Source of the DNA: Ehretia macrophylla
Taxonomy: Eukaryota; Streptophyta; Magnoliopsida; Boraginales; Ehretiaceae
DNA length: 64,000 nucleotides
Assembly: GCA_037974665.1 (NCBI GenBank)
Contig: CM075769.1
Span: forward strand, 24,206,139 to 24,270,138
Reading direction: 5' to 3'
Positions 1-64,000 of the stretch are shown in pieces. Position 1 is the stretch's first letter. Each line of letters opens with the position of its first letter. The translations under genes were made by a program, and so were the position numbers. Below the pieces are notes generated by a model. The model was not told the origin of the DNA, did not search any database, and was given only the letters and a program-made list of their open reading frames with translations.

Positions 1-791
1 TGAAGATCTTTTGAATAGAATAGTTTTATTTCTTTAAGCCCAAAACCCAAGCCCATGATCCACTATTCATGCATCCTTGCATTCTTACTATATGATTTGC
101 TATAATTGTGATTATTAGCTTATAGTATGTTGAATGCATGATTATTTGATGAGATCGTATTGACTCCCTATGTGCAAACAAATATTAGATTAACAAAAAT
201 AATAAAAGGAGTTTTATCGTAGTCCTCCGCCATCCTAGGATATTTAATAAGACCTAAATGAATACAATCCTTCTTACCCAAATGTAGAGGATTTGTTTCA
301 AAGTAAGTTTATTAAAATCGCTAGAATGAAACATAGAGATGTGGTAATCTTCCAAAATCTAACGACCAACATAGCCACAAAGGTTTGAGGTTATTGATTC
401 AATTTATCGGATAACTAAGTGATCGCGGGTCCAATCTAACTAGATCACTTAATCAACATAGCCACAAAGGTTTGAGACCAAAGTGATTTAGGAACTAAAG
501 TTGACCATACCCTATTTAGAGAACTAGACAACAAAGTAGTTATTGACCTTTGGTATTCATATTTTAACATAGCTACAAAGGTTTGAGAAATATGTCTAAT
601 CATACGAAATTGGTCATCCCACTTAGAATCTTTTTAGATTCACCCTTTTCTCATTTAGGGAATATGAGATTTAAAGAAATTAGTGGGAGTAGCCATTTTA
701 TTTTCATAAATTTAATGGCTTTTTATTTATATTCTTATTAGCCTACAATCTTACTTTCTGTTATATTTACTTTTTCTGCAGTTTATATGCT
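1..791 (+). other. Copia-1 leader, non-coding
   Basis: This is the untranslated stretch between the missing 5' LTR and gag. No open frame or primer site is visible. It holds three hairpins with a shared loop (356-594) and a purine-rich TTAGTGGGAGTAG near 682. A pyrimidine-rich stretch ending TTTTCTGCAG at about 772-781, eleven bases before the gag ATG, looks like a 3' splice site; whether it is used is unknown. Confidence 0.55.
356..594 (+). other. three leader hairpins sharing one loop (Copia-1)
   Basis: The loop core ACATAGCCACAAAGG is repeated three times about 90-110 bases apart, and each copy sits between different complementary arms. At 356-399 the outer arms AATC/GATT and inner ACC/GGT pair with small bulges. 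At 444-487 ATCACTT pairs with AAGTGAT. At 558-594 CATATTT pairs with AAATATG; its loop has one change, GCC to GCT. The pairing is read directly from the sequence. A role in packaging, dimerisation or translation is only a guess. A parallel trio occurs at 49674-49907. Confidence 0.6.
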
Positions 792-1523
792 ATGGCTTCA
801 TTTGTAAATCCTATTATGTCTATCCTTAATCATGATTACTTAACTAGACCAAATTTTGAGAAGTGGTATAAAAGTTTAAGAGTAGTCCCCCGATTTGAGA
901 AAATTGAGTATATTCTAGATGTCCCGACCTTTACTCCTATAGATGAGATTGCACCTGAGACAGACAAGATCACTTATTATAAATGGGTTCAGGATGACAT
1001 ACGCTCCAGAGGATACATTATTTCATCGATGAGTGATGATCTACGTCGATATTATGAAGGCTTTCCTCACTCCATGGATATCATTCGTTCTTTGGAGAAA
1101 TCTTTCGATGAGTACAGTCAGTATATAAGATTCCAGTTGACCCGTGAGCTTTTTAGTATGAGACTTGAAGAGGAAGGTGTCGTGAGCCAGCATTGCCTTA
1201 GGATGATTTACTTGGTAACTCAACTGGAGGCATTTGGTTTCGTCATGGATCCCCGGCTTCAGATAGACTTGATCTTGCAGTCTCTCCCTCCATCCTACTC
1301 TCCCTTGATCTTGGACTTCTACGTACATAGAATTGAGATCACACTGAATGAGTTGCCAGATATTCTGACTAGCTGGCAGAACCTTGGTTTGGGTGCAAGG
1401 CCCACTCCCCATGTTGATTCTTCTCCATCTGTGCCTGGTCCTAGCCATAACAAAAGAAGGAAGAGGATGAGACATAAGAGGAACTGGGCTGTGGCATTCT
1501 TACCAGGATATCTCTCATCATGA
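792..1523 (+). CDS. Copia gag-like protein (fossil)
   Basis: The open frame of 243 codons starts at ATG 792. The N-terminus (ASFVNPIMSILNHDYL, then NFEKWYKSLRVV and FEKIEYILD) is the usual opening of plant Copia Gag proteins, where a hydrophobic capsid-like domain begins just before an L-x-x-x-N-[FY]-x-x-W motif. A helical middle with LPPSYSPLILDF near residue 175 fits the UBN2-type Gag family. The C-terminus is basic (NKRRKRMRHKRN near 220-232), and no zinc knuckle lies within this frame. In the family, Gag forms the particle that packages element RNA. It is followed by decayed pol. It has no obvious role for the host. Confidence 0.75.
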   Translation: MASFVNPIMSILNHDYLTRPNFEKWYKSLRVVPRFEKIEYILDVPTFTPIDEIAPETDKITYYKWVQDDIRSRGYIISSMSDDLRRYYEGFPHSMDIIRSLEKSFDEYSQYIRFQLTRELFSMRLEEEGVVSQHCLRMIYLVTQLEAFGFVMDPRLQIDLILQSLPPSYSPLILDFYVHRIEITLNELPDILTSWQNLGLGARPTPHVDSSPSVPGPSHNKRRKRMRHKRNWAVAFLPGYLSS

Positions 1524-3202
1524 AGGGATTGAGTTATGGGTCCTATTTGTGTATGATTCGGTTGTTATGGATCGGCTTGGTACACGATCCTAATTTTGAA
1601 AATGTTTATAAATGTTTAGTTCGTTTGAAATTTTCTTTTTAAATGAAAAATAGTAGTGACTATTTCAATCATCTCTACTTAAGGATAATTTATGAATTGA
1701 TCCTATGTGGAAAATGATTGGCATTTTGTAAGTTTTCATTATAGTAATGAAATGATCAGAATGCGTATCAAAAGAATATCTTCAAATTGAAACCGAATAA
1801 ACATTTATATTTCATTGTTTAGCATTTAATGAAATGGCTAACTACTAAATCGTATATAAACAAGGTTGTCATACAAGTCTAAAAACTTTGAGCTGATCAA
1901 GAGTTAAAGACTTGAATTCTTTTTATCTATTCAAAAGAGTTTAATAGATTGACTTTTCTTTTGGTAAAATAGTTTGTCCAAAAGAAATAACTAAAATATA
2001 GAGTTTGTGAGACTTGTCCAGAATATGTTTGGTTATAAAAGAAGATTAGTGAATGCCTGTTTTATCACCAGAATCTTTCAAATTTATTTTAAGCTTATCT
2101 TTGTACCATGATTTTAATTCTATGATTAGATGGAATTTAAACTCAATTCATGCATAGATTATTTTGTGAAAGCAACTATGATGAATGGATGATGAGTTTA
2201 ACAATATGAAATGATAGAGATCGATTTCATTAAACGAAGATGGTATCTAAGTTTATAAGAAAAGTTAGTGGGAGCTTGTGCCTTTAACAAATCTTATGAA
2301 TTTATGATACCTTCATTATCAAGGTTCACTAATGGTCCAAATAAATAAATCAAGATGCATATCTAGGGTAAACCGATCATGTCTTGTTGCATCATGTCAA
2401 TGAAGTACAATGATATGATTATTTATTTTCTCATAACTTGTACACCAAGTCACGATCTTAAAGTTTTCTTTAAGATGGAAGAATCTGAGAAATGGTTGGT
2501 CTCTAGCCTTTGTGGCAGAGCATTAATCTTTTCTTGTAGATTTCCTTCCGAGTATTAAGGAAAGGTTGCAAAAGGTTTTGCACTTAATCCTTTAGCTGTT
2601 TGCATTCTCCTTTAATGCGATGGCAAGTACAAGGCCCGATATGATATAATGAGTTACATGATAGATATCGGAGAAGATTCATAAAGGTTATATTGATCTT
2701 ATTATTGTAATAATGATCACTGTTTGAATCGTAACCCAGGATTTTATGAGTTTGTGAAGTTCTTAGAGAAGAATTCACTAAAAGGATGGAAACGTATTTA
2801 AACATGGATTTATGAATTGGAAAGTGTTCCGAATAACGAGTAATAGTTATCTTGTTATTTAAGCCAAGGGCATACTAAACCTTCTATGATGTTTGGATAT
2901 TATGTGGTTCTATCTGTTATTGGTTACCGATATTTTGTAATATGGTGATTGTAATGAGAGGCTTCTTGCACAAGCTTAAAAGAACCTGATCTCATCGGAA
3001 CATGTAAAAGTTAAATCAAGAAACATTTTCTTGACAGAAAATTGGTTTAACAGAAAAGATTCCTATAGATGCTTCTATAGTTGACCTACTGATCCTGTAA
3101 AGATAGTTACAGTTGATCACCATCTTAGACAAGATGAGTATATGGATACGAATGTACAGTGCCCTAATCCTATGGTTGATAGCATTAGTGCAAGTGGGAG
3201 AT
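1524..3202 (+). pseudogene. decayed Copia pol remnant
   Basis: This stretch has the length and position of a shrunken Copia pol but no long open frame. Weak echoes of reverse transcriptase remain near 2250-2280 (a stretch spelling KLVGACAF-like peptides) and of the RNase H tail near 3030-3100 (a DP-L-like motif). The region is far shorter than a full Copia pol (about 3 kb or more), so much is missing. It is broken many times. The assignment rests mainly on the flanking gag and on the polypurine tract plus LTR at 3192-3210. Confidence 0.5.
3192..3202 (+). other. polypurine tract of Copia-1
   Basis: AAGTGGGAGAT stands immediately before the LTR start TGTTAGGG at 3203. This is the usual plant Copia arrangement, in which the tract primes second-strand DNA synthesis. 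Copia-2 has the matching AAGTGGAAGAT before 25623. Confidence 0.75.
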
Positions 3203-4144
3203 TGTTAGGGATATGCCCTAATGTTATAGTTGAGATGACCTAATTAGGGTTAGATAAGAATATATATGTGTTTTGTACACAATGATATTTCGTGGATGTT
3301 TATATTCTCCGCTCTGTATAAACATGTCCCTAATGCTTATCCGAGAAGAAAAACATTCTAAAAGAGTTTAGGATGCTTCGTTGTTTTTCTTCGATATGAT
3401 AAACATTAAGAAACTGTTCATAGCCCTTAAGATTATTCGACCGGGACTAGAATAATCGAGTACGAGTTATCATATGTTACTACCTTTGATTAACATAGTG
3501 ATATTAATGATAAAGGATGGCATACAAAGCACCAGAACAACATGATGATGTCGACTAATAAACATATAAGTGGTCGTCAGTGTACGGATCATTGAATGTA
3601 ATGATAAATAGTTAACTACATGTTTTTAGGTTAATAGTTTACTATTTAGTTGAGAATTATGCAAATTAATCCTCAAATTTAAAAAATTATGGCTGTCGGT
3701 TATATCAAGGGCTAAATATTACGTTTGGACAATACTCATCTTCTATAAGGTGGGTTACGCCCTTTCGCATTTTAGTCTTGTGGTATAGACTGATAGGTAA
3801 TTGTCAAGATAGGATCTGTTAGCCTCCGGCGGGAGGCGACGTCCTATGATATCTAAGATAGGTCATTAAACGAGGAAATCCTTGGCCAAGGCTAGTATGA
3901 AGTGATAGAAAGGGGTTTTTCCATGGTTGTCATCTCTTGTTTCACTGGTTTAGATTTATTCATTGTATTGGAGGTGGGGCTTAACCATTTCATAGTCCTT
4001 CCCAATCGGGACATTCTTAATAGAAGGATCGGACTGCACGCTAATTCTTGACGAATAAATGGATTCATAAAAGATAATGTTTTCATTATTGTATACATTT
4101 TCATGGTATGTTCGTTGCTAGTGCGTCACTCATGAACATGAGGG

Positions 4145-4246
4145 TGAAGACGCATAAAGGCGTCAGCTTCATAATGAAGGCACAAAAGGCGTCAGCTTCA
4201 AAATGAAGGAGCGTAATGGCGTTAGCTTCAAAAGGGGAGCGCAACG
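4145..4246. repeat. 30-bp tandem repeat, about 3.4 copies
   Basis: The units begin GGCGTCAGCTTC at 4159 and 4188 and GGCGTTAGCTTC at 4218, each 29-30 bp, preceded by a partial unit ending at 4158. They lie at the 3' (minus-strand) end of the reversed Copia LTR and were not seen in the other Copia LTRs here. Confidence 0.85.
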
Positions 4247-5404
4247 GGATCATCTCGAGATATGTAAATAAAAAAAACATGCAAGCACAATGGAAATAAT
4301 AACAATTAAAAGTTTGCATGTAAACAAGTTGTATTCATAAAACCTCAAGAGTAAATCCGTAACTAGTACATCAAAAGGAAATACATAAAAGTATATACAA
4401 CTATATATGTCACGCCCCAACTCGACCCCACCTACAATCAGTCAGGACGCAACGGAATTTCGGCGGCATAACGACAGTAAATAGATTTCCGAGGTTCTAA
4501 ACCAACCTCATAAAACATCATACATCCAGCAATTCCTCAATACAAACAACAACATACAACACAACCATAGTATACAATAAACCATCCTCGTTATACGCCT
4601 TCGTTCCAACGTGACATACAATACCTCAACCTTATCATACATTTCAAAAATAAGTTGAGACACAACTACAACTTAACCATAGACAAAAGAAAGCCACTAA
4701 GTTAACATCGTTTGGATCATCATCTTTCAACATCTATTACAATAAGAACCACAAAGCATATAAAAGTCTATTAAGCTAATATACATGACATTAAACAACA
4801 TATAATCATGGATAAGACTCGGGAACATATGACTCGCCCACGTAAGGCACATTTTCCTCCTCAGGAGGCACGTACCCGTAATCCGGCTCTGCAACACCTG
4901 TAAGCATGCAATAATAGAGAGTGAGCTTATATACATAAGCCCAGTGAGGATCCGATAGATCTCGACAGTATTCACTACGCTCCTTGGATTTAGTCCTTTG
5001 AGCAAGTAAACACACAACAACAATAATAACATTATCATCACATAACTATATAACCATTCATTAAAGGATACTCTATTTGGTGTAGCTCCAAACGCCATCA
5101 CGATCTCAACCGTTCTTCTTATAACTCCCCATTACTCACGCACCCGAGGTACCTCACTAGCCCCTCCCTCAATGACACCTCCGTCATGCGAGCTGGGGGT
5201 AGCCTATGGCAGTCATGCCGTTATCAACCCGACAGCCCGACGCTGCCCGAGAGGTGGCACACACATACCAAGACTCCATAATCATCAATCATCAATCAAT
5301 CAATTGGGAGATCAGCAACGAAAGTGCCCGATTCCCGAACTCAATAATAATCAATCAATAACATCAATATAACATCAATATTAAATTAAACAACAAACAA
5401 CGTA

Positions 5405-5431
5405 GTTAGATGACAAAGTAGGCCATCTAAC
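5405..5431 (-). other. CTACTTT-loop hairpin, Gypsy-1 3' LTR
   Basis: In the element's sense, GTTAGATGGC pairs with GTCATCTAAC over 10 bp around the loop CTACTTT, with one G-U pair that would be a mismatch on the other strand. The same hairpin is at 12836-12862 in the other LTR. Confidence 0.7.
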
Positions 5432-6262
5432 CGGACATGCATAATATACATAATTAAACTCTAAATTACTCATCAACAACTCACCATTCATCACTCGAAC
5501 ACTACCCAACCATCTAAAGGCATCGTTCAAGAAATTAAAGAATGACAACCTAAACTTCTAAAATTCATAACTTACAATCTACTAATCCAAACATTGCCAA
5601 ATCAGTTCCTATCACTCACCCATTCAACCTACTACATTAGCCCTCTCGGAAATCCACCATAACACCTCCAAATCATGCCCGATAACCCTAAAACCCTAAG
5701 ATGTCATGGCTGGATTTTCTGGATTTTCACACGAACAATGTAATCGAAAATTCGGCATTACAACAATGCTAACACGTAATTATCAAGTATTTAGAAATCG
5801 ACGGCAATCGATTTCGATCAACACAACTCATTTAATTCAACTTTGAACATTTTAATCAAAATTAAATACTTGGAAAATAAAAATTATGCTACATCCGACA
5901 GAAATTCGTAGTATTAGTATATAACGATCCCTAGCATGCAAGGAGCAATAATCTATCTTCAGATTTCAATTCTAACGGTTAAATTTTCATTTATGAGCAA
6001 AAACATAAAAATGACATTTTGAGATCTATAATTTTTCTCTCACCTTTGATGCGATACAAGCCTAGGAATGCGTGCTATGCGTGCCCAACAAGCAGAATCC
6101 AAGTCGGTGCGAAGTTTCACGGACAAAAACCAAGTTTTTCTTTGAAAAAATGGATTGAAAAGCTTTGAAAATTCTCTTTCTTTTTCTCCTTCTTTCTCAC
6201 GGCAATGTGTGTGTTTGTGGAGTGTGTTTTGTGTTGTGTGAGTGTGTGTTGATGACAAGAAG

Positions 6263-6270
6263 TATTTAAA
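6263..6270 (-). promoter_or_regulatory. TATA-like box in Gypsy-1 LTR
   Basis: TTTAAATA on minus is followed about 15-60 bases downstream by a CA-rich stretch. The second copy is at 13694-13701. LTRs carry the element's own RNA polymerase II promoter; the exact start site is not shown. Confidence 0.5.
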
Positions 6271-6819
6271 AGCTTGGTCAATTAAAAAAATGCAAAGTCA
6301 AAGTTAGTTTTAATTAGTATTTTTGTGTTTTTAATGACTTTAATTGCATTTTATTGCTCACCAAGTTAAAAATAATTATGCAACCCCCAAGATATCTCAA
6401 GTGGATTATTTTTAGGTGACAAAAAGTTTTACAATCCAACAATTTCACCCGAGTCGGCTTAAAACTCGATTTTCGCAAAAGTCGGTGTAAAAACCCTAAT
6501 AAATTCTTAAGCCGATTTTAAAACCGTTTTCATCAAACACAGGTCTATTAAAGTCCGTGGACTAGGTCTAGAAGGGTTAAAAAGACCAGTTTCAAAATTT
6601 TAGCGGACGTGTTTCGAAAATACTATTCACTGAAAATCGACGATAAAATTTCTGACTCCGTTTTTGATGAAAATTTCATGAATGCACATTTAGCACGTAT
6701 TAGGAGTATTGACATCAAAATTATAACTTTCTAGGTCCTATAGCACATAAACAGAACATATGCACGCAAAACGAGGTATAGCACGTAAAACGAGATAAGC
6801 AGGAAAGTGGGGTTTCACA

Positions 6820-6831
6820 TTCTCCCATCCT
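6820..6831 (-). other. polypurine tract of Gypsy-1
   Basis: AGGATGGGAGAA on minus directly abuts the 3' LTR start. A 7-bp hairpin (6838-6855) precedes it by six bases. Confidence 0.75.
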
Positions 6832-6837
6832 TATAGA

Positions 6838-6855
6838 AATTTCGTCCTCGAAATT
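6838..6855 (-). other. hairpin before the polypurine tract, Gypsy-1
   Basis: On minus, AATTTCG pairs with CGAAATT around the spacer AGGA; it would code for NFEDEI. The equivalents in Gypsy-2 (45539-45556) and Gypsy-3 (60461-60478) read AATTGCG and CGCAATT, with a compensating pair change. Confidence 0.65.
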
Positions 6856-6859
6856 CTTA

Positions 6860-9800
6860 CTTGATGTACGGAATAGATCTGGGTATTGCTGCTGCATCTG
6901 ATCTCGTCTCTCCCACGTAGCTTCCTCAATGCCGTGATGCTTCCACAACACCTTAACCATCAGAATCCTCTTCGACCTCAACTCTCGGTCCATCTGATCT
7001 AAAATACGAATCGGACGCTCGTCATAAGTCAAATTCTCTCGAAGCTGTAACGGCTCTGGCTCAAGAATATGAGAAGGATCCGGATTATATTTCCGCAAAT
7101 TAGACACGTGAAATACATCGTGGACATTAGAGAAGTTTTCCGGTAAAGCCAACCGATATGCCAACTTACCAACCCTGCCAGTAATCTCAAACGGCCCAAC
7201 AAATCTCGGACTCAGCTTTCCACCTTTACCATAACGAGCAAACCCCTTTCGAGGAGACAATCTCAAGAAAACCCGATCTCCAACTGCAAACTCTAAGTCT
7301 CGACGACGCTTATCAGCATAACTCTTGAATCTACTATGCGCCGTAAGCATTCTCTACCTGATTAACTGAACATTCTCAATCTTCTCAAGAAGTTCTGGCA
7401 TAATAGTCGGATCAACAGTCTTCATCTCTCCTACCTCGTCCCAATATAAAGGTGAACGGTACTTACGACCGTAAAGAGCTGCAAAAGGTGCCATTCCAAT
7501 AGTAGCTTGATAACTATTGTTATAGGCAAACTCGGCAAGTGGTAGATGTTTCTCCCAGTTCTTCCCGAAGTCCAGAACACAAGCCCTAAGCATATCTTCC
7601 AGAATCTGAATAGTCCGCTCAGACTGACTGTCGGTCTGTGGATGATACGCGGTACTGAAGTTCAACTGAGTACCTAAGGTCTCCTGAAGTTTCTCCCACA
7701 AACGAGAAGTAAATCGAGGATCTCGATCAGAGACAATACTAGATGGAATACCGTGAAGTCTAACAATCTGATCCAGATAGAGGTCCGTCAACTTTGTAAC
7801 CTCATCTCCCATCCTCATTGCAATAAAATGAGCTGTCTTCGTCAAACAATCCACGACAACCCAAACTGCATCATTACCCCTCGGTGATCTAGGCAAACCA
7901 GTGACGAAGTCCATCGTAATATGCTCCCATTTCTACTCTGGTATAGCCAACGGCTGAAGCAAACCTGCTGGTCGTTGATGCTCGGCTTTCACTCTCTGAC
8001 AAGTCAAACATCTAGATACAAACTGAGCAACCTCTCTCTTCATGTTGTTCCACCAGTAATGTTGCTTCAAATCCCGATACATCTTGGTTCCACCGGGATG
8101 AATAGTATATTTAGAATTATGAGCTTCCTCCAGAATACCTCGCCTCAAGCCCGGTTCATCGGGAACACAAACCCTGTTCCGAAACCGAAGAATACCGTCC
8201 TCATGCAGTTTGAAGTCAGACTGATCATCCGTGATCTGATCCTTGATCTTTTGAAGTTTAACATCAAGCTGCTGAGCTTCCCTGATCTGAGACAATAATA
8301 AAGGCTGAATACGGAGATGTGAACACATCACCCCAACCTGAGTGAACTCTGGTCTCCAATAACTAAACTCCTCAAGAACCTCCCACTTCTTGACAGCCAA
8401 ACAAGAAATACTAGCCTTCCGGCTGAGAGCATCTGCCACAACATTTGCCTTTCCAGGCAGATAATTGATAGAACAATTATAATCTCCAAGAAGCTCCATC
8501 CACCTCCGCTGGCGCATATTCAACTCCTTCTGTGAGAATAAGTACTTAAGACTCTTATGATCAGTGAAAATTTCAAACTTACTTCCCCACAGATAATGAC
8601 GCCACTTCTTGAGTGCAAAGACAACTGCTGCCAACTCAAGATCATGAGTCGGATAATTTTCTTCATAAGGCTTCAACTTTCGAAAAGCATAGGCAATAAC
8701 TCGGCCATCCTGCATAAGAACACATCCCAAGCCCTGCTTGGATGCATCGCTGTAAATGACCATATTATCGGTCCCCTCTGGTAGAGCAAGTACTGGAGCG
8801 GTAGTTAACCTCTTTTTCAACTCCTGAAATCCACTCTCACACTTCTCGTCCCAATTAAAGATAGTCCGTTTCTGAGTCAACTTAGATAGTGGCCCCGCAA
8901 TCTTTGAGAAGTCCTTGACAAACCTACGGTAATAACCCGCCAAGCCAAGAAAACTACGGACATCAGTAACACTCTCTGGCCGCTTCCAAGACATCACCGA
9001 TTCAATCTTAGTGGGATCTACGGAAATACCGCTCTGTGTAATAACATGGCCAAGAAAAGAAATCCGTTGCAGCCAAAATTCACATTTGTTGAACTTGGCA
9101 AACAACTGATGCTCCTGCAACTTCTCTAATACAAGCCGTAGATGTTGCTCGTGCTCCGATTCAGATTTAGAATAGACCAAGATATCATCAATAAAAATCA
9201 CCACGAACTGGTCCAAGTACGGCTGAAAGACTCGATGCATCAAATCCATGAATGCTGCCGGTGCATTAGTCAATCCAAAGGGCATAACAACAAACTCATA
9301 ATGCCCGTACCGAGTCCTGAAGGCAGACTTCGGAACATCCTCCGTGCGAATCCGAAGCTGATAATACCCCTGCCTCAAATCAAATTTAGAATAGACTTTG
9401 GCTCCCTGAAGTTGATCAAACAACTCATCAATCAGTGGCAAAGGATATTTATTCTTGATGGTCACCTGATTCAAACCACGATAATCAATACACAATCTCA
9501 AAGTACCATCCTTCTTCTTCACAAATAAGACTGGAGCTCCCCAAGGTGAAGAACTCTGCTGAATGAATCCTTTCTTCAATAACTCCTGTAACTGAGTCTT
9601 CAACTCCTTCAACTCAGCTGGTGCCATCCGGTACGCCGATTTAGAAATAGGTTGAGTACCGGGAACAAGATTAATCACAAACTCTATATCCCTCTCTGGC
9701 GGCAATCCTGGCAACTCCTCGGGAAATACATTAGGATATTCCCGGATAATAGGGACTTCCTCTAGCTGTAGCTTATCAGATGGCTTTTTGATCAAATAAG

Positions 9801-11544
9801 CTAGATAACCCGAACACCCCTTACTCACCAACTTAACGGCTTTAGTTGCTGAGATAACAAAACTCATCTTAGCACCCCGGTTACCCGCTACCTCTACTAC
9901 TGGCTGATCTGGCAAACGAAACTGTACTACCTTGGTTCTACAGTTCAACTGGGCATCATACTTAGAAAGCCAATCCATACCCAGAATAACATCATACCCC
10001 CGGATAGGAAATAAAATAAGGTCCGAAGGAAAATTATGCCCCTTAACATGTATTATACAATCCTTACATACTAAGCCAGTAATATACTTATCAGTCAAAG
10101 AGGTACTAATCTCAACCACATAAGGCAATCTTTCAGGTTGCAATTTAACACGTTGCACACAAGCAGGAGTAATGAAAGAATGCGTAGCACCAGAATCAAT
10201 CAACACTTTAACAAGTTGATCAAGTATAAGGAAGTTACCTTCCACAACTGCAGTCTCCTCAGGCATCTCCTCCATATCAACTGCGTAAGCCCGAGCCTGA
10301 ACCCGCTGCTGCTGTGGTACACTGCCTGTAGGCCTACCCTGGTAACCCTGAGTCGCTGCCCGACCCTCAGTCCTCGCATATCTAGGGCAATCCTTCGCCC
10401 TATGCTCGATGCTACCACAACCCAAACATGTCCCTGCCTTTACCCTGCAGTCGGACTCCACATGCCCTGGGCGCTTGCAGTAATTACACTGCGATGATGT
10501 GGCACTAACACTGCCTCTAGAAGAACCAGAAGCTGATGAAGCAGCTGATACAGCCTGCTGCTGAGGTCTCACCACACTAGGCCTGTACTGACCCTGAGAC
10601 TGCGCTGGCCTATACTGAGTCTGAACCTGATATGGCCTCTGCTGAAACTGAGGCCGATAGTAACTCTGCTGACCCTGTGGCCTATAAGAACCCTGCTGGG
10701 CTGGTGGCCTGTAGACAACCTGCTGTACTGGAGGCCTATATATAACCTGCTGGCCCTGTGGCTGATACGGCCTCTTACTAGGCTGACTGGAGATAATCTG
10801 ATCCTCTTTCCTCTTCTCTAACCTAGAAGCTGCATCAAAAGCCTCAGTGAAGATATCATAGCGATTCAGAGCCATTGCATCCTGAATCTCGGGCCTCAAT
10901 CCCAACATAAATCTACGGGTCTTCCTCTCCTCCACAGCTACAAACTCCGGTGCATACCGGGACAACCTAGTGAATGTAGCCTCATACTGAGCCACAGTAG
11001 AATCCCCCTGCACCAAGGACAAGAACTCAGCCTCTCTCCTCTCCCGTGCAACCCTCGGGACATACTTATCCCTAAAAGCAGTCAGAAAGGTATCCTAAAC
11101 ATACGGAATACCCCGGGTCTCCCAACTGGCTCTCACAGTGCGCCACCATTCCTCTGCCTCATCATCAAGCAAATAGACAGCACAAGTCACCTTCCTCTCA
11201 TCAGTGTACCCGAGAGAATCAAAAATTTTCTCTAACTTACTAATCCACGACTCGGCCTTCCTATCATCAGGCTCTCCCTGAAATCTAGGAGGATAGTACC
11301 CCAGAAACTCCTTCATAGTACCTCGACCGTGATTACCACCCTGTATATTCTGTATCTGAGCCTGCAACGCCTGAGTCTGAACAGCCTGACCTGCTAACAA
11401 CTGGGCCTGCCCAGCCATCAAATCTGCAATCCGATCCATTGCTGACCTTAACCTGACATCACCCCTATCACTGCCCTGTGCCACATTACCAGGGACCTCA
11501 TCTACAATCTCGGGCCTACCACGAGTCCTCGGTCTACCAGCCAT
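6860..11544 (-). pseudogene. Gypsy-1 gag-pol region (broken)
   Basis: The likely start is ATG at 11544 (MAGRPRTRGRP). Reading leftwards on minus: gag; two zinc knuckles near 10490-10380 ([14 protein letters not shown], then [14 protein letters not shown]); protease with [10 protein letters not shown] near 10190; reverse transcriptase with FIDDILVYS near 9190; RNase H with DASKQGLGC near 8745; integrase with an H-H-C-C zinc region near 8110-8000 and its catalytic core near 7890-7600; and a C-terminal chromodomain-like stretch (VKVLWKHHGIEEATWE) near 6960-6900. A long Q-, P- and Y-rich linker precedes the zinc knuckles. In the family these proteins make the particle, process it, copy the RNA and integrate the DNA. 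About three breaks. Confidence 0.92.
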
Positions 11545-11820
11545 CGTACTAATCAAAGAGTTAGCACAGGTTATAGCACATAAACATATTATATACAACT
11601 TTTAACACATAAACAACAAACTCATATTAAGCACATAGATCACATAAGTTTCAATCACATAAGCAAATTGATCACATAATCACATAAGCACTTAAATCAC
11701 ATAATCACTTAATCATTTAGTCATATCAATACATAATTCACTCTTCTTTCTTTTCATACAAATTTCATGCTAAGACCTTTACCCACATTCCGAGAATACC
11801 TCGGCTGACAACTAACATGC

Positions 11821-11832
11821 GCTCTGATACCA
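11821..11832 (-). other. primer binding site of Gypsy-1
   Basis: TGGTATCAGAGC on minus, six bases inside the 5' LTR, is the standard complement to the 3' end of initiator Met-tRNA in plant Gypsy elements. Confidence 0.9.
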
Positions 11833-11838
11833 CTTAAA

Positions 11839-14250
11839 TGTCACGCCCCAACTCGACCCCACCTACAATCAGTCAGGACGCAACTGAATTTCGGCGGCAT
11901 AACGATAGTAAATAGATTTCCGAGGTTCTAAACCAACCTCATAAAACATCATACATCCAGCAATTCCTCAATACAAACAACAACATACAACACAACCATA
12001 TTATACAATAAACCATCCTCGTTATACGCCTCCATTCCAACATGACATACAATACCTCAACCTTATCATACATTTCAAAAATAAGTTGAGACACAACTAC
12101 AACTTAACCATAGACAAAAGAAAGCCACTAAGTTAACATCGTTTGGATCATCATCTTTCAACATCTATTACAATAAGAACCACAAAGCATATAAAAGTCT
12201 ATTAAGCTAATATACATGACATTAAACAACATATAATCATGGATAAGACTCGGGAACATATGACTCGCCCACGTAAGGCACATTTTCCTCCTCAGGAGGC
12301 ACGTACCCGTAATCCGGCTCTGCAACACCTGTAAGCATGCAATAATAGAGAGTGAGCTTATATACATAAGCCCAGTGAGGATCCGATAGATCTCGACAGT
12401 ATTCACTATGCTCCTTGGATTTAGTCCTTTGAGCAAGTAAACACACAACAACAATAATAACATTATCATCACATAACTATATAACCATTCATTAAAGGAT
12501 ACTCTATTTGGTGTAGCTCCAAATGCCATCACGATCTCAACCGTTCTTCTTATAACTCTCCATTACTCACGCACCCGAGGTACCTCACTAGCCCCTCCCT
12601 CCATGACACCTCCGTCATGCGAGCTGGGGGTAGCCTATGGCAGTCATGCCGTTATCAACCTGACAGCCCGACGCTGCCCGAGAGGTGGCACACACATACC
12701 AAGACTCCATAATCATCAATCATCAATCAATCAATTGGGAGATCAGCAACGAAAGTGCCCGATTCCCGAACTCAATAATAATCAATCAATAACATCAATA
12801 TAACATCAATATTAAATTAAACAACAAACAACGTAGTTAGATGACAAAGTAGGCCATCTAACCGGACATGCATAATATACATAATTAAACTCTAAATTAC
12901 TCATCAACAACTCACCATTCATCACTCGAACACTACCCAACCATCTAAAGGCATCGTTCAAGAAATTAAAGAATGACAACCTAAACTTCTAAAATTCATA
13001 ACTTACAATCTACTAATCCAAACATTGCCAAATCAGTTCCTATCACTCACCCATTCAACCTACTACATTAGCCCTCTCAGAAATCCACCATAACACCTCC
13101 AAATCATGCCCAATAACCCTAAAACCCTAAGATGTCATGGCTGGATTTTCTGGATTTTCACACGAACAATGTAATCGAAAATTCGGCATTACAACAGTGC
13201 TAACACGTAATTATCAAGTATTTAGAAATCGACAGCAATCGATTTCGATCAACACAACTCATTTAATTCAACTTTGAACATTTTAATCAAAATTAAATAC
13301 CTGGAAAATAAAAATTATGCTACATCCGACAGAAATTCGTAGTATTAGTATATAACGATCCCTAGCATGCAAGGAGCAATAATCTATCTTCAGATTTCAA
13401 TTCTAACGGTTAAATTTTCATTTATGAGCAAAAACATAAAAATGACATTTTGAGATCTAGAATTTTTCTCTCACCTTTGATACGATACAAGCCTAGGAAT
13501 GCGTGCTATGCGTGCCCAACAAGCAGAATCCAAGTCGGTGCGAAGTTTCACGGACAAAAACCAAGTTTTTCTTTGAAAAAATGGATTGAAAAGCTTTGAA
13601 AATTCTCTTTCTTTTTCTCCTTCTTTCTCAAGGCAATGTGTGTGTTTGTGGAGTGTGTTTTGTGTTGTGTGAGTGTGTGTTGATGACAAGAAGTATTTAA
13701 AAGCTTGGTCAATTAAAAAAATGCAAAGTCAAAGTTAGTTTTAATTAGTATTTTTGTGTTTTTAATGACTTTAATTGCATTTTATTGCTCACCAAGTTAA
13801 AAATAATTATGCAACCCCCAAGATATCTCAAGTGGATTATTTTTAGGTGACAAGAAGTTTTACAATCCAACAATTTCACCCGAGTCAGCTTAAAACTCGA
13901 TTTTCGCAAAAGTCGGTGTAAAAACCCTAATAAATTCTTAAGCCGATTTTAAAACCGTTTTCATCAAACACAGGTCTATTAAAGTCCGTGGACTAGGTCT
14001 AGAAGGGTTAAAAAGACCAGTTTCAAAATTTTAGCGGACGTGTTTCGAAAATACTATTCACTAAAAATCGACGATAAAATTTTTGACTCCGTTTTTTATG
14101 AAAATTTCATGAATGCACATTTAGCACGTATTAGGAGTATTGACATCAAAATTATAACTTTCTAGGTCCTATAGCACATAAACAGAACATATACACGCAA
14201 AACGAGGTATAGCACGTAAAACGAGATAAGCAGGAAAGTGGGGTTTCACA
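11839..14250 (-). repeat. Gypsy-1 5' LTR
   Basis: It has the same length (2412 bp) and ends as 4408-6819, about 1% different by eye. It contains the CTACTTT hairpin at 12836-12862 and a TATA-like box at 13694-13701. Confidence 0.93.
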
Positions 14251-16387
14251 ATATACATATGTATTTAAAACGAAATACAAGAATACCTCACGTGGAGAAC
14301 TCGGATGTAGACTCTTGAAAGGAAGATCTTGACTCGGACAAATCTTATCCGCAAGTGCAAAGGTCCTAGTTGGTCCATGGGTATCCAAAAGCAAATGACA
14401 ACTAACTAATTATAGTGCTAACTTAGTTAAGTCCAAGAGCTTAGGTATACAAGATTTGTGGATTAAAAGCAAAATGTTTCCTATCTCTACTAGCCTTGGC
14501 CAAAATTACCAAGAGAAAAAAAGAAAACTTTTGCTTCTAAAAGTGAGAGAATTTCGGCCAAGAGATGCAAGCAAGAATGAAGAACATGTTTGCTATTTAT
14601 AGATGCATGAATATGCTCATCAAATGCCAAGTGTCATGATCTAAGCAAATCAAGAAGCCAAGTGTTCAAATCCTACATATGGCCGGCCATAGGAGGGCAT
14701 TTTGGACAAATTTCTCTTGCAACTTGTTGTTTGTCTTTTAGTGCAAGTTGTCTTTTGTCATTTTGTACTTTGTCCTTTTGTGTTTTGTCCTTTTGTGCAA
14801 CTTATCTTTTATCTTCTAGTGAGGACAATCATTAATTAATTCTAAACCATTTTAGAATAATTAATTCAAGATTGACCCCTCAATCTATTTGCAATTTTTC
14901 CCCCAATACTTTTTAGTATTTACACTTTGGCCCCAAAACTTTCAAAAATTTGATTTTGGCCCACTTAACTTTTAATGTCCAAAATCACACCATTAATATT
15001 TTAACATGTTTCGAACTCAATACCAAGCTCAAATATGCTTTATTCATGATACCCTAAGTGTGTAACTTTCTAGGTTCATGACCGTATAGTGATAAATGAT
15101 CGATTCTGAAAATGTCTCTGTCATTTTTTGAAATACCTTCATGTTCATGAGTGAGGCGCTAGCAACGAACGTATCATGACAATATACACAGTAATGAAGT
15201 CCAATTCCAACGAACCTATTTACAATCGCAAATTAGCGTGCAGTCCAATCCTTCTTTAAATGTCCCGATCGTTGTGGGGACCACGAAATGATTAAGTCCA
15301 CTAAACGATTCTATGCATAGATCTAATTCGGTGGAATGAGAGATGACATCTATGGAAAAATACCTTTCCATTGTTCAACTACCCCGGCCGAGAATTTCTC
15401 ATTTTAGACAACTGACACTAGATCGCATAGGACATCGCCTCACTTTCAAAGGTTAACAGATCCTATCTTGACAATTACCTGTTGGTCTCTATATCACAAG
15501 ACTAAACTGCGAGAAGCCGTATCTCACCCTCAAAGAAGGCGAGCATTGTCCAAACGCAAGTTTAACCCCTGATATAACCGGCAACCGTAATTTCTCAAGT
15601 CAAATGATTAATTTGCACAATTTGTAACAAATGACAAACTATTAATCCAAAGTCATGTAGTTTATCATTCTGGTCACATTCAGTGATCCGTTACACCAAT
15701 GATCATTCATATGTGAGTTAATCGCATCTCTATGCCATTGTAGCTCAACGCTCGCTACCCTTTATCATTAACATCTCTAAGTTAATCAAAGGTAACTACA
15801 TATGATAGTCCATACTTGATTATTCTAGTCCTGGTCGAATAATCTAAGGAATATGAATGCTTTTAAATGTTTATCATGTCGAAGAAACATGCAGTCGAAT
15901 TCTCAACACATTAAGAATATACTTCTTCTCAAAAAAACATTAAGGACATATTCATTTAATTGAATGGAGAATATGAACATCCAATAAACATACCATTTAG
16001 TTTTACATCAAAATACCCTATATAGGTCATCTAACTATATAGCATTAGGGTATATCTCTAACAGATGATATTTCAAAAAATGGTGGAGACATTTCCAAAA
16101 TAGATAAGGAGGTTTATTGGTCCCTCATCGGTATGCGATTATGAATCTAGAAGGTCACACACTAATAAGTATCAATAATAAGTTCACCGGAAGCTTGTAT
16201 AATGTGGTTGGTGGATTTAAGGTGTTAAGAGTCATCTATATTGGTGTTTGGGCCAAATGTGTAATTTGGCAAAGTTTTGGGGTCAAATTGTAGTTACCAA
16301 AACTTTTGGAGCCAAACTGCAAATATTGAAAAGTTGTTTCAATGTATTTATTCTAATAGTGGTTAGAATGGGCAAAAATAATATATA

Positions 16388-18896
16388 TGTGACGCCCAAG
16401 AGCATTGCTATGATTCATTAACTGTTGCATCTACTGTTTGTGCATTTTCGCTATGCATTTACTTGTTGCTTTTCTTGGTTACTATTCATTGTATTTTGCA
16501 AATATTTATTTTCTTCGAATTAGTATTTTTCTTAAATTATATTTATTGTTTTAGGAATGAGAAAAATATGCGTTTGAGTAAAATGCGTTAGGAAGGCTCA
16601 TTTAGAAAATATTTTATCGGTTAATGTGAATAGTGTTACGTAGTCTAATATTACCTTTGACCTAGCTAACATTTAATTGCACCTTTAGACTTATTTTAAA
16701 CTAGTTTGACTCACTTTATTGTCAACATACACATTTTTAAACATGACACAAAATATAATATATACCATTACACATAAGCATAAACTTTAGCTCATCAAAA
16801 CATTTAATAAAATACCACCCTTATCCCTCCCTGAACCCGTGAAGCAGCCAAGAGAAGAAAAGGAAAATTTACTCAACAAACCTCCAAGTTTTGACTATTC
16901 TAAGCTAGGACCACGTAAATTCGAGTGTGCTCTAGTCTCCTACGAGCCTCTACACGCATTTGGTGAGGGATTTTGCACTCCTTTGTGAATTTAAAATTTA
17001 TGCCATATTATGTATTTTCTAGATTTGTTGATATTGGTTTCAGTTATGATCAAATCTTGCTATATATGATGTATACATGTTGTAGAGACCAAGTTTATGC
17101 AATTGTTTCGCTTTTTAGACGGTTAAATTCGATAGTTTGATTTTAGGGCAGTGAATAATGATATTTTTTAGGGTTTTATGAAATTGTGCATTATAGCTCG
17201 ATTCCTTGCTTTTAATAGGTGTCTCAGATGTTAATAAAGATAGATTAATAGCCCCGTGAGGAGGAATTGCTTGAAACTTGGCTCAAACGCGAAATTGGTG
17301 ACTTTTAAAAAGGGGTTTCGGGGTTAATGCAAATCTGGGTTAATTTGGCATTCACATTTAGTGTTCTTAGGCTATATAGGTGCTAGATATGTTTTGCTAA
17401 ACCTCGGTTGAGTTCCAGTTAGGGTACGTGTAGTACAAACTCACAAAGGGGCAATCGGGGCTTTTATGGTAATCGCGGGTAATTGGGTAATTTTGAGGGT
17501 CCTAAGGGTACCATTAGGTACATTTAGAAGTATGGAATAGGTTTCTCGTGAAACTAGGACATTATCTTTCGTTTTGAAGTCAAATGGCTTAAGTTACAAA
17601 GGGGGAAAAATGGAAAATTGATTGTTTCATACATCTATTGCATTGTAGTTACTTATAAGATGGTTAAATGCACTTTTAAGTTTTTTGTGAGCTTTTAGTA
17701 GAGTTTCATGCGAAATATGTAATTTACCCCTTTATGTTCATTTAGTTGATTATATGCTATTTCTTATATTTTTAACTATCTTCGAGGGCAACCTACTTTG
17801 TTGTCCCTCATTCATTATATTGCTCTATATTATTGTTATATTGTCATTGTATCTAAGTGTATTGCATAGTAGTTGCGCAACCATATCATCGGGGCGAATG
17901 TGATGGGCCTCTTTGGGCGGTAGTGGGCTTGCCAGAGTTGGTGCTCTAGCTCCGTACCCTATTCCCTCACTCACCTGGTTCGAAGATTGTCATTGGGTGT
18001 TGGGTCGTAGGATTATCAGGGTACATCTGGAGTACACCCACTGGAGTATTTGGGGTTTATGCCGGCACGATGATCGAGGTTCGTGATTGAAGTCCAAGTG
18101 AAGACTGGAGTGTTGGGGTTAAAGTGAATCGTATCCTTTTAATGTGTGGTAACTTGTTGTTTCAATTGTTCTTTGGTTGTTAAATGCTTTATTTGTATTA
18201 ACTACTGCATTGCATGCCCCGGTAGACTATATCCCTCACTAGGCAATTGTGGTTGCTTATACCTTACTAACATGTTTTAGGAGGTGCAGTTGGAGAAGGA
18301 GTTGCCTTGATTGCTGTGTGCTATTGCTTGAGGTTGAGATGTTGTATGTAGATTATGTGAATATCTTGCTTGTATTATATTATGTTCTATTTTGTGCCTA
18401 TAGGCTTGTATATATTTGGAGTTGTTGAAGAATTATAATAGCTAGGTTAATGTATGGCTTTAATGGTAGTGGATTGTAATAGTTTATCTTTACTTTCCTT
18501 TATACTACTTGCTTGTGTGTTAATGAAAGTTAATAGTCATTTGGCTTTAGTTTATAAGAAAGTCTAATGGTTAATATAGAGTGGTATGATAAGCGGATTA
18601 AAAAGATAAGGTTTCTAGGAATGTTAAATGCATGCTTGTGTGTGTTTTCTATGTCTTGCTCAAGGCTCGGTCGGTCTTGAAACTGGGAATGTTGGGGAGA
18701 TGAAGCTGGTGATTGTTGTGGATGTTGGATTTTGTGAGGTTTGAGACTTCGTTGTGTGTTTACAGGTTTTGATTTGTCCTATAAATAGGGGAGACTCTGT
18801 CCGTTTTTCCTAAATTTTATGACGGGGTTTGGTAATGGGATGAGTTTAGATTGTTTAATAGAATTCCCCAATCTCGTGAGAGGTCGGGGTGTGACA
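16388..18896 (+). mobile_element. solo Gypsy LTR, + orientation
   Basis: It is 2509 bp, from TGTGACGCCCAAGAG to GGTCGGGGTGTGACA, with the duplication ATATA at 16383-16387 and 18897-18901. No coding region remains, so this is the product of recombination between the two LTRs of one insertion. It is related to the Gypsy-2 LTR. It holds the CTACTTT hairpin (17784-17809), GTTGCGCAAC (17872-17881) and a GGGTAC../..ACACCC inverted repeat (18019-18039). The target is an AT-repeat, so ATATA alone is modest evidence. Confidence 0.88.
17784..17809 (+). other. CTACTTT-loop hairpin in solo LTR 16388-18896
   Basis: GAGGGCAAC pairs with GTTGTCCCTC around CTACTTT, leaving one bulged T. It lies 1087 bases before the LTR end. 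Confidence 0.7.
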
Positions 18897-19055
18897 ATAT
18901 ATATATATATATATAAAGTGTGTTTATTTATATATTTGAGAATCTTTATGATGTAATTTGAGAAATGTCACGTCATCAATGCTAGTCATCAAATAAGAAA
19001 ACAAATTAGTGATTGGGCATGCATATGTGTCGTGTGGGGGTGAATGGATTATCTA

Positions 19056-21453
19056 TGTCACACCCCAACTCGACCCCACCTACGATCAGTCAGGACACAA
19101 CAGAATTTCGACAGTATAACGACAGTAACACGGACATCAGGACCCTAAACCAACCCTTTAGAACATCATACAACCAACTTCAAAGATCAACAACAACTCC
19201 ACAACCATGTTAACAACATATAATGCAACCATATCCATATATTAAACATTCTTTCTTCAATTCATCCATAAGTTATACGCCTTCGTTCCAATATCATACA
19301 TAGGCTATATCATACATTCGCAAAATAGATTACAAGCCAGTTCAGTAATCTAATCATGTTCAAAAGGAAGGCTACTAAACCAGTTTTATATAAGCCTTTA
19401 TCTTTAAGTAAGTTATACAATACAACATATTACAAAAACTAAGACAAACTCATGGAAATGACTCCGACACATAAGACTTGTCCACGTAAAGCACAATCTC
19501 AGCCTCCTGAGGCACGTACCTGTAATCCGGTTCAGTAACACCTGCTTGCAGATAACAAATGAGAGTGAGCTTATATAAAACAAGCCCAGTGAGGATTCGA
19601 TAGATCTTTTAAAAGCATTTACTATACCCCTTGGAAATCATCCTTTGAGCAGTAAACACACAATGAACATCAATATCAATATAAGTACAACAATAACAAG
19701 AACTAATCAATAAGGATACTCTAGTTGGTGTAGCTCCATACGCCATCACGATCTCAACCATCTTCTTGTAACTCCCTATTACTCACACACCCGAGGTATT
19801 TCATCTAGCCCTTCTCTCCATGGCACCTCGGCCTATGCGAGCTGAGGGTAGTCTATGATAGTAATGCCGTTATCAACCTGATAGCCCAACGCTGCCCGAG
19901 AGGTGGCACACACTATCAAGACTCATGACAATAATAATAAACATTCATATCACGGGAGGACAACAAAAGTAGGTTGCCTATCTCCCAGCATCATCAATCA
20001 TCAATCAATTAACAACATTTCAACAACATAACATCAATTAATCAATTAATAACTCAACAACTAAGTTAGATGACAAAGTAGGCCACCTAACTTACATGCA
20101 TTAAACCACACAACCAAACCCGAATCTAACCAAAAACAACCCAAGATTCAACCACTCAAACACTACCCAAACAACCAAAGACAATATTTCAACATTTAAA
20201 GAAAGGCTACACAAACTTCCAACAATCATAACTTACAATCTACTAATCCAATAACCTCCAAACCACTTTCTATTATTAACCCACTCATGCATCTACATTA
20301 GCCCCCTTGGAACGCAACCATATCCCACCTAAAACAAGCCCGACTACCCTAATTCCATAATACACTAAAGCTGAATTTTTTAGACTTTCACCACGAAATC
20401 ACAATCAAAATTTTGGCATTACAACATTACTAATCCGCATTTAACAAACTTTTAGAAGCAATAAGCAAGCAATTTCAACCACTACAACAACAATTAATCA
20501 ACAATGAACTCAAAATCCAATTTTAATACCCGAAAAATTGAAATACATGCTACTACTATTCAAAACTTATAGAAACGCACATAAACGATCCTTGGCATCT
20601 ACTGAGCAATAATCTAAAGACAAATTAACATTTCATTGGATAAAAAAAAATCAATTATATGAAAATGGCACAAAATAGCATTTTGAGATCTAGAATTTTT
20701 CTCTCACATTTGATCCGAAGTAAAGCTAGGAATACATGCAATAGGTTCCCAACAAGCGAAATCTAGCTCGGTTTGAAAAGATTCGGATAAAAACTAAGTT
20801 TTCTATGGTAAAATCACATTGAAAAACTTTGAAATTTTTCTCTCTTTTTCTCCCTTAACCTCATGGCAATGTGTGTGTGTGTTTGTGTAGTGTTTACTTT
20901 GTTTTTAATGTGTGTTGATATAATATAAGCAAAAGTCAATCAAATGAAAATGGTCAAAGTTGATTTTCAAGTCTTTTAATTAGTATTTTTAGTCTTTTAA
21001 TTGTTTTCTTGACTATTTTGCCCACAAACATGCAATTAACACTTAGACTATTTTTAGGTAATTTATTTTAGGTGACAACAATTTTCATTTGCACACATTA
21101 ACACCCGACTCGGTTAAAAATTCGATTTTTGCAAAAGAAAGTGTAAAAACCTTTAAAATTTCTAATCCGATTTAAAATCAGTTTTAATCAGACACAGGTC
21201 TATTAATATTCGAGGACTAGGTTTTAAAATGCTAAAAAGACCAGTTGAAAAATTATAGCGGACGTGTTTCAAAAATACTATTCACAAAACTCGACGATAA
21301 AATTTCTGATGCCGTTTTTGATGAAAATTTCATGAATGCACACATAGCATGTAATAGGAATATAAATCATAGAATTAGCGTATTCTAACTCATATAACAC
21401 ATAAACAGTCCAAATCATGCAATTCTATGCAAATGTAAAATTTGGGTTTCACA
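19056..21453 (-). mobile_element. solo Gypsy LTR, - orientation, Gypsy-1 family
   Basis: It is 2398 bp; on + it runs TGTCACACCCCAAC to TTGGGTTTCACA. The flanks ATCTA (19051-19055) and GTCTA (21454-21458) agree at four of five bases, as expected for a duplication with one later change. It is clearly more diverged from Gypsy-1 than the two Gypsy-1 LTRs are from each other. A TATA-like element (TTATATTATATCA on minus) is at 20917-20929. It carries two hairpins of the CTACTTT type (19954-19986 and 20063-20093). Confidence 0.85.
19954..20093 (-). other. two CTACTTT-type hairpins in solo LTR 19056-21453
   Basis: At 20063-20093 the minus strand gives AAGTTAGGTGGC pairing with GTCATCTAACTT over 12 bp, two of them G-U, around CTACTTT. 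At 19954-19986 a looser stem (CAAC/GTTG, AGG/CCT, GGG/CCC with bulges) surrounds CTACTTTT. Confidence 0.65.
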
Positions 21454-22416
21454 GTCTATGTTATCAATCCTAGTCATTTGGATTTGAATTGAATGGCTAG
21501 GATTGAGTCTTGAATAAAGACAAAAGAATTCTAGCCATTGCTTTTTGATGATAGAACATTTTTGCCAAGTGTCAAGAGAGAAAGATTTGTCCCTTGGATT
21601 GTAATGATTACAATCCAAGGCCATGCATGGCTTGGTTGATTCATGCAAGTAAGAGAAGAATTATGATTGGCTCTTAATGCAAGCAAGACAATAATATATA
21701 ATAGAGATTATATATATAATAAAAGAAGACAACATTTTCTCTCTTTCGACTCACATTTTTGGCCAAGCATAGAAGGAGAGAGAAGATTGAAATCTTGCCA
21801 TTAGATTGTAATGATTGCAATCCTAGGACATGCATGGCTTATAATTAAGTTTATATTAATCAAATATAACAACTCTCTCTCTCTCTCAACACATACACTC
21901 ACACAACATATACACACAAGCAAGAGAAATCAACTTCATCTTTTCCATGTACTATTCTCGGCCATAGGAAGAAAGAAGAGATAGCTTTGCTTTTATTGTG
22001 TAACCATTATACACTCTTAGCTAAAACTTGAAGATAAACTAGCACATACACTCTTCAAGTCTTATGTTGAGTTTTGGATGCCTGGTGGACCAACTAGACC
22101 CTTCAAGTTAGAATGATTCAAGAGCATCAAAGGTCTTCAATGCTTCATTGACCAAGAGTCTACGAGAGGTATACCGAATAACATTTCTATTTCATAATAT
22201 ATATGTGATATATGATGCTTGTATATAGTTAATTTATGGACATGGTTGAGAGAATGCATGTTGATGTTAGTTAGAAAGCTTGAATTTTTTTGAAATATAT
22301 CTTATATGGTTCGGCCCTAGCATACTATCCATGCATATCTTTCACGATCTTGGAACTAACATATGATACGTGCTTAGACATGATCTTGTGTTTGAAATAT
22401 CTTTCAGATTCTTCAT

Positions 22417-25400
22417 ATGAACAAGGTTAACATTGAGTTTTGTTTACTCAATTCGATTGAGCTCATTGCAAACTCAATAAGAGAGAATGAATCCATTATG
22501 CTAGTGGGAGATTCTTCTAGGTCAAGAGATACGGCAAGTCTTCTAGGAGAAGAAAAGTGAAAAATTCACCTTAAAGCATGATGATAGGATCAAGGGATAT
22601 CTGTTTAGTGCTATATAAGAACAAGAACAAGGCTATCAGCTTCCAAATACCAAAAAAGGAAGATCGTTACATATGAAATATGTAAAGGGGTATATAAGAT
22701 GTGTCTTGCATTGGTCGCATAGTGGAAGCATGGTGATGCTTTAGGTTTTGGGATTAGTTCAATAAATCCTAACTTTTTGATTTATAATTCTACTATAAGG
22801 GTATTGGATACTAGTAGCTCTCTTGATGGGACTACGAAAGAGTAGAAATTTGAAACTACGGAGAACTATTTACATTTGATGTAGAGGTTATGTCTCCAAG
22901 TAGTACCAAATAGGTAGAACATGGTATTCATATGTATGCCTTAAATCAAACCCGTGACCATATGAAGACCTAGAGCTAATGTAGTGAATAAATCATTCTT
23001 TTGGCACTACAGACTCGGTTATATCAGTGAGAATGACTTGAGAAGTGTGCCGAGGAGGGATTCCTTAGGGACTGCATTCATGTGTCCTATACAACTTACG
23101 AGTCATGTCTTAAGGATAACATGATTAAGACAACTTTCTTTCATAAAGGTGCATGAGCTACAAAATTGTTAGAATTGGTACATACAGATGTACGTGGACC
23201 ACTTCAAGTAAAAGCTAGAGTAGGTTTCACCTACTTCATCACCCTTATAGAAGATCTGTGAAGGTATATGTATGTGTTCCTATTGAAACACAAGTCGGAG
23301 GCTTTTGAAGCATTCAAAAACTTAAAGAATGAAGTAGAGAAACGAACACGCAAGAATATTAAGAAACTTCGATCATATTGAGGTAGAAAATACTTGAGCG
23401 ATGAGTTTCTAAGTTATCTTAGAGGGAATGATATTCTCTCATAATGGACTACTCTTGGAGCGCCGTAATACTTTAGTGTGTCCTAGAGAAGGAATAACAC
23501 CTTGTTAGACAAGGTCAAGTCTATGATGGGTTTCACTAAACTTCCTGGGATATGCCTTGAAATTAGCTGTATATCAATCAAATAGTGTTCCTTCTAAATC
23601 AGTTTCGAGTATACTATATGAGATATGGAAGGGTTGTTGACAAGTCTTGACTACCTTAGGATTTGGGGTTGCAACGCCTACGTTAAGAAACATAAGACAA
23701 AGAAAATAGAAGCAAGGTCTAACAGTGTAGATTTGTAATACCCCAAAAAGACTAGGGGATATTATTTCTACCATACATTTGACCAGAAAGTGTTCATTGG
23801 TCAGATATGCCTAGGTCTTAAAGAAAGAGTTCTTGTAAGTAGGGCATAGTGGGAGAAAAAGTGTAACTTAATAAGATCAAGGGTCCACAACAAATGAGTC
23901 AGACAAAGGAACCTAAAGGTAACACTGACATACTTGTACAAATACAGCTGAGAAGATCTGGGAGAATCACTCGAAAGCTGAATAGGTTTTAAGAGTACCT
24001 GATCTAGGATGGCGATGTTGTAGAGGTTAGTCAAGGTGTCATATGACCAGCTACATTCTCAGAGGTGATGCAGTATTTGATTGTGAGTAGTGGCTTTAGG
24101 TTATGAGATCCAAAATGAACTTCACAAGGGTCAGCAATGTTGGACATTGGTTGATCCACTTGGGGCTCATTGCCACAGGGTATAAATGTCTATTCAAACA
24201 TGAAAGACTAGAATAGACAGCAAGGTTGAAATATACAATGTGTGTCTAGTTGCCGAGGGCTTTTCGCCTAAGGCAAGGCATTGATTATAACGAGATCCTC
24301 TTGCAAGTAGCAATGCTCAAGTCTATTTGGATCAAGCTTGCTTTAGCAGCACAACATGACTAGTCGATTTCACAGATGGATGTAAAATCGTGTTTCTCAA
24401 TAGGAAGTTGAGAAGGATGTGTACATGGTACAATCCGAGGGTTCTACATCAAGGAATGATGAGTCCAAGGTATGCAAGCTATAAATAACCATTTATGGAC
24501 TAAGATGAGCATCTCGCAATTCGAGTGATTGTTTCGACATAAAAGTCAAAAGGGTTTGGCTTGGTCTGAAACAAAAGGGAATGCTGCATGTACAAAAGGT
24601 TAGTAGGAGCAAAAGTTATTTTCTTGATGCTTAATGTAGATGACATACTACACATTTGGAATGTTGTAGGATCATTAAAGAAATTAAAGATCTGGCTTTA
24701 CGAAGCAGTTCTCCATGAAAGACTTGGGAAGCATCCTACATACTGAGTATAAAGATCTATAGAGATAGTTCAAGAAGGATATTAGGCTTGTCCCACTCTA
24801 CATACATCGATACTATTCAGAATAGGTATCATATGGATAGTTCCAAGAAGAGGTACATACTCATTTGGAACTGGGATTGTTCTGAGCATAAGCGACTGTA
24901 TATGGTCTAATACTGATCGAGAATGCATGAAGGGGATTCTATATGCTTTGGCGGTCAGTTGTAACATGTATGCCATGAATGTATAAGGGTCGATATAGCT
25001 AATTCACTTGGAATGATTAGCGGATATCTGGATGACCTAGATGAGATTCACTGGTAGGTCGATTATTAAGTATTTGGAGAAATACTTAAAACTAGTACCT
25101 TATTGATGGATATATAGAATTAAGCCTGAAGGTTTTATGAATTCTAGCTTCAAATTCGACCGTGATAGCAGATCAACGTCAGTCTTTAGATTGGCCATTA
25201 TTGGTGAGCAGTGATTTGGAAAGAGTTCCAAGCAAAGTATTGTGGTTGATTCAGTGATTGAAGCAGAATATGTTGTTACATGTGATGAAGCAAGGAAAGT
25301 TGTTTGGTTAACAAAGTTCATTTCTGAACTTGGTGAGGTTCCTAATAGTGATGTACCAGTGACACTGTATTGTGATAACATTGGAACGAATGCTCAGGCC

Positions 25401-25607
25401 AATGAACCAAGGTCTCATCAGAAAACCAAACACATTTTGTGTCACTTTTACTTGATCCGAGAGATCATAGAAAGGGAAGATGTACGAATCAAGAAGATAG
25501 ACGATAAAGAGAATTTGGCAGACTCGTTCACTAAAGCCTTGGGGTCAAAGAAGTTTGACTGCCATAGATCCAAGATAGGTATTAGATACCGAAAGAATTG
25601 GCTGTGA
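22417..25607 (+). pseudogene. Copia-2 gag-pol remnant
   Basis: An ATG at 22417 opens a short frame (MNKVNIEFCLLNSIE) with a purine-rich GTGGGAG close downstream, which may be the old gag start. The integrase echo near 23170-23400 includes ELVHTDVRGPLQVKA and HKSEAFEAFKNLKNEVE, matching the Copia integrase core. RNase H near 25235-25610 keeps EAEYV, KHI-CHF-LIRE and LADSFTKAL, typical of the Copia pol C-terminus. The region is too short for a complete gag-pol and is broken many times. Confidence 0.75.
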
Positions 25608-25611
25608 GTGC

Positions 25612-25622
25612 AAGTGGAAGAT
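25612..25622 (+). other. polypurine tract of Copia-2
   Basis: AAGTGGAAGAT abuts the LTR start TGTTGGGAATATGCCC at 25623. Confidence 0.7.
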
Positions 25623-26591
25623 TGTTGGGAATATGCCCTACAAGCCAATCATTCGGTGAAAGATGATAGGGATATTTGTGTAACGAAACAATCTTTGTTA
25701 TAAAGTTTTAATTAAATAAAAGTACCATATGGCGTTTACCTTTATCTCTTATACGTTCATATATCGTCTAGCTGCATATTACGTATAATTGATAAAGCCC
25801 TTGGATATGTCGGTATAGGGTCGAACCATAAGAGCTTATGGTTGGTGAGAATCGACGACCCAAGACATACCTAAAACCTGTCCTATGTTGTAGGATTCAT
25901 CAAGACTGGACATTGGTGAATCCAGCAAGACTGATATGTAGTTAGCTCCATCTAGGTAGATCTCATCGACCATATGATATGAGATGTCAAGGCTAATGCA
26001 TGGGTATGTATAAAGATATGTACATCAGACACGATCCGTTGAGAACACTTAATAGGGGCTTCATCCGCCTATGTCAATGAGAATGTTCCCAGGTGATAGT
26101 TGTGCAAAGTACTTCTCTGACTCGAGGTCATCATAGTAGCTTGTAAGCAACTCATTGTACCTTGGCCCTAGACAAAAGGGAGGAAGATAAGACCTGCTTG
26201 AAAGGGGATTCGGGTATAGTCAAGTACTTGCGAATCTAGTGAGTGTCGCTGCGAGGATCCACAACTTTGGATGAAAGAGAGTATGCCCTATGTCGTCTTA
26301 TAGAGATGTTGATAGAAATCCATGGCCATGGTAGTATGATTGGATCATACGAGAAAAGTCAACATAACATAGGAGTAAGCCTATTAGGGTTTGACTGACA
26401 TTAACTATACCTTAGGGCAAGCTCGGGGCATCTAGTGGAAGGAATGGACTGTACGTTAACTAGTCACCAAAAGATTCTTGACTAGGAAAGCTTGGATTAA
26501 GCATTCGACCCATCTGGTTATCTGGGAGTGTTGCTAGACGCCAACCTCGATTAGTAGCAATTAGAAGGAGTTCTAGTGGAGATGGGTTAAG

Positions 26592-29500
26592 TGATACCCT
26601 GAACCCGGCACGTATTTAATAGTATTTAATTATATTTAATTACGTGTTATCTTAAATGCTAGCTGTGAGGACCCGAGCATTCATTACATGTGCATTCATT
26701 TATTTTAATCATTATTTGAAAAACAATATGTGCATTTACATGACTTATTTAGTGTTTTAAAATTTAAAATTGCATTTAAAGTTCATTTAAATTTCATCTT
26801 GTTGACTTTTCACCTTCATTGACCAACTAGGACAAGGTGAGAATTTTTGAAATGTTTAATGAAGGGCAAACATGGGATTAGAAACAAAAATGCAAGGTTA
26901 AGTTAGTCAAATTTTGGGTCAAATTTGGGATTAAATCTGAACCAATTGGGGAAGCTTTAGGTGGCAAATTATATATGGTTGGAAAGATTTATGAGTCTAG
27001 TTTCTAGGACTTCAAACCGTTTGTGAATTAGAGTTTTCTAGAAGAAGTTATAGCCGTTTTCGTAAGGTGTCGCAGAGCTGTTTTACCTACGCGAGTTTGA
27101 CCGAACCTTTGACCTTTTGACCTTCTATTTAAGTTATTTTCATCCAACCAAAGCCAAAAACGTTTTTCTCTTCTTCTCCACCAGGCAAAAGCCATTTCCT
27201 CACATGAATAGTAAACCCTTTCACATTTTAGCTAATATCTTAAGTTTGGAGTGGAACCAAGGCGCAATTCTAACGTTTTTGAGTTCGTGGCGACTTCGAG
27301 CATCTTTCTATCGGAGATTTTAGCTTTATTTTTGCAGAAAAATGTGAGGGCATTTTCAAACCCATTTTTCAAATGTCATTATTTATGTTAGATATTGCTA
27401 AATCTATGCTTAATACTTGTTATTTAGATGCTAGAGAACATATTTCTTGTTTTATAGTTTGTGTAGAGTCGATTTTAGTTGTAGTTGATTCTTTGCTAGA
27501 TATGAATATAAATATAGACAAGGTGTTTGTTTAATGTTCTAAGTGAAGTATAGGGATGTGTTACATGCTAGATTAATGCCTATAGATAGCTTAAATACAA
27601 GAAAACACCAGGAGAATTCAAGTATGCAAAATGTGAATTTCAGACAGTGCACTGCCCCTGTTTTTCGGAGGCTTTTTAACATAGTAAAAGAGCTCATAAA
27701 TTAACAAAAATTGTACAGAAGCTATATTAGGAAGTTTAGAGAAAATGTTAATTTCTAGGACTAAGGCTAATTCTAACGTTTTAGGCCTCTGATCACATCA
27801 TTTCTGAAATGTAGCTAAAAAAATCGCTGGTTCTGCCCAGCTATGCGTAGTTGCACAGTAAGGGTTATAACATTTGGATTTTAACTCAGAATTGAGCACC
27901 GTTTGATTCTAAAATCATCTACACTCGAAGGGCTACATTTTTACATAAAAAACAGAAATTTTAGAGGTTAGTAGAATAGGTAATAAATTTGATAAAGTTA
28001 GGGTTCTGTTTGAAGATTTATAAGTGGGCAAGTTTTCGTGAAGTTCTACTTGCTATATGTTGTAATGTTGCTAGCTAACGTTTTAGAGTTATTAATGGTA
28101 GAATAGATTTCTTTTATAATGATTTGCAAGTTTAATGGTAGATTTAAAGAAGATATGATGTTAAGCTAACTTTAAGTTCAAGTTGTATATCAAGTGTTTG
28201 AGAAAAACTTGTATGAAGTATAGAATGTGAAATTATGCTTTTAATATGCTTTATGTAAGTTATGAACAAGAATGCAAGAGAAATTTCAAGTGTTGTATGT
28301 GTAAGTGCATTTTCGGCAAAGTGGTCTTCTTTTGGTACTAGTCTTTTACTTCATGTTTGCTTGAGCTTTGTATGGTTTAATATGATCTAATAGTTAAACT
28401 ATATGATATCTTAGTTAAGTAGAGTTCTAAAATAATTAATGCCATGATTACATGAAATGCAAAGTTAGTAAAATTTTAGTTACTTAGTTATGAAATGTGA
28501 TAGTTAAAGAGTATCCTAATGCTTTGTGCATGAGATAGTTGGATGGTTAATGATTGATATAGTTTAATTAAATCGAAGTTAAGTTGTTATAAAGTTAGTG
28601 TTTGGAAGTCTTTTAATGGTTTTTTTACCTTTAGTAAGCTTTGTGCATAATTGTGTAATTTAACGTCAACTATTTAATAGCTTAATTAAGATTTTAGTGG
28701 TTATTTTGGGTCTATTTGATTAGTTTAAGTACACTTGTGTACTCTGATGTGTTGTATGAATTGAATATGCTTTATAGTTGTTCTAATTTCTAATGTTTAT
28801 ATGCCTATCGAATTGTGGGTTTAATCAGAGAATGTTTAACGTGTTGCTTAAAATAGTGGATGTAATGCGTGCTAAACAAAGAAATGTATTTGATAGTTAT
28901 GATAGTTCAATGGGATCAAATGAAAATGAAGTTAATGGAATTATAATCTAGCTTTAGTTGAGAATGAATGTATAACTTCTTATATAGATAATTGATTGTA
29001 TTATGTAGTGGAATAGAAGGAGTTGGTGCATTCGGAGAATATTGAAGGAGTTCTTAACTAAATTCTTACAGGTTTGGCTTTTCACGGTGAGGGAGTTTCG
29101 TGTTTTATGCATTTTAAGGTCTAGGGTTCTACTTTAAATTTATAATTGCCTATAAATGCTTCTAATACATTCTAATATGATTAGAGAACAATCTTTTGTG
29201 AGCTTTTAGTAAAGTTTTGTGAGAAATATGTCATTGACCCTTTTATGCTCATATAGTTAATTTCATGCTAACGCTTATATCTTAATTGTTTTCGAGGGCA
29301 ACCTACTTTGTTGTCCCTCCTATGTGTCATTGCTTTATATTACTGTTATATTGACATTGGATTTAAGTGCATTGCATAGTGGTTGCGCAACCATAGTGTC
29401 AGGGGTGGATGTATTGGATATCAACTAGGCGACAGCGGGCTTGCCAGTGGATATTCGATCTCCCTGCTCGAGTCCCTCACTCGCCTAGTCTGGAGATTGC

Positions 29501-30315
29501 CAGGGTGTTGGGTCGTAGGATTTTTGGGGTACATCCGGAGTACACCCATTGAAGTGTTTGGGGTTTATGTTGGCACATTAATCGAGGTTCGTGGTCGAGG
29601 TTCGTGGTTCATGATTGAAAATCAAGTGAATTGTGGAGTGTTTGGGGTTAAAGTGAATCGTATCCTTTTCAATGTGTGGTATCTTATTGCTTATTTGTCA
29701 TGTTAATTGTTTAATGGTTTTACTTGTACATAGTTGTTGCATTGCACGAATCCCATATTAAATGCTTCCCGTATATTGTTTCCTCTCCCTCACTGGGTAT
29801 ACATGATTGTATACTCACTCCTCATTAACCACATTTCAGGTATTGATGTGTTAGAAGAAATGTTCGTACTTGTGGTGCTTGATCTTTGCTTGGGAGTCGA
29901 TGTGTTATGTGGCGTGGGTTGTAAAGGATATTACTTTTGAGTTGTATGTATTAAGTTTAATTAGATCATTAGAGTGGTATGATAACCTAGTTTATGTAAT
30001 AGGTTAGTATTATTTCAATTCAAGCATGAGTATACTTGTCTAAAGGAAAAGAGTTAGGATAGCCTTTGAATTTGAAAATGCATAACTGCTTGTGTTTGTT
30101 TGTTGAGAACCAAGGCTCGGATGGCCTTGAGGAGTTGTTGATTGTGTTGGACACGGTACTGGTCCATTTATATTCTGTTTGCAGGTTTTGGTTTGTCCCA
30201 TAAACAGGGGAGACTCTGTCCGTTTTCCTTAAATTTTGGTACCCGGGTTTGGATCTGGGTTGAGTATAACATGTTTAATAGAATTCCCGATCTCATGAGG
30301 GGTCGGGGCGTTACA
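26592..30315 (+). mobile_element. long Gypsy solo LTR, + orientation, left end uncertain
   Basis: The right end is GGTCGGGGCGTTACA at 30315. There are two candidate left ends: TGATACCC at 26592, where GTTAA lies at 26586-26590 and again at 30317-30321, each one base away from the element; and TGTGAGGACCCGAGC at 26664, whose flanks do not match. It is longer than its relatives (3.65-3.72 kb). The first half resembles the truncated LTR at 50767 (shared block near 27010-27070). The second half resembles 16388-18896. A TATTTAAG box is near 27126. It carries the CTACTTT hairpin (29294-29319), GGTTGCGCAACC (29381-29392) and the GGGTAC inverted repeat (29527-29547). Confidence 0.75.
29294..29319 (+). 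other. CTACTTT-loop hairpin in LTR 26592-30315
   Basis: GAGGGCAAC / CTACTTT / GTTGTCCCTC, identical to the copy at 17784, although the surrounding LTRs differ widely. It lies 996 bases before the LTR end. Confidence 0.7.
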
Positions 30316-31138
30316 AGTTAATTGGTACTTGTCCCAGCTACTATCGGCTTGACACTCAAACCTACAGGATCGTACACAAGTTGAAGGGTTAGAACTATGA
30401 ATGATAGAATAGAGAAGTCACGCTAGCACGAGGATCTTCTTATGTTATATCTAGAAGCAATTATATAATAGATTGCATCTGGTTAGAATGGGTTTAGGGA
30501 AATCATTCGAGTATGCAAGTAAGAGATAAAGTTTGATGGTCAAACGTTTAACTTAGAGTCAAGAGCAATTTGGGAAATTGGCTTTTGTATAAGTTGAATT
30601 AATAATTAATTGAGTGTCAATTAATTATGGGCTAATGTCTAATTAACTTATAGTTGATTAGAAAAGGTTTGGGCTGAATTTATGAAGATCACATAAAGTA
30701 TAGGGTCAAGGTGCGAATATTGAGAAATATGAGCACATTATAGATACAGCATTAAAGAGAAAACCTAAAGAGATTAGAATTTTCTAGCCAAAAAACCCTA
30801 GCCTACTCTTCTCTCTATAGCCGTCACTCACACACACACTCTCTCTCTCTCGTGGGGATTTCGTGTGCCTCACTCTCAAGCTTGAGGGAGTAATTGCTTC
30901 ACCTCGTTCTAGCCTTGACGTGGTATGTATGAGATCGTAAAGGGCTGCTACGTTGTGATCTCCAATCCAAGCAAACAATTAGAAGTCTTCTTCAAGAGGT
31001 AACGAATTTTCAGATTCAACTTGGCTTGGTTTCTTCATGTTTTCGAGTTTATATGCATGTTTGGACGATTCAATTCATGGTTCTCTGTTTATTCTTCCTA
31101 TTTCCGCTGCGCTATATGTGTTATGGTGTGCTAGAGAA

Positions 31139-31734
31139 CCTTCAAATAAAACAATAATAAAAGAATAGACAATAACTCTAAAGAACTAAGAAATTAATTT
31201 TAGAATAAAAATTATTAATTAATTGAATGATTTAAATTAAGCTAAACTAAAACTAAAAATATTCCAAAGTAAAATAACTAACTAAAGAAAACACGTAGAG
31301 TAAAATAATGAAAGTAGACAAGTAATCGTAAAAAGGCTAAGGCTCATAATCCACCTTGTTAATCCTAACATCAATTATATTTGATAATTAATTTTCTCCA
31401 AATTTACTACATGATAATCTAGCAGTCTAGCGTCGTTACTATGGAAGATATCATCTTTTAAGTCCTAAGATAATGAATCCAAAAATATGTTTACTCTTAC
31501 GTTAACAAAGTATTCAAATCATTAACTGTATCCCAACTTGAAATCACAATTAATATTTGACATTAAAAACAAAACTTTCAATTATTAAGAATCATTCAAA
31601 GCATGAGAAAAACATGATTAAACCTATATAAGAAATTATCTCAACAATTGATTAAAGAAAAAACATTAAAAATAAATGATCAAATTACAAGGAAAAATTA
31701 AATCACGAATATAGTATCTACCAGAATTAACTAA
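31139..31734. other. unclassified AT-rich DNA, left part
   Basis: No open frame or recognisable family. With the LINE and Gypsy-2 removed, it continues at 37898-38041 and 48064 to about 48520. On the minus strand that joined stretch has a good TATA box (near 48170-48180) followed by AT-rich non-coding sequence, so it may be an LTR or leader of an element I cannot name, or host intergenic DNA. Confidence 0.4.
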
Positions 31735-31910
31735 ATTTAGAAGATATTCGCTTCAACAAAATAGCTTTCCCACATTACTCCCCTCGTGTAGTCTCTCTCT
31801 TTGAGATGCTCTTGCGGAGGTAGCAGTTCATCGACTTTTATAGTCTCTCTTGGAGGTGTTTAATCATCCTCATTTCCTTTCTATCACATCTTTTCTCTTC
31901 TCCTCACCCA

Positions 31911-33633
31911 TGGATCTATCTAAATCCATTGATGAGCTTTCAAAAAAAATTCTCAGAAACCACCTCCCTCAAAGTTAATTTACAACCTTCATCTAAAGCT
32001 AGCTCCAAATATCAAAATCTTTCACTTGTAAGGAGGGCCATTACTGATAAAGTCATTAGTATTTCCATTCTCAATAATGTCATTGAAAAATCCAGGGGTC
32101 TTACAAGCTCAGTTGACATCCTGGAACAGAAAAAAAAATCACTTTATTATTGTCTTCCAAAATCAAGCGGATAAGACACGAGCTTGGAATCTTCGACCTT
32201 GGGCGGTTCAAGGAAATCACATTCTCTTTCAACCATGGAAGCCAAAACATTCTTTGGATGAAATGGAGCTTGACTTTACCTCATTTTGGATCCAAGTTCA
32301 AGGCCTGCCACTTGACTTTATCTCAAAGGAAAATGCACAAATGATTGCAGCAGTGCTCGGGGAGTTGGAAGAATTCGACTTCGAGGATGAAACAAGAATT
32401 GCTTTCTCTCAATGCTTGAGAATGCGTATCAAATGGAACATTCACAAACCTTTCATCAATGGTTTCACCCTCCCAAGGGAGGATCTTCCACCAATTTGGA
32501 TCAAACTCTGTTACGAAAAATTAAGTGATTTTTGTTATCTTTGTGGTAAGCTGGGACATGAACGTACTTATTGTCCACAAAATAATACACATTCTAGTGC
32601 CACAAAAGCTTCAACATCAAAGATAAGCACACCATTTGGCCCAGAGATCAGAGCAGCTCCAATACAAAGTAACACAAGATTGCTCTTCCACTCTCGTAGT
32701 GATAAAAGTCAAACTCATAAAGTCTCCAGTCAAGGACGCAAGGAGACCAATCAGCCGGAAAGTAACTCCAACTTTGACGCCGGCGATCAATTCACAATCA
32801 TGCTTCTCCTTATTTTGAGCAAAAATTCAGCAGGTCCAACAGAGCAATTAGCTCAGTCTTAGTCACGTGAGTCCCATGTGGAAAGCATAGGCACACCAAA
32901 CAAAGAGCATCTGCAAAAACAAAAGTTAAAGGAAAAGGTTAGTCTGGTTACATCCATTAGGCACACTTTTCAAATTGAAACCCAAGAAAAGGGAAACATC
33001 ATCATGTCATCTGAGATAGAACCATTAAGCACCGACTCACATCCCACTGATACCCATATGCAAGATGCCATATCACATGTGATACCCAAAGAACAAAATA
33101 AGCATAATCATACACTCAACATTACCCACAATCCAACCCAATCTACTAACTCTCCAGAAAAATCTAGCCTACACCAACATCCAATAACCCCAATACAAAC
33201 AAAATACTCAATCATAGTCTCTGCAATTCAACCCATTCAACAAATGGACAACCCATCACCTAGCCCATTTAAACCAGGCCCTAACCCAAACTTCACTTTA
33301 ACAAGCCCACAAACTAAAACCACCCTCTCTACACCAACAAGTCCACACACTTTGACTACCATCACACCCCACAGTACACTTCAATGCCATAAAAGAAAAC
33401 CCTCACTGTCTGAACCCTCTAACTTTGAGAAACGCCTTAAAACATCCCAATCAACCTACCAACTCCAACAAGCCCAAACACATAGCCTTGAACCAGGAAA
33501 CATTGATTCTTACCTGGACTTAGTTGAAATTCCAATCACATTGACAATTAGTGTGCCTGACTCAAACAAAAAAATGAGGAAACAAAAAAGAAAATTCAAG
33601 ATCTCTCATAACATCCAAAACTGTGAGGTTTAG
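31911..33633 (+). pseudogene. LINE ORF1: DUF4283-like and CCHC zinc knuckle protein
   Basis: It starts at ATG 31911 (MDLSKSIDELSK). The best-preserved part (about 32120-32580) contains FIIVFQNQADKTRAW and FWIQVQGLPLDF, the pattern of the DUF4283 RNA-binding domain of plant L1 ORF1, then CYLCGKLGHERTYC, a C-x2-C-x4-H-x4-C knuckle, at about 32528-32577. The tail (32878-33633) is rich in P, T, S and Q with a basic end. Damage: a frame change in the A-run near 31950, another near 32100, and an in-frame TAG at about 32860. In the family ORF1 binds element RNA as a chaperone. Confidence 0.85.
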
Positions 33634-33665
33634 GGGGCTGACCCACAATAGTCCCTGAGTGGACA

Positions 33666-36600
33666 ATGAAGCTACTTTGTTGGAACTGTTAAGGCTTGGG
33701 GTCAGCCTTGACAGTTCAATACTTGAGGGAACTCATCTCTCAGAATAAACCTCAGGTCATAGGCCTTATTGAAACAAAACAAAACAAAAAAATGGAAAAC
33801 ATTTTGCAATGTTTAGGTTACCCAAACAGTCTGGGAATGGATTCTATTGGTCTCTCAGGGGGTCTTTTCTTAGGTTGGAATGGAACTACCACCATTGATG
33901 CTATTCACTTGGATAACAATTTCCTGCATATAACTGTTATTACTAAAGAAAATGATCGCTGGATTTTTACTCTTTTCTATGGCCCTAAGAATCAAAGCCA
34001 TAAGCAACAACTTTGGGATCATCTTTCTTATCTTGAACCCTCATCCAATCACCTATGGCTTATTGCTGGGGATTTCAATGATATTCTCTCCCACCAAGAA
34101 CAAGAAAGAGGCAGACCTAAATCAAATGATGCTATTATATGCTTCAGAGGATTTGTGGACAGAAATGATTTCAAAGAAATCAGTTCAAAATGATGTACGT
34201 ATTCGTGGGAGAATAAAAGGGAAATAACCTCCAACATCAGGCAAAAGCTTGATCGAATGCTTTGTAATCATACCTGGAGCTGCCTCTATCCTAATGCTTG
34301 GGTGACTATTCATCCTATTCTGGGATCTGATCACTCTCCTCTCATTATCTCTCTCGATTGTCGCCCAGGCAAGAGAAACAAATCTTTCAAGTTTGAAGCC
34401 TCATGGATTGATGAACCTGATTGTAAAGATACCATTAAAGAATATTGGGTTTCTCCTATCCAAGGCACAAAACAAATCATTGTCAAAAGAAAGCTTAAGA
34501 TTTGTAGTAGGAAGTTAGCATCATAGAGCAAAAATAAATGCAAAAACAACAGTAAAGAAATTCAACTTCTCATGGAAAAGCTCAAAGTAATTCAAAACCA
34601 ACCATGGAACGATCTACTCCAACATCAAGCTGATGATATCACACAAAAATTATGTGTCCACTGGGCAAAGGAAGAAAAATTTTGGGCAATACGAGCAAGA
34701 CTCAAATGGCTCAAATAGGGTAACCAAAATATAGCCTACTTTCATGCATCAACAATTCACCGAAGAGGTATGAACAGAATCCAGAGGCTCAAAAACTACC
34801 TTGGTGAGTGGACAGAGGACCTTCAAGATATTAAAATCTCTTTTAAAAAGCATTTTCATAAGTTGTATACCTCTGTTGGCCCGCAAAATTTCAATTTTGT
34901 CCTCGACTGCATTGAGCCATCCATTGACGACAATGTCAATGGTGAACTAATTCGGCCAGTCACATTGGAGGAAGTTAAGCAAGCTACTTGGTTTCTTGGG
35001 GCTACAAAAGCACCAGGACCAGATGGGTTTCATGGTCTCTTCTTCAAAACTTACTGGCATATTTTGGGAGAAGACATCTTCAAAGCAGTCCAACACTTCA
35101 TGGACACCGGGTCAATGCTCAAAGGTATTAATGAAACAAATATTATCCTCATCCTGAAAGTTGAAACCCCAGAAATTGTCAGTCAATTTCGACCAATTAG
35201 TTGCTCCAATTTCAACTCTAAGATCATCTCTAAAGTCTTGGTTCAATGCCTCAAGCCATTCATGAATCAACTTATTTCTCCTTTTCAATGTGCTTTTGTC
35301 TCAGGAAGGATGATCCAAGATAACATTATTCTTGCCTATGAGGTAGTTCACTATCTTCATAAACAAAAATCCTTCAAAAACTTTACTGCCGCACTTAAAA
35401 TGGACATGAGCAAAGCTTTTGATCAGGTTGAATGGGATTTTTTGGAGGCGCTTCTTGTTAAACTTGGTTTTCATTGTAAATGGGTTAATTGGTTAATGGA
35501 ATGTATTCGTACTGTGTCATATAGTGTGGTCTTTAATGGTGAGCAACAAGGCTTCTTCACACCTTAGAGAGGCATTCGGAAAGGTGACCCTTTGTCCCCT
35601 TTCATCTTTTCTATCCTTACTGAAGCTCTCTCTCGAGTCCTTGCCCTCCATATGGATACAGGTCATCTTAATGGCATCCAACTAGGCACCTTCGCTCTAC
35701 CACTCACTCATCTTCTCTTTGCTGATGACTCTTTCATCTTCTTTAAGGCAATTAATGAGGAGGTAAACACTCTAAAAAATTGTCTTAATCATTATTGCTC
35801 TGCCACTGGTCAGAGTATAAATTTCAGCAAATCAAGCCTTCTTTTCAGCTCAAATACCCCACTTAGAGTCAGAGAACACTTCAGCTTCATTCTTAACGTT
35901 AATCTCTCTGAATCCCTTGGGAAATACTTGGGAATTCCCTCAAACTGGGGTAAATCAAAATCTGAGGCAGTCCATTGGGTCCAAGAAAGAATTATATCAA
36001 AGGTCAAAAACTAGAAATCAAAACTTCTTTTAGATAGGGGAAAGCAAATTATGATCAAGGCGTTCTGCAAGCTATTCCTTCCTATTCTATGGCTATATTC
36101 CACTATCCAAGAAAGGTATGTAAACAACTCGCTCCACTATTTCTAAGTTTGGGTGGAACTCTGGTAACACCAACAAGACTCACTGGATTAGATAGAGTAA
36201 GTTCACGCGCAAAAAGATGGACGGTAGTTTAGGCTTCAAAGACTTTGAACTCCAAAATCTTGCTCTACTTGCCTCCTAAGCTTGGAGAATTACAATGAAT
36301 CCAGACTCTATCTTATCACGGATACTTAAGAGTATTTATTTTCCCAATGGATCATTCTAGAATACTAAATGTGGACACTCTTGATCCTGGTGTTGGAGAA
36401 GTATTCTAAAAGGAAGGGACTGTCTTCTTAAGGATATCTTTTGGAGTGTTAGGACTGGGGAAAACATTGCTATATGGGATTCTAACTGGATCCCTAAACA
36501 TAGTTTGGTTCCTATGCCAACTAACTATCATCTCTCTCATGTCAATGAGCTTATGATACCCAACTCACGAAGGTGGAACTCCTCTCTTGTCAGAACTATT

Positions 36601-37830
36601 TTCTCACCTGATGTTGCAAATGCAGTCCTGGCTATTCTACTCCCTTCCTCCCCAAGACTTAATCGGTTTTTTTGGCCTTATAACAAAAGATGAATCTATT
36701 CTGTCTAATCAGGCTACTAATCTCAGAAGCATGATGCCGCTCAACAGCCTAATCAATGTCCTAGTACTTCTTCTCTTTTTTCTAGCTGCCTATGGAGGTC
36801 AATCTGGGGCTTGAAAGCTCCACAAAAAATGAAAACATTTGTTTGGAAAACATGCCTCAACGCACTACCTACACAACAAAACAGGTACAAAAGGAAATCA
36901 ACAAGTCATCCCTTTTGTGGGATTTGCAATTTAGAAGAGGAAAGTGTTGAACACCTTCTACTGAGATGTCCTTCGACCAAAGCAACCTGGATTTTCTGCC
37001 CTTTGCAAATTACACGCAGAAAAGAGAATTCATCTTGTTTTCATCTCTGGTTTCTTAACATGATTGATTTGGGAATGCAAACAGGATGTAGTAGATTTCA
37101 AATGGCAAAAATTCTTACTATTATATGTTGGAGCATTTGGATAGCAAGAAATCGATTCATCTTTGAAGGTGTCAAACCTAATCCAAATGAAATCAACATC
37201 TCCATTAATGGGTTGCTTTATGACACCAACACTTTTGCAATTGATCATCAACAACATCTCATTAAACAATAATCATTACCTATACAAATCCTGCTGTGAT
37301 GGACACCACCAAGTCATAACGAGCTGAAAATCAATTGTGATGCTTCGTTCGCCAAGAATTGTAGCGTAGGTGCTGGAGTTATCGTAAGAAATAAGAATGG
37401 AAATATTGTAGACGGAGTCGCTTGGAGCTTCAACTGCCACAACCTGTTACAAGCAGAAGCCATCGCCCTTAGACGAGCGTGTATAGTTGTATCGATGACT
37501 GACTTCCCAAAAATCATCATCAAAACTGATTCGCAAGACCTTCATCAAGTTGTACAGTCAAAGGACACCACGACTAGTTGGGAGATCTTGCACATTCTCA
37601 CTGATATTGCTAAAACCATTGGCAATAATCCCCGATTTCAAATCCAATTGATTCGTTGCACTGCTAATTGAGCTTCAGACTTCGTTGCTAAAGCTGCAAG
37701 TGTTCATGAGCTTGACCCAAATTGTCTCACAAATCTACCATTTTCTATTTGTTCTATTTTAATGTTTGATTCTTGTTGTGTTCTTTTGGATCCCACTGTC
37801 TCGTTAAGCTCTAGAGAGGGAGTGGGTTAG
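33666..37830 (+). pseudogene. LINE ORF2: endonuclease, reverse transcriptase, zinc finger, RNase H
   Basis: ATG 33666 opens MKLLCWNC, the usual L1 ORF2 start. AP-type endonuclease (33690-34380): IGLIETKQ, LIAGDFNDIL, GSDHSPLI. Reverse transcriptase (about 34950-35900): KAPGPDGFHGLFF, FRPISCSN, KMDMSKAFDQVEWDF, RKGDPLSPF and the catalytic FADD. A zf-RVT domain (about 36800-37000): WGLKAPQKMKTFVWK, then CGICNLEEESVEHLLLRC. RNase H (about 37320-37720): NCDASF, QAEA and KTDSQD give the acidic residues. Damage: stops near 33687, 34191, 34523, 34717, 35565, 36012, 36691 and 37672, a net frame change between 36020 and 36500, and probably more. The terminal stop is TAG at 37828. Confidence 0.9.
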
Positions 37831-37873
37831 TTTGTAATCTTGTTTGTTTTGAATAGAAATTTTCATCTTGACC

Positions 37874-37897
37874 AAAAAAAAATAAAGAATTAACTAA
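37874..37897 (+). repeat. LINE A-tail and 3' copy of the target duplication
   Basis: A run of nine A broken by one T ends the element, followed by AGAATTAACTAA, identical to 31723-31734. Confidence 0.9.
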
Positions 37898-38041
37898 GGT
37901 TTCATCTTCACCTTAAAGAAGAAATCTAGCCTGACATGCTAATGAATCTAAAACAATAAATCTGAAAAATAAACATAATTTAATAAATTAAAGTAAAGTA
38001 AAGAATACGTTACAAAATTTTGACCCGGAAGAAATCCCAGA
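37898..38041. other. unclassified AT-rich DNA between the LINE and Gypsy-2
   Basis: It continues the pre-LINE sequence of 31139-31734. I see no feature in it. Confidence 0.4.
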
Positions 38042-38416
38042 TGTGACGCCCGAGAATTTGCCATGCATTTAATTACTGTTGCATCCCTTGTTTGTGCATT
38101 TACTTCTATGCCTTATTAATTGACTTTGTGACTACTATTCACTCCGTTTTTTAAATGCTTTCTATTAGTTAATTAGCATTTTTATTAAATCATATTAATT
38201 GTAAAAGTAGTGGGAAAAATGTGCTTTTGAGCTTAAGACATTAGGAAGGCTCGTTTAGAAAATAATTTTAGAAGTCAAGTGAATAGTGTTACGTAACTAA
38301 CTTAGGTAATTAATTAGCTAGCATATATTTTTACATCTAAGCTCGTTTTGGAGCTAGCAACGCGCATTTTATTAGACCACTTAAGCACCCTAAGGACCCC
38401 ACCTCAACTCAAACCC

Positions 38417-38427
38417 TTATTATATCA
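38417..38427 (+). promoter_or_regulatory. TATA-like box in Gypsy-2 5' LTR
   Basis: TTATTATATCA is followed by CTTAAACACACAAAATG. A start near 38440-38450 would put about 2.1 kb of LTR and the whole hairpin set in the transcribed leader. The second copy is in the 3' LTR near 45950-45960. Confidence 0.5.
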
Positions 38428-39433
38428 CTTAAACACACAAAATGCAAAAGAAAAAAAAAATAAAAGCTGAAGAGCAGCCCCAAAAAACCCGACAGCCCCT
38501 CTTTGCTTATGGGAGCATTTTTCCATCTTCAACTCTCCAAATCAAGCCAAGCCAAGCCTTGAGCAAGTGGATTAGGGTGTCTTCAAGCCTCCTAGGTGTT
38601 CCTACGCGTAGTGGTGAGGGATTTCATGGCTTAATTTCGCATTTTAAAATAATTGCTATTTTCTTGATTTGTTAGAAATGATGTTTAATGCTATTGCAAG
38701 GCTCAAATAAGCTTATATATGTTGTGTACACATAGTAGAGACCACTTTTATGCTATTGTTTCATGAATTAAACGGTAGAAATCGATAGTTTGATTCTTAG
38801 GGTGAATAGTGACGTTTTTTTTAGGGTTTTGTGTAATTGTTCGAATTGGCTTGAATTAATGCTTCTAATTGATGCCTTAGGTGCTAGTGAAGATAGTTAA
38901 ATAACCCCGTGCACTTGCATTGCCCTTAAATCGCCTAAAAATGGAAAATAGCCGACTTTAAGTTGGGGCTTTCGGGGTTAATGCGATTCCGGGTGGATTC
39001 GGGCTTCAATTCTAGTTTCCTTAAGCTACCTAGGTGCTATAGATGCCTTGATATCCCTTAGTTGAAGTCCGGACAATGTAGTAGTAGTTTAAAGCCAAAA
39101 GAGGAAAATTGGGGCTTTCGGGGTAAACGCGAGCATTTGATTGAGTTCGAGGGTTGAAAGGGTACCTTGGGGGTTAATTAGAAGGTAGGGAGAGTTTCTT
39201 TTGAAAATGACATCATTAACTTGGGTTTGGAAGAGAAATAGTATGTAAAATAAAGGGGTTTAAGTGCAATTTCGTTTGTCTCACATTTCTAAACCCACGG
39301 CATGACTTCATGAGTGTTTATATATGATTTTAAATTGATTTGGAGCTTTTGAAATGATTCTATGCTTATATGGTATAAGTTCATTTGTAAACTGCTTATT
39401 AACTTCTATATTTGCTTCTATCCTAATTGCAAC

Positions 39434-39459
39434 GAGGTCAACCTACTTTGTTGATCCTC
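39434..39459 (+). other. CTACTTT-loop hairpin, Gypsy-2 5' LTR
   Basis: GAGGTCAAC pairs with GTTGATCCTC around CTACTTT with one bulged T. The fifth pair is T-A where the solo LTRs at 17784 and 29294 have G-C. The 3' LTR copy is at 46968-46993. Confidence 0.7.
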
Positions 39460-39519
39460 ATATGTGTTAATGCTTATATTATTGCTATTAACTTGCCATC
39501 GTTAAGTGCATTGCATAGT

Positions 39520-39685
39520 GGTTGCGCAACCATAGTGTCGGGGCGGATGTGTTGAATATCGGCTGGGCGGCAGAGGGCTTGCCGGTGGATATTCAAACTC
39601 CGTACCCTATTCCCTCATTCGCCTGGTCCGGAGATTGCCAGGGGATGTTGGGTCGTAGGATTCGGGGTACATCCGGAGTACACCC
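39520..39685 (+). other. palindrome GGTTGCGCAACC and GGGTAC inverted repeat
   Basis: The 12-bp perfect palindrome is at 39520-39531. At 39665-39685 GGGTAC and GTACACCC pair around a TCCGGA core. Both recur at the same relative places in the solo LTR at 26592-30315; in the one at 56131-59481 (minus) the palindrome has one changed base; in the one at 16388-18896 both are slightly altered. Confidence 0.6.
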
Positions 39686-40535
39686 ATTGGAGTGATTGGG
39701 GTTATGCCGGCTTATCGTGATCGTGCTCGTGGTTCGTGGATCGTGATTGAAGACCAGTGAAGATTGGTGTATAGGGGATTGTTGAAATGTATCCTTTTAA
39801 TTGTGTGGTTATTTAAGTTATCATTGATTCTTAAATTGTTAAAGTGTTATTGTTGTGTAATTGTATTATCTGTTGCATTGCACGCCCCGGGACTATATCC
39901 CTCACTGGGCAACAGTGGTTGCTCATACCTCGATATCTGTTTCAGGAGACGCTGAGGGTGATCCCCAGCTTGTTGATTTAGTTGAGGAAGAAGAAGTTCA
40001 GATCGAGCCTTTACCTTAGTTGCTGTGTCTGATAACTTGAGGTGGTTAATGATTTTTGTTGCTTTGGGGAAGACTCCTCTGATTACTTTATGTACTATTT
40101 TGTAGCCCAAGGGCTTTGTATATGTTTGTTGTATAAGTCGAAGATTAGATGGTTGGGTTGTAGCTTTGAAAGTCTATGAACTGTAATAACTTTTATTCTT
40201 GCCTTATTTCCTTGCATGCTTGTGAGTGGATGGTTAATGTAGAATGCTTTACTCTTTAAGTTGTTATATTGATTTCCTAGAATGTAATGATTATAAGTCT
40301 ATGCTGACAACCAGTTCTTGCATGCTTGTGTGTTTTGGTGATATTGTGTACTATAAGGCTCGGATGGCCTTATAGCTTTATTGTTTAATTAAATTAAGCT
40401 TGTATGTGTTGTAGAGACCTTGTTTAAGTGTTTACAGGTTTTTAGAATGTCCACGGTACAGAGGAGACTCTGTCCGTGTGTCGGGTCCGGACTTAACCTT
40501 TAGCTTGGGGGTTGGGTCGGGGCGTGACATTTAAG

Positions 40536-40547
40536 TGGTATCAGAGC
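40536..40547 (+). other. primer binding site of Gypsy-2
   Basis: TGGTATCAGAGC, six bases after the 5' LTR, complementary to initiator Met-tRNA; the same spacing as Gypsy-1. Confidence 0.93.
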
Positions 40548-40879
40548 TATAGATTGCATGAAGCCGGGTTAAATTTCTCGGTCTGTGGGTAGAGACTTGT
40601 TATGTGACTTTGTGAATACATGAGTCTTTGATTTTGATTGACCTAAGTGAAATTTGAATAAGGAATGAACATGCTAGCATGGAAATAGAATATCAAGAGT
40701 CTAGAATGTCAAGTATGATCTAGTGATTTATGTTTACTTCAAGAATGTGGAATATTTATTTGAATTCCCATGTACTTGTCTTTATGTGAATCTAATTGGA
40801 CTTTTCTTTATATGTTTACTTATAAATTGCATATATACATATATACCTGTCATAACACTTTGCATTCTAGCTATTCGTG

Positions 40880-43800
40880 ATGGGGCCTCGCCGTCGTGCT
40901 GATAATCCGAATGTTGGTGGAGAACCCGAGGGGGTACAAGGGCAAGAAGCTGAGGTAGCCGAAAATGCACCGCAGGTTCAAGAGCCGAGCACTGCACAGA
41001 TCTTGGCCACGATGGCCACAGCCATGAACACTATCGCCCAGTTTGTTACACAACAGGGTCAGCCAGGGGTCGTTGCAGGTAATCAGGCTGCGAGAGCCGG
41101 AGGTAGTGGTCCTACTGGAGGTAATCTGTATGATCGGTTTATACATCATGGGGCTTATACTTTCTTTGGGGAGCCGGACGATATGAAAGCTGAGATGTGG
41201 CTAAGAAAGTTCGAGAGAGTGGCAGCGATATTGGAGTGCCATGATGACAGGAAGATTACTTATGCTACTTTCCTTCTCGAGGGTGATGCTGAAGATTGGT
41301 GGAATACCATCAGTGAGAAATGGGTAGCTGAGGGAGGTCATCATTCGTGGGCCGACTTTGTCCGAGAATTTCGAGACAAGTATATATCGGTAGTTGCCCG
41401 CGAGAGGCGACAGACTGAGTTCATAAACTTGAGGCAGGGAAGTATGACGGTAGATCAATACGAGGCTACTTTTACCCGGCTTTCCCGTTATGCACCAGCT
41501 TTAATTCAGCCGGAGGACATGAAGATTCAGAGGTTCATCATGGGTCTGAGGAGAGATATTATGCTGAACTTGTCTTCAAATGATTTTCCTAACTATGCTG
41601 CAGTGGTCCGAGCTGCCTCGAGATATGAGAAACGGAAAGCCGATGTATTAGCCGAGACCAGTCAATCGAGTAAACGGTTTCAGTCTCAGAGTCAAGGGTA
41701 CCAGGGGCAGGCTGTATCAGTTGGGCAGAGTTCGCAGCCGAGACAGACTCAGAGTTACACAGGGCCTACTCAGACTCAGGCACGACCAGTTCAGAGCCAG
41801 ACTCAGAGTCAGTTCCGTCCAGCGGTTTCCCGTTCGCAGCAGGGTAGTTCAGCTACCTCTACTTACAGAGCTCCTTCGGGAGGCACTGTTGCAAGACGTC
41901 ACCAGCAGTGCAGCTTCTGTCAGCGTCAGGGTCACACTGAGGATGTTTGTTGGAAGAAACATAACAAGTGTACAGGTTGCGGCAGTGATCAGCACAGGGT
42001 TAAAGACTGTCAGAAATTTAAGAACCCTAGGGGTCAGACATCAGCTCAGAACTCTCAGACCAGGGCCCCAGCTGCAGCACCACCACCACGAGGCCAGGCC
42101 CGTGTATTTGCCTTGGATGCCGAGGAGCTTCCGGACACTACCGCTGTGGTAGAAGGTATTTTTCTTCTTAATGATCAATCAGTTAAGGTTTTAATTGATT
42201 CCGGGGCTTCGCATTCTTTTATTACTCCTACTTGTGCACAAAATGCTAAATTGAAACATGATAAACTGTTGCATGAGATTGTGGTTTATACTCCTATGGG
42301 TCCGAAGTTTGTTACTAGATCTATTTGCAGAGCATGTAGTATATTTATTGAAGGTCGTGTTTTTCCTGCTGATTTGATTATCCTACCCTTCAATGACTTT
42401 GAAATTATATTGGGGATGGACTGGTTAAGTAAATATTATGCCCAGCTTGATTGTAGAAAGAAGATTGTGTATCTAGAGATGCCTGACCAGCCTGTACTTA
42501 AAATAGTTGGTAGTAGAAAATCTACGGGAACTCCTATTATTTCTTCTATTAGGGCATCTAAATTATTGAGCAAGGGTTGTGAGGCTTATCTTGCTTATTT
42601 GATTAATCAACCTGGGGATCAACTGAAATTGAATGATGTACCTATCGTGAGAGAGTTTCCGGAGGTCTTTCCTGAGGAATTACCTGGGTTACCGCCTGAT
42701 AGAGAGATAGAGTTCATGATTGATTTATTGCCGGGGACTTCACCTATCTCTAGGACTCCGTACAGAATGGCTCCACCTGAGTTGCAGGAATTGAAAGTTC
42801 AATTGCAGGGCTTGCTTGAGAAGGGATTCATTCAGCCGAGTTCTTCGCCGTGGGGTGCGCCAGTTCTCTTCGTTAAAAAGAAAGACGGATCTCTTCGCCT
42901 ATGCATCGATTACCGTGGTCTTAATCAGGTAACCATCAAAAATAAATATCCTTTGCCTTTAATCGAAGAGTTGTTTGATCAGTTGCAAGGCGCCAGGGTA
43001 TTCTCTAAATTTGACCTGAGGCAGGGCTATTATCAACTAAGGATTAAGAAAGATGATGTTCCTAAAACTGCCTTCAGAACTCGATATGGCCATTATGAGT
43101 TTGTTGTCTTGCCGTTTGGTCTTACTAATGCTCCCGCCGCATTCATGGATTTAATGCAGAGGGTATTCCGTCCTTATCTGGATCAATTTGTAGTCATATT
43201 TATTGATGATATCCTTGTTTATTCTAAATCTGAGGCGGAACATGAACAACATCTCAGAATTGTGTTGCAAACTCTTCAGGAGCATCGGTTATTTGCAAAG
43301 TTTAGCAAGTGTGAATTCTGGCTTAAGCAAGTTGCTTTTCTTGGCCATATTATCTCGCAGGATGGTATTTCTGTTGATCCAGCGAAGATTGAAGTTGTGT
43401 TATCTTGGAAACGACCTGAAACTGTCACGGAAATTCGTAGCTTCCTTGGTTTAGCTGGGTATTATCGGAGGTTTGTAAAGGATTTCTCTAAGATTGCAGG
43501 GCCTTTAACTCAACTTACTCAGAAGAAAACAGTATTTGACTGGAATGATAAATGTGAGGCCAGCTTCCAGGAATTGAAGAAGAGATTGACTACAGCTCCT
43601 GTTCTTGCTTTACCTGAGGGTTATGATAATCTGGTGATCTACAGTGATGCTTCGAAGGAAGGTCTGGGTTGTGTATTGATGCAGAATGGCAGGGTTATTG
43701 CTTATGCTTCCAGGAAACTGAAGCCTTATGAGCTCAACTATCCGACTCACGATCTTGAGCTTGCAGCTATCATCCTTGCATTAAAGAAATGGCGTCATTA

Positions 43801-45652
43801 TCTTTGGGGCAACAAATTTGAAATCTTTACAGACCATAAGAGCTTGAAATATCTGTTTTTCCAGAAAGAGTTGAACATGAGGCAGAGACGATGGCTGGAA
43901 TTACTTGAGGACTATAATTGCACCATTAATTATCTTCCGGGCAAGGCCAATATTGTTGCTGATGCTTTGAGCCGAAAGGCTACTGTTGCCAGCTTGATTA
44001 TCAAGAATTGGGAATTCATGGAAGAATTGTGCTTATGGAAGCCTAGTACTTCAAATTCTGGTATTCAATTTGCAAGTTTGCAGATTCAATCTCTGTTGTT
44101 ATCCAGGATTCGAGAAGCTCAACAGGCTGATCTTCAATTATTGAAAGTCTTAGAGAATTCTAAAGGGGGAGAGTCGGATTTCAAACTGCACGACGATGGT
44201 ATTCTCAAATTCAAAGGTAGAATCTGTATTCCGAATGATCCAACTCTGAAGAAGGATATTCTTGCTGAGGCACACAGTTCCAGATATACTATCCATCCGG
44301 GCAGTACGAAAATGTATAAAGATTTGAAGCAGAACTTCTGGTGGAATAATATGAAGAGAGAGATTGCTGACTATGTTGCCCGATGTCTTACTTGTCAGAA
44401 AGTTAAAGCAGAACATCAGAGACCTGCAGGGTTATTGCAGCCTTTGGCTATTCCTGTTTGGAAATGGGACCATATTACTAAGGATTTCGTATCCGATTTA
44501 CCGAGGTCTTCGAGGGGTAACGACTCAGTCTGGGTTATTGTGGATAGACTGACCAAGACTTCTCATTTTATTGCTAAAAAGAAGTCTGATTCTCTCGATA
44601 AACTGGTAGAGTTGTATATTGAGAACGTGGTCCGACTTCATGGAATTCCAAAGAGTATTGTGTCGGATAGGGATCCCAGATTCACATCTCAGTTCTGGCA
44701 GAAGATTCAGAAAGCTCTGGGCACGAATTTGAATTTCAGTACAGCTTATCACCCTCAGACAGATGGTCAATCCGAGAGAACTATCTTGATCCTTGAGGAT
44801 ATGTTGCGGGCTTGCATTCTGGACTTCGGTAAAAGTTGGGAGAAATATTTGCCACTAGCAGAGTTCGCCTACAACAATAGTTATCAAGCTACTATTGGTA
44901 TGGCACCTTATGAGGCACTGTATGGGCGTAAATGTCGGTCTCCTCTCTACTGGGATGATGTTGGTGAGATGAAGACTATCGACCCTACTCTCTTACCTGA
45001 AATGAACAAAATGATTGATCAGGTGCAGCTTATCAGAAAAAGAATGCTTACAGCACAGAGCCGGCAGAAGAGTTATGCAGATAGACGACGTCGTGATCTG
45101 AAATTTGCTGTGGGGGACCGGGTATTTCTGAAAATTTCTCCTCGCAAAGGTTTGATTCGGCATGGTAAAGGAGGTAAACTCAGTCCTCGATATGTGGGAC
45201 CATTTGAGATAACTGAAACTGTTGGTGATTTGGCTTACCGTCTAGCTTTACCTCCCAGTCTGGGCAGAATTCATGACGTATTCCATGTTTCCATGCTTCG
45301 AAAGTATCAGCCAGATCCCTCTCACATACTTGAGCCGGAACCGCTAGAGATCAGTGAAACTTTGACCTACACAGAGAAACCTCTTCGAATTGTTGATCAG
45401 AAAGTTCAGGAGCTGAGGACTAAAAGCATTCCGATGGTTAAAGTTCTGTGGGATCATCACGGAGTAGAGGATGCGACGTGGGAAAGAGAGGATCAGATGC
45501 GGGATCGGTATCCAGAGTTATTCGCCGAATCATGTAAGAATTGCGTGGGCGCAATTAGTTTAAGGGGGAGAGGATGTGACGCCCGAGAATTTGCCATGCA
45601 TTTAATTACTGTTGCATCCCTTGTTTGTGCATTTACTTCTATGCCTTATTAA
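40880..45652 (+). CDS. Gypsy-2 gag-pol polyprotein
   Basis: 1590 codons from ATG 40880 ([11 protein letters not shown]); an in-frame GTG just before is not a likely plant start. Approximate residues: Gag capsid region 80-260 ([22 protein letters not shown]); Q/S-rich linker 265-340; two zinc knuckles 344-380 ([28 protein letters not shown]); protease [10 protein letters not shown] near 440; reverse transcriptase with FIDDILVYS near 776; RNase [10 protein letters not shown] near 923; integrase H-H-C-C zinc region 1131-1172, then catalytic core with D near 1222, D near 1263 and E near 1300; chromodomain-like tail 1511-1550 ([17 protein letters not shown]). Single-frame gag-pol is usual for chromoviruses. 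The stop lies 78 bases inside the 3' LTR. Looks whole. Confidence 0.95.
45539..45556 (+). other. hairpin before the polypurine tract, Gypsy-2
   Basis: AATTGCG and CGCAATT pair over 7 bp around TGGG, five bases before the purine tract. Here it codes NCVGAI, against NFEDEI in Gypsy-1, yet the stem is intact. Confidence 0.65.
45562..45574 (+). other. polypurine tract of Gypsy-2
   Basis: AAGGGGGAGAGGA abuts the 3' LTR. The preceding bases are nearly the same as in Gypsy-3. Confidence 0.88.
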
Positions 45653-48063
45653 TTGACTTTGTGACTACTATTCACTCCGTTTTTTAAATGCTTTCTATTA
45701 GTTAATTAGCATTTTTATTAAATCATATTAATTGTAAAAGTAGTGGGAAAAATGTGCTTTTGAGCTTAAGACGTTAGGAAGGCTCGTTTAGAAAATAATT
45801 TTAGAAGTCAAGTGAATAGTGTTACGTAACTAACTTAGGTAATTAATTAGCTAGCATATATTTTTACATCTAAGCTCGTTTTGGAGCTAGCAACGCGCAT
45901 TTTATTAGACCACTTAAGCACCCTAAGGACCCCACCTCAACTCAAACCCTTATTATATCACTTAAACACACAAAATGCAAAAGAAAAAAAAAAATAAAAG
46001 CTGAAGAGCAGCCCCAAAAAACCCGACAGCCCCTCTTTGCTTATGGGAGCATTTTTCCATCTTCAACTCTCCAAATCAAGCCAAGCCAAGCCTTGAGCAA
46101 GTGGATTAGGGTGTCTTCAAGCCTCCTAGGTGTTCCTACGCGTAGTGGTGAGGGATTTCATGGCTTAATTTCGCATTTTAAAATAATTGCTATTTTCTTG
46201 ATTTGTTAGAAATGATGTTTAATGCTATTGCAAGGCTCAAATAAGCTTATATATGTTGTGTACACATAGTAGAGACCACTTTTATGCTATTGTTTCATGA
46301 ATTAAACGGTAGAAATCGATAGTTTGATTCTTAGGGTGAATAGTGACGTTTTTTTTAGGGTTTTGTGTAATTGTTCGAATTGGCTTGAATTAATGCTTCT
46401 AATTGATGCCTTAGGTGCTAGTGAAGATAGTTAAATAACCCCGTGCACTTGCATTGCCCTTAAATCGCCTAAAAATGGAAAATAGCCGACTTTAAGTTGG
46501 GGCTTTCGGGGTTAATGCGATTCCGGGTGGATTCGGGCTTCAATTCTAGTTTCCTTAAGCTACCTAGGTGCTATAGATGCCTTGATATCCCTTAGTTGAA
46601 GTCCGGACAATGTAGTAGTAGTTTAAAGCCAAAAGAGGAAAATTGGGGCTTTCGGGGTAAACGCGAGCATTTGATTGAGTTCGAGGGTTGAAAGGGTACC
46701 TTGGGGGTTAATTAGAAGGTAGGGAGAGTTTCTTTTGAAAATGACATCATTAACTTGGGTTTGGAAGAGAAATAGTATGTAAAATAAAGGGGTTTAAGTG
46801 CAATTTCGTTTGTCTCACATTTCTAAACCCACGGCATGACTTCATGAGTGTTTATATATGATTTTAAATTGATTTGGAGCTTTTGAAATGATTCTATGCT
46901 TATATGGTATAAGTTCATTTGTAAACTGCTTATTAACTTCTATATTTGCTTCTATCCTAATTGCAACGAGGTCAACCTACTTTGTTGATCCTCATATGTG
47001 TTAATGCTTATATTATTGCTATTAACTTGCCATCGTTAAGTGCATTGCATAGTGGTTGCGCAACCATAGTGTCGGGGCGGATGTGTTGAATATCGGCTGG
47101 GCGGCAGAGGGCTTGCCGGTGGATATTCAAACTCCGTACCCTATTCCCTCATTCGCCTGGTCCGGAGATTGCCAGGGGATGTTGGGTCGTAGGATTCGGG
47201 GTACATCCGGAGTACACCCATTGGAGTGATTGGGGTTATGCCGGCTTATCGTGATCGTGCTCGTGGTTCGTGGATCGTGATTGAAGACCAGTGAAGATTG
47301 GTGTATAGGGGATTGTTGAAATGTATCCTTTTAATTGTGTGGTTATTTAAGTTATCATTGATTCTTAAATTGTTAAAGTGTTATTGTTGTGTAATTGTAT
47401 TATCTGTTGCATTGCACGCCCCGGGACTATATCCCTCACTGGGCAACAGTGGTTGCTCATACCTCGATATCTGTTTCAGGAGACGCTGAGGGTGATCCCC
47501 AGCTTGTTGATTTAGTTGAGGAAGAAGAAGTTCAGATCGAGCCTTTACCTTAGTTGCTGTGTCTGATAACTTGAGGTGGTTAATGATTTTTGTTGCTTTG
47601 GGGAAGACTCCTCTGATTACTTTATGTACTATTTTGTAGCCCAAGGGCTTTGTATATGTTTGTTGTATAAGTCGAAGATTAGATGGTTGGGTTGTAGCTT
47701 TGAAAGTCTATGAACTGTAATAACTTTTATTCTTGCCTTATTTCCTTGCATGCTTGTGAGTGGATGGTTAATGTAGAATGCTTTACTCTTTAAGTTGTTA
47801 TATTGATTTCCTAGAATGTAATGATTATAAGTCTATGCTGACAACCAGTTCTTGCATGCTTGTGTGTTTTGGTGATATTGTGTACTATAAGGCTCGGATG
47901 GCCTTATAGCTTTATTGTTTAATTAAATTAAGCTTGTATGTGTTGTAGAGACCTTGTTTAAGTGTTTACAGGTTTTTAGAATGTCCACGGTACAGAGGAG
48001 ACTCTGTCCGTGTGTCGGGTCCGGACTTAACCTTTAGCTTGGGGGTTGGGTCGGGGCGTGACA
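45575..48063 (+). repeat. Gypsy-2 3' LTR
   Basis: 2489 bp, almost identical to 38042-40529. It repeats all the elements noted there, including the hairpin at 46968-46993 and the palindrome at 47054-47065. Confidence 0.95.
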
Positions 48064-49200
48064 AGCACATCATCAAGTTACTAAACAAAAAAACATAAAA
48101 GAAACTAGTCTAATTTTTTTGTTGTGAATTTCCATTGTTGCTGCTTCTGTTCTGCACTTTTGATTCAATGCCTTATATAGGCATAACCGTTTTTTACTTA
48201 ACCGCCTTGGCCAATGGGCCAAGGCTTTACTTGCATTTAATTTTTCTTTTTCAAGTCTTCAACAAATTCTCACAAAAAAGTTTTTCTTCATTCTTTTTCA
48301 TCCAATCCTTCGAGATGTTGCTCCAATTGTTCTTTCATCATCACAGCTCTTGATCTGCAACTCCCTGTGATCTTCATATTTAATTATTTTTCTCATGCAC
48401 AAACAACTCTTTAGCCCTGAAATATGTGAAAAAGCCTTAATTAAATTATAAACAAAATTAATGCACTTAAGACTTATTAATTATGCTTAAATTGAATGCA
48501 ATAAAGGCTAATTTAAATATAAAAATATGCAAACCCCGATTTATATTACCAGACCCGGATCCGTGTTTGGATTTGGGTCCAGGTCCAAATCCATGATCCA
48601 AAATAGTTTTGGGTTGTTGGGTTTCAATTTGGACTTGGACCTTTTATTTTTCTTTTCAAATTGGGCTATTGGGTTAGTTTTAAAAGGAGTTTTAAAAACT
48701 ACTAGGCTAAGTGTTTTAAATAAATTAGTTGGACTTGTTTTATTTAAATTCAGTCCAAGTTTATTTTTGACCCAATACTATTTGATTTAAAGCCCAAAAT
48801 AATATATAGAGACTTTTATTTAATAAATGATTGATTAAATTAAATAAATAAAGGGTGTTTTATTTATGAGATATTATTCTTATTTAATAAATGGTTTATT
48901 AAATTAGGCAAAATAATATAATGAGATTATGGAACTAATTGCGCCATATTCGGAGGATTACCTTTGAATGTATGATTGTGTGTATGGATGATCATGGACT
49001 AAAAATTGTAAATGGATAAATGAATGGATGAATGATTGATTTATTTATTTATTTACCCATTTTGGGTTTTTTGTAATTTTTTAAGTGGGCTTGCATGCTT
49101 CTTACCCATTTTGATAATGGAAAACCCCATTCTCATTTATGTACCCCACTAGATTAGGAATCTATGTACATAAATATAAAAAGAAGATCAAGCAGGACGC
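48064..49200. other. unclassified AT-rich DNA, right part
   Basis: It continues 37898-38041. On minus, TATATAAGGC at about 48170-48180 is a good TATA box. A 9-bp perfect inverted repeat GCCTTGGCC / GGCCAAGGC lies at 48204-48225. From about 48530 to 49200 the DNA is AT-rich with GGGTTTGGACTTGGACC-like stretches and no convincing gene or family match. It may be the upstream part of Copia-3. Confidence 0.35.
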
Positions 49201-49506
49201 ATCAAAGAGTTGATAAACCCAGTTCACAAAATGAGTTTTGTGAAGCCGAGAAGGAGCAACATATGCATCAACTAAATGGGTCATTTACTTGATTTAGGTA
49301 TTCAACCTAGTGGTTCAAGTTAAGAGTGTTCCTAGTTCATGATCATCCCATTTTATTTTATGCATTTATTTATTTATTTATGCTATAAATATGTGATGAA
49401 TGCATAAATGTTTCTATTTATTTATGCGATAAATTGAAATTAGAAGCATGTGAAAAGTGAGACCTAAGTAAAGACCAGTAAACCTTCTTAAACTAAATAT
49501 TAAGTT

Positions 49507-49543
49507 GATGATGGTGTAATCTTGAGAAGATTATATCATTGTC
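49507..49543 (+). other. 17-bp hairpin in the Copia-3 leader
   Basis: GATGATGGTGTAATCTT pairs with AAGATTATATCATTGTC around a GAG loop. Four of the pairs are G-U in + RNA, and would be mismatches in minus RNA. Confidence 0.6.
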
Positions 49544-49673
49544 TTCTATTATCATAGATTAGTTTATATCTTGGGCAAGTAAGTAGCTAGCTATGGACAT
49601 ATAGGGGTTATTTATTTGTATCAACATATGAACTAAGTCTATATAAGCATGAGATGTAGGAAATTTGGATTCT

Positions 49674-49907
49674 CACTGGCCACCAAAAATCTATAATGTG
49701 AGGTGTCAGTGTTGCATTGATCCAAGTTTTCCAGGATAATGAGTTTGACTTAAACAATCTTGGAGACCTAAAAACTATAATGTGAGGTCAAAAGGATTGA
49801 AGGCAAGAATAATTGAAATTTGTATGAGATATATTGAATAAGAGGTTATTCACCTATTTATTTTAACTTCACCAAAAATCTAAAATGTGAGGTGGGTTAA
49901 AATAAAT
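49674..49907 (+). other. three leader hairpins sharing one loop (Copia-3)
   Basis: The loop AAAAATCTATAATGTGA (with small changes) occurs three times between different arms. 49674-49711: CACTG..CACC with GGTG..CAGTG. 49755-49799: CAATCTT..GACCT with AGGTC..AAGGATTG. 49856-49907: ATTTATTTTAAC..CACC with GGTG..GTTAAAATAAAT, the last outer arm being 12 perfect pairs. The inner arm changes as a pair between CACC/GGTG and GACCT/AGGTC. Confidence 0.7.
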
Positions 49908-51792
49908 GGACCCTCAATTCCACAAAGAAAAACACCTCATTGTTTTTCTGTTTTCCATTAGGGAAGTGTGAGATTCGAAAAAAATTTAGTGGGGGTTACT
50001 GTTGGATTTAAAGACCCAAATCAAACAGTTAATAATATAATTATCTAATATCCTTATAATTGTCTACATATATAATATCGAATATGAACCTGCCCTTCTA
50101 TTTTGACTAGACCAAACTTCAATGACTAGCTCAATATTTTGAGAATTGTTCTCGAATCTGAGAAAGTCATACACGTTCTAGATGTCTAAATAAGTTGTCG
50201 AAAGATGCAAGAGAGCATGGATAATATATCAATCATTAATTACTTACAAGAGTTGTGAAGTAAACGAGATAGGACAACTAGGCATGAGATATCTAGTGGT
50301 AGATATAAGATATCTAGGAAATCGTCCTAAATAAAGATTGACTTAGAGAAAATGGATTTGATTTCAAATGATCTCAAGAAAAGTGTTTTGAGTCCATGAG
50401 TTTATTCATGGTTTATCATATGTAGATGAATCTAATCCTCAAAGTCAATTTTTAATTCTCTCTTGACGTTCATAATGGATTTTTTCGTGTGGATACATTT
50501 GACGCAACTTTTTGACATGAGAGTCATGTATCAAGGATAGATCTGGAAAGGTGAATTTAATTGGTAGAAGGAGATTATTTCCACTATGAGAAAAGGAGAA
50601 CTACTAGGAGAGAAAAATTCAAAGGACTTTAAAGAGTTTGAAGGGAAAGGGATGTCCTCTATAAATATACCTCATTTTCTCGTTCGCCCATCTGGGTGTT
50701 CATTAAATTGAGCAATTGTTGCTCAAATACATAGAGTCACTAAAACATTATATTCGTTTCGTGGACTGTAATACCCGTGCCAAAGGCATGTCGGAACAAA
50801 TTGGTAATTATTAGAAAATGACCCATTAATGTTTGAAAAGGTAATGAGTGGTGTAAAATGTGTCAAAATGATGCTGAGACATTTCATTTGATGTCGAATT
50901 GGATTAAATAAGTCATACTCGGAAGTTACGAGTCAGTTTTGAGCTAAATTTGATATAAAAACTGCACCAATTGGGAAATATTTAAGTAGCGAATTATACA
51001 TGCTTGCAAAGCTCTACGAGTCTAGTTTCTAACGCTTCAGACGGTTCACGAATTGGAGTTTTCTAGGAGAAGTTATGGCCATTTTGGTAAAATGTGTCAG
51101 AGCTGCCTCTATGATGTAAAAATGTAACTTTGACGCTATTTTGTTTCAATTATGATTTATTCCGCTCTGATTGGGTTTATTTAAGTCTGATTAGATTTAT
51201 TTGGTCAAGATTAGTTTTAATTGTATATGAGTTAGTGGAATAAGTTAAGTGAGAATTGACCAAGCTTGACCATTTGGCTTAAGACCTTGACCATTTGACA
51301 TAAAATAAAACAAAGCCAAAACCACCACAAAAAGCTAGCCAAAATCGGGTAGAGAGAGAAAAATGGAGAAAAATAGAAAAATGTTAGGGTTTTGCAATTT
51401 TGGTGAAGATTGAAGAGGAAATAGTGCATTTTAGACCAAGACCAAGTAGATTTAGCTTATCCATTGCACAACCATGCTTATTCTTGCATTCATCTTCAAA
51501 TTTGGTGAGGGGATTTTAAATCTAAGAGTTTAAAGTTGATGTCTTGTTTATGAACTTTCTTATTTATGCTTTTTATGTTGAATATGCTTTTGTATCTATA
51601 GCTAAGTAGAGCTTAGGGAGTAACATACTTGCTTGGTTTCAAGATTGAACCATTAACTCTTGTTGTTGGCTAAAATGTGTTGTAGTTTGATTGTTATAGC
51701 TAGAAATGGGTTCAATCCTTGTGTTATGTTTAAATATGGAGTTCATATCCATATAAATGTGTTCATAGCTTGATTTCATGGCTTAGAAATAA

Positions 51793-54416
51793 TGTCATAC
51801 CCCAACTCGACCCCACTTATGATCAGTCATGACGCAACGGAATTTTAGCAATATAACGTCTGTAATATGGACAACAGGCTCTAAACCAACCCTTTATAAC
51901 ATCACACAACCAACTCCAAATTTCAACAACAACTCCACAACCATTCATCAACATTCAACACAATACATTAAACAATCATATGCCATACCAACCACAAGTC
52001 ATAAGTCTCTGTTTCAACAACATACTACAAGTTATACTATACATATGCATACTTGATATAAAACTAGACTAGCAACCTACTCATAATCCAAAGTAAGACA
52101 ACTAAACTAGCATTATAGTTTCACTATCTTTATAACATCTTATACAATACAAACATCAAAGCAAATACAATACAACTTGTTCTAATTTACAAGACAACAA
52201 AAAAAAGAACTCCAGCCAAGACATCATGGATAAGACTCTTGCACAATTGACTCGTCCACATAAGGCTCATACTCAGTCTCCTGAGGCACGTACCCTAACT
52301 CTAGCTCGGTAACACCTGAAAGTCAGCAAAGAGGGTGAGCTTATACAACACAAAGCTCAGCGAGGGTTCAAAAGATGTTTTAAAAATATTTACTTTACCC
52401 CTTGGGAAATCATCCTATGAACAATAACACACAATAAATTTCATTAACATCAACATTTCAATTCAAGCCACATAAATAACCATTCAATTTAGAAAGGATA
52501 CACTAGTTGATGTAACTCCATATGCCATCACGATCTCAACCAACTTCTTGTAACTCCCATTAATACATACCAGAGGTACCTCATCTAGCCCCTCCTTCCA
52601 TGGTATCTTCACCTATGCGAGCTGGGGGTAATACATCATAGTCATACCATTATCAACCCGACAGTCTGATGCTGCCCGAGAGGTGACACACACTATTAAG
52701 ACTCATGACAATAATAATAAACATTTCATATTCTGAGAAGACAACAAAGTAAGTTGTCCTCCAGAGCAACGTCAATCAGTTATCAATACCTCAATCAACA
52801 TAATATCAATTAAACAACTACGACAACTAAGTTAGATGACAAAGTAGGCCACCTAACTTATCACACATTTCAACATGCATTCAATCCCGAACCTACTCAA
52901 CAACAATCCAAGAAACAACTACACAAACACTACCAAACAACTAAAGACAACATTTAAGCATTTTAAAGAAATACTACACAAACTTCTAAAATTCATAACT
53001 TACAATCTACTAATCAAACAACCCCCCGAACCTTTTCCTATTACTCAACCACACATGCAACTACATTAACCCCCTCGAAAACCAATCAAAAGCCACTCAA
53101 AATAAGCCCAACAAGCTAAAAATGGCAATGCATACATGGCTGATTTTTCAGACTTTTGCTATGGCATTCAAATTAAAAATTTGGCATTGCAATATTACTA
53201 CACAATAATTAACAAACCTATAGAAGCAATTACAACTTAATTCCAACCACTACAACAACAATTATTCAAATATAAGTCAGATAATCAATTTAAATACCTG
53301 AAAAATAAAAATACATGTTGCTACTGTTTAAAATGGCTACAAATGCATATAATTGGTCTTTATCATCTACTAAGCAATAATCTAACATCAATTTAACAAA
53401 ATAGCAACTATAAATGCATCAACCAAAAATCCAACTCAACTTTAAAATAATGAACTATATTTTTCCCTCACCTTTGATGCAAAAAAATGCTAGAAATGTG
53501 TAGAATGGATGCCCAACAAGTAATTTCAAGCTTTGAATAAACTGATTTGGACTTGAAATGAGTTTTTTCTTCAAAAATTAGCTTTGAAACCCTTTGAAAA
53601 ATATTTTATTCTTCTCCCATGGAAGCTCACGGTCTTCTGTGTGTTTGTGGTGTCTTTTGTGTGTTTTTTTGGCTGAAATGTTTGTTAAATAAGTTAAAAT
53701 GCAAGGTCAAAGTAATAAGTCTTGGTCAAAGTTGGCAATTTTTGCTATTTTAGTTCATTTTTGCTTAAAATAGACTAGTTAAACTATCTAACTTATATAA
53801 TATATTTAGTAGGACTATTTTAGTTGAAAACATTTATATATAAGCATATATATACATACAATTAATTTCCAATACATATTTTTGCAAAAGAAGATGAAAA
53901 GTAATATTAATTGTTTTTCAAATGTCTTTTAAATGCATTTTTCAATTGTGCCATTCTAGAAATATTTAAGATGATATATAATTTATATGTAATATATACT
54001 AGGTCAACAAAAGTTAAAGCAAGAATATATTTATATGTAATGGATGTAATATAATTAATATATATAATATTAATTTACTATTTTTGCTTAAAAACGTTAA
54101 TTTTTACCCGAAAAGTCTGTTTTAAATTCCTAACTTATTTCAGAAATATTTTTTATTAAATCACTGGTCCTTTAATAATGGGGAACTAGTTTTTAAAACG
54201 TTTAGAAGACCAATTCAAAATTCTAGCTGATGTGTCTTAAAATACTATTCATAAAACTAAACGATAAAATTTTCAATGCAGAAGTAAAAATTTCATGAAT
54301 ACTCATTTATCATGTAATAGAAGTGATAATCACATAATTATCACATTTTAATTCAAATAACATATAAACAAGTCAAAACACGTAATTGCAAATAAGAGCA
54401 AAATCGGGGTCTCACA
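51793..54416 (-). mobile_element. solo Gypsy LTR, - orientation, Gypsy-1 family
   Basis: 2624 bp; on + it runs TGTCATACCCCAACTC to CGGGGTCTCACA, with the perfect duplication AATAA at 51788-51792 and 54417-54421. It is more diverged from Gypsy-1 than 19056-21453 appears to be. It carries two CTACTTT-type hairpins (52735-52761 with loop TTACTTT, and 52828-52860). Confidence 0.9.
52735..52860 (-). other. two CTACTTT-type hairpins in solo LTR 51793-54416
   Basis: On minus, at 52828-52860, TAAGTTAGGTGGC pairs with GTCATCTAACTTA over 13 bp (two G-U) around CTACTTT. At 52735-52761 GAGGACAAC and GTTGTCTTCTC pair with a bulge around TTACTTT. Confidence 0.68.
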
Positions 54417-55747
54417 AATAAGTTTAGCAAAAGTTTTGTGTCAATTTGTATAGCTATCCAGAAATTCCAAGTTCTCTGCAATGAATTTTCTTGACTGATT
54501 TGATATAGTAAACGTTGTTTGTGGCTGAATATTGGATATGTTATACTAGAGAGGTAGTGGCACAAATTGTCTTTTATGTGCATTTCCTAATTCCATGGTT
54601 AAGTTGTTCATTAAAATCAATTTCAGTGAGTTACTTGCTAAAAGTGCTACACTAGACAGTTTGTGCAACTTATGTTCTTAAGGGCATAACTCAGTGAATT
54701 TGACTTCAAATTGAGCTCCGTTGTTTCTAGGTCAAACCACAACCTGTACTCAGAAGAAATGGACTACAAACAGCAATACAACATACACGAATCACATACA
54801 ACTCTTTTTTGACATAACGATCCAAATTCTTAAGGCCATCCGAGCCTTCAACCATAGCAAGATAAACATTCAAGCAATGGACTTAAACAATACTAACCCT
54901 ACACAAATACTAGCTTATCATACCACTCTAATATCCCTTAATCTAAGCTATCATAGTTATAAAGATATATTATAAGTCATTCACATAAAATTTAACTTTA
55001 ATACATCTTTTACATAACTTTACATACAAGATCAACCAAAATAGAACACATATACCATTCACTAACCACACTTTACATTTTATTACATAAAATTTTCTTC
55101 CTCTGTCATACACTTAAACTTGTTCTTCTATTTCTTGAGAAGTAGTCCCTGCCTCCCTGTAAAATTGTCATTGAAAAGGGTGAGCATACATTTATGCTCT
55201 GTAAGGGAGGGAATAAACGGGAAAGCATTTCGCAATGGTTTTCGTGCAATGCATATAAGACATGTAAATAACATTTAACTAAAAATTATAAGCAACGCGG
55301 AAAGGTAACACTAACATGATAAGCATTAAAGTATTAAAAACGCTAAATAAACACTTTAATATGAGATCGCTAACCCCATGGAACGCTCCGTCCATGTGGG
55401 CTCACTTCTTTTGCGCTATGTTTCTCTTTCCCCTTGACTCTTCACTTGTCGACTTCACTTATCGCTCCGCTAGGCATACTCTGAATGTATCCCGATTCCT
55501 ACGACCCATGTCCATTGAATGCTCCGTCCATGCGACTAGGGAATAGTCCACGGTGGGTTAGCATCCACTGGCAAGCCCTTTGTCGCCCAGTGAATGATCA
55601 CCACATCTGAGCCGACGCTTAAGTTTGCAACCTTTGCTATGCTGAATACTTGTTAGCACTGTTAGTTCGCTTGAGACAGTTTATAGCACATCACAAGTTG
55701 CCACATTGAAGCACTTAAACATTTGAGTATAATAAATGCACGCAAGT

Positions 55748-55773
55748 GAGAAGTGACAAAAGAGGCCACTCTC
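55748..55773 (-). other. CTCTTTT-loop hairpin in Gypsy-3 LTR
   Basis: On minus GAGAGTGGC pairs with GTCACTTCTC (one bulge, two G-U) around CTCTTTT. The copy in the other LTR is at 62617-62642. It is the most changed member of the CTACTTT hairpin set. Confidence 0.6.
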
Positions 55774-56130
55774 ATGCACATGATTATTCACATGCTCTAA
55801 GAATTTTAAACATGCGCTAAATTACTTTAAACTACTTGACATGCTATTATGACACTCTTTAGTTCATGTACTTAGCATTCATTCTCGAACAACTCACTTA
55901 GCATGCACGGGATTCTAAAGATCATAAACTCATTAAGCATATTCACTAAGCTAGAATCACTAAGCTAACACAAGTAGAACACTTAAAACTCTTAACTAAA
56001 ACATTTTCAACTTCTACCAAAACATAGCATTTTCACGTAACGCTAATATCTATCATCTCCAACATGCTCGGAACACGGTGCAGGGTTAAGAATTGACAAA
56101 GAAATGTCAAGCCACAAGACCCTTTGGGCT

Positions 56131-59100
56131 TGTAACACCCCGTTTCCTCACGAGACCGGAGCCCCGATCCAAATCCCGAGGTCACAAAAAATGAGAAAAA
56201 ACAGACACAATTTTCCCTGTTTCTAGGCCTATCCACAAACCTGCACGCAGAAGAAATGGTCCACAACAACAATATACCAATATTCATAACTTCCAAGTCT
56301 TTAAGGCCATCCGAGCCTTTCTACCATATTAAAATAAAACATACAAGCAAGCATTTTCTTTAGTTACTGAACTATTATAGTCATAATTTCAATTATCGTA
56401 CCGCTCTAATCTTTTCTACTTCATTTTCTTAGATTTTAAGCTATCATCCAATAGTCATTTAACCCCATACAAGCATGCAAGTTACTAGGCAATAAAGTAA
56501 AACATTAAAGGTATTACAGGCCAATCACTAACTACTTAATCACACACGACTTTAATACAATCCTCCAAACCAAATACATTTGCATATAAGACCTCTATGG
56601 TCTCAAATAGATTACAAGCCAAGCTATTCAATTACTTTACATAAATTCACTTATAATAACCAACTAAAGTTAAAACATCCACTCAAGAAGATTCCTGAGC
56701 CTTCTCCTTCTCAACCTCCGAAGGAACTGAACCTGAAAGGGTTAGAAAGAGGGAGTGAACAAACAATGTTGCTCAGTGAGGGAAGGAAACAGTTATTCGG
56801 GGAGTTTTGAAAATTCTTTTGTGCAATGCAGCAACCAACAATAAAGTAAACTAACAATACAAAACTAGTATACAAATTAATAAACTAACAAATTTACATC
56901 AAAGGAAGAAAAACAACCACGATAAGACAAGTACATAGAGTAACCACGAGAATACAATCAAGGTAACTCTCCAAGGAACAAGGGCCCAAGCGAGAGTTAC
57001 TCAAAAGGATACAATGTTGATCACGAGCACGAACCATGAACCACCAGCCACGAACCATGAACCACAAACAAGATATATTGATAAAACAATAATGATAATG
57101 ATAATGATAACGATAACGATAACAATAAGCCAGCATCCTCTATAACTCCAGTGGGTGTACTCCGGATGTACCCCAAATCCTATGACTCAGCTCTCCCAGG
57201 GCGGTATCCCTAGCAAGAGAGGGAATAGCTACGGAGGATGAATAACCACTGGCAAGCCCGTTGCCGCCCAGTGATGACCACCACACTGTGCTGAATGGTT
57301 GTGCAACCACGACAACGATAACGAGAAATATAAGTCACAAGATATGAGATTATACTCGATGGTATCTATTTTCCATGGAAAACCGATTTGATAATCATGC
57401 AAGGTAAACCCATACAAGACAATTTACAAACATTACAGGGAATATCACAATGTAAGCAAAATAACTAACATTTAAAGCATGGGAATATTTCACATAACCA
57501 ATATACAACAGATAAATGTGAATAAGATGCAACTCCCTCACCTCTAGAAAGACAAACCTGCAGGAACCTAGCCAAGAACCCCTCCAAAACATCTCCAAAA
57601 GCACCAATTCCCTTCAATTACCATTACATAATACAATCAACCATATGCATAAGAAATTATACATGCAATTCAATTCATCAATGGTGCTAAATAATAAAAT
57701 AGGATCACACTCACCTAATTCCTCATTCCTATATTATTAGCATTCCCCAATAATCATTACCTATCATTACATTCTACTCGATTGGCAACTAACCACTCCG
57801 ATTTCCACTCAACTACTAAAGCTACACATGAACCACTCTTTAGACATAATTGGCCTCAATCAACTCACGCATTTCAATCATTTCTACCCCTTCGATTAGA
57901 GTACATAAAGAGTAGCATTAAACCCATTCTATTCATGCTCAACTAACTAGTCTATATACTCAAATTAACAATCAACCATACAATGCTCATTAACTAACCC
58001 TTTATACTCAATCAACTCTCTACAAGTTCAAATCACAATCTAGCAATTCCAAGCATTAATCTAGTCATTCTACCACTTATGGAACCTACTACAAGTATCA
58101 AACGAGCATTTAACCATCAATTCAACAAAATACTATTCATTTGGCCAACTTTCTCAAGCTACCCACTCCATTTGAGATACGAGACTTGCAAACCAACTTC
58201 ACCACTCACTTCTAGACACTTTATGACGTGTTTCTATACTACGAAATCTCAATTTAACCCACACAACTAACATAAAATCCTGAAATTTCAATGCCATGAA
58301 TACACCACAATCATTCTCTAGCCTATCTAAGACCATACAACTCACCCAAACGCGCCCGGTCAACACTTTGTTCGATTGACCCCTTTGGTCCAAACTCAAG
58401 ATTCTCTAATTCTAAACATGTTCTAAACAATTTAACATCACATTTATCCTCAATATCATTTATGGCACCTAGCACAAGCATTAAAACACAATTTAAATCA
58501 AAAACTCCAAATTATGAAGCTTTTACCACTCAATACTATTCATCTTCTTCCTAAATTGTCCAAACACCATTTATAACCAATGCAATTGCTAAATAACTAT
58601 AAAATATTTTTCTACAAACTTATTAACAAGCAACATAAACAATTTGAACCAAGTGTAACATCAATTAAAGCAATTCAGGCATATACCCAGTTACTATTCA
58701 CTTCAAAAATAAAATACGTTAAAATTAAATTCTAAAACGGTATAAAGATGCCATAACACATAGATAACAAGGAAAAAAAATACTAATTTAGACATACAAT
58801 GCAAGAATCATGTGATTTAAAGTGATTTTAAAAATGGCCCTCACAAATTTTTTTTATTCCGAAACGCGAAAAACAATTAGTAGAAAGGTGGAGCACGTCG
58901 AGATGAGTCCGAACGTGTTTGAGTTGGCCCGAGGAACCTTCGTTTTGACCTTGAAAGAGCAATTTTTGCAAGAAAAATACTATTCCCGTATGTAGCATTT
59001 TTGGCTGACTTTGGGCTTTTTTTGAGCATTTTTTGAGCAATGTTGACTATTTTTTGTCTTTATATACTTTAAGTGAAGTCAAACTTGGTCAATGGAAGAC

Positions 59101-59481
59101 TTGGTTGGAGATTTTCACTATTTCGCTTTAAAACGCTACTTTTTTCTCGCGAAAAGTCTACTTAAACTTTTTGGTTTGTTTCTAAAATAATTTTACAAAG
59201 TCATGGGTTAAATAATAGTGGTAGAATAATTTTTAAAATATTTAAAAGACTCGTTTTGAAATTTTTAAAAGAAAAGTCCTTAAATGCAATTTGAAAGTTC
59301 TTTTAATGAAATTTTCACTGAAAATCTTTATGAAATTAATATGAATGCACATATATCAACTACTAAAATAAATAAAAACAAAATTGTACATAATGTGACA
59401 AATAAACATTTAAAGCAATTAAATGCTCGTAAATATATGTAATGAAATAAAACATGAATGCACTTGGGTTCGGGCGTCACA
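56131..59481 (-). mobile_element. solo Gypsy LTR of 3.35 kb inside Gypsy-3
   Basis: On + it runs TGTAACACCCCGTTTCC to GGGCGTCACA, with the perfect duplication GGGCT at 56126-56130 and 59482-59486. A TATA box (AAAGTATATAAAG on minus) is at 59058-59070. GGTTGTGCAACC is at 57297-57308 and the GGGTAC-type inverted repeat at 57153-57173. I could not find the CTACTTT hairpin in this one. A repeat of ATAATG units lies at 57089-57127. Confidence 0.92.
57089..57127. repeat. ATAATG/ATAACG microsatellite
   Basis: Six or so units of ATAATG shading into ATAACG. The minus strand would read Tyr-His/Tyr-Arg repeats, but no gene is implied. Confidence 0.85.
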
Positions 59482-60442
59482 GGGCTGAACCTTACTCTTA
59501 CACGGCCCAAAAAAAAAACACACACACACACACACACAAGTTCCAAACCTAATTTAACCATTTTAGGCACTTAGCTAGCTATACAAACATGTATTTAACT
59601 TCAATTAACCTTTGGAACACTCCATTTGCGCTTAAACACAACTCTTTAAGCAATTTTAGTAATCATTATCTTCTACCTTGCATACATATATAAAGCTCTA
59701 ACTACCCATGTGCAAATAGCTCAAAAGCCTACTGTACAACATCTCTAGCTAGCATTTCATATATTAGAAGCTATAAAACAACATTTATCCACAATATCTC
59801 ATTTTTATTACAACTAGAAATTAAGAAAAAATGCAAACAATAATGTCTCCCTCACCTTGTATATGCTAGAGATGGAGAAAATATGCAAGAAAACACCTTG
59901 ATCCTTCTCAAAATTGCTCCAATATGCAAAGAAAAACCAAGCCCTAGCTAATTTTCTTTTTTTTTCCCCTTCCTTGGAACCCGACAGTTCTTGTTGTTGT
60001 TTTTTTTCTTTTTGTGTTATGTTTTAGCTAGTATGTATATGTATGTATATATATTAGATGTATATATGTAGGCTAATAAGTGGGTTAGGCTTATATGATA
60101 AGGTTTGGGCTTGGTTTATATAACTAAAAACTAATTAAAGTTTAAATGACCCAAAGATAAACTAATTGCTACTATTCACTCGGGGACACCAACTGTTTTC
60201 TATCTCATGCTCGGAGCATGCAATGCACAAACTTCTAATGAATGAAGACATTAAATGTGATGTATAATGAAGGAAAAATATAAAATTCAGAAAATAAAAT
60301 AGTTAAAAAAAATCACCTTGGGCACATATTAAACATAAAATTTCAACAAACTAAAGCAAGATTTAAGTCAAATAAAAGTACATATGCAAATAGAACAATT
60401 AATTAAATCAAATTAAAAGTCTCTCTAGGCTCGAGCGTCGCA

Positions 60443-60455
60443 CTCTCTCCCCCTT
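60443..60455 (-). other. polypurine tract of Gypsy-3
   Basis: AAGGGGGAGAGAG on minus, next to the 3' LTR. Confidence 0.8.
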
Positions 60456-60460
60456 AAACA

Positions 60461-60478
60461 AATTGCGCCCTCGCAATT
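60461..60478 (-). other. hairpin before the polypurine tract, Gypsy-3
   Basis: AATTGCG / AGGG / CGCAATT on minus, five bases before the tract. It is kept although the element has no coding region. Confidence 0.65.
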
Positions 60479-60599
60479 CCTTATTTGCAAAGAATACTAC
60501 TTCGGACTGTCATATTTTTAGCCCAAGTCTTCCACATAAAGCACTGAGAACTGAACCTTGATTATCTACTGCTGACGGCCAAATAGAAGTACTAGTGGA

Positions 60600-61035
60600 A
60601 CCCCCAAATAATAATCTTTCATTAAAATTTTCCCAAAGAAAAATACTAACACATTTGTTAGAAGGATACCAATAAGAACCTTAGTAGATTACCAAAGAAA
60701 ATACCACATAAGAAATCCCAAAATATAGGTGCCAAATAAAGGCTCCAAGTGAAAATACCAATCCAGAAGTCCGAATAAGAATCCAAAGTATTATCTCCGA
60801 AGAAAATACCAATGAGTAATGCCACAAGCCAAAGTAAAATACCCGAGTACTGATTAAGGATCTCATACAAGAATGTCGATACTGAATATCATGTAGAAAT
60901 ACCAAATAAAAACCTTAGGCAAGAATACCGATTAAGAGTCCAAACTAGAATACCCAATAATATCCAAGTGAAATCTTCGAACAAGTATGCCGAATATGGA
61001 CTCCAATTCAGTTTATCAAAAATAGTAGCAAGGAA
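60600..61035 (-). repeat. degenerate 12-13 bp repeat array in the Gypsy-3 interior
   Basis: On minus, more than twenty units of 10-15 bases end in TTGG, TCGG or TAGG. They often alternate TATTTTCTTTGG-like and ATTCTTATTCGG-like halves, giving a rough 24-26 bp period. Open frames here are a by-product of the repeat. Confidence 0.6.
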
Positions 61036-61484
61036 GGATACCATCTATTAACCTTGATAGATATCTGGTTAGTTGCCCCTTGTATTTGTTGATCCAAGTC
61101 TTTAGAAGATCTGATGTTGGCTATCTCTCTTTAGGGGAAAGAATTTTTTTACCAATGCAAGGGGGTAATGCATGTATGCAGTCAAAACCACTTAAAGTAA
61201 ACCTTTTAATACACATATTAGTACCAATAGCTAAGACAATTAATTGTTCATGAATTCACTTATGTACACATAGTCTCATAATGCACGTACCACATACTCC
61301 ACATATATTGCACAAATATCTACCACATAGGTGCATTCAAAATCACACAAGGGTACATATTCATTCAAGGATACATAAGCCTTGCATACAAGCACACACC
61401 TACTCAAAACACACTTCACATGCACGTATTCGGGGTTCACAACCCGACAGACCTAGGACCCTATCTCGGCTGAAAGCTATCTAA

Positions 61485-61496
61485 GCTCTAATACCA
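61485..61496 (-). other. primer binding site of Gypsy-3
   Basis: TGGTATTAGAGC on minus, two bases inside the 5' LTR, has one change from the Gypsy-1/2 site TGGTATCAGAGC. Confidence 0.85.
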
Positions 61497-61498
61497 CC

Positions 61499-63969
61499 TG
61501 TAACACCTTGATCCCTCACGGGACTAGGAATCCTATTCATTCCACTAATAACAACCCCCAGGCATAAAAAATGAGGAAAAACGAATGGAGTCTCCCATGT
61601 TTCTAGGCCAAACCACAACCCGTACTTAGAAGAAATGGACCACAAACAGTAATACAACATACACAAATCACATACAACTCTCTTTTGACATAACCATCCA
61701 AGTTCTTAAGGTCATCCGAGCCTTCAACCACAACAAGATAAACATTCATGCATTGGTCTTAAACAATACTAACCCTACACAAACACTAGCTTATCATACT
61801 ACTCTAATATCCCTTAATCTAAACTATCACATTTATAAAGATATATTATAAGCCATCCACATAAACTTTAACTTTAATACATCTTTTACATAACATTACA
61901 TACAAGATCAACCAAAATAGAACACATATACCATTCACTAATCACACTTTACATTTTATTACATAAAATTTTCATCTTCAGCCATACACTTAAACTTGTT
62001 CTTCTATTCCTTGAGAAGTAGTCCTTGCCTCATTGCAAAATTGTTATTGAAAAGGGTAAGCATACATTTATGCTCAATGAGGGAGGGAATAAACTAGGAA
62101 GCATTTCACAAATGGTTTTCATGCAATGCATATAAGACATGTAAATAATATTTAACTAAACATTATAAGCAATGCGGAAAGGTAACACTAACATGATAAG
62201 CATTAAAGCATTAAAAACACTAATAAACACTTCAAAAAGGATATCGCTAACCCATGGAACGCTTCGTCCATGCGGGCTTACTTCTCTTCCACTATGTTTC
62301 TCTTTCCCTTTGACTCTTCACTTGCCGGCTTTACTTATCGTTCTACTGGGCGTACTCCAAATGTACCCCGATTCCTATGACCTACGTCCATGGAACGTTA
62401 CGTCTGTGCGACTAGGGAATACTCCACGGCAGGTTAGCATCTACTAGCAAGCCCTCACCGCCAAGTGAATGATCACCACATCCAGGCTTAAGTTTACAAC
62501 CTTCGTTACGCTGAATACTTGTTAGCACTGTTAGTTTGCTGGAAAGAGTTTAAAGCACAAAACACGTTGCCACATTGAAGCACTTAAACATTTGAGTATA
62601 ATAAATGCACATAAGTGAGAAATGACAAAAGAGGCCACTCTCATGCACATGATCATTCACATGCTCTAAGAATTTTAAACATGCGCTAAATTACTTTAAA
62701 CTACTTGACATGCTATTATGAGATTCTTTAGTTCATGTACGTGGCATTCATTCTCGAACAACTCACTTAGCATGCACGGGATTCTAAAGCTCATAAACTC
62801 ATTAAGCATATTCACTAAGCTAGAATCACTAAGCTAACACAAGTAGAACACTTAAAACTCTTAACTAAAACATTTCTAACTTCTACCAAAACATAGCATT
62901 TTTACTTAATGCTAATATCTATCATCTCCAACATGCTCGGAACAAGGGGTAGGGTCAAAAATTGTATGGCAAATGAATGTCAACCCACAAGGCCCGTTAG
63001 GCCGAACCTTATTCCTACACGGCCAAAAAAATACACATACACACACATACACACACACTAGTTCCAAACCTAATCTATCCATTTTAGGCACTTAGCTAGC
63101 TATACAAACATGTATTTAACCTCAATTAACCACTAGAACACTCCATTTGCGCTTAAACACAACTCTTTAAGCAATTTTATTATTCATTATCTTCCACCTT
63201 GCATACATATACAAAGCTCTAACTACACATGTGCAAATAGCTAAAAAGTCTACTCTACAACATCTTTAGCTAGCATTTTATGTAGTAGAAGCTATAAAAC
63301 AACATTTATCCACAATATCACATTTTCATTACAACTAGAAATTAAGAAAAAAATGCAAACAATAATGTCTTCCTCACCTTGTGTATGCTAGAGATGGAGA
63401 AAATATGCAAGAAAACACCTTGATCCTTCTCAAAATTGCTCTGATATGCAAAGAAAAACCAAGCCCTAGCTAATTTTCTTTTTTTTTTCTTCCTTTGAAC
63501 CCAACGGTTCTTGTTGTTGTTTTTTCTCTTTTTTTCTTTTTGTGTTATGTTTTAGCTAGTATGTATATGTATGTATATATATTAGATGTATATGTGTAGG
63601 CTAATAAGTGGGTTGGGCTTATATGATAAGGTTTGGGCTTGGTTTATATAACTAAAAACTAATTAAAGTTTAAATGGCCCAAAGATAAACTAATTGCTAC
63701 TATTAACTCGGGGACACAAACTATTTTCTATCTCACGCTCGGAGCATGCAATGCACAGATTTCTAATGAACAAAAACATTGAATGTGATGTATAATGAAG
63801 AAAAAATATAAAATTCAAAAAATAAAATAGTTACAAAAATCATCCCGGACACATATTAAACATAAAATTTCAACAAACTAAAGCAAGATTTAAGTCAAAT
63901 AAAAGTAAATATGCAAATAAAACAATTAATTAAATCAAATTAAAAGTCTCTCCAGGCTCGGGCGTCACA
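61499..63969 (-). repeat. Gypsy-3 5' LTR
   Basis: 2471 bp; on + it runs TGTAACACCTTGATCC to CGGGCGTCACA. A TATA-like GTTATATAAACC on minus lies at 63641-63652. Hairpin at 62617-62642. The adjacent ACTAA at 63970-63974 would be one copy of the target duplication; its partner was lost. Confidence 0.88.
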
Positions 63970-64000
63970 ACTAATATGTTAAGTCCTGATTTGTCTAAGA
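63970..64000. other. right flank of Gypsy-3
   Basis: Thirty-one bases. Nothing recognised. Confidence 0.4.

What the first reader, a model, noticed from the sequence alone, without database searches (positions are those of the whole stretch)
5405..62642. LTR hairpin with a fixed CTACTTT loop and changing stems in many Gypsy LTRs
Seen: about ten sites in Gypsy-1, Gypsy-2, Gypsy-3 and four solo LTRs, in both orientations (5405, 12836, 17784, 20063, 29294, 39434, 46968, 52828, and variants at 55748 and 62617). The loop stays CTACTTT or nearly so, while the arms are unrelated: GTTAGATGGC/GTCATCTAAC, GAGGGCAAC/GTTGTCCCTC, GAGGTCAAC/GTTGATCCTC, GAGAGTGGC/GTCACTTCTC. G-U pairs fit only the element's own sense strand. 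The site is always about 1.0-1.1 kb before the LTR end and downstream of the TATA-like box where I found one. Inference: a conserved RNA element in the long transcribed leader, perhaps for packaging, dimerisation, translation or a protein contact. I do not know of a description, but could not search.
Basis: partly seen in the sequence, partly recalled or inferred. Interest (0 to 1): 0.75.

Follow-up and report, generated by a model that had tools for sequence, protein, structure and literature searches.

The report
Conserved RNA hairpin in retrotransposon LTRs
Several related plant jumping genes in this window carry, in the middle of their long terminal repeats, an RNA hairpin whose loop letters stay nearly the same while its stem letters change in matching pairs, which suggests that something recognises the loop.

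Summary
The hairpin is real and far above chance. All ten reported sites are present; two more were found, second hairpins about 100 nt after the first in LTRs B and C. Of 11 LTR copies that I identified, 10 (7 of 8 lineages) carry it; LTR H does not. Of 19 CTACTTT occurrences in the window, 8 are loops closed by at least 8 pairs, against 0.06 on average in 100 shuffles. Stems fall into two classes sharing the loop; inner pairs change on both sides with pairing kept, and G-U pairs fit the sense strand. Downstream lies a conserved, probably structured core.

The RNA-element reading is supported; a 5'-leader position is not shown. TATA-like strings 27-36 nt before the loop occur in 4 of 7 lineages (aligned in D, E, F; also A), so a promoter role stays possible. 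The hairpin is in genomic RNA wherever transcription starts, because every part of an LTR is transcribed at one end or both. Function is inferred: a protein-read cis signal of genomic RNA (packaging) first, translation second. No plant genome could be searched, so generality is untested; the one outside chromovirus LTR seen (1.9 kb of it) lacks the hairpin. Nine paper searches listed no description.

The parts
5405..5431 (-). Hairpin class I, LTR A1 (3' LTR of Gypsy-1), loop CTACTTT
12836..12862 (-). Hairpin class I, LTR A2 (5' LTR of Gypsy-1), same as A1
20065..20091 (-). Hairpin class I, LTR B (lone LTR 21453-19056)
   Evidence: LTR ends
19954..19986 (-).
   Evidence: matched by model R2 although not in its training set, E=0.00044
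52831..52857 (-). Hairpin class I, LTR C (lone LTR 54416-51793)
52736..52762 (-).
   Evidence: in the training set of R2
17784..17809 (+). Hairpin class II, LTR D (lone LTR 16388-18896)
29294..29319 (+). Hairpin class II, LTR E (LTR ends not found)
39434..39459 (+). Hairpin class II, LTR F1 (5' LTR of Gypsy-2)
46968..46993 (+). Hairpin class II, LTR F2 (3' LTR of Gypsy-2)
55748..55773 (-). Hairpin class I with loop CTCTTTT, LTR G1 (3' LTR of Gypsy-3)
62617..62642 (-). Hairpin class I with loop CTCTTTT, LTR G2 (5' LTR of Gypsy-3)
39547..39693 (+). Structured core about 104 nt downstream of the hairpin, LTR F1 (second copy 47081-47227)
   Evidence: alignment A1 and model R1; pair counts
29409..29555 (+). 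Same core, LTR E
   Evidence: trained R1
17898..18047 (+). Same core, LTR D
   Evidence: trained R1
55464..55606 (-). Same core, LTR G1
   Evidence: trained R1
62340..62481 (-). Same core, LTR G2
   Evidence: trained R1
57145..57286 (-). Same core in LTR H, which has no CTACTTT-type hairpin upstream

Best explanation
The feature is a selected RNA hairpin of the element's own (sense) RNA. A stem of 9-10 pairs, whose letters differ between lineages, presents a nearly fixed pyrimidine-rich loop of 7 nt (CUACUUU; variants CUCUUUU, UUACUUU and an 8-nt CUACUUUU). It lies 100-170 nt ahead of a conserved, probably structured core near the centre of the LTR. Shown here: the hairpin, its conservation above flanks, pair-preserving changes, more sense G-U than A-C, a second hairpin with nearly the same loop in two LTRs, and the core. 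Follows from established LTR replication: the site is in every genomic RNA whether it falls in U3, R or U5. Inferred: a nearly fixed loop on a changeable stem is read by a protein, and the likeliest reader acts on genomic RNA as cargo (element Gag or a host protein in the particle), so that hairpin and core act as a packaging or RNA-selection signal. A weak pointer to cargo rather than translation: Gypsy-3 keeps the hairpin although this copy has only 1053 nt between LTR and LTR and no gag or pol frame.
For: 8 of 19 CTACTTT in hairpins versus 0.06. In A/B/C the 27-nt hairpin is 97.5% identical, flanks 62% and 69%, LTR mean 66%; in D/E/F 92.6%, flanks 56% and 72%, mean 51% (E given as a 2.6-kb stretch without known ends, which lowers the mean); 0.08% and 1.0% of windows of that length are as conserved. 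Inner five pairs: 40 of 40 cells paired in 8 distinct rows, covariation score 0.786, shuffled mean 0.429, 0 of 500 reach it; slid structures pair in at most 77.5%. Permuting whole hand-aligned 3' arms among 8 hairpins reaches the observed 55 of 56 paired cells in 8 of 20,000 trials. 13 (or 11) sense G-U against 1 A-C. Sense fold z-scores -1.9 to -4.4 in 10 of 10 hairpins with 30-nt flanks. Core pairs formed in 91.4% of cells against at most 43.8% when slid. AAAGTAG, the loop's complement, is absent from the A2 LTR-plus-leader stretch and LTRs B, C, D, and occurs once in F; E, G, H not searched. Gypsy-3 internal region: longest stop-free stretch 77 codons, and the six longest match nothing in Pfam at E<=1.
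Against: All comparison is within one 64-kb window; lineages are related, the two stem classes may be one old contrast, and the controls do not correct for relatedness. In one search two measures do not stand out (pairs with both-sided change: 39 of 500 shuffles as high; further pair types: 475 of 500), and the core is only slightly above shuffles (91.4% versus 89.1%; both-sided pairs 4, as many as in one slid version). LTR H keeps the core but not the hairpin. The one outside LTR seen (1.9 kb in L124) has no R2 match up to E=10 and no R1 match. A/B/C share no common fold with the others over the core region (joint fold energy -6.6). Sense folds of D, E and F are slightly less stable than antisense. 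The TATA-like string close upstream in A, D, E, F could put the start site inside the hairpin. No binding, packaging or transcript data; Gypsy-3 may be a recent deletion.
Confidence: 0.38

Rival explanations
1. Translation or host-factor site: hairpin and core help ribosomes reach gag across a long leader, for instance through a polypyrimidine-tract-binding type protein reading the CUUU part of the loop.
For: If the RNA starts upstream, 1455 nt with 35 ATGs (longest upstream frame 43 codons) lie between the Gypsy-2 hairpin and gag, so plain scanning would be hard. PTB RRM1 binds a hairpin with loop UCUUU found in viral IRESs (PMC7192611, abstract).
Against: The ATG number is no more than composition gives (shuffled mean 41; 281 of 300 shuffles have 35 or more). 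Splicing, reported for BARE1 (PMC3735527, passages), could remove them. The start site is unknown. Hairpin kept in an element without coding frames.
Confidence: 0.23
2. R-region or 3'-end function: the hairpin lies at or near the transcript start, or in U3, and acts in strand transfer, polyadenylation control or RNA stability, as TAR-like or poly(A)-type hairpins do.
For: Central LTR position at nearly constant distance from both ends; TATA-like strings just upstream in A, D, E, F. Conservation in long retroviral R regions has been linked to stem-loops (PMC3601003, passages).
Against: No start or poly(A) site located; one search shows only scattered near-matches to poly(A) signals; B, C and G have no TATA within 60 nt.
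Confidence: 0.18
3. DNA-level promoter feature: a TATA box with an initiator-like loop sequence, the arms being a protein-binding dyad.
For: TATA 27, 28, 27 and 36 nt before the loop in A, D, E, F, aligned among D, E and F, against 11.5% of LTR positions with TATA 22-40 nt upstream; CTACTTT fits a YYANWYY initiator pattern (pattern recalled, from no call).
Against: B, C and G (3 of 7 lineages) have none, and the G loop CTCTTTT does not fit the pattern. A DNA dyad does not favour G-T over A-C, yet 11-13 against 1 is seen. Arm letters change freely, unlike a DNA-binding site. Raised from an earlier 0.08 because the alignment of TATA among D, E and F had been misread.
Confidence: 0.13
4. Conserved only by common descent without selection, the stems being an old inverted repeat that happens to pair.
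For: Lineages are homologous and few.
Against: Conservation peak, both-sided changes with pairing kept, second hairpins in B and C.
Confidence: 0.05

Closest known systems
Retroviral and Ty3 leader signals (Ty3 mapped in PMC11381356)
   Same: Structured cis-acting RNA in an LTR retroelement; Ty3 is a mapped Metaviridae RNA whose dimer depends on a 5' palindrome (passages)
   Different: Here the loop is nearly fixed, pyrimidine-rich and not self-complementary, stems vary, and the site is in the LTR centre about 1.0-1.14 kb before LTR end or PBS; no functional data. That paper also says the Ty3 packaging sequences are not precisely defined
Conserved Hairpin Site of fungal GalEa Copia elements (PMC5445492)
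   Same: Conserved hairpin described from sequence in LTR retrotransposons (passages)
   Different: Lies directly after the 5' LTR where the PBS is missing, arms conserved and loop variable: the reverse of this case
Sirevirus repeated palindromic motifs (PMC2829016)
   Same: Conserved dyad motifs inside plant LTRs (passages)
   Different: Copia elements; CGG-CCG core, many copies, upstream of TATA, viewed as regulatory
BARE dimerisation and packaging signals (PMC3735527)
   Same: Plant LTR retrotransposon stated to have conserved signals of this kind (passages)
   Different: Copia element; no sequence or structure comparison was made
UCUUU-loop hairpin bound by PTB (PMC7192611)
   Same: Short pyrimidine loop on a hairpin read by an RRM protein (abstract)
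   Different: Another loop sequence, in animal virus RNA; the likeness is only of loop composition

Membership tests
Plant chromovirus (Ty3/gypsy) | gag-protease-RT-RNase H-integrase order in the host element | tested here: met
   Gypsy-2 frame 40877-45652: gag, RVP_2, RVT_1, RNase H, H2C2, rve (rve below its cut-off, 23.2 of 32.6 bits), SH3_Tf2-1 in order
Plant chromovirus (Ty3/gypsy) | Integrase C-terminal chromodomain | tested here: inconclusive
   Pfam Chromo E=0.00068, 20 bits, below the 25.1 cut-off
Plant chromovirus (Ty3/gypsy) | Initiator-Met-type primer-binding site next to the 5' LTR | tested here: met
   TGGTATCAGAGC at 40536(+) and 11832(-); TGGTATTAGAGC at 61496(-) in Gypsy-3; the tRNA identity is recalled
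Tekay/Del clade | Placement by RT tree | not tested
Dimer initiation hairpin | Self-complementary loop | tested here: not met
   Loop CTACTTT, reverse complement AAAGTAG (the sequence itself)
Packaging signal | Needed for, and bound during, RNA packaging by Gag | not testable with these tools
   No binding or particle data
TAR-type hairpin | Located at the very 5' end of the transcript | not testable with these tools
   No mapped 5' ends; TATA-like strings close upstream in 4 of 7 lineages
GalEa Conserved Hairpin Site | Directly after the 5' LTR in place of the PBS | tested here: not met
   Loop lies 1.0-1.14 kb before LTR end or PBS, and a PBS is present
Any Rfam 15 family | Match at gathering score | tested here: not met
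   0 matches in the window

The most novel reading that the evidence does not exclude
These plant chromovirus LTRs carry a modular RNA recognition system: one or two hairpins with a nearly fixed CUACUUU-type loop on interchangeable stems, followed by a conserved core, together forming the genomic RNA selection signal of the elements, read through the loop by Gag or a captured host RNA-binding protein.
Probability: 0.2. Interest if true: 0.8.

Novelty: new variant of a known kind. Interest (0 to 1): 0.5.

Why it matters
LTR retrotransposons can make up to 90% of some plant genomes (PMC12786077, start of abstract), yet how their RNA is chosen for packaging or translated seems little studied: a word search of that 2025 review's main text finds no 'packaging signal', 'dimeriz', 'hairpin', 'stem-loop', 'IRES' or 'secondary structure'. 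A nearly fixed loop on changeable stems is a concrete target for mutation and pull-down, and a model to look for such elements and their non-coding riders.

Tried and rejected
Kissing or pseudoknot partner: the loop's complement is absent from the A2 LTR-plus-leader stretch, B, C and D and occurs once in F; E, G and H were not searched. Anticodon-loop mimicry: a pyrimidine stands where a purine normally follows the anticodon (recalled rule); ARAGORN finds no tRNA. Rfam: nothing at gathering score. Ribosome shunt: no short frame ending at a constant distance before the stem was seen by eye; not scored. DNA cruciform: disfavoured by G-U polarity.

Outside material. Own genome not held. Viral contigs: two sequence patterns gave 0 stretches, one gave two unrelated stretches, RT peptides gave no relative, and a loose pattern gave 120 stretches, 80 listed; a blastn of the window against the loci held then gave no match at E<=1e-3. 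RT protein in phages: no match; in plasmids: 3 records below 60% identity. Two LTR stretches in plasmids: no match. Genome contigs: 8 contigs with a related RT. R1 found nothing at E<=5 in loci L123-L142; in 7 of the 8 source genomes (one not held) it gave one match at E=0.38, taken as chance, but only 150 of 186-595 first-look candidates were scored in six of the seven. R2 found nothing at E<=10 in 19 loci with default filters; unfiltered on L124, L137 and L143 its best was E=0.88, in the coding part of L124; in the same 7 genomes it gave 3 weak matches in 2 genomes, E 0.18-0.27, not examined further and taken as chance, with candidates capped at 150 in three. A stem-and-loop scan of L123-L143 found no exact CTACTTT loop; seven looser ones (two loop mismatches) are taken as chance.

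Papers: nine searches listed nothing describing this hairpin; each lists only the best 10-20 of up to 353 papers, and the library is open-licence PMC only. One search covered the letters themselves; its six hits look unrelated by title.

LTR A keeps a pairing arrangement at the second-hairpin place but not the loop. Rows dropped: B and E in the permutation (arms identical to C and D); L125, L127, L128, L129, L130 left out of the RT alignment, L127 and L128 after the error. On re-checking I had misread the TATA alignment and had overstated the ATG count; one search mends both, and the odds of the promoter rival were raised and of the best explanation lowered by a little.
Full report
What was checked. 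All ten listed sites hold the hairpin on the element's own strand. Stems of 9 or 10 pairs close a 7-nt loop, CTACTTT at eight sites and CTCTTTT at the two Gypsy-3 sites. A covariance model made from nine hairpins (R2), run over the window with filters off, gives 12 matches at E<0.001 and then nothing better than E=0.4. The C one was in the training set; the B one was not and scores E=0.00044.

Against chance. CTACTTT occurs 19 times on both strands; 8 of 19 are loops closed by at least eight pairs, and 100 dinucleotide shuffles in 2-kb pieces give 0.06 on average and 2 at most. Among all 7-mers CTACTTT has the most hairpins of nine pairs or more (8); the next have 3. The 8 lie in 6 lineages, which are related.

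The elements. Gypsy-2 (LTRs 38042-40529 and 45575-48063, plus) has one frame with gag, protease, RT, RNase H and integrase in chromovirus order, a primer-binding site TGGTATCAGAGC at 40536 and a weak chromodomain match (E=0.00068, below Pfam's cut-off). Gypsy-1 (LTRs 14250-11839 and 6819-4408, minus) is similar with broken frames. LTRs B, C and D stand alone (ends, which prints the 3' ends one base too far). The ends of E were not found. Gypsy-3 (G2 5' LTR from 63969, PBS at 61496; G1 3' LTR from 60442) has 1053 nt between PBS and 3' LTR; its longest stop-free stretch is 77 codons and the six longest match nothing in Pfam at E<=1. LTR H (from 59481, minus) lies inside G1; its end was not located.

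Position. Loop to LTR end is 1014 to 1104 nt in seven LTR copies and 1137 nt to the PBS in G2; LTR start to loop is 1372 to 1569 nt in those seven (the end distances one base long). TATA stands 27, 28, 27 and 36 nt before the loop in A, D, E and F and aligns among D, E and F; B, C and G have none within 60 nt. The background is 11.5% of LTR positions for TATA 22-40 nt upstream, 14% for a looser pattern. Whatever the start, the hairpin is in genomic RNA: U3 is transcribed at the 3' end, U5 at the 5' end, R at both (established LTR replication).

Structure evidence. Two stem classes share the loop: class I is A, B, C, G; class II is D, E, F and the second hairpins of B and C. From the loop outward, pair 1 is C-G in all ten; pair 2 G-U or A-U; pair 3 G-C or A-U; pair 4 U-A or C-G; pair 5 A-U, G-U, G-C or U-A (arms aligned by hand, one 3' base set aside as a bulge in D, E, F, G). 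On the alignment of nine hairpins (8 distinct) the five inner pairs are formed in 40 of 40 cells; three pairs have both-sided changes (39 of 500 shuffles as high), cells with such a change are 9 (0 of 500), the covariation score is 0.786 (0 of 500), and the number of further pair types does not stand out (475 of 500). Between A/B/C and G, whose loops lie 152-166 nt ahead of the core or its aligned counterpart (positions), pairs 6 to 9 differ on both sides with one exception in outer register that depends on the bulge. Between D/E and F, where alignment is safest, pair 5 changes on both sides (to U-A in F; in D and E G-U, or G-C if the bulge is drawn as). Permuting whole 3' arms among eight hairpins reaches the observed pairing in 8 of 20,000 trials. 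None of these controls corrects for relatedness. Sense G-U pairs number 13 (11 with the other bulge) against one A-C, in the irregular outer stem of B's second hairpin. Sense folding z-scores run from -1.9 to -4.4 in ten of ten; sense is more stable than antisense in seven of ten and slightly less in D, E and F.

Conservation. In A/B/C the hairpin is 97.5% identical (LTR mean 66%), and 0.08% of windows of that length are as conserved; another conserved stretch lies 90-180 nt upstream there. In D/E/F it is 92.6% (mean 51%, E given without known ends), and 1.0% are as conserved, because the hairpin there begins a conserved block of about 500 nt with dips. Inside the block a core of about 145 nt has a consensus fold of three helices: pairs formed in 91.4% of cells against at most 43.8% slid, but 89.1% in column shuffles (1 of 500 as high), 4 pairs with both-sided changes (29 of 500 shuffles as high, and one slid version also has 4), many pairs invariant. 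So the core is well conserved, and its fold is likely but less proven than the hairpin. Model R1 recovers its six training sites and the F2 copy and nothing else in the window or loci L123-L142. A, B and C do not share a common fold with the others over this region (joint energy -6.6). H has the core but no such hairpin. So 10 of 11 LTR copies that I identified, 7 of 8 lineages, carry the hairpin.

Outside the window. No plant genome is held. Eight contigs in bacterial assemblies encode related RTs and most look like plant contamination. Only L124 reaches far into an LTR (5587 to its end at 7497). It has no R2 match there up to E=10 with filters off and no R1 match; it has a TATAAATA string at 6065. 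The hairpin is therefore not shown to be general in chromoviruses. Searches of the seven source genomes held gave only weak matches with capped candidate lists.

What it most likely does. A nearly fixed loop on a stem whose letters change, present twice in some LTRs, is the pattern of a protein site rather than of pairing with a partner nearby; no shared complement exists in the stretches searched. The loop is not self-complementary, so it is not a dimer-initiation loop. I favour a signal read on genomic RNA as cargo, because it persists in an element without coding frames and because in Ty1, Ty3 and HIV-1 sequences for dimerisation and packaging lie in the structured 5' end (PMC11381356, passages, which also says the Ty3 packaging sequences are not precisely defined). 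Translation is the main rival; the 35 ATGs between the Gypsy-2 hairpin and gag are no more than composition gives (shuffled mean 41) but would still hinder scanning if the RNA starts upstream. A promoter role (TATA plus start at the loop) is less likely but not excluded. None of these is tested.

Novelty. Conserved hairpins in LTR retrotransposons are a known kind (GalEa, passages; Ty3). A nearly fixed loop with changing stems in the centre of plant chromovirus LTRs was not seen in the listings of nine paper searches, which cover open-licence PMC papers only.

Noticed in passing
39520-39531, 47054-47065, 29381-29392 (+): A 12-nt perfect palindrome GGTTGCGCAACC lies between hairpin and core in F and E; D has AGTTGCGCAACC and H GGTTGCACAACC. 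It is a better candidate for dimer initiation than the reported loop.
   Followed up: no
61495-60443 (-): Gypsy-3 has LTRs, a PBS (TGGTATTAGAGC) and a purine-rich tract before the 3' LTR but no gag or pol frame between (longest stop-free stretch 77 codons): a non-coding element that may depend on others.
   Followed up: partly
59481-about 56130 (-): LTR H is inserted inside the Gypsy-3 3' LTR (G1), whose two parts match one continuous stretch of G2.
   Followed up: partly
39547-39693 (+) and homologues: The core's first helix holds an almost invariant GGGCTTGCC stretch (GGGCTTGCT in G2); its third helix presents a 7-nt loop (ATCCGGA in F) between GTAC arms, and G1 changes one pair there on both sides (G-C to A-U).
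   Followed up: partly
4-mer TATA at 27-36 nt before the loop in LTRs A, D, E, F: A TATA-like string close ahead of the hairpin, aligned among D, E and F, absent in B, C and G; it may mark the start site.
   Followed up: partly
L123-L130: Eight bacterial assemblies or MAGs in the species collection hold contigs encoding gypsy-type reverse transcriptase related to this element; most look like plant contamination, L129 and L130 may be other sources.
   Followed up: partly
L124 6065: The chromovirus LTR in this contaminant contig has a TATAAATA string about 480 nt from its start, further upstream than the hairpin position in this window.
   Followed up: no
792-1523 (+); 32077-35567 (+): A Copia-type gag frame, and a broken LINE-like element (DUF4283, zinc knuckle, reverse transcriptase).
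   Followed up: no
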